Under the pieces are notes generated by a model. It searched no databases and was not told the DNA's origin. It saw only the letters and a program-made list of their open reading frames with translations. Positions 1-64,000 of a DNA stretch of 64,000 bases are shown here, piece after piece; position 1 is the stretch's first letter, and each line of letters starts with the position of its first letter. Origin of the DNA: Actinomyces sp. 432 (GTDB lineage: Bacteria; Actinomycetota; Actinomycetes; Actinomycetales; Actinomycetaceae); NCBI RefSeq assembly GCF_009930875.1, contig NZ_CP025249.1, forward strand, positions 186,001 to 250,000. The letters are read 5' to 3'. The translations under genes were made by a program, and so were the position numbers.

Positions 1-338
1 ATGAGCAGGTCCACGGTGATCTGGCCGTACAGGCGGTGCTCGATGATCGTGTCCAGCGCGGTGCCGCCGGCGTCGATGATCGCGGCGAGCTCGGCGGCCA
101 CCTGGTCGCGTCCGTGCTGGACGTGGAAGACGCGGCGCGGGCGGGAGCTGGGGCGGGCCAGGACGTAGCCGCGGTTGGTGGCGCGGATGGCGTGGCCGGC
201 GGCGCGCAGCAGGGCGACGTCGCCGACGACGATCTGCCGGGAGACGCCCAGTTGCTCGCCCAGCCAGGCTGCGGCCAGCGGGTTGGTGGCGTCCTTGAGG
301 CGGGCCAGGATCGCCTGCCGGCGCTCGGTTGCGTCCAT
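1..338 (-). CDS. niaR: NiaR-type transcriptional repressor of NAD biosynthesis (5' part only)
   Basis: The gene starts at the complement of 336-338 and runs off the left edge; about 112 residues are visible. Residues 1-60 form a winged HTH (MDATERRQAILARL then LGEQLGVSRQIVVGDVALLR). This leads into the start of a 3H-type ligand domain with a conserved histidine (VFHVQHGRDQVAAEL) and then AIIDAGGTALDTI. This order (HTH_11 then 3H) is that of NiaR/YrxA, which represses niacin uptake and NAD synthesis genes when bound to nicotinic acid. The target genes would lie to the left, outside the window. A GGAG sits about 17 bases upstream of the ATG, so the start rests on the domain beginning at residue 1. 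The metal-binding histidines further on cannot be seen. Confidence 0.8.
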   Translation of the reverse strand, partial: MDATERRQAILARLKDATNPLAAAWLGEQLGVSRQIVVGDVALLRAAGHAIRATNRGYVLARPSSRPRRVFHVQHGRDQVAAELAAIIDAGGTALDTIIEHRLYGQITVDLL

Positions 339-975
339 GGTCGTCTCGCGGTCCTCTCCTTGGTGGGCTCGCTGCCGTGCGGTCGGCCTGTGTGAGGCGG
401 CTCATGGGAACGTAGCACGGTTGAGGGGAAGTTGTGGGGGAGACGGAATGGACTGGGGTGATGAGCGGCGTCGGCGCGGCGGGCAGGCAGTCGCGACACG
501 CCGGGCGCGGGTGCGGTCCGCGAGATTTTTTCTCCGGCCAGTCCCCAGGCTGGGGACTGAGGGCGCGGTGTGACGCAGGGGTGCCTGTGGGTAACTCGGG
601 CCAAGGGGGCGAATTCGTGTCAGACCCCGCGAGACCATGAACTAGCCGATCCGGCGTCGCGTTGCCGCCGTGGCGCCGGGGCGGCGGGCGGGGCGGCTGT
701 GCCCGCTCCACAACCGCATCCACAGCGTCAGGCGCGCTGTCCACAGCTCCGGAGGGTCTATGCACAACAACACGTCAGACACATCATCTTGGGGTGGTGG
801 CGCTCCTCGACCCCCAGGGGTAGTGTTTTGAGCAGCAGGGGCGCTTGCCCTCCCGAGAACTACATGGGTGTGATTACAACCGGGTAGGTTCCCGTCCGCT
901 GGGGCCGCCGGAGTGCACGCGCACCCGAACCATCAACCAACCGCTCCAACTACTCGCTGCCAGGAAGTGACCGAC
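339..975. other. Intergenic region between niaR and nrdH
   Basis: No convincing gene is visible in either strand over about 640 bases. It is divergent upstream DNA for niaR (left) and nrdHIE (right). Around 700-750 there are several TCCACA-like motifs, too imperfect and too few for a replication origin. Between 779 and 874 there are weak partial matches to an NrdR box, not good enough to call. No clear -35/-10 pair can be assigned to nrdH. Confidence 0.5.
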
Positions 976-1221
976 ATGGCCATCACCGTCTACTCCAAGC
1001 CCAACTGCGTCCAGTGCTCCGCGACCTACCGCGCCCTGGACAAGGCCGGCCTGTCCTACGAGACGGTTGACATCACTCTCGACGCCGAGGCCCTGGAGCA
1101 GGTCCGCTCCCTCGGCTACGCGCAGGCTCCCGTGGTCATGGCTGGCGGCGAGCACTGGTCTGGCTTCCGCCCGGACAAGATCAAGGCCCTGGCCGCCGCC
1201 GTCGAGGCCGCCGCCATCTGA
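976..1221 (+). CDS. nrdH: NrdH glutaredoxin-like redoxin
   Basis: This 81-residue protein is the electron donor of the class Ib ribonucleotide reductase. It carries the CxxC redox site as CVQC at residues 11-14 after a MAITVYSKPN strand. The C-terminal half has the family's W-S-G-F-R-P-D stretch (HWSGFRPDKIKAL), which separates NrdH from ordinary glutaredoxins. An AGGAAG lies 8-10 bases before the ATG. It is the first gene of nrdHIE, with nrdI 16 bases downstream. NrdH is normally reduced by thioredoxin reductase and passes electrons to the C-terminal cysteines of NrdE. Confidence 0.95.
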   Translation: MAITVYSKPNCVQCSATYRALDKAGLSYETVDITLDAEALEQVRSLGYAQAPVVMAGGEHWSGFRPDKIKALAAAVEAAAI

Positions 1222-1237
1222 GTGGGGCCAGGCGTTC

Positions 1238-1646
1238 GTGAGTGACCGCCCCTGCTCGTCTACTTCTCCTCTACCTCGGAGAACACCAGTCGCTTTGTTG
1301 AGCGGCTCGGCTACCCCAGCGCACGCATTCCGCTGCGCCCGGGGATGAGCCGCTGAGCGTTGACGAGGACTACATCCTCGTCGTCCCCACCTACGGTGGT
1401 GGCGCCATCAAGGGCGCCGTGCCCAAGCAGGTCATCAAGTTCCTCAACGACCCGCACAACCGGTCGCTGTGCCGCGGCGTCATCGCCTCGGGCAACACCA
1501 ACTTCGGCGAGGCCTACGGCATCGCCGGCGACATCATCGCCAGCAAGCTCAACGTCCCCTTCCTCTACCGGTACGAGCTGCTCGGCACCCCTACCGACGT
1601 CGAACGCGTCAAAGAAGGATTGGACAAGTTTTGGCAGAAACGCTGA
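1238..1646 (+). pseudogene. nrdI: NrdI flavodoxin-like protein, split by two one-base frameshifts
   Basis: NrdI supplies the flavin-borne oxidant that assembles the Mn(III)2-tyrosyl radical in NrdF. Read across three frames the protein is complete: a GTG start at 1238, then [18 protein letters not shown], then [20 protein letters not shown], and the family end [16 protein letters not shown]. The first shift is at the CCCC run 1249-1252 and the second at the GGGG run 1341-1344. Adding one base to each run restores one continuous reading frame of about 136 residues. Every conserved block is intact, and the genes on both sides are intact and need this partner. The shifts are therefore probably sequencing or assembly errors rather than real loss. 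The stop at 1644-1646 overlaps the start of nrdE. Confidence 0.85.
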
Positions 1647-3796
1647 CGGCCCCGGCGAGCACCGCACCGAAGACCACGGTCTCCCCGGACCTCGACTACC
1701 ACGCCCTGAACGCCAAGCTGAACCTGTACGACGCGAACGGCATGATCCAGTTCGACGCCGACCGTGAGGCCACGCGCCAGTACTTCCTCCAGCACGTCAA
1801 CGACAACACCGTCACCTTCCCGTCGCTGGAGGAGAAGCTGGACTACCTGGTGCGGGAGGGCTACTACGAGCAGCAGGTGCTGGACCGCTACCGCCCCGAG
1901 TTCGTCAAGTCCGCCTTCAAGGCCGCCTACGCCTACGACTACCGCTTCGAGACCTTCCTGGGCGCCTTCAAGTACTACACCTCCTACACGCTCAAGACCT
2001 TCGACGGCAAGCGCTACCTGGAGCGCTTCGAGGACCGCGTCACCATGGTCGCCCTGGCTCTGGGCGACGGCGATGAGTCGCTGGCGCTGGACCTGATCGG
2101 TGAGATGATGTCGGGCCGCTTCCAGCCGGCCACCCCCACCTTCCTCAACGAGGGCAAGGCCCAGCGCGGCGAGCCCGTCTCCTGCTTCCTGGTGCGCATC
2201 GAGGACAACATGGAGTCGATCTCCCGCGGCATCAACTCCGCCCTGCAGCTGTCCAAGCGGGGCGGCGGCGTGGCTCTGTTGCTGAGCAACCTGCGGGAGA
2301 TGGGCGCCCCCATCAAGCGCATCGAGAACCAGTCCAGCGGCGTCATCCCGGTGATGAAGCTGCTGGAGGACTCCTTCTCCTACGCCAACCAGCTGGGTGC
2401 GCGCCAGGGCGCCGGCGCCGTCTACCTGCACGCCCACCACCCGGACATCCTGCGGTTCCTGGACACCAAGCGGGAGAACGCGGATGAGAAGATCCGTATC
2501 AAGACCCTCTCGCTCGGCGTCGTCATCCCGGACATCACCTTCGAGCTGGCCCGTGCGAACGAGGACATGTACCTGTTCAGCCCCTACGACGTCGAGCGCG
2601 TCTACGGGATGCCCTTCGCGGACATCAACCTCACCGAGAAGTACCGCGAGCTGGTGGCCGACGAGCGCATCCGCAAGGACAAGATCAACGCCCGCCAGTT
2701 CTTCCAGACGCTGGCCGAGATCCAGTTCGAGTCCGGCTACCCCTACGTCATGTTCGAGGACACGGTCAACCGGGCCAACCCGATCAAGGGCAAGGTGGTC
2801 ATGTCCAACCTGTGCTCGGAGATCCTGCAGGTGTCCGAGCCCAGCGTGCTCAATGAGGACCTGTCCTACGCGCACGTCGGCAAGGACATCTCCTGCAACC
2901 TGGGCTCCCTGAACATCGCCAAGACCATGGACTCCCCGGACTTCGCCCGCACCATCCGCACGGCCGTGCGCGGGCTGACCGCGGTCTCCGACCAGACGGA
3001 GCTGGAGTCCGTGCCGTCGATCAACCGCGGCAACCGCGAGTCCCACGCGATCGGCCTGGGGCAGATGAACCTGCACGGCTTCCTGGCGCGCGAGCGCATC
3101 CACTACGGGTCGGAGGAGGGGCTGGACTTCACCAACGTCTACTTCGCCTCCGTGCTGTTCGCGGCGCTGACCGCCTCGCATGAGCTGGCCGTGGAGCGGG
3201 GAGAGACCTTCGTCGGATTCGAGGACTCCAAGTACGCCTCCGGCGAGTTCTTCGACAAGTACCTGACCCAGGACTTCGTCCCGGTCACCGAGCGGGTTCG
3301 GGAGGTCTTCGCCGCGTCGTCGGTGCACGTGCCCACGCGCGCGGACTGGGCGGAGCTGGCGGAGAAGATCAAGCGGGACGGCATCTACAACCGCAACCTC
3401 CAGGCGGTGCCGCCCACGGGGTCGATCTCCTACATCAACCACTCCACCTCCTCGATTCACCCGATCGTCGCCAAGATCGAGATCCGCAAGGAGGGCAAGA
3501 TCGGGCGCGTCTACTACCCGGCGCCCTACATGACCAATGACAACCTCGAGTTCTACGAGGACGCCTACGAGATCGGGCCCGAGAAGATCATCGACACCTA
3601 CGCCGCCGCCACCCAGCACGTGGACCAGGGGCTGAGCCTGACGCTGTTCTTCCCGGACACCGCCACCACCCGCGACGTCAACCGGGCGCAGATCTACGCC
3701 TGGCGCAAGGGCATCAAGTCGCTGTACTACATTCGCCTGCGCCAGGCGGCGCTGACCGGCACCGAGGTGGAGGGCTGTGTCTCCTGCATGCTGTAA
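1631..3796 (+). CDS. nrdE: Class Ib ribonucleoside-diphosphate reductase, alpha subunit
   Basis: This 721-residue catalytic subunit reduces ribonucleoside diphosphates to deoxy forms. The TTG at 1631 is chosen as start: it lies about 12 bases after AAGAAGGA, overlaps the end of nrdI, and gives the usual NrdE length. Key sites are visible. The thiyl-radical cysteine is in NLCSEI (about residue 393). The redox pair is in PVSCFLV (about 184) and CNLGSLN (about 422). The C-terminal shuttle cysteines are in GCVSCML at the very end. It forms an operon with nrdH and nrdI. The radical-generating partner nrdF is 21 kb away rather than adjacent. A copy of the last 37 bases of the gene is repeated at 4017-4053. 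Confidence 0.95.
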
Positions 3797-4016
3797 GGCT
3801 GTGCCCGAATGAGGCCGTTGAGTTGAGAGCGCTCCGGTGGTGGCGATTCGGACGTGAAGGCGGCTATCGGGCGAATCCGGTACGCGAAACCCGGCTCGCC
3901 CACCGTCCGGAAGGCTGCCGGGTCCACTTCGCAGAGCTACTGCCCTGAGCGGTGCGTGGCTTACTTCGTAAGCGCCAACCGGCGCAGATGCCAGTTTCGT
4001 GGCGGGGCTACTCGTC

Positions 4017-4053
4017 GGCACCGAGGTGGAGGGCTGCGTCTCCTGCATGCCGT
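4017..4053 (+). repeat. Duplicate of the nrdE 3' end
   Basis: These 37 bases match 3758-3794, the last codons of nrdE, at 35 positions. They would encode [10 protein letters not shown] followed by MP and a stop at 4052-4054. The two copies are 259 bases apart in direct orientation, and only weak similarity continues upstream of the second copy. The two mismatches (T/C at 3778 and 3792) mean it is not a fresh copy. It could be the remnant of a second nrdE end, or the footprint of something that recombined at the nrdE 3' end. Confidence 0.75.
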
Positions 4054-4120
4054 GACGCGCGAGTCGCTAGGCGCTCACATGACCGGGAGAGGTGTCAGTG
4101 GCCTAAGCCGGGTGTGTTAA

Positions 4121-4263
4121 CTACGCCGGTTCGCGGTCTGCTACGCCGGTTCACCGTTTACTACGTCGGTTCACCGTTTGCTACGCCACTTAGCCGTTTG
4201 CTGAAGGCCTCTGAGGTATTCAGCAGGCCGTTAACTAGCGTTGTTAACGGCGAAGTGGCGTAG
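4121..4263 (+). repeat. Head-to-head 20-bp repeat array (CTACGCCGGTTCACCGTTTG type)
   Basis: Four direct units of exactly 20 bp lie at 4121-4140, 4141-4160, 4161-4180 and 4181-4200. The consensus is CTACGCCGGTTCACCGTTTG. A hairpin centre follows at 4201-4226 (CTGAAGG ... GTATTCAGCAG), then an inverted unit at 4244-4263 (TTAACGGCGAAGTGGCGTAG). The same centre and flanks recur at 16291-16400. There is no ORF of note in it. Confidence 0.85.
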
Positions 4264-4650
4264 TAAAGGCGCGGCGGGGTGGTGGGTGCTCGCGGTCGTT
4301 TGCGGCGGTAGTGTCGGTGCGGCGGGGACGCCTGGAGGTGACGAGAGCGGTGGTTGCGAGTGTTGCGTGTGATGCAGTTGGGGTGTGTGGGGTTGGTGTG
4401 GCGCCTGCCGGGAGGTTACAATTCGGTCTACGGTACAAAGATAGGTGCATTTTGACCCTGACTTTTCTGCATGACTTCGTTGAAAGTTGGTGGCTGGAGG
4501 GGGTCTGAGGGGTGTCGGTGGCGCTTGGCTTGTTTTCAACGAAAGGTGGTAGTTTTGGCCTGGTGCCAGTCGGTTCCGTGGGGTGCTTGCGGAGCCGGTG
4601 GCGATCCCGGGCCTGGAAGTGGCGGTATGGCGCGGTTTCCAGGGGTAGGG
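4264..4650. other. Gene-free stretch before the CRISPR array, possible leader
   Basis: No protein-like reading frame is seen over 387 bases. Base composition is lower in GC and T/G-rich on the + strand, unlike the neighbouring genes. It directly precedes the best-conserved CRISPR repeats, and the repeats decay away from it, so it is the likely leader side of the array. Nothing else could be recognised. Confidence 0.4.
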
Positions 4651-4833
4651 GTCAGGAAGCACCTCGCACCTCAAGGTGCATTAAGACGACTCTGCGGCGG
4701 GCGCTTCGAAATCGAGGATCTTGTCAGGAAGCACCTCGCACCTCAAGGTGCATTAAGACACCTTGTTCATGGTCGGGATGATTCGCATGGGGCTCCGTCA
4801 GGAAGCACCTCGTACCTCCAGGTGCGTTAGGAC
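4651..4833 (+). CRISPR. Orphan CRISPR mini-array: three 37-bp repeats, two spacers
   Basis: Repeats lie at 4651-4687, 4723-4759 and 4797-4833. The first two are identical; the third has five substitutions. Spacers are 4688-4722 (35 nt) and 4760-4796 (37 nt). Each repeat starts GTCAGGAAGCACCTCG, contains the inverted pair GCACCT-CA-AGGTGC, and ends ATTAAGAC. That last octamer resembles the ATTGAAAC crRNA handle of type I and III systems, which fits transcription on the + strand. A further half repeat (first 20 bases intact) starts at 5036. Decay towards the right is typical of the leader-distal end. No cas gene is present in the window, so the type is not assigned. Confidence 0.85.
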
Positions 4834-4872
4834 TATTTGCGGGTGGCCGCTGTGGTGTGCGGTGTCAAAATT

Positions 4873-4972
4873 GATGACAAACGCCGCGCGCACCAGCGGA
4901 CTTCGGTCCGAGCCTGGCATGGTTCCAACGATTCGTTCGTGGCTGCCGGCGTCGTTGGCGCCGTTTGTCATC
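4873..4972. repeat. Inverted repeat, 100-bp unit between CRISPR remnants
   Basis: The left arm GATGACAAACGCCGC (4873-4887) and right arm GCGCCGTTTGTCATC (4958-4972) are inverted copies with one mismatch in 15. Between them lies a smaller palindrome, CGGACTTCGGTCCG, at about 4899-4912. It sits between the third CRISPR repeat and the half repeat at 5036, where roughly three repeat-spacer units would fit. It may therefore be an insertion into the array or a degraded part of it. Confidence 0.5.
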
Positions 4973-5035
4973 GATCCGGACACCGCCGGCCGTTGCCCGG
5001 TGGATTTCCGTGGCGATGGCGGGCCACTGCGCTTC

Positions 5036-5055
5036 GTCAGGAAGCACCTCGCACC
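5036..5055 (+). repeat. Half CRISPR repeat, detached from the array
   Basis: The 20 bases GTCAGGAAGCACCTCGCACC are identical to the 5' part of the CRISPR repeat at 4651. The 3' part that would carry the AAGGTGC arm and the handle has diverged. It marks the probable former trailer end of the array, 202 bases beyond the last full repeat. Confidence 0.8.
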
Positions 5056-5236
5056 CTTGCGGGCCTGTTGGTCTTGGGTCTGTGTCGTCGATGCTCACCA
5101 GTCGCTTTCGATGCCGGAGCCCAATGATGCGATGTGCTGCCCATGTGCTGACGACTGGCGAATGACGGGCCGACGTGCTTGAGAGCATGGGATGGACATC
5201 CAAGATGTGCATGGGCCCGACCCACGCAATACGAAA

Positions 5237-5337
5237 TACGACCTTGGGGTACGTTTCACGACCACCCCGGGGTCGTGAAACGTACCCCAAGGTCGTAAAA
5301 CGTCACGAAGGTCGTCGAGTCTCCCGCCACGGTCGTG
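5237..5337. repeat. Head-to-head repeat array with 27-bp perfect palindrome (ACGACC type)
   Basis: Forward cores ACGACC start at 5238 and 5258. Reverse cores GGTCGT start at 5271, 5291, 5310 and 5331, so spacing is 19-21 bp. The arms 5237-5263 and 5271-5297 are perfect inverted copies over 27 bases with a 7-base centre (ACCCCGG). A sister copy with compensated base changes lies at 22569-22629, and a longer related array at 13719-13819. Confidence 0.85.
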
Positions 5338-5654
5338 CGGCACGTCGCCTGCAACCGCCAACCGGGGGCCCGACCCTGCCGGACACGTCGGGCACTTCGC
5401 CAAGGCCCCGCACTACCTCCCCAGCCCTTACGGCCCCGAACGACTCATTTGTCCGGATCTTCTGGTTCGTGGGAGTGGTGGTTCATCCGGTGGTGGCAGG
5501 TGCGCGTCCGGGTGAGTTGGCCTGCGGGGACCGGCGTTTGTGGCGTGCTGACAACGGCGCTTGTGGCGTGCGGGTGCAGACGGTTGGCCTTCGGGGCTGT
5601 GCTGGCGCGGTGGTTGGTAATGTTCCGAGGCAGGTCGGTCCGTCTGTTCCGGCC
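5338..5654. other. Gene-free stretch between two repeat arrays
   Basis: No credible coding region is seen. There is a short near-tandem duplication around 5528-5570 (two copies of TTGTGGCGTGC about 22 bases apart). Otherwise no recognisable signal. Confidence 0.4.
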
Positions 5655-5827
5655 GACGGTTCGTACATTCTCGCGACGGTTCGTATGTTCTGGTCGACGA
5701 TTCGTACCCTGTGGTGACGGTTCGTACGGTAGGGGTACGTCGCGTCACCGAAAGGTACGAAGCGTCGGTGCAAAGGTACGAACCGTCATGCGAAGTGCCG
5801 AACCGTCGCGGGAAGCGCCGAACCCTC
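5655..5827. repeat. Head-to-head repeat array (GACGGTTCGTAC type)
   Basis: Forward cores GACGGTTCGTAC or one-base variants start at 5655, 5675, 5696 and 5716. Reverse cores GTACGAACCGTC or variants start at 5755, 5776, 5796 and 5816. Spacing is 20-21 bp throughout. The same core with the same spacing forms a second array at 22229-22382. Confidence 0.9.
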
Positions 5828-5863
5828 ACCCCGGGACGCACGGGTGAACCGCCCCAGGCCGCG

Positions 5864-7274
5864 GGTGGGTCTCGTAGTGTGGTGGCAATTCCCGCGAGGG
5901 GTTCCCTGTGGTAGGGGGCATCGTGGGAGCCCAGATTCTCGACCAAGATTCACCAGGAAGGTTCACCCACGATGCCCGAGAACAAGTCTGCCGTGTCCAC
6001 ACTGATCGCGGAAGTCCTTGCGGACCCCGACCTGGCCCACAATGATGTCTTCCGCCGGCTGCTTCAGGCCGGCCTGCAGGACCTCGTGGACGCCGAAGCC
6101 TCCGCGGTGATCGGTGCCGACAGGTACGAGCGCACCGAGAGGCGCACCAACCGTCGTAACGGCACCCGTCCCAGAAGGCTGGCGACCACCGCCGGGGAGG
6201 TTGACCTGGCCATCCCCAAACTGAGGCAGGGCTCGTTCTTCCCGTCCCTGCTGTCCCCGCGTAAGCGGGTGGACAAGGCCCTGTACGCAGTGATCTGCCA
6301 GGCCTGGATCGAGGGTGTGTCCACCCGGAAGGTCGATGACCTGGTTAAGGCCCTGGGCAACGAGTCCGGGATCTGGCAGGGCGACCGTCTCGCGGGTCTG
6401 CAAGGACATAGACGAGGGCGTGCACGAGTTCCTGTCCCGACCGTTGGATCACACCTGGTTCCCCTACCTGTTCGTTGACGCCACCTACGTGGACGTAAGG
6501 CTGGGCCACCGGGTCGTCTCCCAGGCCCTGGTAGTGGCCACCGGGGTCTCGGCCCAGGGCAGGAGGGAGATCCTGGGCACGGGGCGTCGGGGACGCGGAG
6601 ACCACGGACTTTTGGACCGCTTTTCTGCGGTCCTTGCGCGAGCGGGGGCTGAAAGTGCCTACCCAGGAGGACCCACAGGGGGTGGTGCTGGTAACCAGCG
6701 ATGCCCACTGGGGCATCAAGAACGCGGTCAAGGCGATCCTGCCGGGCGCCTCGTGGCAGCGGTGCCGAGTGCACTTCGCCCGCAACATCGGCCTCCAAGC
6801 TCGGCTCGGCCCGCTCCAAGCCCGTAAACGCCCTGATTACGACGATCTTCGCTCAGACCACTGGCGAGGCCGTGAAGGACACTTACAAGCAGGTCACAGC
6901 CTCTCTGCGTTCCTCGTTCCCTGAGATAGCCGACATGCTGGCCGAGGCCGAGCCGGACCTGACCGCGTTCGCCGCCTTCCCCAGGGAGCACTGGCCCAAG
7001 ATCTGGTCCAACAACCCCATTGAGCGTCTCAACCGTGAGACCGGGCGCCGCGCGGATGTGGTCCAGGTCTTCCCCGACCGAGACTCCGTCACCAGACTGG
7101 TCGGTGCCGTCCTACAGGAGCAGCACGAGGAATGGCAGTACGGCGAACGCCGCTACCTGTCGGAGACCTCCCTGCGCCACCTCACACGGATCCTCCACGA
7201 ACAAGCCGAAACCACCCACCCCATCATGGCCATCACCGCCTAGAACATTTACACCACACCAAGAGACTTGACCC
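5864..7274 (+). mobile_element. IS256-family insertion sequence with 7-8 bp target duplication
   Basis: The element is about 1411 bp and holds one transposase region. Imperfect terminal inverted repeats are visible: left GGTGGGTCTCGTAGTGTGGT, and right, read inward on the other strand, GGGTCAAGTCTCTTGGTGTG. Both ends are flanked by the direct repeat AGGCCGCG (5856-5863 and 7275-7282), as expected from the 8-9 bp duplication of this family. The intact duplication shows a fairly recent insertion. Left and right ends differ by a one-base offset, so the exact left boundary is uncertain by one base. Confidence 0.85.
5972..7243 (+). pseudogene. IS256-family transposase, interrupted by three frameshifts
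   Basis: Joined across frames the protein is a full-length Mutator/IS256 transposase of about 420 residues. It starts MPENKSAVSTLIAEVLADPD. The DDE residues are recognisable: D in FVDATYVDVR, D in VTSDAHWGIKNAV, and E in the IERLNRE motif near 7020. Shifts occur near 6378, at the GGGG run near 6582 and at GG near 6793. Each is one base (the first could be two). Because the IS still has its target duplication, three independent real mutations in a young insertion would be surprising. Sequence error is a fair alternative. A ribosome binding site (AGGAAGG) precedes the ATG. Confidence 0.85.
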
Positions 7275-7355
7275 AGGCCGCGCCCCCTCGCAGTGCTGCG
7301 TGGCCCGCACGGTGCCGTGGGCGTGGTCCGTACGTGGTTGTCTTTAGCAGGCCGT

Positions 7356-7447
7356 CCCGGTCACGCCCCGCCGGCCCGGTCACGCCCCCCGCCAACACGG
7401 CCGGACCCCACCGGCCCGGTCACGACCTTGCCGTCCCGAACGTGACC
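7356..7447. repeat. Repeat array, CCCGGTCACG type
   Basis: CCCGGTCACG occurs at 7356-7365, 7375-7384 and 7415-7424, with a decayed unit near 7395, giving a period of about 20 bp. An inverted CGTGACC follows at 7441-7447. It lies between the IS256 element and the 3' end of the BASS transporter gene. It shows the same architecture as the other arrays in this window with a different core. Confidence 0.65.
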
Positions 7448-7548
7448 ACCACATCGCGGACCGCCCCTGAACACCACACCCGCAAACTGGAAGAGCCGAT
7501 AAACCGTGGAAGAGACGGCCCTGCCTCGACCGGAGCAGCGCCGGGAGG

Positions 7549-8691
7549 CTAGTCGTCAACGTCGGCGCGCTCGCGCAATTGGCGGATCGTGGCCAGCGGG
7601 TCCTCACCCTCGGGGAAGCCGCGCAGGCGCCAGTACATGGCGAGCACCGAGCCGGTGATCGTGTGCCAGAAAGTCGCCACCGCGCACGGCGCCGCCACCG
7701 CGGCGCCGAGGTAGGCGGCGGCCAGGGTGGAGCCGAGTCCGGCGTTCTGCAGGCCGGTCTCAATGGAGATGGTGCGCCGGTCGCGCCGGGATACCCCAAT
7801 GAGGCGTGCCACCGCATAACCCAGGCCGTAGCCGATGGCGTTCTCGACGGCGATCGCCACGAACATCAGCATCCCGGCGGTGGCGATCAGTGCCTGGCTG
7901 CGCGAGACCACTGCGGCCACCACCCCGGCGATGGCAATCACCGACACCCAGGGCATGATCGGCTGAACCCGCGCCACCTGCCGGTGGGCGAACATGTTGA
8001 GCAGCAGCCCCGCCCCCACTGGCAGCAGCACGATCTGCACAATGGACAGCGCCATCGACCCCGCGGGCACCTCCATATAGGTACCCGCCAGCCACAGCGT
8101 GAGCAGCGGGGTGACCACGGGGGCGAGCATGGTGGACAGCGCGGTCATTGACACGCTCAGGGCGGTGTTGCCCTTGGCCAGGAAGCTGCACACATTGGAC
8201 GTCGTACCGCCGGGCACGCAGCCGATGAGGATGATGCCAACCTTCAGCTCGTCCGGCAGCGGGACTACGTGCGCGACCGTCCAGCCGACCAGCGGCATCA
8301 CCGAGAACTGCGAGAGCACGCCGACCACCACCGGCACCGGCCGCCGCGCGATCAGGGTGAAGTCCGGCACCGAAAGGGTCATGCCCATACCCAGCATGGT
8401 CACGGCCAGCAGCGGCGTCATGTAGTTGGACAGGGGCACGAAGGTGCTGGGGGAGAAGAAGGCCGCCAGGAAGGCCGCGAACATGATCAGGGGGAAGACG
8501 GTGACCGCGATGCGGGCACTGCGTTCCTGACGCGCATCCTCGACGCCGGTGCGCCGGGCCTCGGTGTGCTCGGCGGCGCCGCGCTGGGCGTCGGCACGGT
8601 CGGCCTCGTTTCCACCTCCTCGGCGGAGGCCGAGCTGATCGGTGGTGGGCGGCGCGGGCCGCGTGCTGGCGTCTTTGGCAGAGGGGGTCAT
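7549..8691 (-). CDS. Bile acid:sodium symporter (BASS) family transporter
   Basis: This is a 380-residue inner-membrane protein with about nine to ten hydrophobic segments after a hydrophilic 60-residue N-terminus. Family signatures include the first helix pair (TVFPLIMFAAFLAAFFSP), GMGMTLSVPDF, and the substrate/sodium region IGCVPGGTTSNVCSFLAKGN. A second signature is SIETGLQNAGLGSTLA. BASS proteins import organic anions (bile acids, keto acids, pantoate and others) with sodium; the substrate here is not predictable. The start at 8691 is preceded by GAGGATCC. The long polar N-terminus is unusual for the family. It stands alone, divergent from the SMP-30 gene. Confidence 0.88.
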   Translation of the reverse strand: MTPSAKDASTRPAPPTTDQLGLRRGGGNEADRADAQRGAAEHTEARRTGVEDARQERSARIAVTVFPLIMFAAFLAAFFSPSTFVPLSNYMTPLLAVTMLGMGMTLSVPDFTLIARRPVPVVVGVLSQFSVMPLVGWTVAHVVPLPDELKVGIILIGCVPGGTTSNVCSFLAKGNTALSVSMTALSTMLAPVVTPLLTLWLAGTYMEVPAGSMALSIVQIVLLPVGAGLLLNMFAHRQVARVQPIMPWVSVIAIAGVVAAVVSRSQALIATAGMLMFVAIAVENAIGYGLGYAVARLIGVSRRDRRTISIETGLQNAGLGSTLAAAYLGAAVAAPCAVATFWHTITGSVLAMYWRLRGFPEGEDPLATIRQLRERADVDD

Positions 8692-8903
8692 GGGATCCTC
8701 GGAATGCGGGAGGCGGGGTGGGTATCCGCCTTCACGGTAGGTCCCTCCGCGCGCCGACGGCGCCGCAGTCCAACCGGCGGACGGGCGCCTCGGCGCAGTC
8801 AGTGGGCGCCCCCGTGCCGCGGTCCGCCGCAGCCTAGGGACGCGGAGGCTCAACGCGTGGGAGTTCGGGCGCCGTGACCGCCACGCACCCGCCCGCACGC
8901 GCA

Positions 8904-8909
8904 TACCCT
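8904..8909 (+). promoter_or_regulatory. -10 box of a leaderless mRNA
   Basis: TACCCT ends six bases before the ATG at 8916 and there is no Shine-Dalgarno sequence between them. Confidence 0.6.
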
Positions 8910-8915
8910 TGACCC

Positions 8916-9794
8916 ATGCGAGCCCAGCGCATCACCGACACCATCGCCTACCACGCCGAGGGCCCCTGCTGGTGGGAGGCCACCGGCCGACTCCGCTTCG
9001 TGGACATGCTCGCCGGCGCCGTCGTCGAACTGGACGAGGCCGCCCCGGGCGGGCACCGCCGCCTGCCGGTCGGGTCCGCCGTCGCCTCCGTGATCCGGCC
9101 CCGCGTAGGCGGCGGTGCGATCGTCGCCACCGAGCACGGGATCTCCCTGTCCCGCCGCGAGGACCTGAGTGACCTCGCCCCCGCGGCGACGCTTTTCGCG
9201 GACCCGGCCGTGCGCACCAACGAGGGCGGCTGCGACCCGGGCGGTCGCTTCTGGATCGGCACCATGCCGTACGCGAAGACGCCCGGCGCCGCCACCATGT
9301 ACCGCTGGGACGGCCTGGGCACGGAGCCGCTGACCGCCTGGGGCGGCGCCACCATCTGCAACGGGCTCGGCTTCTCGCCCGACTCCCAAACCGCCTACTG
9401 GACGGACACGCCCACCGGCACCATCGTCGCCATGGACTACCGGCCCGACGACGCCGACCGCGGCGGCCTGACCGATCCGCGCCCCTTCGTGTCTATCGAC
9501 CCCGCCGCCGGTCATCCGGACGGGCTTTGCGTGGACGCCGACGGCGGGGTGTGGGTCGCCCTGAACGGCGGGGCGGCCGTGCACCGCTACGGACCCGACG
9601 GCGACCTGGACGCCGTCGTCGAGCTGCCGGTGCGGCAGGTCACCGCCTGCACCTTCGGCGGCGACGACTACACAACCCTGTTCATCACCACCTCCCGCGA
9701 GAACCTGCCCGACGACGTCGAACCCGCCGCCGGATCGATCTTCGCCGTCGAGCCCGGCGTGCGCGGACTGGCGCCCCTGCCCTTCGGAAAGTAG
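8916..9794 (+). CDS. SMP-30/gluconolactonase family lactonase
   Basis: This 292-residue protein has the SMP-30/regucalcin six-bladed propeller pattern. Metal-ligand regions are visible: the glutamate in YHAEGPCWWE (residue 15), asparagine in RTNEGGCDPGGRFWIGTM, asparagine in ICNGLGFSPD, and aspartate in GHPDGLCVDADGGVWVA. Members hydrolyse sugar lactones such as gluconolactone in the cytoplasm. No sugar dehydrogenase is adjacent, so the physiological lactone is unknown. There is no signal peptide. The start is supported by a -10 box six bases upstream, which implies leaderless translation. Confidence 0.9.
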   Translation: MRAQRITDTIAYHAEGPCWWEATGRLRFVDMLAGAVVELDEAAPGGHRRLPVGSAVASVIRPRVGGGAIVATEHGISLSRREDLSDLAPAATLFADPAVRTNEGGCDPGGRFWIGTMPYAKTPGAATMYRWDGLGTEPLTAWGGATICNGLGFSPDSQTAYWTDTPTGTIVAMDYRPDDADRGGLTDPRPFVSIDPAAGHPDGLCVDADGGVWVALNGGAAVHRYGPDGDLDAVVELPVRQVTACTFGGDDYTTLFITTSRENLPDDVEPAAGSIFAVEPGVRGLAPLPFGK

Positions 9795-9829
9795 GGCAGG
9801 GGCGCAGCCGGGCGCCGGGCCGGCCCGGT

Positions 9830-10438
9830 TCAGCCCTGGCGGTGGAAGCGCTCCTTGAGGCGGGCGACGCGCTCGTCCCAGTTCTCCTTGCGCTCCTGCC
9901 GACGCTCCTGGCGCATTACGCGCGTCGCCTCGCGGTGGGCGGCCTTGGCGGCCTCCTGCGCCGCCTCCAGCTCCGCCAGTACCTCAGCGGCGGGACGCCG
10001 CACCACCACGCCGTCGAGCGGGGCTACCACCCCGTCCAGCACTTCCTCCGCGTACTCGCGCGCCTCGGCAAAGATGGCCGTCGTGCCCGCGGGCAGGCGC
10101 GAGCTGAACTCGCCGATGGCGGTCTCGGCACGGTTGACCCGCTCGACGTCGACGAAGCCGCCCGCCAGGGCGCCGGCGCCCCAGCCGAGCAGCATCCCCA
10201 GCGGCCCACCCAGGATGCCAACCACCATGCCGATCAGTCCGCCGGAGAACGCGCCGTCGCCGATGCGGGAGTCCGCGCCCTCAGCCAGGTGCAGGTGGCC
10301 GTCCGGCTCCCGCTCAGCAATGATCGCGGCAGGGACCGATACCCTGCCCGCCTGCGCCGCCTGCCGGATGTCGCTGAGGGCCTCGTAGGCCTTACTGGAC
10401 TCCGCGAAGGTGATGACTAGGAAGTTGTGCGCCGTCAT
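9830..10438 (-). CDS. DUF1269 family membrane-associated protein
   Basis: This 202-residue protein starts MTAHNFLVITF, a strand common to DUF1269 proteins. It then has a glycine-rich hydrophobic hairpin at residues 60-95 (GGLIGMVVGILGGPLGMLLG). After a stretch with alternating strands it ends in a highly charged, probably coiled-coil helix (about residues 150-202, rich in E, R and K). The family is often stress induced, with no settled function. GGAGACGG precedes the ATG. It converges with the SMP-30 gene, 35 bases apart. Confidence 0.8.
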   Translation of the reverse strand: MTAHNFLVITFAESSKAYEALSDIRQAAQAGRVSVPAAIIAEREPDGHLHLAEGADSRIGDGAFSGGLIGMVVGILGGPLGMLLGWGAGALAGGFVDVERVNRAETAIGEFSSRLPAGTTAIFAEAREYAEEVLDGVVAPLDGVVVRRPAAEVLAELEAAQEAAKAAHREATRVMRQERRQERKENWDERVARLKERFHRQG

Positions 10439-10719
10439 GTTTTCCGTCTCCTGTCCGGTAGTGGTTGAGGATCCCCTGAGGATCGATTACGTAGAAAGTA
10501 AACAGCTAATGTTGTGCTAGCGCGCCGGAGTTGGAGCTGAATTCAGGGATCTGGAGTGGTTTTCATAGAGTTGGCTCAGTATTATCCGGGCGGCTTCCCG
10601 GCATGCTTGAAGAGCACAGTAAGAGACAGGCGGAGACGGGTGTGGTGCACCTTGTGAATTCATGGGTTCGGTGGGGCCGCAATCAGGTCGTAAGAAGGAC
10701 TGCAGGTAACTATGCGGGT

Positions 10720-12036
10720 GTGGATCCACTACTGCGCAACTGTCTGCTCGTACTGGCGTTCGTGCTCATTGGCGCCTGTTTCTCCGCGGCGGAGATGGCG
10801 CTGGTATCTCTGCGCCCCACCCAGGTCGACGAGCTGGCTCGGCGCGGCCGCTCCGGGAGCGCGGTGAAACGCCTGACCGCTGATTCCAATCAGTTCCTTT
10901 CAGCCGTCCAGGTGGGCGTGACGATAACCGGGTTCTTCTCCGCGTCCTTCGGGGCCGCCCAGATCGCCCCTGCGTTGGCGCCCGCCCTGACCGCCGTCGG
11001 GGTGGGCGACGCGACCGCTGCCGCGATTGCCTTCGTTGCGGTCACCCTGCTGATCGCGTACCTGTCGGTTGTGGTGGGGGAGCTGGTGCCCAAGCGCATT
11101 GCCATGCAGTCGGCCCGGACCGTTGCCCTGGTGGTGGCGCGACCGCTCGCGGCGATCACCGGGGCTCTGCGCCCAGTGATCTGGCTGCTGGGCGCCTCCA
11201 CCAACGGCCTGCTGCGGCTACTGGGACGCGACCCGGCGGCCCGGACCGACTCCGTGGGTCTTGGCGAGCTACGCACTCTCATCCAGGCGCAGGAGAGCCT
11301 GGGGCGGGAGGAGCGGCGGATGGTGGTGGATCTGCTGTCGGTGGGGGAGCGCACGGTGGCTGAGGTGATGACACCGCGCCCCGAGGTTGAGTTCGTTGAC
11401 GCGGAGCTGCGGTTGGCGCAGGCACGGGCCGCACTGTCCGGTCTGGAGCACTCCCGCTACCCGGTGCGCCGGGGACGGAATGACGACGACGTCGTCGGCT
11501 ACGTGCACCTGCGCGACCTGATCGCCCCCGCCGACGAGGCGCGCACAGTCGGCCAGATCGCGCGCGACATTCTGCTGCTCCCGGCTACGGTGCCCGTGGT
11601 GTCCGCGCTGACGCAGATGCGCGCGGCCAGTGCGCATATCGCCCTGGTTGTGGACGAGTACGGCGGAACCGATGGGATCGTCACGGTGGAGGACGTGGTT
11701 GAGGAATTCACCGGGCAGATCGCCGATGAGTATGACCGGGAGGAGCCCGCGGTGGTGAGCCACGACGGCGTCGTCGTAGTCACCGGGCTCATCTCCCGTG
11801 CTGACCTTGCCCGGGAACTGGGCCGTGAGCTGCCCGACGGCCCCTTCGACACGCTTGGTGGCTTCATCATGGCCGAGCTGGGGCGGATGCCGAAGGTGGG
11901 CGACGTGGTTGCCTGGGAGCGCCTGCGTCTGAAGGTAATTGCGCTGGACGGCCGCCGGGTGGGCAAGGTCGAGGTCGCCTCGCCCGACCCGCCGGCGGGC
12001 CGCCCCACCCGCACGCCCCGTCAGGACGCGTGCTGA
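10720..12036 (+). CDS. CNNM/CBS-domain membrane protein (HlyC/CorC family)
   Basis: The product is about 438 residues. The order is a DUF21/CNNM transmembrane domain (residues 1-180), a CBS pair (about 210-330, with ERTVAEVMTPRPEVEFVDAE and DEYGGTDGIVTVEDVVEEF), and a C-terminal CorC/HlyC domain (about 350-430). Such proteins are linked to magnesium or other cation efflux. The GTG at 10720 is chosen because the family begins there (VDPLLRN...). An AACTAT -10-like box also ends six bases upstream, which fits leaderless translation. The frame stays open to an ATG at 10531, but that extension looks non-conserved. The 3' end overlaps the convergent tspO gene by 16 bases. Confidence 0.88.
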   Translation: MDPLLRNCLLVLAFVLIGACFSAAEMALVSLRPTQVDELARRGRSGSAVKRLTADSNQFLSAVQVGVTITGFFSASFGAAQIAPALAPALTAVGVGDATAAAIAFVAVTLLIAYLSVVVGELVPKRIAMQSARTVALVVARPLAAITGALRPVIWLLGASTNGLLRLLGRDPAARTDSVGLGELRTLIQAQESLGREERRMVVDLLSVGERTVAEVMTPRPEVEFVDAELRLAQARAALSGLEHSRYPVRRGRNDDDVVGYVHLRDLIAPADEARTVGQIARDILLLPATVPVVSALTQMRAASAHIALVVDEYGGTDGIVTVEDVVEEFTGQIADEYDREEPAVVSHDGVVVVTGLISRADLARELGRELPDGPFDTLGGFIMAELGRMPKVGDVVAWERLRLKVIALDGRRVGKVEVASPDPPAGRPTRTPRQDAC

Positions 12037-12542
12037 CCGGGCTCGCGCTCGTTTAGCTTCCAAACGGCGCAGGACAGGACTGTCGCGAAGGCGGTCCAGG
12101 CCGCGTACGGCGCCAAGACCGCACCGCGCCCCCGGCTCACCTTGAAGACGCGGCGGGTGAGATCCGCGGAACTGGCGGCGAGCACACCCGCCCAGGCGGC
12201 GGCGAGCATCGGCTGCTTGGCTCGGAAGAAGGCCCAGCTCCAGCCACCGTTGAGTGCCAGGTTCGTGACGGTTGCCGCCAGAAACCGATTCGCCTCCTTG
12301 TTGCTTCCGGTGAGCTCACCAGCCTGCCACAGGTCCGCCAGGGTGAGGCCGGTGGTCGCTGCGAGGTCCGTGTACAGCGTGGTCCAGACGATCGGGAAGA
12401 CCTCATTGGGTGGGTTCCAGTCGGGCTTCTTGAGGTCCTTGTAGTACTTGCCCCTCGGGTCCGAGGCGGCGGTTCCGGCCGCGGCCGTCGCCGCCACCAG
12501 CGCGGATGTGGTCAGCAGTGCTTTCAGCTTCAGGTGTGCCAT
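12021..12542 (-). CDS. TspO/MBR family tryptophan-rich sensory protein
   Basis: This 173-residue membrane protein has about five transmembrane helices. The family signature is the first loop KPDWNPPNEVFPIVWTTLY (about residues 41-59). NLALNGGWSWAFFRAKQP follows at about 100-120. TspO proteins bind porphyrins and related ligands and are tied to stress and tetrapyrrole handling. The ATG at 12542 has GGAGGG eight bases upstream. An N-terminal hydrophobic stretch with AATAAAGTAAS replaces the usual short first helix. The last codons overlap the convergent CNNM gene. Confidence 0.87.
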   Translation of the reverse strand: MAHLKLKALLTTSALVAATAAAGTAASDPRGKYYKDLKKPDWNPPNEVFPIVWTTLYTDLAATTGLTLADLWQAGELTGSNKEANRFLAATVTNLALNGGWSWAFFRAKQPMLAAAWAGVLAASSADLTRRVFKVSRGRGAVLAPYAAWTAFATVLSCAVWKLNEREPGQHAS

Positions 12543-12752
12543 TTGGTGGCCCTCCATTGTTCCCGCGTACTCGTTTTTCGAGTACTGCTTCATGGAGGTT
12601 ATTGAGCCGAGGTGAAGGGGAGCCCGGCATGGGCGAACAAGTGCGTGGGTAGGCGCCCGGCAGTCGCGGAGGACCGCCTGGAGCCGGGCTGATGCGTCTG
12701 CGCCCGAACATGGCGCCACGCCGTACGGCCGCGCGAGTCCGCGCCGGACCGG

Positions 12753-13508
12753 TCATGGCCGGGCGTGCAGCTGCCAGATCTCGTCACAGCGGTGCGCGCA
12801 GGCGGTCACCAGGCGGGCGTTTGGCAGGTCCACGGTGCGCACCCAGTGGCCGGCGTCGACGGCGCTGCGGCCGAAGTCCTGGTGCCGTGCCACCAGGCGG
12901 GTGGCGATTTCGGCCTCGGGGACGTCCAGCAATATCAGTAGGTCGATCCGGGTGCGGGCTCCGGCCCAGCCGCCACGGTCCATGGCCAGGTAGTTGCCCT
13001 CGGTGAGTACGACGCCCGACCCGCGCACCAGCGTGCCGGCCGCGACCGGCTCATGCAGGTCCCGCCGGTAAACCGGCACCAGGACGTCTGGGCAGCCGGA
13101 GGCGCGCACCCGGTCTAGCGCGGAGAGGTAGCCGGCGACGTCGAAGGTGTCCGGGGCGCCCTTGCGGCCGTGGCGGTCCAGCTGATCCAGGACGGCATTG
13201 GACAGGTGGAAGCCGTCCATGGGGACGGTGCCCGCGAGCATGCCACGGTCCCGCAGCTGGTCCTCCAGGGAGGCCGCGAGGGTGGACTTGCCCGACCCGG
13301 GTGCGCCGGTGAGTCCCACGATGGTTCGACCTTTGCCGCCGCAGGCCGTGGGGTCGTCGTCAGTGCCGTCGTCGATGCCGTGGGGATGGCTGTGGTGGTC
13401 GGGCGTGATCCCGGCCGTGGCGCCGCGCAGGCGGCGCTCCAGGCGGTCCACCAGGTCCGCGAGCAGCACCTCGGCGGATCCGGTGCGGACGATCGGTGAG
13501 GCGGGCAC
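12753..13508 (-). CDS. P-loop nucleoside/uridine kinase-like protein
   Basis: This 251-residue cytoplasmic kinase has Walker A as LTGAPGSGKSTLAA (about residues 72-85). The PRK/uridine-kinase motif MDGFHLSNAVLD (about 106-117), a Y-R-R-D-L-H segment and LTEGNYLAMD follow. This set is typical of the actinobacterial 'nucleoside/nucleotide kinase family protein' related to uridine kinase and pantothenate kinase; the true substrate is unknown. The start is set at GTG 13508 because the box CATAAT ends exactly six bases before it, with no ribosome binding site. Open frame continues upstream into repeat DNA and is not believed. A histidine/aspartate-rich loop (about residues 40-60) precedes the P-loop. 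Confidence 0.8.
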   Translation of the reverse strand: MPASPIVRTGSAEVLLADLVDRLERRLRGATAGITPDHHSHPHGIDDGTDDDPTACGGKGRTIVGLTGAPGSGKSTLAASLEDQLRDRGMLAGTVPMDGFHLSNAVLDQLDRHGRKGAPDTFDVAGYLSALDRVRASGCPDVLVPVYRRDLHEPVAAGTLVRGSGVVLTEGNYLAMDRGGWAGARTRIDLLILLDVPEAEIATRLVARHQDFGRSAVDAGHWVRTVDLPNARLVTACAHRCDEIWQLHARP

Positions 13509-13514
13509 AGATCG

Positions 13515-13520
13515 ATTATG
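13515..13520 (-). promoter_or_regulatory. -10 box of a leaderless mRNA (kinase gene)
   Basis: On the minus strand CATAAT ends six bases before the GTG at 13508. This decides the start of the kinase gene. Confidence 0.55.
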
Positions 13521-13544
13521 ACTGATCGCCGCCCGCCCTCCCCA

Positions 13545-13554
13545 CCGAGGTCGG
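13545..13554 (+). repeat. Single CCGAGGTCGG repeat core
   Basis: CCGAGGTCGG is followed by TAAATATGGCGG, closely matching the unit seen at 61684-61705 and, inverted, at 39185-39238. It is a single copy of the dispersed family described under 31171-31203. Confidence 0.55.
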
Positions 13555-13718
13555 TAAATATGGCGGTGGGAATGCCCGTACGCCGTTGTGTGCACTGCGG
13601 CGGCCCAGACACTGTCGATGCCACGGCGACCGACGTTGCTCATATGTGCGATGTTAGCGGCGGGCGCGGGGTGCTGCGGGGAGCGAGGTCCGCGGAAGCG
13701 GGTCGGGGCCGGGCGTTG

Positions 13719-13819
13719 CACGACCCTGGTCCGCATTCCACGACCCTGGTGCGTGTTCCACGACCCCGGGGTGGTCGTGGAACGTACACGAAGGTCGTGC
13801 AACTCGCCCGAAGGTCGTG
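13719..13819. repeat. Head-to-head repeat array, CACGACC type, exact 20-bp period
   Basis: Forward cores CACGACC start at 13719, 13739 and 13759. Reverse cores GGTCGTG start at 13773, 13793 and 13813. The inner arms (TTCCACGACC / GGTCGTGGAA) and outer arms (GCGTTGCACGACC / GGTCGTGCAACGC) are perfect inverted copies. It sits in the 543-base gap between the divergent kinase and amidohydrolase genes and is related to the arrays at 5237 and 22569. Confidence 0.9.
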
Positions 13820-14051
13820 CAACGCCTGTCGGGAAGAGTGCTCAAGCACCCTAAGGCGCCCAATCGCCCGATCGTTAGTCCTCCAACTCCCCTAAGCGCC
13901 AAGTCCCGATCCCTCAGCGCCAGAGAGGAGCACATGAGCTGGATTAATGCTGCCGGTCTCACGGTTGCCCAAGGATGGGCCGGCACCGGCCACACCACCG
14001 CAGCGTTAGACACCGCTGCGTCCCTCCCCACTCAAGTACCCAGGAGGTCCC

Positions 14052-15452
14052 ATGACGGACTGGATCACCCCGCCGACCGACGGCGGCGAACGCCTCGATG
14101 GAACTGGCGCCGCGCTGCTGACCGCGGACCGTATCCTGACCGGACGCCGCGGCGACGCCGCAGGCAGCCTCGAAAGCATCGGCGAGGATGACCCGCAGGG
14201 CGGCGCCGTCTTCATCGACGGCACCCGCATCATCGCGGTCGGCCCCGCGGCCGAACTGACCGCCCGACTCGGGGAGCTGGCCACCGCCGCCGGGACCGCG
14301 CCCGCGCAGGTGCGCCGCGTCGACCTGCCCGGCACCACCCTCATGCCCGGGCTCATCGAGACCCACGCCCACCTGCCCACCTCCGGCACGGACGTGGAGT
14401 ACCCCGACTACGGCGCCCACGACGTCGCCCGACTCACGCTGAACGCCGCCCGCTCGGCGCGCGAGCTGATGTCCCTCGGCGTCACCAGCGCGCAGAGCCT
14501 GGGCGCCCGCCACTACGTGGACGTCGCCCTGCGCGACGCCATCGAGAACGGCGACCTGCGTGGGCCTCGCATCACCGCCGCCGGCCCCCAGATCACCGTC
14601 ACCGCCGGCCACGCCCACCACGCGGGCGGCGAGGCGGACGGACTCGATGAGATCCGCCACCAGGTCCGGATCCACCACAAGCGGGGCGTCGACACCATCA
14701 AGGCGATGGCCACCGGCGGATTCACCACCTCCGGCTCGGTGCCCTGGCTGGCCCAGTTCAGCCAGGAGGAGCTCACCGTCATGTTCGCCGACGCCCACCG
14801 CCTGGGCAAGTGGACCGCCGCCCACGCCCACGGCACCCAGGGCATCGAGCGGGCGGTGCGCGCCGGCGTCGACTACATCGCCCACGCCTCCTTCATCAGC
14901 CCCGCCGCCCGCTCCGAACCCGACCCGCACCTGGCCGACGAGATCGCCGCGGCCGGCATCTACGTGGACTGCACCATCACCGCCGAACTGCCCCGCATGA
15001 TCGAGCGCGACGACACCTTCGCCCCGCCCGTCCGCATGCTGTGGGAGCACGGCGTCAAGATCGTCGCCGGGCACGACGCCGGTATTCCCGGTGTTCCGAA
15101 CCGGGGTTACGTCGGCGGCCTGGAGGCGCTGGAGTACGTCGGCCTGCCCCGCACGGAGGTGCTGCTCGCCGCCACCTCCCGCGCCGCCGCCGGCATAGGC
15201 CTGGCGGGCGTGACCGGCGTGCTCGCCCCTGACTTCGACGCCGACCTGATCGCCGTCGCCGGGGACCCGCGCGATGGGCTGGGCGTATTGCGCGACCTGC
15301 GGCTCGTGGTCAGCCGGGGCCGCGAGTTCATTCCGGACCGCGTGCCCGGGCTCGCGCACGACACCGACCTCGACGCCTTCGCCGGGCCGGGCTCGGTGCT
15401 CGGCCAGTGGCGGAACCGGGACGTACTGCGCGCCCGCCACCCGGAGGTGTGA
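14052..15452 (+). CDS. Metal-dependent amidohydrolase
   Basis: The 466-residue protein has the amidohydrolase TIM-barrel motifs. HxH is in GLIETHAHLPT (about 103-105). The lysine expected to be carboxylated is in GVDTIKAMATGGF (about 217). Histidines follow in AAHAHGTQG and IAHASF, and the catalytic aspartate is in VAGHDAGIPG. The composite beta domain is formed by both ends. It resembles the imidazolonepropionase-like / prolidase-like group; the substrate is not predictable. AGGAGG lies seven bases upstream of the ATG. No partner gene is adjacent. There is no signal peptide. Confidence 0.88.
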   Translation: MTDWITPPTDGGERLDGTGAALLTADRILTGRRGDAAGSLESIGEDDPQGGAVFIDGTRIIAVGPAAELTARLGELATAAGTAPAQVRRVDLPGTTLMPGLIETHAHLPTSGTDVEYPDYGAHDVARLTLNAARSARELMSLGVTSAQSLGARHYVDVALRDAIENGDLRGPRITAAGPQITVTAGHAHHAGGEADGLDEIRHQVRIHHKRGVDTIKAMATGGFTTSGSVPWLAQFSQEELTVMFADAHRLGKWTAAHAHGTQGIERAVRAGVDYIAHASFISPAARSEPDPHLADEIAAAGIYVDCTITAELPRMIERDDTFAPPVRMLWEHGVKIVAGHDAGIPGVPNRGYVGGLEALEYVGLPRTEVLLAATSRAAAGIGLAGVTGVLAPDFDADLIAVAGDPRDGLGVLRDLRLVVSRGREFIPDRVPGLAHDTDLDAFAGPGSVLGQWRNRDVLRARHPEV

Positions 15453-15664
15453 GGCTCACGCATCCGCGGCATCGTGCTGGGCTCGGTGGGACTGGATCTG
15501 CTGGAGCGGGAGCTGGTGAGTTGACGCGCATCATTTTGGGTCAGGCGCGTCGACGTCGGGATAGGCTCCGGATGACGGTTTGAGACCCGGATTCGGGTGG
15601 AGGCGTGCTGCTCGGCTAGGGGCTTCCCCGCCGAGTTCATGCAGTTCCGGAAGGGAGGGCGACG

Positions 15665-16282
15665 GTGCGCAGGTCATTGAGCCGAGTTCCCGGCATGACG
15701 GTCACCGACCTCGTCCCGGTCAACGAGGACGACCCAGGTGGCTCTAACGGCTCACAGTGGGGGCGGGCGCAGGTTTTGGTCAAGTACAACACGGCAGACA
15801 ACCCCAACATTGTCGTCAATGAGTACATCGCCAACAGAATCGCGATCGCCCTGGGCATCCCCACGCCCCTCGGTGACCTGTGGTTCGACCCGTCGGCCGG
15901 CGAACCGGCATGGGTTGTCGCCGAGATAGGGGAGCCGGGAAACCACTTCCCGCCGCCGCAGGAGGCCGCACTGCGCTCCATTCCCGAGAAGACGCGGGCC
16001 CTCATGGAGGCATTTGATGCGCTCATCTACAACACTGACCGCCATGAGGAGAACATCCTGGCCGACAACGATGGCCATGCCTGGGTAGTAGACCACGACG
16101 GGGCTCTTTTCGGCGACATCAAAGATGACCGGGCGACGGGGCTGCTGAGTACCAAGGATCGCACCGACTACGACCCAATGGGCTTCTGGGGAAATCTGCC
16201 TGCTACTTCGGCAGCCAGGGAACGTGCCATCGCCCACATCCGGGAGGGTAAGGGCGTCATCGGGTGGGCGTCGACGACGTAG
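15665..16282 (+). CDS. HipA-like serine/threonine kinase domain protein (stand-alone)
   Basis: The protein is 205 residues and starts at GTG with GAGGG six bases upstream. It has the minimal HipA/PI3K-like kinase elements: a lysine strand (AQVLVKYNT), a helix with NEYIANRIA, the catalytic loop LIYNTDRHEENIL (about 120-132, with D and N ligands), and the metal motif VVDHDGALFG. The HipA N-terminal domain and the HipB antitoxin partner are both missing. It therefore resembles single-domain HipA-like kinases rather than the persister toxin pair. It stands alone, followed directly by a repeat array. The target is unknown. Confidence 0.75.
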   Translation: MRRSLSRVPGMTVTDLVPVNEDDPGGSNGSQWGRAQVLVKYNTADNPNIVVNEYIANRIAIALGIPTPLGDLWFDPSAGEPAWVVAEIGEPGNHFPPPQEAALRSIPEKTRALMEAFDALIYNTDRHEENILADNDGHAWVVDHDGALFGDIKDDRATGLLSTKDRTDYDPMGFWGNLPATSAARERAIAHIREGKGVIGWASTT

Positions 16283-16290
16283 GATCATTT

Positions 16291-16400
16291 GCAACGCCAC
16301 TTCGGGGTTAACAACGCCTGTTAACGGCCTGCTGAAGGGCTGCGAGGTATACAGCAGGCCGTTAAGTAGCGTTGTTAACGTCCAACCGGCGCAGCAGACA
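16291..16400. repeat. Second copy of the 4121-type repeat array
   Basis: Two forward units (CAACGCC...) about 20 bp apart lead to the centre CTGAAGGGCTGCGAGGTATA then CAGCAG. The reverse half GCCGTTAAGTAGCGTTGTTA is nearly identical to 4228-4247 (one mismatch). The hairpin CTGCTG ... CAGCAG is conserved although its loop differs. It lies just after the HipA-like kinase gene. Confidence 0.8.
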
Positions 16401-16551
16401 CCTCACCCGGCACAACCACCACACCCTCGAACCGGAAGAGCCACTTCGACGGGTCTGTGGAGACGGTCGCCGCGCTGACCCGGGCGTGAGCGCATCCCGT
16501 TGATCGCGACCGGTGGCCGGAAGAGCCATGGCGGGGGCGGCCTGGCCGCGG

Positions 16552-16557
16552 CACAAT
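16552..16557 (+). promoter_or_regulatory. -10 box of a leaderless mRNA
   Basis: CACAAT ends seven bases before the ATG at 16565, and no ribosome binding site is present. Confidence 0.5.
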
Positions 16558-16564
16558 CGGGCCC

Positions 16565-18001
16565 ATGACCCGTCCCGTCCGCGACCTGTCCCGGCCCACC
16601 ATGCCCTGCTCCGCTGTGCAGGCGCGCATGGCCGAGGAGACCGCCGCCCGCGCCGCGGCGGCGGGCCCCGCCCCGGCACTGCCCGAGGACGTCGGCGCCG
16701 AGGCCGGCCTGCGCGCCGAGCTGGCCGAGGCCGTCGACTCCCTCGCGCCGGAGCTGGTGGCGCTGTCGCGGGACCTGCACGCCCACCCGGAGGTCGGCTA
16801 CGCCGAGCACCACGCGGTCGCCGCCGTCGCCGAACTGCTGCGCGCCCACGGCATTACCCCGAGTGTGGGCGTGTTCGGCATGGATACGGCCCTGCGGGCG
16901 GAAATCGGCACCGTCGCCGCGACCGATGCCGCAGAGCACGGGGAGTCGCGAGACGCCGATGAGGCGCAGCCGCCCGCCACCGCCGGCTCCCACGTCCCGA
17001 CCATGGCGATCCTGGCGGAGTACGACGCCCTGCCCGGCGTCGGCCACGGCTGCGGACACAACGTCATGTGCGCCAACTCGGTGGGCGCCTTCCTCGCGCT
17101 GGCCGAGCTTGAACGCCGCCGCCCTGGAGCCCTGCCCGGCCGCGTCATCCTGCAGACCACGCCGGCCGAGGAGTCCGACACCGCCAAGGAGATCCTCGCC
17201 CAGCGCGGCATGCTCGACGGCGTCGACGCCGCCATCCAGACCCACGCCTACGCCCACGACCTGGCCGACCAGACCTGGCTGGGGGTGCGCCGCATGAGCG
17301 CCGTGTACACCGGTATCCCCTCCCACGCCTCCTCCCAGCCGTTCATGGGGCGCAACGCCCTGGACGCGGCTACTCTGGTGCTTACCGGCCTGGGCCTGCT
17401 GCGCCAGCAGATCCTGCCCATGGACCGGGTCCACGCCGTCGTCGACGACGGCGGGCAGGTCGCCAACGTCATCCCCGAGCGCGCCGAGCTCAACCTCATG
17501 GTCCGCTCCAAGTATCCCGAGACGCTCAAGGACCTGGTGGGGCGCGTGGAGGACCTGCTGCGCGGGGCGGCGCTGATGACCGGCACGGGGGTGGAGATCA
17601 TTACCGACGCCAACACCAATGAGATGCCGGTGCGGTCCAACGCCCCGCTGCTTCAGGCCTGGGTGCGTTCCCAGCGGGAGCGCGGCCGCGACCCGCTGCC
17701 CGCCGGGGTGGTGACGGAGACGGTTGCGGCGGGCACCGACTTCGGGAACGTGTCGCTGCGCGTGCCCGGCATTCACCCGCTCATCAAGGTCACCGACCGC
17801 GACGACGTCGCCCTGCACACCCGCGAGATGGCCGCGGCCGCGGGCTCGCCCACCGGTGACGCCGCCGCCGTCGACGGCGCCTACGGGCTGGCCGCCGTCG
17901 CCCTGGACTGGCTTCACGACGCCGAGTTGCGCGACGCCGTGCGCGCCGACTTCGAGGCCGCCGGCGGGGCCGTGGACGTCGCCGGATTCTGGGAGGAGTG
18001 A
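16565..18001 (+). CDS. M20 family amidohydrolase / peptidase
   Basis: The protein is 478 residues with an M20D pattern. It has SRDLHAHPEVGYAEHHA (about 63-79) and the di-metal ligands in HGCGHNVMCANSVGAF (about 162-177). The general base pair is in TTPAEESDTAKEI, and the dimerisation domain opens with SAVYTGIPSHASSQPFMGRN. The C-terminal histidine follows in DRDDVALHTREM. Closest relatives are the p-aminobenzoyl-glutamate hydrolase (AbgB)-like and aminoacylase groups, which cleave amide bonds of N-acyl amino acids; I cannot choose a substrate. There is an unusual 45-residue Ala/Glu-rich N-terminus. The start is supported by a -10 box seven bases upstream. Confidence 0.88.
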   Translation: MTRPVRDLSRPTMPCSAVQARMAEETAARAAAAGPAPALPEDVGAEAGLRAELAEAVDSLAPELVALSRDLHAHPEVGYAEHHAVAAVAELLRAHGITPSVGVFGMDTALRAEIGTVAATDAAEHGESRDADEAQPPATAGSHVPTMAILAEYDALPGVGHGCGHNVMCANSVGAFLALAELERRRPGALPGRVILQTTPAEESDTAKEILAQRGMLDGVDAAIQTHAYAHDLADQTWLGVRRMSAVYTGIPSHASSQPFMGRNALDAATLVLTGLGLLRQQILPMDRVHAVVDDGGQVANVIPERAELNLMVRSKYPETLKDLVGRVEDLLRGAALMTGTGVEIITDANTNEMPVRSNAPLLQAWVRSQRERGRDPLPAGVVTETVAAGTDFGNVSLRVPGIHPLIKVTDRDDVALHTREMAAAAGSPTGDAAAVDGAYGLAAVALDWLHDAELRDAVRADFEAAGGAVDVAGFWEE

Positions 18002-18114
18002 GTCGGGCGACGTCGCGCCGTGGCGGCCCGCCCCTGGATGGGGCGGCCGAAGCCGGGCGCAGCCGATCTGCCACGGTGCGTGCGGCAGGTCCGGGTCCCG
18101 GCCCCGGCGGCGCG

Positions 18115-19865
18115 TTACGCGGCCAGCGCCTCGCGCATGACGTCCAGGCCCACGCTGCCCAGGCGCAGCGCCCGGGTGTGGAAGTCCTTCAGGGACTCCC
18201 CGCGGCCCAGCGCCTCGTCGCGGGTCGCCTCCCACAGACGCTGGCCAACCGCGTAGGAGGGCGCCTGCCCCGGGAAGCCCAGGTAGCGGTCCAACTCGAA
18301 GCGCAGGAAGGACTCTGTCATCGCCACGTTGCGGCGCAGGAAGACCCAGGCGGAGTCGGCGTCCCAGGCGCCGTCGCCGACGCCGGGCAGCTCGGCCAGC
18401 TCCGGCGGGCGCCGCTTGCCCAGGTGCACGCCGATGTCCAGCACCACGCGGGCGGCCCGCAGCCGCTGGGAGTCGAGCACGCCCATGCGGTCGCCGGGGT
18501 CGTCCTGGAAGCCGAGGTCGGCCATCAGCTGCTCGGCGTACAGGGCCCAGCCCTCGCCGTGACCGCTGACCCAGCAGGCCAGGCGGCGCCAGGCGTTGAG
18601 TTCGTCGCGCACATAGGTCTGCATGCCGACCTGCAGGTGGTGCCCGGGCACGCCCTCATGGAAGACGGTGGTGCGCTCCTGCCAGGCGGCGAAGGTGTCC
18701 GTCCCCTCCGGCACGGACCACCACATGCGCCCGGGCCGGGTGAAGTCGTCGCTCGGGCCCGTGTAGTAGATGCCGCCGGTGGCCGACGGCGCGATGCGGC
18801 ACTCCAGGGTGCGCAGCGGGGCGGGGATGTCGAAGTGGGTGCCGTCCAGCACCGCAATGGCCTCATCCGCGGTGCGCTGCATCCAAGCCTGTAGGGCGGC
18901 GGTGCCGTGGATGGTGCGCGCCGGGTCGGCGTTGAGCCGGTCCATGGCCTCGCGCACGCTCACGCCCTCGCCATACAGCTGCGCGGCGATCGCCCGCTGC
19001 TCGGCGTCGATGGCTGCCAGCCGCTCGCGGCCCCACTCGTAGGTCTCATCCAGGTCGACTGTGGCACCCAGGAACTGGCGGCTGAAGCGGGCGTAGCGCT
19101 CGCGGCCCACGGCGTCCACCTCACCGGCCAGCGGCGCGATCCGTTCGCCCAGGAAGTCGGCAATGCGGGCGTAGGCGGCGCGGGCCTGCGCGGAGGCGTT
19201 ACGCAGCTCCGCCTGCAGCGACTCGGACAGGGGTGCGCCGTCGGCGGTGGTGGCGGCGTCGATGAGGGCCGTGTAGGAGCTGGAGGACTCCGCCGCCTGG
19301 GCTCGGGACTGGTTGATGCAGGCCTCCACCTGGCGGCGGGCGGCCACGTCCCCGCGGCTGGCTGCCAGGCGCAGCGAGTCGGCGTACTCACGCAGGGCCC
19401 GCGGCACATCGCGAAGGCAGGCGGCGAAGTCCGCCCAGTCGGCCTCGATGGCGGTGGGCAGGTTGTCGAACAGGTCCCGCAGGTTCTGGATGGGGGAGTC
19501 GATGTTGTCCAGGCGGCGCAGCGCCTCGCCGGCCTCGGCGGACTCAATGCTGACGCCCAGCCGCTCGCGCATAGCGGCAACGGTCACCCGGTCGACCGCG
19601 TCAACCGGGGCGACCTGCTCCAGCTCGGTGAGTGTGCGGCGGTCCAGCTCGGTCAGCGTCTCGAGCGCCTCGGGGGAGTAGCCGTCCAGTTCGCCGCGGC
19701 GGCCGGGCAGGCCCACGGACACGGCGAACTCGGGGACAGGTCCACCAGGCGCTCCACGTAGCGCTCGGCAACGGCATCCACGGCGGTGGGGCGGCGGGTG
19801 GAGCCGCCGACGGGCCGGGCCGCAGCGGGCGGCGGGGAGGGGATGTCGGAGGGAGTCTTGGTCAT
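18115..19865 (-). pseudogene. DUF885 family putative metallopeptidase with one frameshift
   Basis: Read across one shift the protein is about 583 residues. It starts MTKTPSDIPSPPPAAARPVG at 19865 and enters DUF885 proper at EFAVSVGLPG. The zinc-peptidase-like motif VFHEGVPGHHLQVGMQ (HExxH-like variant HEGVPGHH) and SGHGEGWALYAEQL are present. The C-terminal half is fully conserved. The shift is at the GGGG run 19732-19735 (CCCC on the coding strand); one added base joins VERLVDLSP to EFAVSVG. Family members are predicted zinc hydrolases of unknown substrate. The rest of the frame is open for over 550 codons, which argues that the break is not old. Confidence 0.85.
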
Positions 19866-20091
19866 GCGCTGAGACTAGGCCACAGGGAGGTTGTCTCCAG
19901 CTCCGGAGAGCTTCGCGATGCGTGCGGCCGCAGACGAAAACGGTCAGCGCGCGCACGGAACCGGGGGCTCCAGATGCGTTCGAGCGGGGCCCGGGCGCGG
20001 CGCACGCTTAAGCCTCTTGCCTATCCGGCTTGTCGGCAAGTTTTGCCTGATATTCCAACGTTCATCTATCCAGGGTGAAGGACACCGATCG

Positions 20092-20130
20092 GCTCCTGCG
20101 TGCGCCGAGGCTGCTGGCGCACGCAGGAGC
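20092..20130. terminator. Stem-loop downstream of the TrmB regulator
   Basis: GCTCCTGCGTGCGCC (20092-20106) and GGCGCACGCAGGAGC (20116-20130) form a perfect 15-bp stem with a 9-base loop. It lies 131 bases after the stop of the minus-strand TrmB gene. There is no clear U tract. Confidence 0.6.
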
Positions 20131-20260
20131 GGTCTCGCCACTCAAACGGATCATCGGTTTCCGCATATTTCCGCGGAATCGCTGGAGCCCCATCGACTCT
20201 AAGCGTGCGCCGCCCACGTCAGGGCGGACTCCCTGCGCGGGAGTCTGGGTGGGATTCGGT

Positions 20261-21061
20261 TCAGTTCAGGGGAGCGTACTTGTCCCGCAGTTTCTGAAGA
20301 CCGGGGCCGAAGCTCCGCTCCAGTACGTCCCCGTGGCGTGCCAGCATCTCTAACTTGTACAGGTCGTGCCGTACGAGCTCGGTCACGGGCACCACCAGAC
20401 CGGGGTGGCTGGTCCAGGCGGCGCGCGAGTGCGCCCCGGCGGAGACGTTCCCGGCAACGAGTTCGCGGTCGTCGATCGAGACGACCACCCACCTGCCGCC
20501 CAGCCCGGCTGTGACGGTGTCTGTGGCGGGGTGGGGGTGGACGGTCGCACAGTCGAGGTCGATCTCGCCATAACCGACGATGATGATTTCCACGTCGCGG
20601 TCTGCGGCCCGACGCAGACTGTCTTCCAGGGCGGGCACGTCCTGCGCCCACAGTTCCGCGAGGATGCGGTGCTGCGCGGCGGCGATGAGTCGGTTGGCCC
20701 TCTCGATGATGGCGGCCCGTCCCTGTAGATCCCAGATGGCGCCATCGTGGACGGCATCGGCCGCGAAGGCGGACAAGGACGCCTCGGCGGCATCGAGGCT
20801 GTCGTTGAAGCGAGAGCGCAGACGGGAGATGAGTTCGCGCGGCGGCAGCGGCGCGTACATCTGGGGATTGCCGCGGGAGACCTGGACGTAGTCGTCGGCG
20901 GCGAGGGAGGCGAGCACCTCGTAGATCTTGGAGCGGGCGATCCCGGCCCGCTTGGCGATGGCATACCCGGTTGCCGGCGCCTCCTCCAGCAGCGCCAGGT
21001 AGGCACGAGACTCCCAGTCGGTCATTCCCAGCGCCTGCAACTGCTCCGCCACTGAAACCAT
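20261..21061 (-). CDS. TrmB family transcriptional regulator
   Basis: The protein is 266 residues. An N-terminal winged helix (residues 1-75: LQALGMTDWESRAYLALLEE ... KRAGIARSKIYEVLASL) is followed by a C-terminal sensor domain with a PLD-like fold (about 105-260). This includes GRAAIIERANRLIAAAQHRI and VVVSIDDRELVAG. TrmB proteins bind palindromic operators and respond to sugars or other small ligands. GGAGGACGG precedes the ATG. The gene is divergent from the DUF2000 gene, and a 19-bp palindrome lies in the shared promoter region, so it probably regulates that gene and itself. Confidence 0.9.
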   Translation of the reverse strand: MVSVAEQLQALGMTDWESRAYLALLEEAPATGYAIAKRAGIARSKIYEVLASLAADDYVQVSRGNPQMYAPLPPRELISRLRSRFNDSLDAAEASLSAFAADAVHDGAIWDLQGRAAIIERANRLIAAAQHRILAELWAQDVPALEDSLRRAADRDVEIIIVGYGEIDLDCATVHPHPATDTVTAGLGGRWVVVSIDDRELVAGNVSAGAHSRAAWTSHPGLVVPVTELVRHDLYKLEMLARHGDVLERSFGPGLQKLRDKYAPLN

Positions 21062-21224
21062 GATCCCCGTCCTCCGATCCTCAACTTGGTGCTGGGGCGG
21101 AGACGACGCCGCGCCCGCACGATGGCCATCGGTCACGATGCATCGGCCGCAGTGTCTGCCGGTGCGTGACGCGCCTGAGCTGCTCGGGCGGCATCGAGTA
21201 CCCCGTCGAGCACCCAATCGGGAG

Positions 21225-21270
21225 CATAGTCACCCCATAAATTGCTCGCATAGTCACCCAATGGGTGACT
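21225..21270. promoter_or_regulatory. Probable operator of the TrmB regulator
   Basis: AGTCACCCA-A-TGGGTGACT at 21252-21270 is a perfect 9+1+9 palindrome. A direct half-site CATAGTCACCC lies at 21225-21235 and again at 21249-21259, 24 bases apart. It sits between the divergent TrmB and DUF2000 genes. Confidence 0.7.
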
Positions 21271-21409
21271 ACTATGTCCCGCGTGGGGCGAGCCCACCCC
21301 GGCCTCAGCCTGAAGTCGAGTTGGTATCCCGCTCTACCCAACCGGTTCGCAGGCGGGGGCAAACGCTGCCCGCCTGTCAAATATCGTCAATGCCGCGAGG
21401 AGACCCGCT

Positions 21410-21826
21410 GTGAGTCAGCAGAACTCGACCGCCCGCAAGATCGTCATTGTCATCGCCGAGGGCACCACTGCCGCCAGGGCCGCGAACGCCAGCGCCCTGT
21501 TGGCACTGACCATTGGCGCCCGCCACGCGGACCTAATCGGGCCGGATGTGCCCGACGCCGATGGACGTATGCACGCCGGCATCTCCGACACCCCCGTTCC
21601 CGTGCTGGTCGCGCCCGCATCCCAGTTGGCCGAACTAGCGCAGGCGCAACCGCCCATCGAGGTCATCGGCTTCACCAAGACGGCGGCCGGGGCGCACACC
21701 TATGACAAGTACACCCGCGCGCTCGCGGCCGTCGCCTCCGCGGACCTGGACTACCTGGCCGTGGCGCTTGTCGGCCCGCGCGCACAGGTCACCTCACTGA
21801 CCGGCTCTCTCCCGCTGTTCCGCTGA
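21410..21826 (+). CDS. DUF2000 family protein
   Basis: This 138-residue cytoplasmic protein starts at GTG, preceded by GAGGAG. It matches the DUF2000 pattern: KIVIVIAEG near the start, ALLALTIGARHADLIGPD, then VPVLVAPASQLAELA and a C-terminal YDKYTRALA ... LAVALVGPR. The family has a peptidyl-tRNA hydrolase II-like fold in solved structures and no assigned role. The neighbouring divergent TrmB regulator and the palindrome between them suggest ligand-controlled expression. Confidence 0.82.
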   Translation: MSQQNSTARKIVIVIAEGTTAARAANASALLALTIGARHADLIGPDVPDADGRMHAGISDTPVPVLVAPASQLAELAQAQPPIEVIGFTKTAAGAHTYDKYTRALAAVASADLDYLAVALVGPRAQVTSLTGSLPLFR

Positions 21827-22228
21827 GTAAATGGGCGTCCGAGTTCGGCACATTGCCGTTGGCGATTGCTGGTGCTGATCGCGAGGTCGTGTGATTCCAA
21901 GGTTCTGCCCGCGGCTGTCGGCGACGTCGGAGTCGTTAATGCTGATCCTGGACAGCGTTGGGCCGACAGGCACGGGACTCGGCGTCAACGGCAGGCCGCG
22001 TGGGCGAACAGGCCTCCCACGCGCCCGACGTCACCCCGGATTCCAGCACCGCGCGCCGTTGCTGGGAGAGCTGGTTTGTGTCTGCGGGGGATGACCCACG
22101 CCGCCGGGCACGTGCCGGTTGAGCTGATGGGCGTGTTCTTCGGGCGGGATTGGTGCGTACGCCGGTGCAGGGCGGCGGTGTAGGGCAGCTAGGGGCAGAA
22201 CGGCGTCGTGGGTCGGCGGCGCTGGGCT
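21827..22228. other. Intergenic region after the DUF2000 gene
   Basis: Four hundred bases with no supported gene. Reading frames here have no recognisable protein character. It leads into the repeat array at 22229. Confidence 0.4.
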
Positions 22229-22382
22229 GACGGTTCGTACCTTTGCACAGACGATTCGTACTTTCTTACAACGGTACGTACCTCTAAGTGCCGAACCGTC
22301 GCAAGAAAGTACGAATCGTTGGCCGGAAAGTACGTACCGTCGCGTCAAGGTACGAATCGTCGGCCCGAAGGTACGCCCCGTC
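22229..22382. repeat. Head-to-head repeat array, second copy of the GACGGTTCGTAC type
   Basis: Forward cores start at 22229, 22250 and 22270. Reverse cores start at 22289, 22309, 22330, 22350 and 22371. Spacing is 20-21 bp. Core variants (GGTTCGTAC, GATTCGTAC, GGTACGTAC) match those at 5655-5827, but spacer sequences differ. Confidence 0.9.
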
Positions 22383-22568
22383 AGACGAGCACCCGAGCGC
22401 GTCTGCAAGGATATGCCCACAACCACCACCGGGACCTCACCCGCACACCACCACGCCCACAAACGCGACGACCCCCGATCTGGGGGTGTAGTGATCGGCT
22501 GTTGTCATCGGTTCAGGTGTGGGGGCGCGCCGAGTAGGCCGACGAGCACTTGGCGGTGGGTGACGATT

Positions 22569-22629
22569 TACGACCTTGGGGTGCGTTTTACGACCCCGGG
22601 GTGGTCGTAAAACGCACCCCAAGGTCGTG
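22569..22629. repeat. Palindromic repeat, sister of the 5237 element
   Basis: The arms 22570-22595 and 22603-22628 are perfect 26-bp inverted copies with a 7-base centre. Compared with 5237-5297, the differences (A/G and C/T within the arm) are matched by the complementary change in the opposite arm. Cores lie at 22569, 22589, 22603 and 22623. Confidence 0.9.
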
Positions 22630-22753
22630 ATTCGACATCAAGGGCGTCTTGGCGAGCACCGCCGGGAGGATATTCAGGCAGTGGGCGGCACCTGTGGCGG
22701 GAAGATCCGGGTCCGGCCTGCCACCCCGCGGTCGGAACGGCCTGGGGTGAACC

Positions 22754-24384
22754 TCACCGCCGAGTCGCCTGGCGGCTCTCGGAGACGTTGGCGGGCGCGG
22801 ACGAGGCGTCTCCCGCCGGGCCGATGGGCGGCAGCCATGCGCGCATGGCTAGGGCGAAGCCGATCAGCGCGGCGACGGTGACCGCAACGCCGAGCACCCC
22901 GGATCCCGTCGCCGAGAAGGCCACGTATCCGAGTAGCGCCGCGCCCGCGCTGGCACCCGCATAGGGCAGCTGCGTGTTGACGTGGGTGATGTGGTTGCAG
23001 CCCGCGCCCGTGCTGGACAGGATCGTCGTGTCCGAAATCGGGGAGCAGTGATCACCCCACACGGCGCCCGCGAGCACGGCCCGAATGCGGGGACCAGCAA
23101 CTCACCGCCGCCCGCGACCGCCCCCATGATCTCCCCGGCGATCGGCAGGAGAATGCCGAAGGAGCCCCAGGACGTGCCGGTGGCGAAGGCCATTGCGCCC
23201 GCGATGATGAACAGCATCGGGATGAGCCATTGGGGCGGCACCGCCGCCGATTCGACGAGCGACCCCAGGTAGGCGCCCGTGCCGAGCTCGGCGATCAGCG
23301 CTCCCAGCATCCAGGCGCACAGCAGGATCTCAATGGCGGGGAGCATGGAGCGGGCGCCCTCAATGACACCCCGCGCGGCCGTCTTCGCCTCGAACACCGG
23401 GTCTTCGTGCGTGAAGTGGAAGTAGTAGAAGGCCGCGGTCACCAGGCCCAGGACGCCGCCGATATTCAGCGATAGGGCGACGTCGGTATTGGCGAGCATA
23501 TCGAGAATCGCCCAGGAGCCGGATGCCCGGTGACCCGTGGCGAGGATTCCGCCGACGACGCCGGCCACCAGGACGGCGAAGGGGACGATCAGGGCCCGCC
23601 TCGCGCCCGGCTCGTGCCGCGGCAGCGAATCGGTGAGCTGGCCCGGGATCTGCTCGCCTGGGTCGTACAGGCTACCCGTGGCGACGGCGCGGCGCTCTTC
23701 ACGTCGCATCGCACCGAAGTCGAGCTCCAGGACGACGGTGGCCCACAACAGGATCAGCGCGGCGATGGCGTAGTAGTTCATCCCCGCGGAGCGGATGAAT
23801 GCACCGGCGTCGGAGGCCTTGATGCCTAGTCCCGCGACGATCGGACCCATGATGCCGATGATCGAGGCCCCCCAGCTGGAGAAGGGGGCCAGCACGGCCA
23901 CAGGCGCGGAGGAGGAGTCGATGAGGTAGGCGAGCTTGGCCCGCGACACCCGCTGCTGATCGGAGACGGGGCGGGAGACCTGCCCCACGGCCAGCGCGTT
24001 GAAGTAGTCGTCAACGAAGATCACGGTCCCCAGCGCCGCCGCGAGGACCTGGGCGCCGCGCCGGGTGCGGACCCGCGTCATCGCCCACTCGGCGAAGGCC
24101 TGCGTGCCGCCGGACATCAGCACCAGGGAGGTGATCACGCCGAGCGTCAGCAGGAAGACAAGAATCAGAACGTAGTAGGAGTTGACCGCCCCCTCAGCCC
24201 AGAAGATCTGCGAGAAGGCCTCCCAGACCTTGATCAGGGTCCCGGCAATGCCTCCGTCGGCGATCAGCGCGGCGGCGGCAAGAATGCCCACGGCCAGCGA
24301 GGTGATGACCTTCTTCGTCCCGATAACCAGCGCGATCGCCAGTAGCGGCGGGACGAGGGACAGTACCGGGTAGGACTCGATCAT
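22754..24384 (-). pseudogene. NhaC-family Na+/H+ antiporter with one frameshift near its 3' end
   Basis: Joined across one shift the product is about 543 residues with some 12 membrane helices. It starts MIESYPVLSLVPPLLAIALV. NhaC-family motifs include VIFVDDYFNALAVGQVSRP, LIDSSSAPVAVLAPFSSWGA, ATGTSWGSFGILLPIAG and, after the shift, GAVWGDHCSPISDTTILSST. The shift is at the CCC run 23080-23082 (GGG on the coding strand). One extra G gives [14 protein letters not shown], exactly the family order. Members exchange sodium or organic ions for protons. The ribosome binding site before 24384 is weak. It is divergent from nrdF. Confidence 0.87.
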
Positions 24385-24542
24385 CAACAGTTCCGTTCTT
24401 TGGGTGCCGGGGTGGCACCAGGCTAGGGCATGGGCTGACCGGGACCAGGGGGAACCCGCGTATTCCACCCATAAGCTGCTCCGGCCGCGGGGCATCTCAC
24501 GTCGGCGCGAGCGGGCGTGCGGCGCCGTCGTCGGTAGCATGA

Positions 24543-25550
<1,008 letters not shown>

Positions 25551-25575
25551 CAGGGGCCAGTGAGATGCATCGGGC

Positions 25576-26673
25576 GTGGATGAGATGAGCGAACCCGCCG
25601 CGTCCGCCGCCGGTTCCCGGCCATGGTGGCGCGCGTGGCGTCTGCCCGGCGGGCGGCGTCGGTGGGTGGCCGCCATCTGCTGCCTGGTGGTGGCGACGGC
25701 GGTTACCCTGGCGGTGATCTCGTACAACTCGCCGCTGCGTCGGCTGAGTCGGCAGGTGGAGTCCTGGGCCGGCGGCCAGGACGCCGTGCTGAAGGCGACG
25801 ACGCAGCTCTATCCGGAGTGGCCTGAGCTCCTGCCGGAGCGCCTCGTGGTGGAGGCGGAGATTTGGCCCGAAACGACCGCGGCCGAGGTCTGCGGACTGG
25901 CGGATCAGCTCAACGGGCTATTCGACCCCGAGGCCGGCGACGACATCCGCCGCGATCTCAGCCTGCGCCTGACCAGGAGCGGAACCAGCATCGTCTACGA
26001 GGACCAGTTGTTTTGGCCGCGATCGTCTGTGGGGCGCGACTGGGAGGCGCCCCACTGCGCCCCGCTGGAGTACGCCTACGACTTGGCGGGCCCGGGCGTG
26101 GAGGAGATCGTCGCCAGCCCCGACTCCCTGCGGATCACGCGCGCCGACGCCGACGCGGTCCCGACGGGCCTGGTTGCGCGCGCCCCCGCCGACGCCGGAA
26201 CAAGGGCGACGGCCACGGATGATGTACGTGTGCGCGGCTGGCAGGTGGAGGTCAGGGCCGACTCGGACAAGACCGTGCCCACAGAGGTTCTGGGCCCCGT
26301 CATGGAGGCGCTTCCGGCGAATGACGACGGTCTGGTCTGGCTGGACTCCCAGGGCGATTCCGCAAGCGTTCGGCCCGCCGATTCGGTCGTCAGTCTGACC
26401 GCAAGGCGGCTGGAGGACCAACCGGGCGGGCCGACGGTTGAGGAGCAGGCGGCGGCGGTTCTGGCCGCGGCGGAGGGAACGCCGGGGCTGGAGCTGGTCG
26501 CCATCTGCGCTTCTAAGTGGCTCGCCGACACGGCGGACGACCCGGATTCCACCGGCAGCTGCGTGTACTTCGATCTCGACGCCGACGGCGCCATCAACCC
26601 GGACACGCCCTACCCGCATGGGCTCGCCGACCCGGACGCCCTGTACGCGGCCGCGCAGGCGCTGCGCGACTGA
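25576..26673 (+). CDS. Membrane-anchored protein of unknown function
   Basis: The product is about 365 residues with no family I recognise. A basic, tryptophan-rich start (WWRAWRLPGGRRRW) is followed by one transmembrane segment (about residues 31-49, VAAICCLVVATAVTLAVI). An extracellular domain of about 310 residues follows, rich in D, E and A. Cysteines in EVCGLAD, PHCAPLEY, AICASKW and TGSCVYFD could form two disulfides. GTG 25576 and ATG 25585 are both possible starts. It follows nrdF by 25 bases and may be co-transcribed with it. An inverted repeat terminator comes after it. Confidence 0.6.
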   Translation: MDEMSEPAASAAGSRPWWRAWRLPGGRRRWVAAICCLVVATAVTLAVISYNSPLRRLSRQVESWAGGQDAVLKATTQLYPEWPELLPERLVVEAEIWPETTAAEVCGLADQLNGLFDPEAGDDIRRDLSLRLTRSGTSIVYEDQLFWPRSSVGRDWEAPHCAPLEYAYDLAGPGVEEIVASPDSLRITRADADAVPTGLVARAPADAGTRATATDDVRVRGWQVEVRADSDKTVPTEVLGPVMEALPANDDGLVWLDSQGDSASVRPADSVVSLTARRLEDQPGGPTVEEQAAAVLAAAEGTPGLELVAICASKWLADTADDPDSTGSCVYFDLDADGAINPDTPYPHGLADPDALYAAAQALRD

Positions 26674-26678
26674 GCGCT

Positions 26679-26709
26679 AGCGGCGCAGTTTCACGGCGCA
26701 GGCGCCGCT
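26679..26709. terminator. Bidirectional stem-loop between convergent genes
   Basis: AGCGGCGC (26679-26686) and GCGCCGCT (26702-26709) pair perfectly around a 15-base loop. It lies between the end of the hypothetical gene and the end of the ABC ATPase gene. Confidence 0.5.
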
Positions 26710-26773
26710 GAAAGCCACCGAGAGGAGCATCAGCGGCGGCCCTGCGCACGTGATGGTGTCGAGGACCAACAAC

Positions 26774-27952
26774 TCACTCGCCGGCGTCGGGCAGGACCCA
26801 GGCGCGGGAGGCGGCGAAGCCGACGCGCACGACGTCGCCCTCCGCGTGCACCGCGCTCACGTCGGGGTCGGACTCCACGCAGACGATGGTGCCCACCTGC
26901 GTCTCCACCTCGTACTCCACGTGGTCGCCGTAGAACACGGTCGACAGCACCCGGCCCATGTCGCCCACGAGCTCGCCCGCACCGGCGGCGGCATCCTGCG
27001 CACCGACCTGCTCCAGGCGCACCGACTCCGGGCGCACCACCACGGTGACGGCGTCGCCGTCGCGCACGGCCTCGTGGCAGGCGGCCTCGACGCCGTGCCC
27101 CAGCACCTGCACGCCGCACTTGCCCGCGGACACGCTCTGCGCCGTTGCCTGCAGGAAGTTGGCGCGGCCGATGAAGTCAGCTACGAAGGTGGAGGCGGGC
27201 CGCCGGTAGATCTCCTCCGGCGTGGCCACCTGCTCGATCCGCCCCGCGTTCATCACCACGATCCGGTCGGACATGGTCATTGCCTCGGACTGGTCGTGGG
27301 TGACGTAGATCGAGGTGATGCCCATGCGCTGCTGCAGGCGGCGGATCTCCAGGCGCATGCGCACGCGCAGCTTCGCGTCCAGGTTGGACAGCGGCTCGTC
27401 GAACAGCAGCACCTTGGGCTGGACCACCATGGCGCGCGCCAGCGCCACCCGCTGCTGCTGGCCACCGGACAGCTCATTGGGGGCCCGGTCCGCCAGTGAG
27501 GTCAGGTTCATGGACGTCAGCGCCACATCCACCTGCTCGCGCATCTCCTCCGCGGGCACGCGCCGCAGCTTCAGGCCGTAGCCGACGTTGTCGCGCACCG
27601 ACAGGTGCGGGAACAGCGCATAGGACTGGAACACCATGGACATGGGGCGCCGGTTGGGCGGCAGGGACACCATGTTCTGCCCGTCGAGGATGACCTGCCC
27701 CTCGGTGGCGTTCTCGAAGCCGGCGATCATGCGCAGCGTGGTGGTCTTACCGCAGCCGGATGGCCCCAGGAAGGTGATGAATTCACCGGGGGCGACGTCC
27801 AGGCTCACCCCGTGCACCGCGTACACGTCTTTGCCGCGGTTCGAGAACACCTTGACGACGTCGCGCAGCTCCAGGTGCCCGGTGGGGTCCTCCCGCTTGG
27901 GGGTGGCCTGTGCGGAGGGGGCGGTCGATGCGGGGGTGGAGGAAGTGGTCAT
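26774..27952 (-). CDS. ABC transporter ATP-binding protein (Fe3+/AfuC type)
   Basis: This 392-residue ATPase powers the importer encoded just upstream. Walker A is FLGPSGCGKTTTLRMIAG (about residues 65-82). The Q-loop is in MSMVFQSYALFPHLSV, the signature is NELSGGQQQRVALARAM, and Walker B is VLLFDEPLSNLDAKLRVRM. The H-loop is VTHDQSEAMTMSDR. The C-terminal 120 residues form a TOBE regulatory domain. AGGAGG precedes the ATG. It is the last gene of the run SBP-permease-ATPase on the minus strand. Confidence 0.92.
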   Translation of the reverse strand: MTTSSTPASTAPSAQATPKREDPTGHLELRDVVKVFSNRGKDVYAVHGVSLDVAPGEFITFLGPSGCGKTTTLRMIAGFENATEGQVILDGQNMVSLPPNRRPMSMVFQSYALFPHLSVRDNVGYGLKLRRVPAEEMREQVDVALTSMNLTSLADRAPNELSGGQQQRVALARAMVVQPKVLLFDEPLSNLDAKLRVRMRLEIRRLQQRMGITSIYVTHDQSEAMTMSDRIVVMNAGRIEQVATPEEIYRRPASTFVADFIGRANFLQATAQSVSAGKCGVQVLGHGVEAACHEAVRDGDAVTVVVRPESVRLEQVGAQDAAAGAGELVGDMGRVLSTVFYGDHVEYEVETQVGTIVCVESDPDVSAVHAEGDVVRVGFAASRAWVLPDAGE

Positions 27953-28064
27953 GTGGGAGCCTCCTTGGCTCTCGCCCCATTGGTCGGGGCGTGGATGGCT
28001 GGGTGGATGAGTTCGGGGCCGACGACGCCGCACGGTTCGGTGGGCGCCTGTCTGTGGGTGCCGC

Positions 28065-29813
28065 TCAGCGCGGCTCGCGTCCCGCGCCGGTGCCGCGAAT
28101 GAGCAGGTTCAGGCCGCCGATCACGGTCATCACGATCAGGATCAGGATCGTGCAGAAGGCGAAGGCGTTGCCGAAGCGGCCCGCGTCCACCTCCGCCAGG
28201 ATCTGGGAGGTCATGATCTTGGTGTGCGGGGTGGTGATGAAGATGATCGGGGACAGCGTCGTCATGGAGCGGGCGAAGGCGTAGACCAGACCGGTCAGGA
28301 AGGCCGGCCGGATCAGCGGCAGCGTCACCCTGCGGAAGGTCTGCGCGCCCGAGGCGCCCAGCGACGTCGAGGCCTCGTCAATCGCCTTGTCGATCTGCTG
28401 CAGGGAGGCGATGCCGGAGCGCTGCCCGGCGGGCATGGAGCGCGCCACGTACACCATGACGATGGCCATGGCACCGCCCGCAATGGCGCTGCCGCCGGCG
28501 AGTGGGGCGATGATGTTGACGCCGAACAGCGCCACCGGACGGTTGAAGGTCACCAGGTAGCCGATACCGATGACCGTGCCCGGCACGGCCAGGCCCAGCA
28601 TGCCCAGGAAGTCGATCAGGGCGGCGCCGCGGCGCATGCGCACCACCACCAGCCAGGCCACGAGCATGCCTAAAATGCCCGCGATCGGGGTGGCGATCAG
28701 CGCCAGGATGGTGGTGTCGATCATCGACTCGTTCCCGATGCCGGACAGCAGGTACTCGAAGTGCCGCAGCGTGAAGGAGTTGTTCACGCCGAGGATCTCC
28801 ACGAAGGCGCCCACTACCACGGCCGCGTACACCGTGACCACCAGTGCCAGCACCGCCACGGAGACGGCCAGCAGGGGGATGCGGGCCACGTTGGCGCGCA
28901 GCAGCTCGAAGGAGCCGGTCGGCTTGCCCGTCACCGTCACCGTGGAGGACCGGCCCGACCAGTACCGCTGCAGCAGGAACACCAGCAGGGAGGGCACCAG
29001 CAGCACCAGGGAGTAGGCGGCGCCCGCCGCCGTGTTGTACTCGCCGTTGATGGCGATGTAGGCGCGCGAGGCCAGCACCGTGTAGTCCCCGCCGATCACC
29101 AGCGGGTTGGCCAGGTCGGCGATCGCCTCGGTGAACAGCAGCAGGAAGGATGCGCCCAGGCCGGGCACCACCATCGGCAGCGTCACCGTGCGGAACACCG
29201 TGAACTTGGAGGCGCCCAGGGAGGCCGCCGCCTCCTCCATGGACGGGTCGAGGCTGCGCAGCATGCCCACCAGGTTCATGTAGGCCACCGGGAAGAAGGA
29301 CAGCGACAGCACCAGGGTCAGCCCCGGCAGTCCGTAGATGTTCCACTCCTGCCCCAGCAGCTGGGTGGAGATGATGCCGTTGCGCCCGAACAGGGTGATG
29401 GACGCCGTCGCCACCGCGAAGGGCGGGGATACCACCGGCAGCAGGCAGATCAGGTGGAACAGGCGCTTGCCGCGGAAGGCCACCCGCACCTGCACGTAGG
29501 CCAGCAGGAAGCCGACCAGGGTGCCGACGGTGCCCACCACCGTGCCCAGTACGAGCGTGTTCAGGACCGTGGCCCGGTTGGTGCGGGAGGAGGCGAGCTT
29601 GCTGAGCACGGCCAGTCCGTCCGCGGACAGCGCCTCGCCCAGGACGCGGCCCAGCGGCAGCAGGACCAGGAAGACGAGGACTAGGAGGACGACGGCGAGG
29701 ATCGTCGTCGTCACCGGGTCTTGCTTGACCCGGGTGCGGCCACGGGCGGAGGCCTTGGCGGGAGGGGCTTGGGTGAGGGAGGCGGCGGTCATGGGGGTCG
29801 CGCTTGAGGTCAT
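28065..29813 (-). CDS. ABC transporter permease with two fused membrane domains (FbpB/AfuB type)
   Basis: The protein is 582 residues with about 12 membrane helices in two tandem BPD_transp_1 units. Each unit has an EAA-like loop for contact with the ATPase: MEEAAASLGASKFTVFRTVT (about 218-237) and IDEASTSLGASGAQTFRRVT (about 492-511). Fused double permeases of this length are typical of ferric-iron and sugar-phosphate importers. GAGGA precedes the ATG at 29813. The cytoplasmic N-terminus of about 30 residues is Ala/Thr-rich. Confidence 0.92.
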   Translation of the reverse strand: MTSSATPMTAASLTQAPPAKASARGRTRVKQDPVTTTILAVVLLVLVFLVLLPLGRVLGEALSADGLAVLSKLASSRTNRATVLNTLVLGTVVGTVGTLVGFLLAYVQVRVAFRGKRLFHLICLLPVVSPPFAVATASITLFGRNGIISTQLLGQEWNIYGLPGLTLVLSLSFFPVAYMNLVGMLRSLDPSMEEAAASLGASKFTVFRTVTLPMVVPGLGASFLLLFTEAIADLANPLVIGGDYTVLASRAYIAINGEYNTAAGAAYSLVLLVPSLLVFLLQRYWSGRSSTVTVTGKPTGSFELLRANVARIPLLAVSVAVLALVVTVYAAVVVGAFVEILGVNNSFTLRHFEYLLSGIGNESMIDTTILALIATPIAGILGMLVAWLVVVRMRRGAALIDFLGMLGLAVPGTVIGIGYLVTFNRPVALFGVNIIAPLAGGSAIAGGAMAIVMVYVARSMPAGQRSGIASLQQIDKAIDEASTSLGASGAQTFRRVTLPLIRPAFLTGLVYAFARSMTTLSPIIFITTPHTKIMTSQILAEVDAGRFGNAFAFCTILILIVMTVIGGLNLLIRGTGAGREPR

Positions 29814-29950
29814 GGGTGGTCCTCGGCTGGGTCGGGCGGGGAGTGATCGACGGCGGCCGGCTCCACTGGGGAGCGGTCGCACGGGGCCGGGACGGCCGGT
29901 GCGGCACGCACGCTGGCGCGCCCGCACCGGCCGGACCGGCATGCGCCGGG

Positions 29951-31015
29951 CTACTCCTTGGGCTCGGCGGCGATCTCCTCGTCGAAGCGGGCGGTCAGGT
30001 CGGGCTTGGCTGCGGCGGCCGCGGCGAAGTCGTAGTCGATCAGGTTGATGTCGTCCAGGTTCGCCATCTTGTCGCTGGTGTCGGCGTCGGGGTTGGTCAG
30101 CACCTGGTAGGAGCCCACCGTCTGGCCGACGTTCTGCCCCTCGGCGGAGATGGCGAAGTCGATGTAGGCCTGGGCGGCCGCCTTGTGGCTGGAGCCCGCC
30201 ACCAGGGCCACGCCGCCGACCTCATAGCCGGTGCCCTCCTCGGGGAAGGACACGACCAGGTCCGTCATGCCCTCCTCCTGGTACTTCACGCAGTCGTGGG
30301 AGAAGACCAGGCCGACGGCGGCCTCGCCGCGCCCGGCGATCTGGCCGGGGGCGGTGCCGGACTTGGAGTACTGCAGCACGTTGTTGTGCAGCCGCTTCAT
30401 GTAGTCCATGCCGGCGTCCTCGCCACCCAGGCGGGTGACCTGGGTCCACAGGGTGGTGAAGGCGGTGCCGGAGGTGGAGGGGTGGGCCACGGAGATCTGC
30501 CCCTTCAGGGCCGGGTCAAGCAGGTCGTCCCAGGAGGCCGGGGCGTCCACGCCCAGCTTGTCCAGCTGGGACTGGTTGGAGCAGAAGCCGAGCGCGCCGA
30601 TGTAGACGCCGGTCCAGTTGCCGTCGGGGTCCTTGTACTCGGCGGGGATCTTCTCCGCCTCGGGGGAGGTGTAGGCCTCGATCAGGCCCTGATTGACGGC
30701 CTCGCCGTAGCCGTCCACCGGGCCGCCGTGCCAGACGTCGAACTCGGGGTTGTCCTTGGCGGAGGCCAGGCGGGCGACGGTCTCGCCCGAGGACAGGCGC
30801 ACGTAGGTGGCCTTGATGCCGGTGGTCTCGGTGAACTTGTCGGTCCAGGCCTGGCACAGGTCCTCCATCGCGCCGCAGGCGATGGTGATCGGGCCCTCAT
30901 CGGAGCCGGCGGCCGAGGAGCCGGAGTCGGTGGAGCCGGCGCAGCCGGAGAGGGCGAGGCCGCCGGCCATGACGGCCGCCAGCATTGCGGTGCCGTACCG
31001 CGAGAAAGTACGCAT
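29951..31015 (-). CDS. Solute-binding lipoprotein of an Fe3+/AfuA-type ABC importer
   Basis: The 354-residue precursor has a lipobox LALSGCAG (cysteine 25). The mature protein begins with a Ser/Gly-rich linker and PITIACGAMEDLCQAWTDKF, then has the FbpA/AfuA-type domains (DVWHGGPVDGYGEAVNQG, WTGVYIGALGFCSN, ISVAHPSTSGTAFTTL). The typical pair of tyrosine iron ligands seen in FbpA near the C-terminus is not evident. A non-iron substrate such as a phosphorylated sugar (AfuA) or phosphonate should therefore be considered. The gene is the first of the transporter genes and follows a co-oriented two-component system. Confidence 0.88.
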   Translation of the reverse strand: MRTFSRYGTAMLAAVMAGGLALSGCAGSTDSGSSAAGSDEGPITIACGAMEDLCQAWTDKFTETTGIKATYVRLSSGETVARLASAKDNPEFDVWHGGPVDGYGEAVNQGLIEAYTSPEAEKIPAEYKDPDGNWTGVYIGALGFCSNQSQLDKLGVDAPASWDDLLDPALKGQISVAHPSTSGTAFTTLWTQVTRLGGEDAGMDYMKRLHNNVLQYSKSGTAPGQIAGRGEAAVGLVFSHDCVKYQEEGMTDLVVSFPEEGTGYEVGGVALVAGSSHKAAAQAYIDFAISAEGQNVGQTVGSYQVLTNPDADTSDKMANLDDINLIDYDFAAAAAAKPDLTARFDEEIAAEPKE

Positions 31016-31170
31016 GGGAATGCCTTTCGGGAAGTGATGGCGCAGCTGTGCGCCAAGTCACCCCAATCATGCACGGCGGGGACGACGACGGCGATGGAAC
31101 GACGGTCGCGAACTGTGACAGAGGTGTCATTTTCGCGGGCTGTTCTGGCCGTGTGGGCTGTGCTGGCCCG

Positions 31171-31203
31171 CCGAGGTCGGTTGAAGTTACGTGCCGAGGT
31201 CGG
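31171..31203 (+). repeat. Direct repeat pair CCGAGGTCGG, 23-bp period
   Basis: CCGAGGTCGG occurs at 31171-31180 and 31194-31203 with a 13-base spacer ending TTACGTG. The same arrangement with nearly the same spacer (TTGTAACGTG) is at 61661-61693, and inverted at 63007-63039. It lies between the response regulator stop and the transporter genes. Confidence 0.75.
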
Positions 31204-31237
31204 TTCCGTACGGGGGGCTGGTTGTCCTTCGGCCGAC

Positions 31238-31960
31238 TCAGTCCCGGTCCAGCGGAGGCATGCGGTAGCCGCGTCCGCGCACCGCCACGACGACGTCTGC
31301 GGGCACGCCATGCGCCTGAAGGTGTCGGCGCAGCCGGTACACGGTGGTGCGCACCATCTCCCGGCCCCCGGAGTCGTCGCTGGTGCCCCACACGTCGTTG
31401 AGCAGCTCCTGCCAGGTGACGACGGCGTCGCGCCGCCTGGCCATGGCGGCCAGCAGGCGGGCCTCGGTGTCCGGCAGGGGGATGCTGCGCCCGGACCAGG
31501 AGACCCGGCCGGTCGCCGTCGATACGCGCAGGGGTCCATTGGTGATCGCGTCCGGGCCTGAGCCGGAGCGGCGCGTGACCGCCCGGGCCCGCAGCGCCAG
31601 CTCGCGGGGAGAGAAGGGCTTGGTGACGTAGTCGTCAGCACCCGCCTCCAGGCCGGCGATCCGGTCGGGCTCGTCACGCATGGCCGTCAGCAGGATGATC
31701 GGCACCGGGTTGCCGGTGCCGCGCAGTCGCCGGCACAGGTCGACGCCGGAGCCACCCGGCAGCATCACGTCCAGTACTACCAGGTCGATATCGCGGCTTG
31801 AGGCCAGCTCCCAGGCGGTCTCGGCATCGGGCGCCGTCACGCACTCGAAGCCCTGCGTCTCCAGCGCGAAGGAGACCACGTAGAGCATCTGCGGCTCGTC
31901 GTCGACTACGAGCGCAACCAGCTTTGGGGCTGGCAGGGCGGGAGGCGAGTCACTCGTCAT
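31238..31960 (-). CDS. OmpR-type response regulator
   Basis: The protein is 240 residues. The receiver domain (about 12-128) has the acidic pair in VALVVDDEPQM, the phospho-acceptor aspartate in DLVVLDVMLPGGSG, the threonine in IILLTAMRDE and lysine in YVTKPFSPREL. A winged-helix DNA-binding domain (about 140-238) includes LPDTEARLLAAMARR and VRTTVYRLRRHLQAHG. Its start codon overlaps the histidine kinase stop by one base (TGATG), so the two are translationally coupled. Downstream on the same strand is the ABC importer, its most likely target. Confidence 0.93.
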   Translation of the reverse strand: MTSDSPPALPAPKLVALVVDDEPQMLYVVSFALETQGFECVTAPDAETAWELASSRDIDLVVLDVMLPGGSGVDLCRRLRGTGNPVPIILLTAMRDEPDRIAGLEAGADDYVTKPFSPRELALRARAVTRRSGSGPDAITNGPLRVSTATGRVSWSGRSIPLPDTEARLLAAMARRRDAVVTWQELLNDVWGTSDDSGGREMVRTTVYRLRRHLQAHGVPADVVVAVRGRGYRMPPLDRD

Positions 31961-32856
31961 CACACTGGTGCTCCATTCGCTGCTGCTCCATTCCTGGGGG
32001 CCGCATCCGGCTGAGGCGCGCCGGCCTGCATCGCGTCCGGGCGCAACGGCAGCGTCAGGTAGACGGTCGTGCCCCGGGCGGCGATCGTATCTATGAGCAC
32101 GCGGCCGCCGTGCGCCTCCATGATCCGCTGCGTCACCATCATGCCCAGGCCTGCGCCGCGGCTCGACGGCGCCGTCAGGGGGTTGGAGGTCGCGTAGGGG
32201 GTGAAGGCGCGCCGCCGCTCCTGGCGGTTCATGCCGACGCCGTCGTCCATGACTGTGATGAGGGCGTCGTCGGTGTCGGCGCTGATGCGTACGGTCACCG
32301 GCGCGCCGTCGCAGTGCCGCAGCGCGTTGGTTACCGCGTTGGCGACCGCCTGGCGCAGCAGTCCGCGGTCGGCCTCCACCCGGACCGGCCGTCCGTGGTC
32401 CTCCAGGCGGATCGGGGTGTGCGCGGTGCGGCGCATCTCCTGGATGAGCTCGCGCACGAGGGCGCGCAGCTCGACGCGCTCGCGGCGCAGGGTGCGGACC
32501 TCGTGGTCCAGGCGCGCCTCGGTGAGGAAGTCCTCGGCCATCTGGGAGGCGTCGCGGGCGTTGTCGAGGATCGTGGTCACGAAGCGGCGCTGCACCTCGT
32601 TGAGGTCGCCGGGGGTCTCCTCGTCCAGCAGCTCGGCGGAGGCGCTGATCAGGGCCAGGGGCGTACGAATCTCGTGGGCGAGGACGTCGCGCGGGGTGCT
32701 GCGCCGCTGGGCCTCCTCCCGTAGACGGGCATTGTCCCGGCGGGCAAGCGTCAGCGCCCGGCGCCAACGCACGGCGAGCACCGTGGATACCACTACGGCC
32801 GTGACCAGGACCCAGCCGATGGCCACGTTGAGGAAGGTGCGCATGGGTTCCATCAT
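31960..32856 (-). CDS. Sensor histidine kinase with a single membrane helix
   Basis: The product is about 298 residues from the ATG at 32856; ATG 32844 is an alternative. One transmembrane helix (about residues 8-28, NVAIGWVLVTAVVVSTVLAV) leads straight into the dimerisation domain with the phospho-histidine in VLAHEIRTPLALISAS. The ATPase part has the N box NAVTNALRHC, G1 VMDDGVGMN and G2 GAGLGMMVTQRIM. There is no extracellular sensor domain. It probably senses within the membrane or through a partner such as the neighbouring transporter. The C-terminus is an Ala/Asn/Pro-rich tail. It is co-transcribed with the response regulator. Confidence 0.9.
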   Translation of the reverse strand: MMEPMRTFLNVAIGWVLVTAVVVSTVLAVRWRRALTLARRDNARLREEAQRRSTPRDVLAHEIRTPLALISASAELLDEETPGDLNEVQRRFVTTILDNARDASQMAEDFLTEARLDHEVRTLRRERVELRALVRELIQEMRRTAHTPIRLEDHGRPVRVEADRGLLRQAVANAVTNALRHCDGAPVTVRISADTDDALITVMDDGVGMNRQERRRAFTPYATSNPLTAPSSRGAGLGMMVTQRIMEAHGGRVLIDTIAARGTTVYLTLPLRPDAMQAGAPQPDAAPRNGAAANGAPV

Positions 32857-33412
32857 GCCTGCTCGCCGGTACTGGGAATCTCCGGACCAGTGGTGCGCGT
32901 CCCGGCGTCGCGCATAGGCGGGGTACGCGCGGGAGCGGGTGGGGTCCGACGGCAGTCCCCGGGGCCCGCCGGGCGGGCCGGACGCGGGGAGGCCGACGGT
33001 GGGGACCCGTCGCCTTTGACGTGCCCTTGGACCTGACCATGCCACCTTCCCTCAAAGCGTTCTGTGGCATGTGTCACTAATATGTCTCGGCTCGGGGTGG
33101 CAAGACATTTCTGCCGCGGTTACATGGGCGTGATTGGGACCGAGGTCCTCTGACGTACGTTTGACCTGCGAGGACGCGCAAGGACCTGCCGACCCGGGCG
33201 TCTAATGACGCCATTCGCCGCGCCTCGGCCCGGCGGGGCGCGGCCCCTTCCGGCAGCATCCGGGTCGGCGTCGTCGGCAGGGCGCGCGGCCGCGAGGGCG
33301 TGGGGGTGGAGGGCTGGCGAGTCCCGCTGCACCGCGCGCCGCGAGACTGGACTGCAACTCCGGGGGCCTGTCTTCCCGGCCGACCCGCCTCCGATATGAC
33401 TACCCTGGGGCC
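32857..33412. other. Divergent intergenic region between histidine kinase and glycosyltransferase
   Basis: No gene is supported in these 556 bases. An interrupted TGCCAC ... GTGGCA dyad lies near 33039-33068. No clear -35/-10 pair for the kinase could be found. Confidence 0.4.
33401..33406 (+). promoter_or_regulatory. -10 box of a leaderless mRNA
   Basis: TACCCT ends six bases before the GTG at 33413, with no ribosome binding site between. Confidence 0.6.
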
Positions 33413-34258
33413 GTGAGCACGACGCCGCCATCTGAGCCGCTCCCCAACCAGCTCCCTGACCAGCGCGTGGCCGTCGTGATTCCGGCTAAGGATGAGGCCG
33501 AGCGGATCGCGGCCACGGTACGTGCCTGCCGTGCCATACCCCGGGTTGATCTGGTCGTCGTCGTCGACGACGGCTCCACCGACTCCACCCAGGAACACGC
33601 CCGAGCCGCCGGCGCCGTCACCGTTCGGCACGCAGTGTCCCGCGGGAAGGCCTCCGCCATGGAGACCGGGGCGAGCGTCGTCGCCATGCGGGACTATGAG
33701 GACGGTCCCGCCCGTCTGCTGCTGTTCATCGACGCGGACCTGGGTGACTCGGCCGCTGCCTGCTCCCAGCTCGTCCCCCCGATTGTGGACGGCGTGGCAG
33801 ACATGTCCATCGCCGTGCCGCCCAAGCAGGCGGGGGCCGGTGGCCGCGGCCGGGTTGTGCGTGCCGCCCGCGCCGCAATCGCCGCAGCAACCGGGTGGGC
33901 GCCCGTAGCCCCGCTGTCGGGGCAGCGCTGCATCACTCGCGCGGCCTATGAGGCGGCCTCGCCGCTCGCGGAGGGATGGGGCGTAGAAGTGGGGCTGAGC
34001 ATTGATGTGCTTTCCCAGGGCCTGACCGTGATTGAGGTCCCCTGCGATATCACCCACCGCGTCTCCCTGAATGACCGGGCCGGCCGCCTGCACCGCGCGG
34101 CCCAGTACAAGGACGTCATGCGCGCGGTGGCCTCCCGGCGCCTGCGCCGCGTCCGCGTCCCCGCGGACAAGCTCGACGACGCCGCTGTGCACGGCCAGAT
34201 GCCCTTCCGCGCCTACCGCGCCTGGAAGGGTGAGCAGGCACCGGCGGCCGAGGCCTGA
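33413..34258 (+). CDS. Family 2 glycosyltransferase, GpgS-like
   Basis: The protein is 281 residues with a GT-A fold: VAVVIPAKDEAERIAATV (about 19-36), DLVVVVDDGSTDST, and the metal-binding DxD in LLLFIDADLGDS (about 100-111). The acceptor half carries PLSGQRCITRAAYE and EGWGVEVGLSIDVL. The pattern is that of glucosyl-3-phosphoglycerate synthase-like transferases of actinobacteria. The protein is about 40 residues shorter than mycobacterial GpgS, so the exact sugar acceptor is open. There is no signal or membrane helix. It starts at GTG behind a leaderless -10 box. Confidence 0.82.
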   Translation: MSTTPPSEPLPNQLPDQRVAVVIPAKDEAERIAATVRACRAIPRVDLVVVVDDGSTDSTQEHARAAGAVTVRHAVSRGKASAMETGASVVAMRDYEDGPARLLLFIDADLGDSAAACSQLVPPIVDGVADMSIAVPPKQAGAGGRGRVVRAARAAIAAATGWAPVAPLSGQRCITRAAYEAASPLAEGWGVEVGLSIDVLSQGLTVIEVPCDITHRVSLNDRAGRLHRAAQYKDVMRAVASRRLRRVRVPADKLDDAAVHGQMPFRAYRAWKGEQAPAAEA

Positions 34259-34318
34259 CCCGGCCCGGGGCGCACCCCGCCCGCGCCCCTCATCGAGTTC
34301 GACACAAGTAGTCACGTA

Positions 34319-34328
34319 CCGAGTCCGG
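34319..34328 (+). repeat. Degenerate CCGAG-CGG repeat between convergent genes
   Basis: CCGAGTCCGG at 34319-34328 follows the spacer CACAAGTAGTCACGTA and a decayed unit TCGAGTTCGA at 34294-34303. The spacer resembles the inverse of the ACAAGTAACGCG spacer found near metI. Confidence 0.4.
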
Positions 34329-34357
34329 CACGAGTTGCACCAGCGCAGCGGGCGGCA

Positions 34358-36661
34358 TCAGCGTCGGCCGACCCACCTGCTCAATAGCAGCGCTGCCAGG
34401 GCCGGCAGCGCCGCTGCCGCCGAGAAGAGCAGCATTGTCAGGCCCGAGTCGTTGACGAGAACCTCAAGTACCACCAGCACCGCCAGCCCCCGCAGCGTCG
34501 GCCCCGGCCACGCGGGCGTCGCCGCCACCAGCCAGGCATAGGCGCCCACGCCCGCGCGGGCGTCGCGGACCGTCCGCCGCAACCACCAGGCGGCCGCACT
34601 GGCCACGCCCACACCGATGACGAGTGCCAGCAGCGCCAACGGGCTGGTGAGGAACGGGGCGGTTAGCGCAGCGGCCTTGCGGACCAGCGTCGCGCCCGCA
34701 CGCCCATCCACCACCTGGCTCACGAACCCACCCAGGTGGGTGCGCGAGCCTGCGGCGTAGTCCGCGACCGCGAACGCGCCTACCACGCCCACGGTCACCA
34801 GCCCCACGCCTAGCCAGCGTCGCAGGCCGAGCCGTACCCCCGCCAACCCGGCCCCCAGGGCCACCAGCGCCGGCAGCAGGGTGAGCGCGCCGCCCACATC
34901 GGCCCCCAGCTGCGGTGCGCCGTCCACGGCGAGCGCAATAGCACCCGGAACCCCCACCGCCACCACCACGGCCGCACGTCGGCGCGTATGCGCTGTGGCA
35001 AACCGGTCGGCCCCGGCAGCCACGGCCACAAGCAGCGCCCCCGCCGCCAGCGCGAAGGCCGTGTTCGACACCCCGTAGAAGCGCCCGGCCACCACCGCGT
35101 TCATCCCCAGTGGCCCGTTGAACCCCAACGGGGCGCCAGCGGCGGCGTCCACCAGGAGCACCACCGGCGCCGACGCCGTCAGCAGCAGTGCGGCGCCAGG
35201 CCGCCCGAGCCGTGGCGCCAGGGCCAGCAGGGCGGCCGCCCCGGTCAGCATCCCCGCCGCAGCGGTCGCGGTCACGGCCGCCGCCATAGGCGCCCAGGCG
35301 CCGGCCCGCCACCACGGCAGCAGATTCGACAGCCAGATCCCGGCGGGCAGGGCACTCGCCCAGCAGGCGGCCCAGCCTAGGCGCCCCAGTCGCCCGGACT
35401 GCGGGTGGCGCAGGCCGACGGCGACGGCGACCAGCACCGCCCCCGTGGCGGCGAGTAGCGCGAGGGTCATCGGGATCACGGCGCGGTTGGAGGCGACGGC
35501 GTGGATAGCGTCGTCGGCCAGGGCATCCACGGCGGCGAGGTCCGCGGCGGAGACGGGGCCGGCCGTGCTCGTGGAGGGAGCGGAGGCGCCGGAGGACCCC
35601 GAGGCGGGAAGCGCCAGAACTCCACCGGTCAGCCCGGAGGCGGCTACGGCGTCCTGCCCGGCAACGGCTGCCAGCAGAGTCGGCGCCAAGTCCGTCAGCT
35701 GAATCAGGCCCCGCCGGTGCGTGGTCGGACCGACCAGGAGCGTGCCGTCACTGCCCCGCGGGGAGGTGGTGCCGGCGGGCAGGACAGCCAGCTGCGGGGA
35801 GGGGTCCTGCGGGTCGGCCACGGATACCACTACAACGCGGGCCGGCGCCGTCAGCTCCCTGAGCGCCTGCGCGAGCGCGTGGACTGCCCGCGCCGGCCCC
35901 GGTGGGGTGGTTGATGACGCCGATTCGGTGTCGGTGGCCCCCGCCCCGCCCGGTGAGCCCGCGGTACTCATGAGGTCAACCAGGATCAGGTCCGGCTCCG
36001 CTGCAGTGCTGGCCGACGCGCGCTCGCCGGCGCTCTCCGTGCCATCGCCCGCCGGGGCGGGTAGCACGCCCGGCTCGGCCGCCTCCGGCGGTCCGGCGGC
36101 ATTGGTCAGTGCCAGGACCGCACCATCCCCGACGGCGGCGTAGCCGACCCCGGCTGCGTCCAGTGCCGTGGCCAGCGCTCCCGGTTCGGTCCCGTATCCA
36201 TCGGCCTGCGCCAGCCGTGTCGCCTCCGCCCAGGAGCCGCCGGAGCATGCGGCTTCGGGCCCCGTATGGGACACGTCGGCCCGGGCGCGCATACCGGCGC
36301 CGAGAGTGACCCAGCCGTCCGCGGGGCAGGTGTTCTCCCCGATCGTGCGCTGAACCAGGTTCACCGGTGCATTCGCCGCCGCGTACTGCAGCACGGTGGC
36401 GGCATCGGCAGCCAGCTGCGGGTCGTCACCCGCAGCAAGCTCGCGCACCGACGCCCATGACAGCTCACTGACCCCGAGCACGAGGAGCGGCGCGGGAGCG
36501 GCGGATGCGGCTGGGCCGGGCGCCGCCGGGGCGGCTGACGGGCCGGGCGGCCCCAGCATCACCCCGGTCACCAGCGCCAGCGCCACCAGCACCAGTGCGC
36601 GGCGGACCTCCCAGGCCACGCCGCGCAACGGACGCGACCGGATGCGCATGGGCTCGCTCAT
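34358..36661 (-). CDS. Large membrane protein with phosphatase-like extracellular domain
   Basis: The protein is 767 residues. An N-terminal signal anchor (about 21-42) precedes an extracellular region of about 330 residues. This has traits of an alkaline-phosphatase-like fold: PLLVLGVSELSWASVRELA at its start and the segment GLIQLTDLAPTLLAAVAG near 310. About ten hydrophobic helices follow from residue 400 to the end, with FNGPLGMNAVVAGRFYGVSN between two of them. Similar proteins occur in actinobacteria without an assigned function. The start at 36661 has TAGGCT ending six bases upstream on the minus strand. The gene converges with the glycosyltransferase and diverges from pheA. Confidence 0.75.
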   Translation of the reverse strand: MSEPMRIRSRPLRGVAWEVRRALVLVALALVTGVMLGPPGPSAAPAAPGPAASAAPAPLLVLGVSELSWASVRELAAGDDPQLAADAATVLQYAAANAPVNLVQRTIGENTCPADGWVTLGAGMRARADVSHTGPEAACSGGSWAEATRLAQADGYGTEPGALATALDAAGVGYAAVGDGAVLALTNAAGPPEAAEPGVLPAPAGDGTESAGERASASTAAEPDLILVDLMSTAGSPGGAGATDTESASSTTPPGPARAVHALAQALRELTAPARVVVVSVADPQDPSPQLAVLPAGTTSPRGSDGTLLVGPTTHRRGLIQLTDLAPTLLAAVAGQDAVAASGLTGGVLALPASGSSGASAPSTSTAGPVSAADLAAVDALADDAIHAVASNRAVIPMTLALLAATGAVLVAVAVGLRHPQSGRLGRLGWAACWASALPAGIWLSNLLPWWRAGAWAPMAAAVTATAAAGMLTGAAALLALAPRLGRPGAALLLTASAPVVLLVDAAAGAPLGFNGPLGMNAVVAGRFYGVSNTAFALAAGALLVAVAAGADRFATAHTRRRAAVVVAVGVPGAIALAVDGAPQLGADVGGALTLLPALVALGAGLAGVRLGLRRWLGVGLVTVGVVGAFAVADYAAGSRTHLGGFVSQVVDGRAGATLVRKAAALTAPFLTSPLALLALVIGVGVASAAAWWLRRTVRDARAGVGAYAWLVAATPAWPGPTLRGLAVLVVLEVLVNDSGLTMLLFSAAAALPALAALLLSRWVGRR

Positions 36662-36667
36662 GCGAGC

Positions 36668-36673
36668 AGCCTA
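36668..36673 (-). promoter_or_regulatory. -10 box of a leaderless mRNA (membrane protein gene)
   Basis: On the minus strand TAGGCT ends six bases before the ATG at 36661. Confidence 0.55.
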
Positions 36674-36711
36674 CGTGGGGTGTTCGGGAGCTTCGCCGGG
36701 GAATCGCGGGA

Positions 36712-36717
36712 TAGCCT
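36712..36717 (+). promoter_or_regulatory. -10 box of a leaderless mRNA (pheA)
   Basis: TAGCCT ends six bases before the pheA ATG at 36724. Together with the box at 36668 it gives a compact divergent leaderless pair. Confidence 0.6.
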
Positions 36718-36723
36718 GGGCCC

Positions 36724-37680
36724 ATGACGAGCCCCGCCCCTATCTGGTCCTTTCTCGGCCCCGGCGGCACCTTCTGCGAAACCGCCCTGCGGCAGGTGGC
36801 GCCCGCCGACGTCGTCCTCGACCCCTGCCAGGACGTCCCCACGGCCCTCGACCACGTGCGCGACCGCAGTGCCGTCGCCGCCGTAGTTCCCATTGAGAAC
36901 TCGGTGGAGGGGGGCGTGAATGCCACGCTCGATAACCTCGTGGTTGGTGCCCCCCTGGTGATCGCCGCTGAAATGGCCGTTCCCATTACCTTCGTGCTGG
37001 CAGGACGGCCCGGCACCCGCCTGGAGGACGTGCGCGCCATCTCGACCCACCCCCACGCCTGGGCGCAATGCCGTGGATGGGTTCACCAGCACCTGCCCGG
37101 CGCCGCCTACATCGAGGGCACTTCCACCTCCGCTCCCGCCCGAGCCCTGGCTGAGGCCGACTCAGCCAAGGCAGCGGGCCTCGAGTACCAGGCCGTGCTG
37201 TGCAACCCGCTCGCTGCCGAGCAGTACCACCTGAGCGTCATCGCCGGGGGAGTGGCGGACAACCCCGACGCCGTCACCCGCTTCGTCAAGGTCTCCCGCC
37301 CCGGTCGGGTGGGTGAGCCCACGGGAGCGGACAAGACCACCCTGCTGGTGCAGCTGCCACACAACCGGGCCGGCGCGCTGCTGGACATGCTTGAGCAGTT
37401 CAGCGTCCGCGGCGTGAACCTGACACGCATCGAGTCCCGGCCCGTCGGAGACTCCCTGGGCCGCTACCGCTTCTCCATTGACGTAGAGGGGCACATCCGC
37501 GACGAGCGCGTGCAGGCGGCCTTCATCGGCCTGCACCGCACCTGCCCGTTCATTCGCTTCCTCGGCTCCTACCCGCGGCTGGACTCCCTGCCCGTGGTAG
37601 TCCCGGCCGGAACCAGTGACAAGGACTTCGTGGTGGCTCGCTCCTGGGTTGCCGACGTGCTGGAGGGGCGCACTCTCTGA
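36724..37680 (+). CDS. pheA: Prephenate dehydratase
   Basis: This 318-residue enzyme converts prephenate to phenylpyruvate in phenylalanine synthesis. The catalytic domain starts SFLGPGGTFCETALRQ. It contains VVPIENSVEGGVNATLDNL and the conserved threonine motif DNPDAVTRFVKV (about 180-191). A C-terminal ACT domain (about 205-285) carries the feedback-site motif NLTRIESRPVGDSLG and KTTLLVQLPHNRAGAL. It is monofunctional, without a chorismate mutase domain, as usual in actinobacteria. Phenylalanine inhibition is expected from the intact ACT domain. No other aromatic pathway gene is next to it. Confidence 0.94.
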   Translation: MTSPAPIWSFLGPGGTFCETALRQVAPADVVLDPCQDVPTALDHVRDRSAVAAVVPIENSVEGGVNATLDNLVVGAPLVIAAEMAVPITFVLAGRPGTRLEDVRAISTHPHAWAQCRGWVHQHLPGAAYIEGTSTSAPARALAEADSAKAAGLEYQAVLCNPLAAEQYHLSVIAGGVADNPDAVTRFVKVSRPGRVGEPTGADKTTLLVQLPHNRAGALLDMLEQFSVRGVNLTRIESRPVGDSLGRYRFSIDVEGHIRDERVQAAFIGLHRTCPFIRFLGSYPRLDSLPVVVPAGTSDKDFVVARSWVADVLEGRTL

Positions 37681-37694
37681 CAGGAGCACCCGCT

Positions 37695-37781
37695 GCGGGG
37701 CGCCGCACCCTGGGCTATGCGGGGCGCCGCACCCTGGGCTATGCGGGGCGCCGCACCCTGGGCTATGCGGGGCGCCGCACC
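37695..37781 (+). repeat. 24-bp tandem repeat, 3.6 copies
   Basis: Units of 24 bp (GCGGGGCGCCGCACCCTGGG then CTAT) lie at 37695-37718, 37719-37742 and 37743-37766, identical to each other. A partial fourth runs at 37767-37781. The array lies between the convergent pheA and diacylglycerol kinase genes, and its last part encodes the final residues and stop of the kinase. Confidence 0.92.
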
Positions 37782-38941
37782 CGTAACGCCCCGGGCTGCA
37801 CGCGTACCCGAACACCGCGCGTGGGGGCCACCAGGTCGCCGTCGACCTCGACGGCGGCGGGCCGGTCCAGCCACACCGTCGCCTCGCGCCCGCGCCGCAG
37901 CAGCACTTGGGCGGCACCACCGGTGGAGTAGGACGCCGGCCGCGGCGGCAGCACCTGCCGGGCCAGCGACGCCCAGCCCCACAGGCCGTACAGCGTGTCG
38001 ATGGCAGCGACGTCGAGCAGGCCGTCGTCCAGGCGCGCATCGGGCAGCAGCGTGATGCCGGCGGGCAGCCGCCCGCCGTTGGCGATCAGCAGGGAGCGAG
38101 CCATCATCCGTTCAGTGCGCGTGGCTTGCGGTGGTGCCGGCAATACCACCTGTGCCTCCGGCACGGCGGCGCTCATGCGGCCATTCGCAATGCCCAGCAC
38201 CAGATCCAGGCGGCGCCGTCCCAGATTCTCCAGTGCGGCGATCCCGTACGCGCCCCAGCTCAGGCGCTCCTTCAGAGCCGGGCGCGTGGAGGCGACCAGG
38301 CCGACGTCGAAGCCGATACCGGCCACCACCAGGCACGCGTGCTCGTCGCCAAGCGTCGGCCGCGCCCAACCCTGCGGTGGCTCGGCGACGTCGGCGGCAT
38401 GGGTATCGACTCCGGCCTGCTCGGCCGCCGGGGCGGTACCGGTGCGGATCCTAGGCCCGCCGTCGGGACCTTGGGAGTTAGCGCCGGGAGCGACGTCCCC
38501 GCCGTGGGCGTGCAGCAGGCCCGTGTGCCCAGCGGCCTCGGTGCGTACCCACAGCAGGTCGGTTGGCGCCGCCCGGCCGGACGCCACGATGCGCGCCAGC
38601 TCGGCGTGGCGCCGCAGCGGCAGGTTCAGGTTGCGGGCCGCGAGATTGGCAGTTCCCAGCGGCATGATCCCCATCTCGACGCCGGTACCGGCCAGACCCG
38701 CAGCCACGGAGCGCACCGTGCCGTCTCCGCCTGCGGCGACCACGAGCCGCGCCCCGGAGGCCACCGCCAGGCGCGCCTGAATGGCACCGGTCTCCCGGGC
38801 AGAGGTCTCCAGCCAGATAGTGCGGTAGCCGACGGCATGCAGCGTCTCGCCGAGCACCCGCCGCACTTCCAACGTGGCGGCAGGCTTAGCGGGATTGATG
38901 ACGACGGCGGCAACCGGCGCCGGGGCAGTGCCGACGGCCAT
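37763..38941 (-). CDS. Diacylglycerol/lipid kinase family protein
   Basis: The protein is 392 residues of the DagK/YegS catalytic family, which phosphorylates diacylglycerol or related lipids at the membrane face. The nucleotide-binding motif GARLVVAAGGDGTVRSVAAG (about 61-80) and MGIMPLGTANLAARNLNLP (about 90-108) are clear. The C-terminal domain has LLIANGGRLPAGITLLPDAR and LDDGLLDVAAI. An insert of about 50 residues (about 140-190, rich in G, P and A) is longer than in typical members. The stop falls inside the 24-bp tandem repeat, so copy-number change there would alter the C-terminus. A leaderless -10 box precedes the ATG. Confidence 0.88.
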   Translation of the reverse strand: MAVGTAPAPVAAVVINPAKPAATLEVRRVLGETLHAVGYRTIWLETSARETGAIQARLAVASGARLVVAAGGDGTVRSVAAGLAGTGVEMGIMPLGTANLAARNLNLPLRRHAELARIVASGRAAPTDLLWVRTEAAGHTGLLHAHGGDVAPGANSQGPDGGPRIRTGTAPAAEQAGVDTHAADVAEPPQGWARPTLGDEHACLVVAGIGFDVGLVASTRPALKERLSWGAYGIAALENLGRRRLDLVLGIANGRMSAAVPEAQVVLPAPPQATRTERMMARSLLIANGGRLPAGITLLPDARLDDGLLDVAAIDTLYGLWGWASLARQVLPPRPASYSTGGAAQVLLRRGREATVWLDRPAAVEVDGDLVAPTRGVRVRVQPGALRVRRPA

Positions 38942-38947
38942 ACAACA

Positions 38948-38953
38948 AGGCTA
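38948..38953 (-). promoter_or_regulatory. -10 box of a leaderless mRNA (lipid kinase gene)
   Basis: On the minus strand TAGCCT ends six bases before the ATG at 38941. Confidence 0.6.
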
Positions 38954-39184
38954 CCGGCCCGTCCCCCGTACGGCCCTGGTTCGTGCGGGGTGGCTGTTGC
39001 GGCCCCGGTCGGCGTGGACGGCCACGGGTCCGCAGCCCGCGCCGCCGCGACCCGCGAAGGCCCGGACAGGCCCACGGTAGTCCTGCTCGCAGCGCCACCT
39101 CCCGCCCGCCACTAGCACCGCCGATACGAGCACCGGACGCGCAGGAGGCGTAGACAGTACCCGTACCCGGGCCATCTCCAGCAA

Positions 39185-39238
39185 CCGACCTCGGTGGTTA
39201 TATCTACCGACCTCGGCGGTTATATCTACCGACCTCGG
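39185..39238 (-). repeat. Three CCGACCTCGG repeats, 22-bp period, entering the oxyR 3' end
   Basis: CCGACCTCGG lies at 39185-39194, 39207-39216 and 39229-39238 with the spacers TGGTTATATCTA and CGGTTATATCTA. Two copies fall inside the coding region and give the C-terminal peptide EVGRYNRRGR. Confidence 0.85.
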
Positions 39239-40151
39239 CGAGGGGCAGGCCGGCCTGTCGGGCCAGGCCGGTGATGATGTCCGCCAGCTGCGCGAAGTCG
39301 GCGCCGCGTGAGGAAGAGCTGCGGTGCACTAGGCCGATGTGCCGGGTAGGCGCCGGCGTGGCGAAGCGCACTACGGCATATCCCTCCCCGGAGAGCAGGC
39401 GCACCGCCCCCTCTGGGATAACCGTGACACCGGCGCCATTGGCGACCATCTGCACCACGGTGGACAGTGTGGTGGCCACTGCGGAGGGCGGGTTGGTGCC
39501 GTAGCGCTGGCACAGGGCCAGGGTCTGATCTCGTAGGCAGTTGCCCTCGTCGAGCAGCAGCAGTCGCTGCCCGTCCAACTCGGAGGGGAGGACGTCGTTG
39601 CGGCCCACCCACGGGTGGTCAGCAGGAACGAGCGCTACTAGCGGCTCGTCATACATGGGGATGGCCGTGGAGTGAGGCAGGTCGACGTCGGTGCTGATGA
39701 TGGCCGCATCAAGGCGGCCCTGCGCGAGCATGTCCAGCAGGTCACCGGTGACCATCTCCCGCAACTCGGGGTTCAGCAGGGGCAGCTCCCGGCCGAGCCC
39801 GTCAAGGATGAGCGGTACCAGGTAGGGGGCAAGAGTCGGGATGATTCCCAGTCGCAGGGTGCCGGCCAGAGCGGCACCCTGATTGGTGACCGCCTCGTTG
39901 AAAGACTCTGCGGCTAGCACGGCCTCACGCGCATAGGGCAGCAGTGCCTGGCCCAGCGGGGTGACCAGGACGCGGCGGGTGGTGCGTTCGACGAGCTCCC
40001 CGTCCACGCGCTTCTCCAGCGCGGTGATCGCCTGCGACAAGCTCGGCTGGCTCACGCCCAGGGCCGCCGCAGCCTCACCGAAATGCTGGTGGTCGCACAG
40101 CGCGACGAAGGCCCTCAGCTGGGAGAAGGAGGGAAGAGTGGTGGTGGGCAT
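39204..40151 (-). CDS. oxyR: OxyR-type LysR regulator of the peroxide response
   Basis: The protein is 315 residues. The N-terminal LysR helix-turn-helix (FGEAAAALGVSQPSLSQAIT) is followed by a substrate-type domain. The OxyR redox cysteines are C205 and C214 in LDEGNCLRDQTLALC, nine residues apart as in E. coli OxyR (C199/C208). It should therefore sense hydrogen peroxide by disulfide formation. The divergent neighbour is serS, not ahpC or katA, so its usual target is elsewhere. The last ten residues are encoded by a dispersed intergenic repeat and probably replaced the original C-terminus. Confidence 0.88.
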   Translation of the reverse strand: MPTTTLPSFSQLRAFVALCDHQHFGEAAAALGVSQPSLSQAITALEKRVDGELVERTTRRVLVTPLGQALLPYAREAVLAAESFNEAVTNQGAALAGTLRLGIIPTLAPYLVPLILDGLGRELPLLNPELREMVTGDLLDMLAQGRLDAAIISTDVDLPHSTAIPMYDEPLVALVPADHPWVGRNDVLPSELDGQRLLLLDEGNCLRDQTLALCQRYGTNPPSAVATTLSTVVQMVANGAGVTVIPEGAVRLLSGEGYAVVRFATPAPTRHIGLVHRSSSSRGADFAQLADIITGLARQAGLPLAEVGRYNRRGR

Positions 40152-40296
40152 GAGCGGTCCTGAGTCCGTAGCACGATCCGACCGGATGGGTCGGGGGTAG
40201 AAATCGGGGTTGGCTTATTGGTATTGACTGTAGATCACGCCCGCACGGTTCTCATGCTGTTTGCGGTCGAGACCCTCTGTGCTGCGGTTGCCTGGT

Positions 40297-40302
40297 TAGA
40301 CT
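40297..40302 (+). promoter_or_regulatory. -10 box of a leaderless mRNA (serS)
   Basis: TAGACT ends seven bases before the ATG at 40310, with no ribosome binding site. Confidence 0.55.
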
Positions 40303-40309
40303 CGCCCCC

Positions 40310-41584
40310 ATGATCGATCTGCGTGCGCTTCGTGAGAACCCCGAGCCCTTCCGTGCCAGCCAGCGTGCCCGCGGCGCCGACGTCTCCCTGGTCGACCGCG
40401 TCATTGAGGCAGACGAGGCGCGCCGCACCAGCCTTGCCGCTTTCGAGTCCCTGCGCGCCGAGCAGAAAACGGTCTCCCGGTCGGTCGGCAAGGCCGCCAC
40501 CCCCCAGGAGCGCGAGGCCGCCCTGCGGGGCGCAAAGGAACTGGCCGAGCAGGTCCGCCGGGCGCAGGCTGCTGCCGACGACGCCGCCTCAGAGCTTGAC
40601 GAGCTCACCTCCCGGTTCCAGAACCTGATCGAGGGCGCCCCCTCCGGCGGCGAGGAGGACTACGTGGTCCTGCGCCATGAGGGCCCCAAGCCGCGCGACT
40701 TCGCCGCGGAGGGCTTCGAGCCGGCGGATCACCTGGCGCTCGGCGAGGGCCTGGACATCATCGACACGCGCCGCGGCGCCAAGGTCTCCGGCGCCCGCTT
40801 CTACTACCTCAAGGGCTGGGGCATGCGCCTGGAGCTGGCCCTGATGACCGCCGCCCTGGACAAGGCCGTCGAGCACGGCTTCCTCCCCATGACCACCCCC
40901 ACCCTGGTCACCCCGCAGGTGATGGGGGGTACCGGATTCCTCGGCGCCCACAGCGACGAGATCTACTACCTGCCCGCCGACGACCTGTACCTGACCGGCA
41001 CCTCCGAGGTTGCCCTGGCCGGCTACCACACCGATGAGATCCTGGACCTGTCCGCTGGGCCCAGGCGGTACATGGGCTGGTCCACCTGCTACCGGCGTGA
41101 GGCCGGCGCCGCCGGCAAGGACACCCGCGGCATCATCCGCGTGCACCAGTTCAACAAGGCGGAGATGTTCTCCTACTGCCGTCCCGAGGACGCCGCCGAG
41201 GAGCACCAGCGGCTGCTGGCGATGGAGGAGGAGATGCTCGCCCTGGTGGGCCTGCCCTACCGGGTGATCGACACCGCCGCCGGCGACCTGGGCTCCTCCG
41301 CCGCCCGCAAGTTCGACTGCGAGGCCTGGCTGCCCACCCAGAACCGCTGGATGGAGGTCACCTCCACCTCCAACTGCACCACCTTCCAGGCGCGGCGGCT
41401 GTCCATCCGGGAGCGCCGCGACGGCAAGACCGCGCCCGTGGCCACGCTCAATGGCACCCTGGCCACCACCCGCTGGATGGTCGCGATCCTGGAGAACCAG
41501 CAGCGTGCGGACGGGAGCGTCGTCGTGCCGGAGGGCCTGCGCCCCTACCTGGGCGGCCTCGAGGTCATCGAGCCGGTCGCCTGA
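40310..41584 (+). CDS. serS: Seryl-tRNA synthetase
   Basis: This 424-residue class II enzyme charges tRNA-Ser; two tRNA-Ser genes lie in the same window. An N-terminal tRNA-binding coiled coil (about 30-100) precedes the catalytic domain. Motif 2 is in [20 protein letters not shown] and motif 3 in [18 protein letters not shown]. The serine-binding [10 protein letters not shown] is present. Length and all motifs are normal. The gene appears leaderless, and no T-box leader is present. Confidence 0.96.
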
Positions 41585-41644
41585 CGTGCGCACCATGTAC
41601 GGCGATAGCGGGGCGCGTCCCGCCTCCGTCCGGCTGGTCATCTA

Positions 41645-42658
41645 ATGCCGACCCGGAACGACGACGGCGCCCCCCTGATCGGCTCGGCCGCCTGGAACTC
41701 CCAGACGGTTGGCGTATACGGGCCCGGATACGACCGCCCACTGTCTCACGACGACTACCACGCGCTCGTGCGCGCCCGCATGGCCGACCTGGACCGCCTG
41801 GAGTCCGACGGCGCGGGTCCGGGCGGTCGGGCCCACCTGTTCCCTGATGAGCGGCTGGTGGTGGCCCTGGATGTGGACGGCACCATCCTGGACCTGGACG
41901 GCCGCGTCTCCGAGCGTGTTATGGCTTCGATCTCCCGTATGCGCCACTACGGCGTGCAGGTGGTCATCGCCACCGGGCGCGGCATCACCGCCGCCCTGCC
42001 GGTGGCCCGCCGGATCGGGCTGACCGACGGGTGGATGGTGTGCGCCAACGGAGCCATAACGCTGCGGATGAACCCGGCCGCCCCGGGTGGCTACGAGGTC
42101 GTGGACTCGCGCACCTTCAACCCGGCAAATGCTATTGACGCGCTGCTGGAGGCGGTCCCGGACGGGATCATCGCGGTGGAGGAGCTGGGCGCCGGCTTCC
42201 GCGTCTCGCGGCCCTTCCCCGACGGGGAGCTGATTGAGAAGCAGACGGTGGTTCCCCTGGAGGAGCTGCGCCGAGGGGAGGTCACCCGCGTGGTGCTGCG
42301 GGCCCCGGGCATGCCGGTGGACGAGTTCAGCGCCGTCGTAGGGCGGGCCGCCCTGCACTCGGTGGAGTACGCGATCGGCTGGACCGCGTGGCTCGACGTC
42401 GCCCCGCAGGGCATTACGAAGGCCTCCGCCCTTCAGGCGCTTGTGACCCGGCTAGGCACCGACTCCGGCCACGCCATCGCTGTGGGCGACGGCACCAACG
42501 ACGTCGAGATGCTGCGGTGGGCGGGCGTCGGGGCCGTAATGGGCTCGGCGCCGCAGTGGGTTAAGGAGCAAGGGGACATCGTTACCGATACGGTATGGCA
42601 CGATGGTTGCGCGGCCGTGTTGGACGCAATCGTTGAGAGGACTCGGAGGAGCTCATGA
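41645..42658 (+). CDS. HAD-family phosphatase, Cof type
   Basis: The protein is 337 residues. HAD motif I is VVALDVDGTILDLDG (about 72-86), motif II IATGRG, motif III the lysine in QGITKASALQ, and motif IV AVGDGTNDVEMLRWAG. The cap is of the Cof (C2) type with LDVAPQGITKASAL. These enzymes dephosphorylate sugar phosphates, FMN or PLP. An extra 70 residues before motif I are not part of the family core. The stop overlaps the start of the next gene (ATGA), so the two are probably co-transcribed with serS upstream. Confidence 0.88.
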   Translation: MPTRNDDGAPLIGSAAWNSQTVGVYGPGYDRPLSHDDYHALVRARMADLDRLESDGAGPGGRAHLFPDERLVVALDVDGTILDLDGRVSERVMASISRMRHYGVQVVIATGRGITAALPVARRIGLTDGWMVCANGAITLRMNPAAPGGYEVVDSRTFNPANAIDALLEAVPDGIIAVEELGAGFRVSRPFPDGELIEKQTVVPLEELRRGEVTRVVLRAPGMPVDEFSAVVGRAALHSVEYAIGWTAWLDVAPQGITKASALQALVTRLGTDSGHAIAVGDGTNDVEMLRWAGVGAVMGSAPQWVKEQGDIVTDTVWHDGCAAVLDAIVERTRRSS

Positions 42659-44301
42659 GATCGTCGCGGACCGCCCTGCACCGCACCGCCGCCCACCGCA
42701 CCGCCGCCCACCTCGCCCCCGCAGCGGCGGCGCTGCTGCTGCTCACAGGCGGCCTGACCGCCTGCTCCACGGGCCACGACGTCGATCCCACCGCGTCCTC
42801 CACGGACCCCTGTGCGGCGCTGGCCGGCTACGGTACCTTCCCCGACGGCACCACGGTCACCATCGCCACCGCCTTCACCGGTACGGAGGCGGAGCGCTTC
42901 GATGCATCCCTGGAGCAGTTCGAGGAGTGCACCGGCATCGACGTGGTCCAGAACGGCTCGGACGATCTGGAGGCGGTGCTGCGGCAGACGCTGGAGGAGC
43001 CGGGAGCCGGTGACGATCCGGAGGCGGACCCGGCCGACGCAACGGGTGCGGAGCAGCCGCCGACCGGCACCCTCCTGCCGGATCTGGCGGTGGTTCCCCA
43101 ACCCGGATTGGTGAGTGATCTGGCCCGTGCCGATGCGCTCGTTGGTATGCCGGACTCGGTTGGTGCGAATGTGGAGCTGGGCTGGGACCGTTCCTGGATG
43201 GAGGCGGGATCGGTTGACGGCGTTCTGTACGCCGCCCCGCTCATGGCGTCGGTCAAGTCCTTCGTCTGGTACTCGCCGGTCGCCTTCGCGCAGGCCGGCT
43301 ACGAGGTGCCTACGACCTGGGATGAGCTGGTTGCGCTCACCGCGCGGATTGCTGCCGACAATGCCGCCGACGGCGATAGCACGTCCGCGGACGGAGACGG
43401 CGAGAAGGCCGAGGACGCGCAAGACAGCAGTGCTGAGGAGAGAGGTACCGACGCCGTCTTCACCCCCTGGTGCCTGGGCGCTTCCGACGGCGACTCTACC
43501 GGCTGGGTAGTGAGTGATTGGCTGGAGGATGCGCTGCTGGCGACCGGTGGAGTCGGCGCCTATGACGCCTGGGCGGGCCACGCCGTCGCCCTGGATGATG
43601 CCTCCGCGGTGGGTGCCCTGGACGCGGTGGGCGACCTGCTCCTGGCCGACGGGCATGTTCCCGGTGGCGGCGTGCAGGCAGTGAATACCACGGTGGAGGA
43701 GGCCGGCGCACAGCTGCTGGATGGGTCCTGCTACATGCTGCACGCCTCCTCCGGGTATGAGAACCTGCTGCCCGAGGGGGCCGAGGTCGTCGCCGTCGGT
43801 GGTGCCGCGGGCTCAGGTACCGCCGCGACCCAGGCCACGGCCACACCGACGTACGCGGTGACGGGTGGGGTTGTCTCCGCGTTCCTCGTCCCGGGGGTGG
43901 CTGACGACGACGCCGGCGCCCCGGTGATCGTAGGCGGCGACTTCCTGGTGCAGCTGTCCGCGGGGGCATCCGCCGCAGGGGAAGGTGCCGGCGGGGCCGA
44001 TGCCGTTGCGGCGGTAATGACCTACCTGTCCAGCGCCGAGTGGGCGCAGGCACGGGTTGACCTCGGTGGTGTGGCCACCGCCAACCGGAGCGTGGACGCC
44101 TCACGGATGCGCTCCGACGTCGCCAGGCGCGCCACTGTGCTGCTGCAGTCGCGTCAGTCCGTGATCCGCTTCGACGCCTCCGACTCGATGCCGTCGGGAG
44201 TGGGCACGGACGCTTTGTGGGGAGCTCTGACCCAGTGGACCCGCGGCGAACTGGACTCCAAGGAGGCGCTTGCCCAGGCCGAGGCCGCCTGGCCCGAGTG
44301 A
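42655..44301 (+). CDS. Extracellular solute-binding lipoprotein (family 1 type)
   Basis: The 548-residue precursor has an Ala/His-rich signal peptide and lipobox (LLTGGLTACST, cysteine 40). The mature part resembles sugar ABC binding proteins: VTIATAFTGTEAERFDASLE, then LYAAPLMASVKSFVWYSPVA and a tryptophan-containing MTYLSSAEWAQARVDLG. An acidic insert (about 235-265) is rich in D, E and S. No permease or ATPase gene is adjacent, so it is an orphan component or has another role. GGAGGAG precedes the ATG, which overlaps the HAD gene stop by four bases. Confidence 0.85.
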   Translation: MRSSRTALHRTAAHRTAAHLAPAAAALLLLTGGLTACSTGHDVDPTASSTDPCAALAGYGTFPDGTTVTIATAFTGTEAERFDASLEQFEECTGIDVVQNGSDDLEAVLRQTLEEPGAGDDPEADPADATGAEQPPTGTLLPDLAVVPQPGLVSDLARADALVGMPDSVGANVELGWDRSWMEAGSVDGVLYAAPLMASVKSFVWYSPVAFAQAGYEVPTTWDELVALTARIAADNAADGDSTSADGDGEKAEDAQDSSAEERGTDAVFTPWCLGASDGDSTGWVVSDWLEDALLATGGVGAYDAWAGHAVALDDASAVGALDAVGDLLLADGHVPGGGVQAVNTTVEEAGAQLLDGSCYMLHASSGYENLLPEGAEVVAVGGAAGSGTAATQATATPTYAVTGGVVSAFLVPGVADDDAGAPVIVGGDFLVQLSAGASAAGEGAGGADAVAAVMTYLSSAEWAQARVDLGGVATANRSVDASRMRSDVARRATVLLQSRQSVIRFDASDSMPSGVGTDALWGALTQWTRGELDSKEALAQAEAAWPE

Positions 44302-44333
44302 GCGGCACCTGGGTGGCGAAGTCAGACGGAGGT

Positions 44334-44882
44334 CTAGAACCCCTCGTAATGCACGTCGTCCCAGGGCAGGTCGGAGTCGGTGTAGGCAGGCTTAAGCTCG
44401 CCCTTCTCTCCGATAGCCACGAGGTTCAGCACCGTGTAGCCGGACGGCACCCCCAACAGCTCGCGGATCTCCTTGTCGGAGGTGTCGTGACGCCCTGTCC
44501 TGTTCCGGATCTGTACCCAGCATGCGCCCAGTCCGTACTGTTCTGCGGCAAGCAGTATGTAGGCCGAGGCGATGGCGCCGTCTTCGATCCAGAATTCGGC
44601 TTGGCGTGTGTCGGCTGTCTTGACCATCGTCACGATCACGGCGGCCGCGCCCTCCACTTGAGAGCCGCCCAGTGTCTTGCAGGCACCGACTTGCCGAATC
44701 ATGTCCGGATCCCTCACAACGATGAACTCCACCGCGTCGTGCCCGAAGGAACTCGGTGCCGTCAGGGCCACGCGCATGATTTCTCGGATCACCTCGTCGG
44801 CGACGGGCTCGCCGCGGTAGCGTCGTATAGACCTGCGCCGACGGGTGAGTTCGAATAAGTCGTTATCCAAAGTGTCCTCCAT
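44334..44882 (-). CDS. Nitroreductase family FMN protein
   Basis: The product is up to 182 residues. Nitroreductase features are RRRSIRRYRGEPVADEVI (FMN phosphate contact), APSSFGHDAVEFIVVRD, and the C-terminal GLGACWVQIRNR. VLNLVAIGEKGE follows near the end. It is one of the shorter members. A TTG at 44870 has GGAGGAC at ideal distance and may be the true start rather than the ATG at 44882. It is divergent from a MerR regulator, 293 bases away, which may control it. Confidence 0.88.
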   Translation of the reverse strand: MEDTLDNDLFELTRRRRSIRRYRGEPVADEVIREIMRVALTAPSSFGHDAVEFIVVRDPDMIRQVGACKTLGGSQVEGAAAVIVTMVKTADTRQAEFWIEDGAIASAYILLAAEQYGLGACWVQIRNRTGRHDTSDKEIRELLGVPSGYTVLNLVAIGEKGELKPAYTDSDLPWDDVHYEGF

Positions 44883-45125
44883 AGTGGGTATCGTGTATTT
44901 GTGTGTACTGGGTCGGCTGCAGGAGTGGTGTCGCTTAACGCTTCTACCTGGACGGCGGTGAAATTGTTCGCGTTGAAGTAGTTGCCCGCCTGTTCGCCGA
45001 GACGCGCTCGGTCACCATCTCGTCGGTGACCCCGTCCTTGATCCGTGCGATGAAGATCTGCCTGTCATGCTGCTCCTTTAGGTGTTGCCGGGCTTGGTGC
45101 CCGGCGTCACAAGGGCAGGTGTACA

Positions 45126-45145
45126 CTTGAGACCATGGTCTAAGG
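45126..45145 (+). promoter_or_regulatory. Probable MerR operator
   Basis: CTTGAGACCATGGTCTAAGG is a near-palindrome centred on AGACCATGGTCT. It is 30 bases upstream of the MerR start codon and resembles the dyads that MerR proteins bind between -35 and -10. It lies in the shared region with the divergent nitroreductase gene. Confidence 0.55.
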
Positions 45146-45175
45146 CAAGGTCTTGGGGCGGATCGGAGGTGCTTC

Positions 45176-45667
45176 ATGCCGGACGGCAAGACATACACGG
45201 TGAAGGATGTGGCTGAACGGACGGGCGTGCCTGAGACCACTCTGCGGTATTACGGAAGGCGCGGTCTGCTCGACTTCGTGGCACGTAATTCAGCGGGCGT
45301 GCGCATTTTCACGGAGAACGATTTTGAGGCCCTGTTCATCATCCATACTCTAAAGGAGACTGGCATGTCCCTCGCCAGCATTAAACATTTCATGGATCTA
45401 TATTTTGAGGGCGATTCGACAATAGCGGAGCGGCGTCGAATGTATGAGGATCAGCGTCATAAGACGCGCATGAAAATTGCTGCGCTGGAGAGTGCGATCG
45501 AGATCCTGGAATATAAGTGCTGGTACATGCAGGAGGCTGAGCGGCGTGGTGATGCCTGGTGGTTCAGGCGTCTGTCGGAGCGGGACGTTCCCCAACGAGT
45601 TCGCGATTTCTATGCAAAGGTGGGCGGCTACGCCCACGAATCCGCGAAGGGATGCGCGTATATGTAA
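45176..45667 (+). CDS. MerR family transcriptional regulator
   Basis: The protein is 163 residues. The winged HTH is at residues 1-75 (YTVKDVAERTGVPETTLRYY then GRRGLLDF). A long dimerisation helix is at about 85-120. A C-terminal tail contains WWFRRLSERDVPQRVRDF and cysteines in YKCWYM and GCAYM. The ligand is not predictable; the cysteines could respond to metals or redox. CGGAGG lies seven bases before the ATG. The divergent nitroreductase is the likely target. Confidence 0.9.
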   Translation: MPDGKTYTVKDVAERTGVPETTLRYYGRRGLLDFVARNSAGVRIFTENDFEALFIIHTLKETGMSLASIKHFMDLYFEGDSTIAERRRMYEDQRHKTRMKIAALESAIEILEYKCWYMQEAERRGDAWWFRRLSERDVPQRVRDFYAKVGGYAHESAKGCAYM

Positions 45668-45894
45668 TTCGGTAGCCAGTGGCCGTCGCGACCCGGGCTG
45701 ACGGTTCTTAGTTTAGATGCGGGCAGCGGCCGGGGTTTCCGGCTGCGTTAGCGAGCAGGCGCTGCCTCCATCAAGCCCGCTGCAGTTCACTGCCTCGGCC
45801 GCCTTGCGCGACACCGCGCAACGGTCAGCAGGTGTGACAAGCTCGCCCCGCTACCAGGTGGCCATCGACGTCGTAAGCGTCGACCACTGTATTA

Positions 45895-46897
45895 GGGCGT
45901 GTTGTGTAAGTCGGGGTGGTGTCGGCGTGGTGTGCGGAACAAGGTGAGGCCTTCGGGGTATCACGGGTGGTGTGAAAACAGACCATGACACCTCGAAGGG
46001 CCTCGACCGTTGAGTATAGACGCCTACACCCGTCATGACCTGACCGACGCCCAGTGGGGGCTGCTTGAGCCCCTGCTGCCGCGTGAGTCGGGAAGGGGAC
46101 GGCCCCGGGTGTATCCGTTGTGGGACATGATCAGCGCCATACGGTGGAGAACCCGGGTCGGAGCGCCCTGGCGCGACATACCACCCCACTACGGTCCCTG
46201 GTGGTGGGCCTATGCCCTGTACCGCGCCTGGCAACTGGCCAGGATATGGGAGCGCACCGAGGCCGCCCTGGTCGCCCAGGCCGACGCCGAAGGCAAGATC
46301 GACTGGCGAGTATCAGTGGACTCCACCACCTGCCGGGCGCACGTGCATGCCGCTGGGGCCCGCAAGGACAGCCCCCAGCAGGTGGACGGGGAGCCCGAGG
46401 ACCACGCCCTGGGAGTCTCCCGGGGCGGGTGGTCCTCCAAGGTCCCCGCCGCCGTCGACGCCGCCTGCGGCATGCTGGCCGGGGTGCTGCCCGCCGGGCA
46501 GGCAGCCGATGCGTCGCTGATGATCCCCGTCCTAGACAAGATATGTGTCCAGCGTCCTGCCGGTGGGCGGCCCCGCACGCGCCCGCAGATGGTGCTGGCC
46601 GACAGGGCCTACTCCTCACGCGCGAACCGGGACTGGCTGCGCGCCCACCACATCAAGGCCACCATCCCCATCAAGGCAGACCAGGCCGAAAACCGCCGCG
46701 CCAAGGGATCCCGAGGCGGGCGCCCGCCTTCGACCCGGCCGCCTACAAGGACCGCAACGCTGTGGAGCAGTGCTTCGGCCAGCTCAAGCAGAACCGGGCC
46801 ATGGCCACCAGGTACGACAAACTCGCCGTCCGCTACCAAGCCACCACCCACATCGCCAGCATCGACCACTAGCTCAAACGACTTACATAACACGCCC
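45895..46897 (+). mobile_element. IS5-family insertion sequence
   Basis: Terminal inverted repeats are GGGCGTGTTGTGTAAGTCG at the left and, read inward from the right, GGGCGTGTTATGTAAGTCG: one mismatch in 19. Both are flanked by TA (45893-45894 and 46898-46899), as in the IS427-like group that duplicates TA. The element is about 1003 bp with one transposase region. Confidence 0.87.
46010..46872 (+). pseudogene. IS5-family transposase with one frameshift
   Basis: The region codes for about 287 residues with one shift. Recognisable parts are LTDAQWGLLEPLLP, the DDE residues in VSVDSTTCRAHVHAAG and MVLADRAYSSRANRDW, and (after the shift) the E motif YKDRNAVEQCFGQLKQNRAM. The shift is at the CC of 46727-46728, where one added C gives GGRPPFDPAAYKDRNAVE. 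IS5 transposases can use programmed -1 shifting, but that occurs near the middle between two ORFs. Here the missing base looks like the other single-base losses in this window. The start is a TTG/GTG-type codon near 46010. Confidence 0.85.
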
Positions 46898-47138
46898 TAA
46901 GCCGCCCGCACGTGACGAACCCGCTGCTCCGGGTAGGGGTTTAGGCCCTGGGTGGGTGGCTGTGTGCCGGGTGGCAAGGCGGCGCTGGTGGTCGCACCTC
47001 GCAGCAGGTGTAAAGGTGTGGTAACGTCGCGGTGTCGTACACGTCCTTGCGTGCTGCTCGCCTCTGTTGGCCGGCGGTGCATGGGGGTGGACTTGCTGTA
47101 TTGTCCGGGCCCTGTCCCGGGGGAGGGAGTGTCTGGTT

Positions 47139-47600
47139 ATGTCTTTGCCTGTCGACTCTGGCGATAATTCGTTGTTGGGCTTTGGATTGTTGGGTGACTC
47201 GTCATGGAATCCTAATTTGCCCGACAGCTCGGGCATGGTGGAGAACTTGAAAAAGCAGGCGATTGAGAAGGTCAGGAGTCGGGCGGATTCGGCGCGGGGC
47301 GTGCTGGCTGTGAATCCGTCCACGTCGCCGTTGGCTGGGGCTATGCGTGCGGGTGGCGGGGCTATGTCCTTTCCGTCGTCGCAGGTGTCGCCTGCGGTTG
47401 GATTGAGCGCGTTCAGCGGTGGATTGTCCGAGGTGTGGTCCTCGCCCCTGGCCGATGACTTCGGTACTGATATTGATACGAGTGTTTCCGCGGTACGCGA
47501 TGCTGTGGATGATATCTACGAGAAGGCCAATAACGCCTGGTGGGGCCAGGATGATCGGGTTCCCAAGGGTAGCGATGAGGGCAGTTCCAAGTGGAGGTGA
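47139..47600 (+). CDS. Small protein of unknown function, first of a secreted-protein cluster
   Basis: The product is 153 residues, GC content lower than its neighbours, family not recognised. The ATG at 47139 has GGAGGGAG about 10 bases upstream. The protein has no signal peptide or membrane helix. A helical stretch (about 35-55, ENLKKQAIEKVRSRADSARG) is followed by a Gly/Ala/Ser-rich part. A C-terminal helix with DDIYEKANNAWWG (about 128-140) loosely recalls the Y-x3-D/E and W-x-G features of type VII (ESX) substrates. It is 59 bases before the next gene, in an apparent operon of five. Confidence 0.5.
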   Translation: MSLPVDSGDNSLLGFGLLGDSSWNPNLPDSSGMVENLKKQAIEKVRSRADSARGVLAVNPSTSPLAGAMRAGGGAMSFPSSQVSPAVGLSAFSGGLSEVWSSPLADDFGTDIDTSVSAVRDAVDDIYEKANNAWWGQDDRVPKGSDEGSSKWR

Positions 47601-47659
47601 CCTGTTGCTCCTTGGCGGGGCTCGGATCGGATCAGGCAATAGCGAATGATTAGGGATTA

Positions 47660-49872
47660 GTGACTGTGACTTATGTGAGTATGGATGCAGACGGCGTGCA
47701 GGGTTTCATTGATGCCTTGCAGTCCTGGGTGGATGACGCCGAGGTTGAGCGGTCTGACCTGTATAACCTCAGTAGTAGCTGGGAAGAGGAGCCGGTGGAG
47801 GGGGTTGAGGAAAAACTCTCTGTCACTACTCCCTACGCGCTGGGATACACCCGGGCAGGGTCTGGGGACGCCTTTGCGGCGTTTGGTGGCAGGCCGGCGA
47901 GTATGGCCGATGCGTTAGGGTCTCTCCAGCAGCTTGTTAATGATCTGCAGACCCGCCTGGATGAGGCGATCGCCATGAACGACAGTGGCATCACTTTTGG
48001 CTCTACCGACGGCAGGGTCTGCTACTACCTGCCCGATGGTGTTGAGGACACCACTGCGAACGTCAAGGCCTACAACAGCGGTTCGCTGGGTGACGGCGCC
48101 AAGGACGCGGAAGCGCTGCAGCAGGCGATGGGCAGTAAGGACGGTACTGCGGAGGACGGGCGCACCGTCGAGGAGATCCTTGATGAGATGGCTGAGCATC
48201 AGGATGTGCCGACCTACGGGGCTGCCGTCGTTCAGGCTTTCGGTGGTGTGGACGGGTACCTCGACAACCTGTTGGAGTTGCAGTGGGACTACAACTCTGT
48301 GGACAAGGATGGCGTCCTGCACGTGGACCGGGATGGCCTGGATGAGGCGGTGGACGTGTTGGGGCGGGTGCTGGCGTCGGCAACGCGGTCGGGCAAGGTG
48401 CCCGAGGGTTATGACTCCTGGTCGGATGCGATGTATCAGGCGGTAACGGTCAAGGGGCACCGGGGGCGGATGTCGGCGCTGAACGCCCTGATGGCCGTGG
48501 ATGGGGCGGTGTATGACACAGACACGCTGGTTGATCTGGCCGACCGGATGGAGGACCTGCCCTTCGATGGATCGGCGGCCAGTGCCACCCCGGACTCCTT
48601 GCAAGGTTGGTATGACGACGATTACGGGGTGCTTTATGACGAGGGCAAGGCGCTGCGCGATTACTCGATGGATCCCTTGTATGGGGTGACGATGGCCATG
48701 GGTAACAATCCTGAGGCTGCCTTCAAGTACCTCAACCCGGATGGGCAGATGAGTGGCGGGCAGTGGGTGCCTGGGAGCAGTCCGAGAAGCGGTGGGAGTT
48801 GTTGACGGGGCGGGAGTGGGACAGTGAGGTCGGCCTGGATGGGTTTACCGCCGTCATGGCGGGTAACTCGGCCATGCGTGGCAGCGAGGATGCGGACACC
48901 GCCGCCGCGGCCACCTGGGCCGTGGCCAGGTCCATGGAGTTCGCCGTCGACCAGGTGCCCTTCGCGAACTACACCGAGACCATGAAGGAGAACCTGTCCG
49001 TCGTGGTGGCCAACACCGCCAAGGAAGGCGTGAACATTGCATCGAGCGGTTCCACTAAGGGACTGGGACTGTACAGCGGTGATGGCAGCAAGACCGATGA
49101 TGATGCCAAGAGCCTGTATACCACGCTGATTTACCGGGTCATCGATAATGAGAATGCCGCCGCCACCATCACCTCCGCCTTCACCAGTGCCGCCATGGCC
49201 GACTACCCCAATGCTGATGATGTGAACCATCTAAGGGCTAAATACCGGACAGTTGGGAATGTGTATGGGTATCTCAACGCGATCGGTAGTGAGCGTCTGA
49301 CCGACCTTAAGGCGGCCTCGACGGCCGAGCAGAAGGCCGTCAAGGACGCCATGGGCACCATATTTGGCGTGACGACCACCGTCTTGGGTGCTGGTATTGC
49401 CGGCCGTGGGGCGAAGCTGGCCTGGGATGTGGGCAAGACCGTGACCAAGCCGATAATGCTCGACCAGCTCGCCCCCGACGACCTGCCCGACGTCGACGGC
49501 CCAGTCACGCCCGAATCGACTCGCAGGACGTTGCAGGCCCAGGCCTACGTCGAGGCGGTCAACCAGGGGCTGATAACCGATCCGGAAGCCTTTAGCCCCG
49601 ATTACCTCCAGGACAGTTCTGGCCAGCCGTACTCCTGGTACGCCACCGATCCCGACGGCACCACCACCTTCAGCCTTGACAACCCGCCAACCAGCGAACA
49701 GAAGGACGGTGTCCACGACTGGGCCAATGCCGTTGGTCCCGAACACGACCCCGAAGACGTACTCGGAGAGGCAGATACTGCCATAAATACGGGTATTGGC
49801 GAAGGGCGGAGCCTGATCGAGGGTGACAATAAGGAAGGTGAGGACCGTGCAATCACGATCAAGAAGAGCTAG
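47660..49872 (+). pseudogene. Large protein of the secreted cluster with one frameshift, possibly DUF6571-like
   Basis: Across one shift the protein is about 737 residues. The N-terminal 110 residues are helical with SWEEEPVEG at the middle turn and a second long helix (SLQQLVNDLQTRLDEAIAM), a layout like ESX/WXG100 proteins. The remainder has no recognised domain except a hydrophobic segment (GTIFGVTTTVLGAGIAGRGA) late in the protein. The shift is near 48769: adding one G gives QWVAWEQSEKRWE, joining two long open frames. From memory, actinomycete DUF6571 proteins have similar size and context; this was not verified. It overlaps the next gene by 26 bases. Confidence 0.6.
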
Positions 49873-50563
49873 GCAGCCGGGCCGCAGTGCGCGGAGCCTC
49901 GTCCGGTGGTGGGGCGGTCTGGCCGTTGTGGCCTTGTGTCTGGTTACGTCCCTGGCGGCGTGTGGTCTTATTGATGGTTCGGATGATCCGACTCGTGCAC
50001 CGAGCACTCCGCTGGCGGATGAGACTATCTGTGGTGTCTTCCCCAACCAGGACCTCCAGAATACTCTCGGCTTCGACACCTACTGGTACCAGTACAGCAC
50101 TGGCCCCATAACGAATGTGAAGACCGGCCAGTCCGGAGACCGCTACGAGTGCTATATGCGATCTAACAGTGCCCCCTTCGGGATTCTTGACGTCGGCTAC
50201 TATATCGGCAGTCAAGTGCTGCCCAGTGCGCAGCCTGCGGTGGAGTTTGACGATATTCCTGTCGAGTACCCCGACACCGCCCGGGAGGTGGCTTTTGAGG
50301 GTGTGGAGGGTGAGGGCTGGGTGTGGACCTTTGATGTCAGTATTTATGTGGCCTGGCGGTACGACGACACCCAGGTGCTGCTGGCTCGCCTGACTTATTG
50401 GGGTCCGGATGAGGACCTGGATGAGCAGGTGGACAGGCTCCATTCCGTCCTCGAGCCTGCCCTGGCGCGCATCCCCGAACTGGCCTCCGCAACCCCCACC
50501 CGCGTCACTGTTCCCTCCCCTACGCCTGAGGCCGAGGATACGGCCACTGGCGCCGATGGCTGA
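49847..50563 (+). CDS. Putative lipoprotein of the secreted cluster
   Basis: The precursor is about 238 residues. GTG 49847 is chosen because AAGGAAGGTGAGGA lies just upstream; GTG 49823 is an alternative. An Arg-rich start and hydrophobic core end in the lipobox TSLAACG (cysteine about 40). The mature part has cysteines in TICGVFP and YECYMR and ends in a Pro/Thr-rich tail. It loosely resembles DUF3558-type actinobacterial lipoproteins. It follows the large protein with overlap and precedes another lipoprotein by 50 bases, so these should act together at the cell surface. Confidence 0.7.
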   Translation: MQSRSRRARQPGRSARSLVRWWGGLAVVALCLVTSLAACGLIDGSDDPTRAPSTPLADETICGVFPNQDLQNTLGFDTYWYQYSTGPITNVKTGQSGDRYECYMRSNSAPFGILDVGYYIGSQVLPSAQPAVEFDDIPVEYPDTAREVAFEGVEGEGWVWTFDVSIYVAWRYDDTQVLLARLTYWGPDEDLDEQVDRLHSVLEPALARIPELASATPTRVTVPSPTPEAEDTATGADG

Positions 50564-50613
50564 CCCTTACCCCCGTACCTATCGCCCTGCGCTGCTAAGG
50601 AGAACCGCTCAGC

Positions 50614-51321
50614 ATGCAACCCTCAATCCGCGTACCACGTCTCCGTCCGTACCGTCCGGCCGCCGTCGTGGTGGCGCTGCTGCTGGCTTGTGCGCCTCTG
50701 GTGGCGTGCTCGTCGGAGCCTGATGACAGTCCCTTGAGTATTCCTACCTATGATCCGGAGGCTGCGGCGTCTGCGGAGGCGTCGGAGTCCGCGGCCGCCG
50801 CTGAGGCGTCCGCGTCGGCTGCTGCTTCCGCGGAGGCCGCTGGCGTGGTGACAGCCGAGTCGCTGTCCACCGACCGCTACCAGGTCACCTCCATCCCCGA
50901 GGACCTGGACGAGCTGCAGACCGAGGTACTCAAGGCCTTCATCAACTACGACCAGGCCACGTGGGATGTGTGGTTCACAGGTGCAGGGATCGAAGACACC
51001 GAGTCCTTGCTGACCCCTGAAGAGTACGAGAACTTCGTTAACAATTTCAATGCGGCGCAGGATGAAACCACAGATGGTATGGTAAGGGTGGCTGTTTTCT
51101 CCGTGTCAATTAGTTCGATCTACGCCTCTGAGCCTAAAGCCGAGGTACTGATATGCGATGATCAGTCTCGCGTAGTTTCATATGATTCTGCTGGCAATGA
51201 TATCAGTGACCCTAAGACGCAGCAGGGGCGCTACAAGAAGGCAATAACGATGATCTATCGCGATGGTGCATGGATAAAGTCCGGCGGAGAGGCACTGTCC
51301 GCCAACGAGTGCGTGGTGTGA
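50614..51321 (+). CDS. Putative lipoprotein with Ala/Ser/Glu linker
   Basis: The precursor is 235 residues. AAGGAG precedes the ATG. The signal peptide ends in the lipobox APLVACSS (cysteine 32). A low-complexity linker (about 49-80) of Ala, Ser and Glu then carries the C-terminal globular domain off the membrane. That domain includes ELQTEVLKAFINYDQATWDV and GRYKKAITMIYRDGAWIKSG and resembles the small mixed alpha/beta folds of SnoaL-like or DUF4878-type domains. It is next to two other exported proteins, with coupled translation to the gene after it. Confidence 0.65.
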   Translation: MQPSIRVPRLRPYRPAAVVVALLLACAPLVACSSEPDDSPLSIPTYDPEAAASAEASESAAAAEASASAAASAEAAGVVTAESLSTDRYQVTSIPEDLDELQTEVLKAFINYDQATWDVWFTGAGIEDTESLLTPEEYENFVNNFNAAQDETTDGMVRVAVFSVSISSIYASEPKAEVLICDDQSRVVSYDSAGNDISDPKTQQGRYKKAITMIYRDGAWIKSGGEALSANECVV

Positions 51322-52386
51322 GTGATGAATGCCAAGAACAACTTCCGGTTTGTTGCCTCTGTTGCGGTTCTCCTAACCGCAGCCATAATTACGACTTGTC
51401 CGGCATCTGCTGACACTGGTAAGGCGACGGATGTTGGTTCGTCGTCTGGTTCGGTTGTGCAGGGTGGGGATGGTTCGGTGACGATTAGTGTCACGGCGAC
51501 CTCCACGTCGGCCGCCGCTGACGGCTCGGGCGGCAGCCATGGTGGTGGGGTGGTGTCGTGGTCGCAGTCGGTGACCGCGAGCGTGCATCCGGTGTGCTGG
51601 TATGAGCGCAGTGGTACCGGGGCGGAGCGGGTGGAGTGGATCGAGTCGGGGAAGGCCGTTGAGTACCTGCGCTTCATCCATGGCGGCTCCTTGGACGAGT
51701 ACAAGACTCACTTCCCCGACTACGAGTCCTATGCGGACGATACCGAGGGCCATTGGTATGTCCCGACCTGCTTGGAGCAGTACATGGCTGAGGACGATGA
51801 CCGCGACTTTGCTGAGATTGAAGATGCCTACATGGCCGAGCATGATCCGGTGTATGTGCCCGCGGGCCAGGCTGCCCCGGAGCCGGTGATCGACGGGGCG
51901 GCTCTGGCTCAGGCTGCGTGGGATGCGGTGACGATCCCGACCGCCACGATCGGCTACAACCCCATGGTCGGGGACATACAGGCCACGATCGTGGGCTGGG
52001 ATACCTGGGTGTGGGCCACCGGCGACACCCCCAGGGAAGTGACCGTGACGGCTACAGCGGGTGCCACCACCGCCACAATCACGGCGACGGCTTCGATGCT
52101 GACTTTGCAGCCCAAGGACGGCACTGCCAAGTGCACCGGGTTCGGGATCCCGTGGAGTGAGGACAACGACTCCAGGGGTACGGACTGCATGATCGTCTTC
52201 AACCGCTCCAGCGCCCACTTCAAGGACAGCACCACCCCCGTGGATGTCAAAGTGTCCTATGCGATCAGCTACACCGCCAGCGACGGGGCTTCGGGCTCGA
52301 TGGACACCCACACCACCTCCACAACCACCAGCATCCCGGTAGCGGAGATCCAGGCCATCAACACCAGACCAACCACCGAGCCATGA
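51322..52386 (+). CDS. Secreted protein of unknown function, last gene of the cluster
   Basis: The precursor is 354 residues. The start is GTG 51322 or ATG 51325, immediately after the previous stop (TGAGTGATG), which suggests translational coupling. The signal peptide (about 1-31) ends near TTCPASADTG and has no lipobox. The mature protein is rich in Thr, Ser, Ala and Val with beta-sheet character. It has aromatic segments (HPVCWYERSG, IVGWDTWVWATGD) and two cysteine pairs likely to form disulfides. No anchor or sorting signal is seen. I do not recognise a family. Confidence 0.65.
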   Translation: MMNAKNNFRFVASVAVLLTAAIITTCPASADTGKATDVGSSSGSVVQGGDGSVTISVTATSTSAAADGSGGSHGGGVVSWSQSVTASVHPVCWYERSGTGAERVEWIESGKAVEYLRFIHGGSLDEYKTHFPDYESYADDTEGHWYVPTCLEQYMAEDDDRDFAEIEDAYMAEHDPVYVPAGQAAPEPVIDGAALAQAAWDAVTIPTATIGYNPMVGDIQATIVGWDTWVWATGDTPREVTVTATAGATTATITATASMLTLQPKDGTAKCTGFGIPWSEDNDSRGTDCMIVFNRSSAHFKDSTTPVDVKVSYAISYTASDGASGSMDTHTTSTTTSIPVAEIQAINTRPTTEP

Positions 52387-52501
52387 GTGGCCCTCGCTGC
52401 CGCCGGCGCCCTGAGCTGGCAGGCGTCGTCCGGGTGCTTAGGTGGTTGCCCGTGAGTAGGGGACTCGGAATAATCGCCGTGACGGCTCAGTTACCACAGG
52501 T

Positions 52502-53103
52502 ATGAGCAGTCATGACGCCGCTGTATCTGACGAAGCCCTCCTCGCAGCGCTCTTCACCGATGCCCACACGGCCCGCTCCTTCCGCGACGAGCCGGCGCCG
52601 ATAGAGCAGGTGCGGCGCGCCTATGACAACGCGCGCTGGGCCCCACGGCCCTGAACTCCCAGCCCATGCGTCTAGATCTGCTCGCCTCGCCCGAGGCGCG
52701 CCAGCGCCTCGCTCCGCTGATGGCCGGAATGAACCAGGAACCGGTGCTCAACGCGCCGCTGGCCCTGATCGTCTCCGCCGACCTTGCCCTGGACAAGTCC
52801 ATGCGCGAGCTCGGTACCTCCGAGCAGATGCTCGCGCGCCTGGCCGGTTCCCTGGAGATGCGTAAGAGCCTGGCTCGCGACTCCGCACTGATCCAGCTCG
52901 GCTACCTGGTTCTCGCCCTGCGCGCCGAGGGCCTCGACGTCGGCGTCATGACCGGCGCGGACCTGGCCGGCGTAGACGCCGAGTTCCACGCCGACCGCCC
53001 CTGGCAGGCCATCGCCGTCGTCTGCGTCGGGCACGGCGACGCCGACGCCTTCCACCCCCGCGCCGGCCGCCACGAGTTCGACGCCGTCTCCCAGGTGCTC
53101 TGA
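52502..53103 (+). pseudogene. Nitroreductase, RutE/HadB-like, with one frameshift
   Basis: Joined across one shift the product is about 200 residues: MSSHDAAVSDEALLAALFTD, then DAHTARSFRDEPAPIEQV, NARWAPTALNSQPMRLDLL and GLDVGVMTGADLAGVDAEF. The NAR-(W)AP-T-x-NSQPMR pattern is that of the malonic-semialdehyde reductase/RutE-like nitroreductases. The shift is at CCCC 52641-52644: one more C turns ARWAPRP-stop into ARWAPTALNSQ. No rut genes are nearby, so a pyrimidine-catabolic role is not supported. Confidence 0.85.
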
Positions 53104-53197
53104 GGCCAGCGGACCGCCTACAGGCCGCCACCCTGCTAACGTTCAGGGTGGCCCGGAGCCAGCAGGCCCGGCCACGACAACGGGTCGAGGAGGACTC

Positions 53198-54556
53198 ATG
53201 GGACTGGGATGGTTCGGCGCCCCCGAGCACAACCGCTGGCTTGCCGAGGAGACGCACGCGCTACTGCGTTACGCGCGGGCGGCCAAGGTGCCCGCCGGCT
53301 TCGGCTGGATCGGGGACGACGGCGCAGTCGACACCAGCCACCCAGTCGAGCTGTGGATCACCGGCCGCATGACCTTCGCCTTCTCCCTGGGCGCCCTGCT
53401 GGGTATCCCCGGCTGCCGCCGCTATGCCGACCACGGAGTGCGCGCCCTCAGCAAGGTGATGCGGGACCATGAGCACGGCGGCTGGTACTCCGCGGTCCGC
53501 CACGATCTCGACGCCGACGGCCACGGCGTCCCGGTAGACGCGGATGCCCGCAAGGAGTGCTACCAGCACGCCTTTGTACTGCTGGCCGCCGCGGCTGCGA
53601 CGGCCGCAAACCGGCCTGGCGCGCACGAACTGCTGCGCGACGCCATGGAGGTACAGAACCGCTACTGGTGGGATGACAGCTACGGGATGCCCACCGAGTC
53701 CTACGCCGCCGACTTCACCGCTCCCGAGGACTACCGCGGCATCAATGCCGCCATGCACACCGCGGAGGCATACCTGGCTACCGCGGACGTCACCGGAGAC
53801 ATCACCTGGCTGACCCGTGCCGTCCAGATCATCGACTACGCCGTCAACGTCCAGGCCCGCTCCCACGACTGGCGCATACCCGAGCACTACGACACCAGGT
53901 GGAAGCCCCGCCTGGATTACAACCGCGATGCGCCGGCCCACCCCTTCCGGCCCTACGGGGTCACCCCCGGCCACGGGCTGGAGTGGTCGCGCCTGACCGT
54001 GCAGGCTCGCGCCGCCCTGGTGGCCCGGTCCCTGCCCACGCCAGACTGGATGCTGGATGCGGCCGAGCAGCTCTTCGATCAGGCCCGCACCGACGGCTGG
54101 CGGGTGGACGGAGGCCCCGGCTTCGTCTACACCACAGACTTCGACGGGCGCCCGATTGTGCACGAGCGCATGCACTGGGTGATCTGTGAGGGCGTGTCCG
54201 CTGCCGCCGCCATCCGCCAGGCCCTGCTCGACGACGGCCGCGGCGAGATCGACGTCGAGCACTACGAGCACTGCTACCGCTCCTGGATCGACTACGCCGA
54301 GGAATACTTAATCAGGGCGCCCGGCGTGTGGACCCACGAGCTGAATCAGGCCAACGAGCCGTCCACCCGCACGTGGGATGGGCACCCGGACATCTACCAC
54401 GCCCTCCAGATGACACTGGCCGCCCGCGTGCCCGTGTGGCCCACCGTGGGGCAGGCGCTGAGCGAAGGGCGCCTGGACCAGCCCTCCCGTCCCGCGCGTG
54501 CGGTTGAGTCGGCGCGAGGCCAGTCGCGGCGGCGGGGCCTGTTCGGTAGAGGATGA
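53198..54556 (+). CDS. AGE family epimerase/isomerase
   Basis: The protein is 452 residues with an (alpha/alpha)6-barrel of the N-acylglucosamine 2-epimerase family. Conserved catalytic-region motifs are RKECYQHAFVLLAAAA (about 121-136), the histidine and glutamate in INAAMHTAEAYLA, RPYGVTPGHGLEWSRL (about 248-263) and MHWVICEGVSAAAA. The overall pattern is closest to sugar isomerases of the YihS/mannose-isomerase type. The C-terminal 40 residues are Arg/Ser-rich and not conserved. GGAGG precedes the ATG. It could be co-transcribed with the nitroreductase gene 95 bases upstream. Confidence 0.9.
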   Translation: MGLGWFGAPEHNRWLAEETHALLRYARAAKVPAGFGWIGDDGAVDTSHPVELWITGRMTFAFSLGALLGIPGCRRYADHGVRALSKVMRDHEHGGWYSAVRHDLDADGHGVPVDADARKECYQHAFVLLAAAAATAANRPGAHELLRDAMEVQNRYWWDDSYGMPTESYAADFTAPEDYRGINAAMHTAEAYLATADVTGDITWLTRAVQIIDYAVNVQARSHDWRIPEHYDTRWKPRLDYNRDAPAHPFRPYGVTPGHGLEWSRLTVQARAALVARSLPTPDWMLDAAEQLFDQARTDGWRVDGGPGFVYTTDFDGRPIVHERMHWVICEGVSAAAAIRQALLDDGRGEIDVEHYEHCYRSWIDYAEEYLIRAPGVWTHELNQANEPSTRTWDGHPDIYHALQMTLAARVPVWPTVGQALSEGRLDQPSRPARAVESARGQSRRRGLFGRG

Positions 54557-54684
54557 TCGACGCCGTGAGAGGAGGCACTCGCCCGCCGAGTGTCATCCTC
54601 CTGCGCTCCTGGTGCTAACATGCAACCTGTCCGCGGGCGCGTGTGCCTAGGTGCATGTGCTTAGGCGCGTGTGATTCGCGGGCT

Positions 54685-54770
54685 GGAGAGGTGACAGAGC
54701 GGCCGAATGTGGCGGTCTTGAAAACCGCTGTGCGCCTAGCGCACCGGGGGTTCGAATCCCTCCCTCTCCG
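54685..54770 (+). tRNA. tRNA-Ser (anticodon TGA)
   Basis: The acceptor stem is GGAGAGG with CCTCTCC. The anticodon loop is TCTTGAAAA with anticodon TGA, the long variable arm is typical of serine tRNAs (GCGCC/GCGCACC region), and the T-loop is GTTCGAATC. It reads UCN codons. The CCA end is not encoded. Confidence 0.95.
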
Positions 54771-54878
54771 CTACGGGCGGTGACGAGCCGTCGTCGGCGA
54801 TGCCTCGCAGGGCAATCGCGGCCGGTCGTTGCCTCACCCCGTGCGCTGGGGTAGGCTCATCGGGCCGATCCGGCAACT

Positions 54879-54965
54879 GGAGATGTCGCATAGTGGCCTA
54901 GTGCGCCTTCCTGCTAAGAAGGTTGGGGATAAAACCCCTCGGGAGTTCGAATCTCCCCATCTCCG
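54879..54965 (+). tRNA. tRNA-Ser (anticodon GCT)
   Basis: The acceptor GGAGATG pairs with CATCTCC. The anticodon GCT is in CTTCCTGCTAAGAAGG, and there is a long variable arm and a T-loop AGTTCGAATC. It reads AGC/AGU. Unlike the preceding tRNA, CCA follows directly in the genome (54966-54968). Confidence 0.95.
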
Positions 54966-55200
54966 CCACACGTTGGAATCCCAACGAAAAGTCCCTGGAT
55001 TCCGCCTACTCGCGGGAGTGTTCCGGGCGGCATGCGCCGCCTGCGGCCAGTGGGTGCCGACGGCAAGGTGACATGATCCACACGCCGCTTCCCCGCCAAG
55101 CTCTTCACCCACAGGGTCTCGGCTGGATAACGTGGGATACGGAGCTTGCTGCTCTGGTTCCGAAAACGCGTTTGCGCTCCCTACCTCAGGAAGAAGAACA

Positions 55201-58200
55201 GTGCGCCACCGCCCGCGATCCAAACACCCTGAACACCGCACCCGCCGCCCGCTGACTGTGGCGGCTGCCGCCCTGGCGGCAGTGGCCCTACTCGCCCCGG
55301 CAGCAGCCGCCCCCACCGCGGACGGCTCCCTTGCCGCCAGCCCCGCAGTCCCCACGATTCCCGACCCGGGCTCCGCCGGCACCAAGATCACTCGTGACAT
55401 CACCCTGCCGGACGGGACCGATGCCGAAGCCATCGAGAACCGCTGGTTCGTCGAGCTGGCCTCGCCGGCCGTCGCCGCCGGGGGAGACGCAGCGGCCGTA
55501 GCCGCCGAGCAGGACCAGCTGGCCGCGGCCATCCGCGACGCGGGTATTGATGCCGCAGTCACCACCGCATACGGAGAACTGTGGAACGGAGTCGCCCTCA
55601 CCATTGACGACGCCGACATCGACTCCCTGGCCCAGCTGGACGAGGTGGTCTCTATTCAGCCCGTGGTCCGCATCCCGGAGCCTGCTGAGCAGTACACCGC
55701 CGACTCCCGCAGCCAGGCCGAGCAGGCTGAGGGGATGCTAACCCCCCAGATGACAACAGCCCTGGACCTGACCGGCGCCGACCTCACCCACACTGAGCTC
55801 GGCTACACCGGCGCGGGCGTCAAGATCGGCATCATCGACTCCGGCGTGGACTACGACCACACCGAGTTCGGTGGCACCGGCGCTCCCGGCGCCGAGGCCG
55901 CTGAGGGGGACGGCTCCACCAGCTTCCCCAACGCCAAGGTCACCGTCGGCTACGACTTCGTCGGTGACGCCTACGGCGACCCGACCACCGCGGCCAAGGA
56001 CATGCAGGCCGCCTACAAGCCCGTACCGGACGCCTACCCCGACGACTGCTCCGGCCACGGCACCCACGTAGCGGGAATCGCCGCCGCCCGGGGGACGGCC
56101 GGCACCGCAGAGGTCACCGGCGTCGCCCCCGACGCGCAGATCGGCGCCTACCGGGTCTTCGGCTGCCAGGGCAGCTCCGACGCCGAGGTCATGGCTGCCG
56201 CGATGCAGCAGGCCGCAGCCGACGGCATGGACGTCATCAACCTGTCCGTCAGCGCCGACTACATGGTCGTCACCGACTACCCCATCACCGCCTCCGCGGA
56301 GGCGCTTGCCGCCCAGGGCGTCATCATCACCGCATCCCAGGGCAACGCCGGCGAGGCAGGCGTGTGGAGCCTGAGCGCCCCCGCCGCTGCCCCCCATGTG
56401 CTGGCCGCCGGCAGCGTAGACAACACCATCGCGCTCAGCCACTACCTGACCGCCTCCTCCGACTCCGCCGGCACCAGCCGGCAGTTCCTCTACGCAGTCG
56501 CCGAGGGCACATCCGCATCCCCCCAGCGCGACGATGACGTCCACTACCCGCTCGTCGCCTCCGGGGACCTGGCGGCAGACGGCGGTGACGAGGCCACCGA
56601 CCCCTCCCTGCTGTGCCAAGCCGCAGAGGCTGAGGCCTTCGCCGGGAAGATCGTGCTGGTGCGCCGCGGCGGCTGTGACTTCTACACCAAGGCCGCCAAC
56701 GCGCAGGCCGCCGGCGCCGTCGGCGTAGTGTTCGACAACTCCGCGCCCGGTCAGCTCGGCGTCAGCCTGACCAGCAGCGACGGCAGTGCCATCTCCATTC
56801 CCGCCGTCGCCATTGACCAGGCATCCGGGGACGCACTGCGCGCCGAGCTGCGTGACGACTCACAGCTCACCTTCGCCGAGGAGCCTGCGGAATTCAACAT
56901 CTCCACCGGTGGCAAGGTGTCCGCCTTCTCCTCCTGGGGGCTGAACACCGACCTCGGCCTGAAGCCTGACGTCGTCACCCCAGGCGGCTACATCTGGTCC
57001 ACCTGGCCGCTGGAGGACGGCGGCTACCGCTCCTCATCCGGCACCTCGATGGCCTCCCCCTACCTGGCCGGCGCGGTGGCCCTCATCCTGCAGGCGCACC
57101 CCGAGACCCGCCAGGCCTCCGGTACCGGACCCGTGGACGAGGTCGCCTGGCGGCTGCGCTCCACCGCCACCCCACTGGCCTGGTCTGGGGCCGACGACGC
57201 CGCCACGCTAGAGCCCGTCGCGCACCAGGGTGCCGGGCTGATCGACGTCGACGCCGCCATCCGGGCCACCACCGCCGTCAGCGCCTCCGTCCTCAATCTC
57301 GGTGAGTCCGAGCACTACCCCGACGGCAACACCCAGGAGGTCACCCTGACCAACCGGGCGGACACAGCCGTCACCTACGCCCTGTCACACACCGACGCCG
57401 TCACGGTCACCGGGCCCGCCTCCGCGCCTGAGCGGGGAACCAGTAGCCCGGCGACCGTCTCCACCGACGGCTCCACGATCACGGTGCCGGCCGCAGGCAC
57501 GGCCACCGTGGCCGTCACGATCACCGCCCCCGCGGACGCCGCCGACGGCGACCTGTACGGTGGCTGGCTTGAGCTCACGCCCGAGGACGGCGCCCAGGGA
57601 CAAGCCATCCGCATCCCCTACTCCGGGGTGGCCGGCAACCTCGCCGCCGCACAGGTCTTCGGTGACGCCACCGCGATCGTTGACCTGGACGGCAACGCGG
57701 TGAACACCGGCCGCTACGTGTTCGGCGACTCCACCCGTACCGCCGAGGGCGCGTACGAGGACCTCCCAGCCGTGCTTGTTGAGCCGCTGATCCCCTTCCG
57801 GGGCGCTGTTATGGAGGTCTCCCGGGTATACAACGACGGCACGGTCTCCTTCCTCGGCCCGGCCGACTACGACACCAGCTGGCGCGTGCGCGGGCGCAAC
57901 ATCGCCTTCGTCTGGTCCGGCGGCTACTACGACGCCGACGGCAGCTACCAGCAGGCCCCCACCGGCGACTACCAGCTGACCATCCGCGTGTGCCCGATCG
58001 GCGGAGACGGCACACAGGCCTCCGACTGGGCGGCCTGGACCTCCCCGGAGATCTCCATCGACTGGAAGACCGCCGACTACCTGCCCCAGTCCTCCCTGGC
58101 GGTAACCGCGCCCGATACGGCCGCTTCCGCCGTGGATGACAACATCTTCACCACCGCCACCGCCCAGGCCGCAGAATCCGGCTATGTGATCGACCTAGGC

Positions 58201-58809
58201 GATACCTACGACGTGACCAAGGTTCACTACACCCCCGACCAGGAGACAAGCGCCACCCACGCCACGAGCCTGGACGCGCAGGTGTCCCAGGACGGTGAGA
58301 ACTGGGAACCGGTCGGCATGGTTGAGATCGACCCCACCCGCTGGGCCCCCGCGGTCCTGGAGCTCGACCAGGCGGTACGCGCGCGCTATGTGCGTGTGGA
58401 CGTGGCCAACACCCGGTCGGGGGAGGAGAACGGCGTTAGTGTCGCCGAGCTGCGCGTCGCCGGCAACAAGTCCCCGGCGGCGCCGGGCGCCGCTTCCAGC
58501 ACAGGCCCCGGTGCCGGCACGGGGGCGGATCCGAGTGGAACCCACTCCGGGGCGGTCGCCCCGACGGGTGGGGCCGCTGCGCCGTCGTCATCGGGGGCGG
58601 GAGCACAACCGTCGGCGAGCGCGCCGAGCAGTCCCGCTGAAACGCAGGCAGCTCACCAGGGGAGTGGTGCGGGGCAGGCAGCGGCGGCAGGGATCGGTAG
58701 CCAGTCGCTGGCCCGTACGGGCGCGTATACCGCCTTCGGCCTGGTGGCCCTGGCCCTGGTGCTGGTCGGCTCCGCCATGCTGTGGCTGCGCCGTCACTAC
58801 CGGCTCTGA
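55201..58809 (+). CDS. Cell-wall-anchored S8 (subtilisin-like) serine protease with PA and discoidin domains
   Basis: The precursor is 1202 residues. GTG 55201 has AGGAAGAAG upstream and starts an Arg-rich signal peptide (cleavage near AAAAPTADG). An inhibitor-like propeptide (about 55-150) precedes the S8 domain: D in IIDSGVDYDH (about 213), H in GHGTHVAGIAA (about 286), S in SSSGTSMASPYLAG (about 615). A PA domain (about 455-560) is inserted in the catalytic domain, as in C5a-peptidase-type enzymes. Fn3-like beta domains follow. An F5/8 type C domain (about 990-1085, with YVIDLGDTYDVTKVHY) lies before a Gly/Ser/Pro stalk. The end is the sorting signal LARTG, a hydrophobic helix and RRHYRL, so it should be sortase-anchored. 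Confidence 0.93.
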   Translation: MRHRPRSKHPEHRTRRPLTVAAAALAAVALLAPAAAAPTADGSLAASPAVPTIPDPGSAGTKITRDITLPDGTDAEAIENRWFVELASPAVAAGGDAAAVAAEQDQLAAAIRDAGIDAAVTTAYGELWNGVALTIDDADIDSLAQLDEVVSIQPVVRIPEPAEQYTADSRSQAEQAEGMLTPQMTTALDLTGADLTHTELGYTGAGVKIGIIDSGVDYDHTEFGGTGAPGAEAAEGDGSTSFPNAKVTVGYDFVGDAYGDPTTAAKDMQAAYKPVPDAYPDDCSGHGTHVAGIAAARGTAGTAEVTGVAPDAQIGAYRVFGCQGSSDAEVMAAAMQQAAADGMDVINLSVSADYMVVTDYPITASAEALAAQGVIITASQGNAGEAGVWSLSAPAAAPHVLAAGSVDNTIALSHYLTASSDSAGTSRQFLYAVAEGTSASPQRDDDVHYPLVASGDLAADGGDEATDPSLLCQAAEAEAFAGKIVLVRRGGCDFYTKAANAQAAGAVGVVFDNSAPGQLGVSLTSSDGSAISIPAVAIDQASGDALRAELRDDSQLTFAEEPAEFNISTGGKVSAFSSWGLNTDLGLKPDVVTPGGYIWSTWPLEDGGYRSSSGTSMASPYLAGAVALILQAHPETRQASGTGPVDEVAWRLRSTATPLAWSGADDAATLEPVAHQGAGLIDVDAAIRATTAVSASVLNLGESEHYPDGNTQEVTLTNRADTAVTYALSHTDAVTVTGPASAPERGTSSPATVSTDGSTITVPAAGTATVAVTITAPADAADGDLYGGWLELTPEDGAQGQAIRIPYSGVAGNLAAAQVFGDATAIVDLDGNAVNTGRYVFGDSTRTAEGAYEDLPAVLVEPLIPFRGAVMEVSRVYNDGTVSFLGPADYDTSWRVRGRNIAFVWSGGYYDADGSYQQAPTGDYQLTIRVCPIGGDGTQASDWAAWTSPEISIDWKTADYLPQSSLAVTAPDTAASAVDDNIFTTATAQAAESGYVIDLGDTYDVTKVHYTPDQETSATHATSLDAQVSQDGENWEPVGMVEIDPTRWAPAVLELDQAVRARYVRVDVANTRSGEENGVSVAELRVAGNKSPAAPGAASSTGPGAGTGADPSGTHSGAVAPTGGAAAPSSSGAGAQPSASAPSSPAETQAAHQGSGAGQAAAAGIGSQSLARTGAYTAFGLVALALVLVGSAMLWLRRHYRL

Positions 58810-58841
58810 AATTCCCGTGAGGTGACCGGTTGATCCGCGCC

Positions 58842-58881
58842 CGCCTTGGCCGGGGAGGTACCACCCTCCCCGGCCAAGGCG
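58842..58881. terminator. Strong stem-loop after the S8 protease gene
   Basis: CGCCTTGGCCGGGGAGG (58842-58858) and CCTCCCCGGCCAAGGCG (58865-58881) form a perfect 17-bp stem with a 6-base loop. There is no U tract. Confidence 0.75.
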
Positions 58882-59026
58882 ACGGAAGCAGTGCGGTCCC
58901 GCTCCCGCCGGAGGCGCGTCCCGGACGTGAACCGGGCGCGGATCACAGCTGTGCCAAGACTCACGGCCCGTCGATTTGTGAGGCGCCGGTTCGCCGGGTA
59001 ATGTTCCGGACTGTCCGAACCGGATT

Positions 59027-59099
59027 GCGCCAGTAGCTCAATGGATAGAGCATCTGACTACGGATCAGAAGGTTGGGGGTTCGAGTCCCTTCTGGCGCA
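59027..59099 (+). tRNA. tRNA-Arg (anticodon ACG)
   Basis: The acceptor GCGCCAG pairs with CTGGCGC. The D-arm is TAGCTCAATGGATAGAGCA, the anticodon ACG is in CTGACTACGGATCAG, and the T-loop is GGTTCGAGTCC. The A34 is presumably converted to inosine to read CGN. Confidence 0.96.
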
Positions 59100-59102
59100 C
59101 TG

Positions 59103-59146
59103 ACGCCCCGTCATCGGCTGAATAGTCGGTGTTGCGGGGCGTTTTC
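59103..59146 (+). terminator. Rho-independent terminator after tRNA-Arg
   Basis: ACGCCCCG (59103-59110) pairs with CGGGGCGT (59135-59142), followed directly by a short T tract (TTTT within GTTTTCC). Confidence 0.8.
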
Positions 59147-59297
59147 CATGCCCCCAACGGGCATGAGGCGCCGCCCCGGCGGGCTGCCAGGCAGCACACC
59201 GCGAGCGGGAGCGCCGTCGGGAAGCCGCCCTAGCAAGGCTCACGCCCGGCTCCCGACCCAGTTACCTGATTCACTTTCACAACTACGAAAGGCCCTC

Positions 59298-60029
59298 ATG
59301 GCACCCCTGTCCAAGCGCCTCGGCGCCGAGTTCATCGGCACCTTCTGGCTCGTCTTCGCCGGCTGCGGTTCCGCAGTACTCGCCGCCACCGCCATCACTG
59401 ACAGCAACTTCCCCGTAGGCATCGGCTACCTCGGCGTGGCCCTGGCCTTCGGCCTGGCCGTGACCACCATGGCCTACGCCGTCGGCGCCATCTCCGGCGG
59501 CCACTTCAACCCCGCCGTCACCCTCGGCCTGGCCGTCGCCGGCCGCTTCGCCTGGAAGGACCTGCTGCCCTACTGGTGCATCCAGGTGGTGGGCGGCCTG
59601 GTGGGCGGCGGCGTCCTGTACGCCATCGCCTCCGGCTCCAGCAGCTTCGACGTGGCCGCCAACGGCTTCGCGGCCAACGGCTACGGCGACCACTCCCCGC
59701 ACGGCTACGGCCTGGCCGCCGGCTTCATCTGCGAGCTGGTCATGACCGCGATCTTCCTGATCGTCATCCTCGGCTCCACCGACTCCCGCGCCCCCAAGGG
59801 CTTCGCCCCGCTGGCCATCGGCGCCACCCTGACCCTCATCCTGCTGGTCTCCATCCCGGTCACCAACGCCTCCGTCAACCCGGCCCGCTCCATCGCCGTC
59901 GCCTTCGAGGCCGGCAACGGCGCCCCCGGGCAGCTGTGGCTGTTCATCGTCGCCCCGCTCCTGGGCGCAGCCATCGCCGGCTTCTGCTACGCCTTCCTGG
60001 TAGGTAAGGACCCCGAGCAGGACGCCTGA
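59298..60029 (+). CDS. aqpZ: Aquaporin Z-type water channel (MIP family)
   Basis: The protein is 243 residues with six membrane helices and two half-helices. The first pore motif is NPAVT in [18 protein letters not shown] (about 67-84) and the second is NPARS in [15 protein letters not shown] (about 189-203). The small, histidine-containing selectivity pattern and the short loops favour the water-selective AqpZ group rather than GlpF; this is a judgement from sequence style. AAAGG precedes the ATG. It is flanked by terminators on both sides and is thus a single-gene unit. Confidence 0.88.
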
Positions 60030-60064
60030 CCGTACCCGCGAGCCGGCCACCCCGGCCCGCGCGC

Positions 60065-60116
60065 AACGGCCCCTCATCCCCGGCTACTCGTAGCGAGACG
60101 GGCATGAGGGGCCGTT
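60065..60116. terminator. Stem-loop after aqpZ
   Basis: AACGGCCCCTCAT (60065-60077) and ATGAGGGGCCGTT (60104-60116) pair perfectly over 13 bases. The loop is 26 bases and contains a smaller CTACTCGTAG dyad. Confidence 0.7.
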
Positions 60117-60171
60117 CGCTCCCCCGGGCCTGCCGCAGAAATCCCGGGACCGCCGACGGTCCGGGCCGCCT

Positions 60172-61629
<1,458 letters not shown>

Positions 61630-61660
61630 CCCTCCCGGCCAGCTCTCACGCCCCTCCCCG

Positions 61661-61693
61661 CCGAGACCGGCACTTGTAACGTGCCGAGACCGG
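61661..61693 (+). repeat. Direct repeat pair CCGAGACCGG, 23-bp period
   Basis: CCGAGACCGG is at 61661-61670 and 61684-61693 with a 13-base spacer (CACTTGTAACGTG). It is followed by TAGATATGGCGG. An inverted pair lies at 63007-63039, so the two flank the metI-like gene. Confidence 0.8.
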
Positions 61694-61730
61694 TAGATAT
61701 GGCGGCGCACGGTTTGGTCCGCAACGCCGA

Positions 61731-62959
61731 TCACGCCGCCTGTTTGCTCGCCCGGTCCAGCGCCTGCCGCAGGTCGGCGGTCAGATCAGCGGCGTCCTCA
61801 ATGCCGACGCTCAACCGCAGCAGCTGCTCCGTCAGCCCGTAGGCGGCGCGCGTGTCCGGGGGCACATCCGCATGCGTCTGCACGCTCGGGCACGTCACCA
61901 GCGACTCCACCCCGCCGAGCGACTCGGCGAAGGTGAACACCCGCACCCCCTCCAGGAACGCGGCCACGTCGACGCCGTCGGCCAGCTCGAAGGAAACCAT
62001 GCCGGACCGTCCTGGATACAGCACCCGCGTCACCCGGGCGTCGGCGCGCAGGAAGTCGGCCACCTTCCGGGCGTTGGTCTCATGCCGCTCCATGCGCAGC
62101 GACAGCGTCTTCAGCCCCCGCAGCAGCAAGAACGCGTCAAATGGACCCAGCGTTGCCCCGGTCGTGTTCAACTGATACTGGAGTCGCTCACCCAGCGCCG
62201 AGTCATTTACGACGACGGCGCCCGCCATGACGTCGTTGTGCCCGGCCAGGTACTTGGTGGCCGAGTACACGGCCACGTCCGCCCCCAGCTCCAGCGGCTG
62301 GCAGATCACCGGCGTGTAGAAGGTGTTGTCCACCGCCAGCAGGGCGCCGACCGCGTGCGCCCAGCCGGCCACCCGCGCAATGTCCAGCTCGGTCATCATC
62401 GGGTTGGTGGGGGTCTCGATCAACACCAACGCAGCCGGCCGTTGCAGCGCCTCCCGCAGCCCCTCCTCGCCGACCACGAAGTCCACCTCGTAGGCGCCGT
62501 CGTCGGCCAGGCAGCTCAAGTACCTGTAGGTGCCGCCGTACAGGTCCTCCAGGGCAACGATCCGCGACCCGTACGGTGCCAGCGTGGTGACCGTCAGCTG
62601 CACCGCCGCCATGCCGGAAGCCAGGGCGAAGGCGGCTGCACCGCCGTCGAGCCGGGCCAGCGCGTCCTGCAGGACGTCGCGGGTGGGGGAAGCGGTGCGC
62701 GTGTAGTCGTAGCCGGTGGATGCACCCAGGCCCGGGTGCCCGAAGGCAGTCGACAGGTGGATCGGCGTCGTGATGGCGCCGGTGGCCGGGTCGGTGCCGG
62801 TGCCCACGTGCGCCAGAACGGTGTCGAGCCGCCAGGGGGCGGGGGATGCGGTCCAGGAGTGATGGTGCTGGATCGGGGCGGTGCGACACTCGGAATGGTC
62901 GACGACGGCGGGCCCGGGGACGGCTGCGGGGACTGCGTGGGGCTGGAATCGATGGACAT
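61731..62959 (-). pseudogene. metI: MetI-like cystathionine gamma-synthase / PLP trans-sulfuration enzyme, frameshift in the N-terminus
   Basis: The main frame (62807 to 61731, 358 residues) matches the Cys/Met metabolism PLP family, closest by recall to Bacillus MetI: ITTPIHLSTAFGHPGLGAST, GYDYTRTASPTRDVL, LYGGTYRYLSCLADDGAY. The PLP lysine is in VYSATKYLAGHND. The family needs about ten more residues before GTG 62807, and upstream bases do encode them (APWRLDTVLAHVGTG), continuing back without a start. One added G at the GGGG run 62939-62942 joins this to ATG 62959 (MSIDSSPHAVPAAVPG). The product makes cystathionine from an activated homoserine. It is followed by a MalY/PatB-type gene, the next step of the pathway. 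Confidence 0.85.
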
Positions 62960-63006
62960 AAGAGCTTTCGGAGTGGGTGTTGGGCGCACTGTGCGCGTTA
63001 CTTGTG

Positions 63007-63039
63007 CCGGTCTCGGCATGTCATTGGTGCCGGTCTCGG
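63007..63039 (-). repeat. Direct repeat pair CCGGTCTCGG, 23-bp period
   Basis: CCGGTCTCGG is at 63007-63016 and 63030-63039 with spacer CATGTCATTGGTG. It is the inverted counterpart of 61661-61693. It lies between the aminotransferase stop and the metI-like start. Confidence 0.8.
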
Positions 63040-63056
63040 TGAGATGGGGCGGTGGG

Positions 63057-64000
63057 TCAGGCGGCGGCGCTGGCGAGCAGGCCGTGCACGGCGATCTCCA
63101 GACGGTCCAGCGCCTCATCCAGGGTGGCCCTGGGGCAGGCGATATTCAGCCTGGTGAAGCCGGCGCCGCCCGCGCCGAACAGGGCGCCGTCGTCGAGCCA
63201 CAGGCCGGCCTCGCGCGTGATGAAGCCGTCCAGCTCATCCGCCGCCAGGCCCGCGGCTTCCAGTAGCCCGGTGCAGTCCAGCCACAGCAGGTAGGTGCCC
63301 TCGCAGGGGGAGACCTCGATGCCGGGCACCCGCTCGAGGCGGCGGATGACGTGGCGGCGTGCATACTCGACATGCCGACGCAGGGCGTCGAGCCAGGCGT
63401 CGCCGGACTTGTAGGCCGCCTGGCAGGCGGTCAGCCCCAGCGTGTTCGGCTGGGAGTAGCCGACGGCGCCGAGTGCTGTGCGGAAGCGGTCGCGCAGCTC
63501 GGGATCGGCTATGAGGATATTGGCCACCTGCAGCCCGGCCAGGTTGAAGGACTTCGACGGCGAGGTGCAGGTCACGGTGCGGGCGGCGGCGTCGGCGGAC
63601 AGGGAGGCGAAGGGCGTGGTGCGGTACCCGGGCAGGGCGAGATCGGCGTGCACCTCGTCAGAGACCACGAGTACGTCGTGGCGCTCGGCCACCTCGGCCA
63701 GGGCCGCCAGCTCGGCGCGGGACCAGACCCGGCCCACCGGGTTGTGCGGGTTGCACAGGAGCAGCAGGCGGGCGCCGGTGCTCGTGAGCACGGCCTCCAG
63801 CGTGTCCAGGTCGCGCCGGTAGACGCCGTCGGCGCCGCGCACCAGCGGTGCTGGGGCCACCACGCGCCCCTGCTGCTCGACGACTTCCCGGAACGGGTAG
63901 TAGACGGGCTCCTCAATGACGACGGCGTCGCCGGGCTCGGTGAAGGCCCGCACCGCCGTCGCCAGCGCGGGAACGACACCCGGGGTGACGACGTTCCAGG
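63057..64000 (-). CDS. MalY/PatB-type aminotransferase (cystathionine beta-lyase), 5' end outside the window
   Basis: About 314 residues of the C-terminal part are visible, with the frame open to the right edge (WNVVTPGVVPALATAVRAFT at the edge). Class I/II aminotransferase motifs are VVIEEPVYYPFREVV, LLLCNPHNPVGRVW, VVSDEVHADL and the PLP lysine in TCTSPSKSFNLAGLQVAN. The order and the NPHNPVGR/SPSKSFN pairing are those of the MalY/PatB C-S lyases, which cleave cystathionine to homocysteine. It lies upstream of the metI-like gene on the same strand, so the two probably form a methionine-biosynthesis unit. Confidence 0.88.
   Translation of the reverse strand, partial: WNVVTPGVVPALATAVRAFTEPGDAVVIEEPVYYPFREVVEQQGRVVAPAPLVRGADGVYRRDLDTLEAVLTSTGARLLLLCNPHNPVGRVWSRAELAALAEVAERHDVLVVSDEVHADLALPGYRTTPFASLSADAAARTVTCTSPSKSFNLAGLQVANILIADPELRDRFRTALGAVGYSQPNTLGLTACQAAYKSGDAWLDALRRHVEYARRHVIRRLERVPGIEVSPCEGTYLLWLDCTGLLEAAGLAADELDGFITREAGLWLDDGALFGAGGAGFTRLNIACPRATLDEALDRLEIAVHGLLASAAA

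Follow-up and report, generated by a model that had tools for sequence, protein, structure and literature searches.

Seven intergenic loci in a 64,000-nt window of Actinomyces sp. 432 (the whole stretch analysed: NZ_CP025249.1, GCF_009930875.1, positions 186,001–250,000, forward strand) hold foldback arrays, in each of which about 2–8 units of a family-specific core, with 6–12 bp conserved, on one strand are mirrored in register on the other. The arrays resemble the known gene-end hairpin repeats and seem to be a relative of these that has not been described; we lean towards explaining them as dispersed palindromic elements of a REP/BIME-like kind that act at transcript ends, with no Y1 transposase found in the six genomes searched.

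Architecture of the arrays in the window

Unit listing in the window revealed head-to-head arrays with a 19–21 bp period at seven of the eight loci named beforehand in a preliminary description, and for these seven the unit starts, the folds and the genome-wide copies bear that description out. The arrays fall into three families, A, B and C, each of them dispersed; the cores do differ, as had been proposed, at the level of these three families and not as seven separate cores.

4121–4263, unstranded: family B array; four CTACGCCGGTTC-type units on the + strand in 20-bp steps (starts 4121, 4141, 4161, 4181), inverted copies on the − strand (4232–4263); hairpin tip GCTGAA...TTCAGC, arms 4157–4211/4213–4267 73% complementary, fold z −4.90
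5237–5337, unstranded: family C array; ACGACC + 5238, 5258; GGTCGT − 5271, 5291, 5310, 5331; fold of 5237–5325, z −8.66
5655–5827, unstranded: family A array; four GACGGTTCGTAC units + (5655, 5675, 5696, 5716), then five inverted units − (5735, 5755, 5776, 5796, 5816); steps 20,21,20 / 19 / 20,21,20,20; fold of 5657–5806, z −8.16
13715–13824, unstranded: family C array; ACGACC + 13720, 13740, 13760; GGTCGT − 13773, 13793, 13813; fold z −5.42
16282–16442, unstranded: family B element; hairpin array 16291–16400 (units + 16292, 16312; − 16363, 16383) plus a right-hand flank, last letters CCGGAAGAGCC; fold of 16282–16407, z −6.54
22229–22382, unstranded: family A array; + 22229, 22250, 22270; − 22289, 22309, 22330, 22350, 22371; fold of 22230–22379, z −6.75
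22561–22630, unstranded: family C array, 2+2 units; + 22570, 22590; − 22603, 22623; near-perfect hairpin, fold z −10.59
7356–7447, + strand: doubtful eighth locus; direct CCCGGTCACG copies at 7356, 7375, 7415, not head-to-head

The steps of family A are mirror-symmetric (20,21,20|19|20,21,20), and the B units outside 4121–4172 are poorer, with 2–4 mismatches of 12 and one unit with 1. The eighth locus, earlier taken for a probable array, did not hold up: beside its three direct copies there is a single inverted match with 3 mismatches and one other weak match in the genome, and its fold (7350–7447) has a z of −0.45, 65 of 200 shuffles folding equally well.

The number of outer units is variable between arrays and the step is constant at 19–21 bp, a combination that favours a rival reading, in which the arrays are dsDNA sites bound cooperatively by a protein (of a nucleoid, insulator or partition-like type), with units 20–21 bp apart on one helix face and the hairpin a by-product of mirror symmetry. 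CRISPR loci are built of 24–48 bp direct repeats with unique spacers on one strand; the 19–21 bp step and the strand switch reject this class, and tRNA was likewise rejected as the identity of the arrays, the Rfam scan of the window giving three tRNAs only above the gathering cut-off. Both exclusions in the preliminary description hold.

Core-free detection and dispersal

A core-free detector, defined by two direct and two inverted 9-mers with ≤1 mismatch and with periods of 12–40 permitted, returned five clusters in the 64-kb window, every one a listed locus, with main periods of 20–21 or 40. It missed 5237–5337 and 16291–16400, for which the basis is the unit listing, the folding and the genome-wide copies. 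A systematic 400-kb sample of the window's genome yielded 8 clusters of any period, coding sequence included, versus 1, 1, 2, 0 and 1 in shuffles; those with both periods ~20 or double numbered 3, all noncoding, versus a mean of 0.2 and a maximum of 2 in 20 shuffles. Noncoding arrays with a ~20-bp period were present in the samples of all seven Actinomyces genomes (37 in total), their cores mostly differing, and the near-20 count in each of these seven samples exceeded that of any of 20 shuffles. The outgroup G037 gave no noncoding near-20 array in 400 kb with the same detector.

In the 3.14-Mb genome family A occupies at least 28 places, family B at least 33 and family C at least 31, together at least 92 after overlapping matches were merged by hand, with 40 candidates scored per search; array families are lineage-specific. 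Family A is multi-copy in 4 of 36 same-genus relatives, with one 21-bp match in a fifth, and was found in 0 of 22 other-genus genomes; a further family, H, is strong in G032, with weaker copies in G062 and G064, and the orthologous place of one H site was located in relatives. At the same sites in relatives, array-bearing segments of roughly 100–640 bp are present or absent and their order is shuffled: the segment 21835–22471 around the A array 22229–22382 is missing in A. succiniciruminis, the segment ~22534–22754 with the C array 22561–22630 is missing in G030, and in G014 the position of the B element 16282–16442 is occupied by the rest of a two-gene stretch. Three C loci share 659–1116 bp at 96–98% identity, together with a broken transposase relic recognised by reading.

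The patchy families, the present-or-absent segments and the shared C loci with their relic all favour purely selfish foldback or MITE-like elements, without a host role and tolerated between genes, a reading that we regard as possible, if on the whole doubtful. MITEs are marked by fixed terminal inverted repeats and a target-site duplication, but among the fetched loci no fixed ends or target duplications of the arrays were recognised by reading, and the varying number of outer units may also count against such elements. None of the relatives compared offered an exact array insertion or a clean array-only empty site with a target duplication, a point against the REP/BIME-like reading.

Hairpin folding, covariation and core conservation

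Nine arrays, the seven of the window plus one of family E and one of family H, were folded and gave z values of −4.9 to −11.6, with 0 of 200 shuffles as good. Arm covariation backs pairing in family H, in which 9 pairs have changed on both sides (score 0.096 versus 0.056, 0/500 shuffles), and does so weakly in family C, in which there are 30 double-changed cells versus 21.3 (5/500 shuffles) but the number of double-changed pairs is not above shuffles (267/500). It does not in family A, in whose arms covariation was sought and was absent, within-copy pairing being below that of shuffles (0.686 versus 0.731); unlike arms combined with an orientation rule could account for this.

The cores are kept beyond the requirements of pairing. 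Core and spacer identities to the majority are 0.997 and 0.783 in family C (28 copies) and 0.834 and 0.668 in family A (50 copies), and 10 of the 12 never-varying pairs of family C fall in the two 6-bp cores. For A arrays at 9 loci of the window's genome, set against their counterparts in relatives (14 of 15 pairs could be aligned), 75 of 1193 core positions had changed, versus 146 of 871 in spacers and 604 of 4301 in the 200-bp flanks; change was lower in cores than in spacers in all 14 comparisons, and lower than in flanks in 13 of them. This constraint in arrays common to relatives argues against purely selfish elements, unless unit-to-unit conversion explains it.

Such conservation may fit a cooperative protein-binding array, and both the invariant pairs of C and the comparison of A with relatives count in favour of that rival. 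However, the covariation in H, and weakly in C, is unexpected for independent dsDNA sites, and because the cores vary both among the families of a single genome and from species to species, recognition of every array by one conserved protein is unlikely. We judge the binding-array reading rather unlikely.

Gene context and transcript ends

The arrays are intergenic, none of the 72 tested in the window's genome lying inside a called gene, and they are biased towards gene 3′ ends. Convergent gaps hold 28 of 74 arrays in this genome versus a length-weighted 10.7% (p 9e-10), and divergent gaps hold 14 of 74, which is not significantly below chance (p 0.23) and is a further point for a binding array. 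The proposal that B arrays occur solely at 3′ ends was rejected, 6 of 32 being divergent. In the window's genome, the nearest 3′ end is often hundreds of bases from the array, and co-directional gaps show no clear preference for the 3′ end of the upstream gene. With seven genomes taken together, the excess in convergent gaps is weak (8 of 36 versus 16.6%), and in co-directional gaps the upstream gene's 3′ end is nearer in 18 of 23 (p 0.011), 7 of these 23 gaps being from G032 and the count without it being 11 of 16. In the case of family H in G032, all 17 distinct arrays examined lie ≤50 bp from a gene 3′ end, versus 22.7% of random placements, and a predicted stop codon falls inside the array in 6 of 17.

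A scan of 4000–23900 for T-run terminators gave 6 sites, of which one coincides with an array (5244–5290), versus 6.6 in shuffles, and the canonical intrinsic terminator was rejected because T-tracts are not above chance. The idea of a bidirectional transcription-ending structure, raised in the preliminary description, has indirect support from the hairpins, the covariation in H and weakly in C, the convergent excess in the window's genome and the H arrays near 3′ ends; the divergent arrays and the missing T-run count against it. In GC-rich bacteria, U-lacking (I-shaped) and bidirectional terminators with a strong GC-rich stem and bidirectional 3′ ends are described in PMC8269248; as described there, these are stem-loops and, unlike the arrays, not dispersed sequence families with tandem units.

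Insertion sequences and transposases

An IS481-like element uses arrays as its target. The window's arrays have no transposase within them, as had been noted, but six family-A arrays elsewhere in the genome are split by this 1.5-kb element, which is inserted in the array with a 15-bp duplication and has ends of its own; 6 of the 6 copies found are in family-A arrays. Its own ends and its insertion into the array also reject it as the source of the split A arrays. Its subterminal repeats are, by reading, also mirrored direct repeats, with a ~25-bp step, and plasmid iterons are spaced by about two helical turns; both features recall remnant transposon ends or plasmid iterons, that is, multi-site arrays for a transposase or Rep protein left by internal deletion. 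We disfavour this origin as very improbable: no intact element with A, B or C arrays as both ends, nor any element bounded by half-arrays, was present among the fetched loci, the IS inserts with ends and a duplication of its own, the outer units vary in number, and exact family-A pairs in viral contigs numbered 0.

Many of the fetched arrays have GGCTCTTCCGG tags on their flanks that point inwards. An ISL3-like terminal tag was traced, and no target duplications were recognised by reading. The Y1 transposase (PF01797) was found in 0 of 6 Actinomyces genomes, and a control search for the same family gave a match in 5 of 14 known genomes.

Comparison with known repeats

Drosophila transposons of the Foldback/Galileo type have long inverted repeats built of short direct repeats, along with a transposase and terminal features. 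Their likeness to the arrays is one of shape only, since they are eukaryotic and their transposase and terminal features were not found in the arrays.

REP/BIME elements, including those tagged GTAG or CGTC, are described in PMC3733652 as dispersed extragenic palindromes, many closely spaced in opposite orientation and folding into larger structures, which lie close to 3′ ends in convergent and co-directional gaps, can supply the stop codon TAG from their termini, form several families per genome, some species-specific, and serve as IS targets. The arrays too are dispersed, multi-copy, extragenic, able to fold into larger structures, convergent- and 3′-biased, in some H copies the site of a predicted stop codon, divided into several lineage-specific families and used as IS targets. 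However, a REP is itself the stem-loop, of 20–40 bp (PMC3733652), whereas the units GACGGTTCGTAC, ACGACC and CTACGCC pair in the folds with the opposite arm and not with themselves, and the Actinomyces arms are direct-repeat runs with a 19–21 bp step, mirrored in register. In REPINs, as presented in PMC3116915, inverted repeats and a spacer form one hairpin, and the sequence populations are lineage-specific. The arrays share both traits, but often have more than two units per element; REPIN-RAYT was rejected as the Y1 (RAYT) transposase, PF01797, was not found in the six genomes. The earlier statement that no named element has this architecture is fair for the tandem-unit geometry, but most of the behaviour is also that of REP, BIME and REPIN repeats (PMC3733652, PMC3116915). 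The words 'Actinomyces' and 'actinobacteria' are absent from the main text of PMC3733652, and the open-access literature searched contained no account of such repeats in Actinomyces.

For the REP/BIME-like elements that we favour, we infer an effect on transcription, a protein reader and mobility. A transcript from either side could fold into one long hairpin, which would end, protect or insulate transcripts, both at the 3′ ends of genes and elsewhere between genes; the core would also be read by a putative protein, and families would appear, expand and give way to others from lineage to lineage. A bolder, unlikely extension is that the arrays are genus-wide, self-renewing 'foldback arrays': each lineage would devise its own core, amplify it as a fixed 19–21 bp mirrored ladder, keep it under selection through a dedicated reader protein and spread it by non-Y1 means, and one genome would hold several such systems in parallel, which end transcription and give shelter to ISs.

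Among the small mobile palindromes of bacteria, REP-type repeats are some of the best known, and many of them are tied to Y1 transposases. Actinomyces, in which Y1 was not found in the six genomes searched, has lineage-specific families on one shared 19–21 bp mirrored ladder. It is now testable how such repeats originate and spread without Y1, and whether the fixed two-turn step is there for a protein, for an RNA hairpin or for both. Should the proposed function be true, the arrays would be ready-made bidirectional 3′-end elements for GC-rich actinobacteria.

Head-to-head arrays of three families

Seven intergenic loci, read in the preliminary description as short cores repeated on one strand and then on the other, proved to be head-to-head arrays once their unit positions were listed, and they belong to three families, each with its own core:

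Family A, core GACGGTTCGTAC, both strands: arrays at 5655 and 22229
Family B, CTACGCC-type core, both strands: arrays at 4121 and 16291
Family C, core ACGACC, both strands: arrays at 5237, 13719 and 22569

An eighth locus, 7356-7447, which had been proposed with a hedge, was dropped as an array: it holds three direct copies and one weak inverted copy, has one other weak match in the genome, and folds no better than chance (z -0.45, RNA folding energy against 200 shuffles). In the genome of the window, a single contig of 3,141,809 bases, similarity searches placed family A at at least 28 places, family B at at least 33 and family C at at least 31, as lower bounds obtained with overlapping matches merged by hand and 40 candidates scored per search. 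A second repeat, GTCAGGAAGCACCTCGCACCTCAAGGTGCATTAAGAC, occurs three times with steps of 72-74 bp (4651-4833), and a shorter fourth copy lies at 5031-5055.

A detector supplied with no sequence (two direct and two inverted 9-mers, at most one mismatch, periods 12-40 permitted), strict enough that many array copies escape it, marked five clusters within the window; each coincides with a listed locus, and their periods are 20-21 bp or double. A 400-kb sample of the same genome yielded eight clusters of any period, versus 0-2 per shuffle; three of the eight, all noncoding, had both periods at 18-22 bp (or double), versus a mean of 0.2 and a maximum of 2 in 20 shuffles, so arrays with a spacing of about 20 bp are commoner in this sample than in shuffled sequence.

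Hairpin potential and core conservation

The steps of family A are mirror-symmetric round the centre (20, 21, 20 / 19 / 20, 21, 20). Nine arrays folded as RNA, seven from the window and one each of families E and H from relatives, gave z values of -4.9 to -11.6, and none of 200 shuffles folded as well as any of them. Among 23 copies of family H, nine pairs are changed on both sides, with 20 double-changed cells versus 9.5 in shuffles (0 of 500 as high). Family C has 30 such cells versus 21.3 (5 of 500 shuffles; 27 distinct of 28 copies), and its number of doubly changed pairs shows no excess over shuffles (267/500), so that covariation supports pairing weakly there. Family A shows no arm covariation, pairing within copies being 0.686 versus 0.731 with arms swapped between copies (300/300 shuffles higher), which can be produced by unlike arms together with copies oriented by rule; its alignment frame is right, as slid frames pair at 30-45%.

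Identity to the majority is 99.7% in cores and 78.3% in spacers of family C (28 copies), and 83.4% and 66.8% in family A (50 copies). Family A arrays were also compared with the matching places in relatives; 14 of the 15 pairs tried aligned through the array, covering nine loci of the window's genome, with loci common to several pairs. Changed sites numbered 75/1193 in cores, 146/871 in spacers, 604/4301 in the 200-bp flanks and 1332/11437 in farther aligned DNA, where units picked by consensus likeness (at most 4/12 mismatches) bring some bias to conserved units. Without the possibly paralogous pair L026/L069, the counts are 71/1109, 137/797 and 553/3991 for cores, spacers and flanks; pair L039/L123 is an exception, its core having changed more than its flanks. 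The core is kept by selection, or by unit-to-unit conversion.

Position relative to genes

Among the 92 array places, 78 lie in fetched DNA, and 72 were tested for gene overlap, six arrays split by insertion sequences (IS) being left out; none lay inside a gene called by our simple codon-usage script. Where both neighbours were called (n = 74), 28 arrays lie between convergent, 32 between co-directional and 14 between divergent genes. Against length-weighted expectations from a 400-kb sample, convergent gaps are enriched (28/74 versus 10.7%, p 9e-10), and divergent gaps are not significantly depleted (14/74 versus 25.5%, p 0.23). In the relative G032, all 17 distinct family-H arrays examined (18 rows, two being one array; additional copies were seen but left out) lie within 50 bp of a gene 3' end, where random placement puts 22.7% within 51 bp. 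Eight of them are flanked by convergent genes and none by divergent ones, and in six the gene's predicted stop codon falls within the array; the two family-H copies of G062 are 19 and 4 bp away from a 3' end. Pooled over seven Actinomyces samples (n = 36), the position bias is weaker, with 8 convergent, 23 co-directional and 5 divergent placements (expected 16.6, 59.9 and 23.4%).

Insertion sequences and turnover of array segments

Scoring 40 of 98 candidates for a 1.5-kb IS yielded six full copies, every one of them within a family-A array, at the array centre in five and in the next spacer in one. By reading, the two sides of the surrounding 15-bp duplication agree fully in three copies and have a single-base difference in two, and the remaining copy has recombined flanks; the relative G005 carries a matching A array without the IS (L047). 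The 437-aa transposase bears an integrase core domain and is IS481-like, with a score of 199.9 bits where the NCBIfam cut-off is 224. A 27-bp tag, GGCTCTTCCGGTTTGNGGGTGTGGTGG, lies at 16416-16442 and 7471-7497, and has 24 matches in the genome at up to three mismatches (reversed control 0). In array-centred fetched DNA, the first 15 bases of the tag have 26 matches (two mismatches at most) with an array within 900 bp, and by hand count 24 of these point to the array; we take the tag to be reminiscent of an ISL3-type terminal repeat. At 5972-7243, an IS256-family transposase is split into separate frames, both pieces matching NF033543, one at each end, below cut-off; near genome position 2502250, an identical 1412-bp copy adjoins a B array.

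At 21835-22809, the segment with the A array is absent from A. succiniciruminis and that with the C array from G030, and G005 has the pieces reordered with a GTTGGACC (E-type) array. The place of the B array at 16291 is occupied by the remainder of a two-gene stretch in G014 and by the end of its second gene in G005, and about 54 bases replace gene and array in G030 and A. succiniciruminis. By reading around 16249-16282 and 16443-16490, the HipA-like gene at 15695-16282 (match below cut-off) is truncated by the B element relative to G014, and the following gene is lost except its end. Three C loci have 659-1116 bp in common at 96-98%. Presence, absence and reordering at the compared sites thus indicate that array-bearing segments come and go; no clean array-only insertion was seen at these loci. 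In A. ruminicola (L117, 4941-6590) and A. glycerinitolerans (L070), a gene is flanked by two direct copies of the A array, and the matching site of the window's genome has a single A array and no gene.

Distribution in other Actinomyces and outgroups

The scan of related genomes proposed in the preliminary description was run on samples, with the same detector throughout, and noncoding arrays with both periods at 18-22 bp (or double) were present in 7/7 Actinomyces, including the window's genome: 3 (window's genome), 11 (G030) and 7 (G032) per 400 kb, and 5 (G007), 5 (G015), 4 (G013) and 2 (G024) per 200 kb. Of this total of 37, a few are of low complexity; dinucleotide shuffles (20 per sample, seven samples) gave 0.00-0.20 such clusters on average, at most 1 in a noncoding place. 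In the outgroup G037, 400 kb yielded 34 clusters, whatever their period, versus 9-14 in shuffles; none of the 34 is mostly noncoding, and the two of near-20 period are both coding. Genome G046 has no clusters in 60 kb, and G038 a single one in 40 kb (periods 24/15).

The cores are mostly unlike between genomes, and the array families are patchy between lineages. G032 has family H (core GCCGAGGTAGAC, step 19), strong at 18 places (18 of the 35 candidates were scored), with weaker copies in G062 and G064; G007 has a family with a GGGGACATT core, G030 additionally has family E (GTTGGACC core), and two arrays of G015 are similar to family B by reading. Family A has many copies in 4/36 same-genus relatives, a fifth having one 21-bp match, and was found in 0/22 other-genus genomes. 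Nine stretches of the species collection hold exact family-A pairs, and all come from A. succiniciruminis, A. ruminis, A. glycerinitolerans and A. ruminicola, which points to Actinomyces as the genus of the window. By reading, the flanks of fetched stretches L013, L072 and L054 hold more repeated units (GAGGTCGTACTCGGGC-like, ACCGGCACTTGTAACG-like, and GTTGGACC with a step of about 20 bp), which suggest still more array families.

Relation to known elements

PMC3733652 describes REP sequences as extragenic, 3'-biased, stop-codon-supplying IS targets with family turnover; the Actinomyces arrays, taken together, show these features and fit a reading as REP/BIME-like hairpin elements. Their unit structure departs from REP, and they come with no Y1 transposases (0/6 Actinomyces genomes searched). 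Since U-lacking terminators are described in GC-rich bacteria including Streptomyces (PMC8269248), the arrays could plausibly, by analogy, act at transcript ends without T-tracts; we infer this role, as we do a core-reading protein and the mode by which the arrays may spread.
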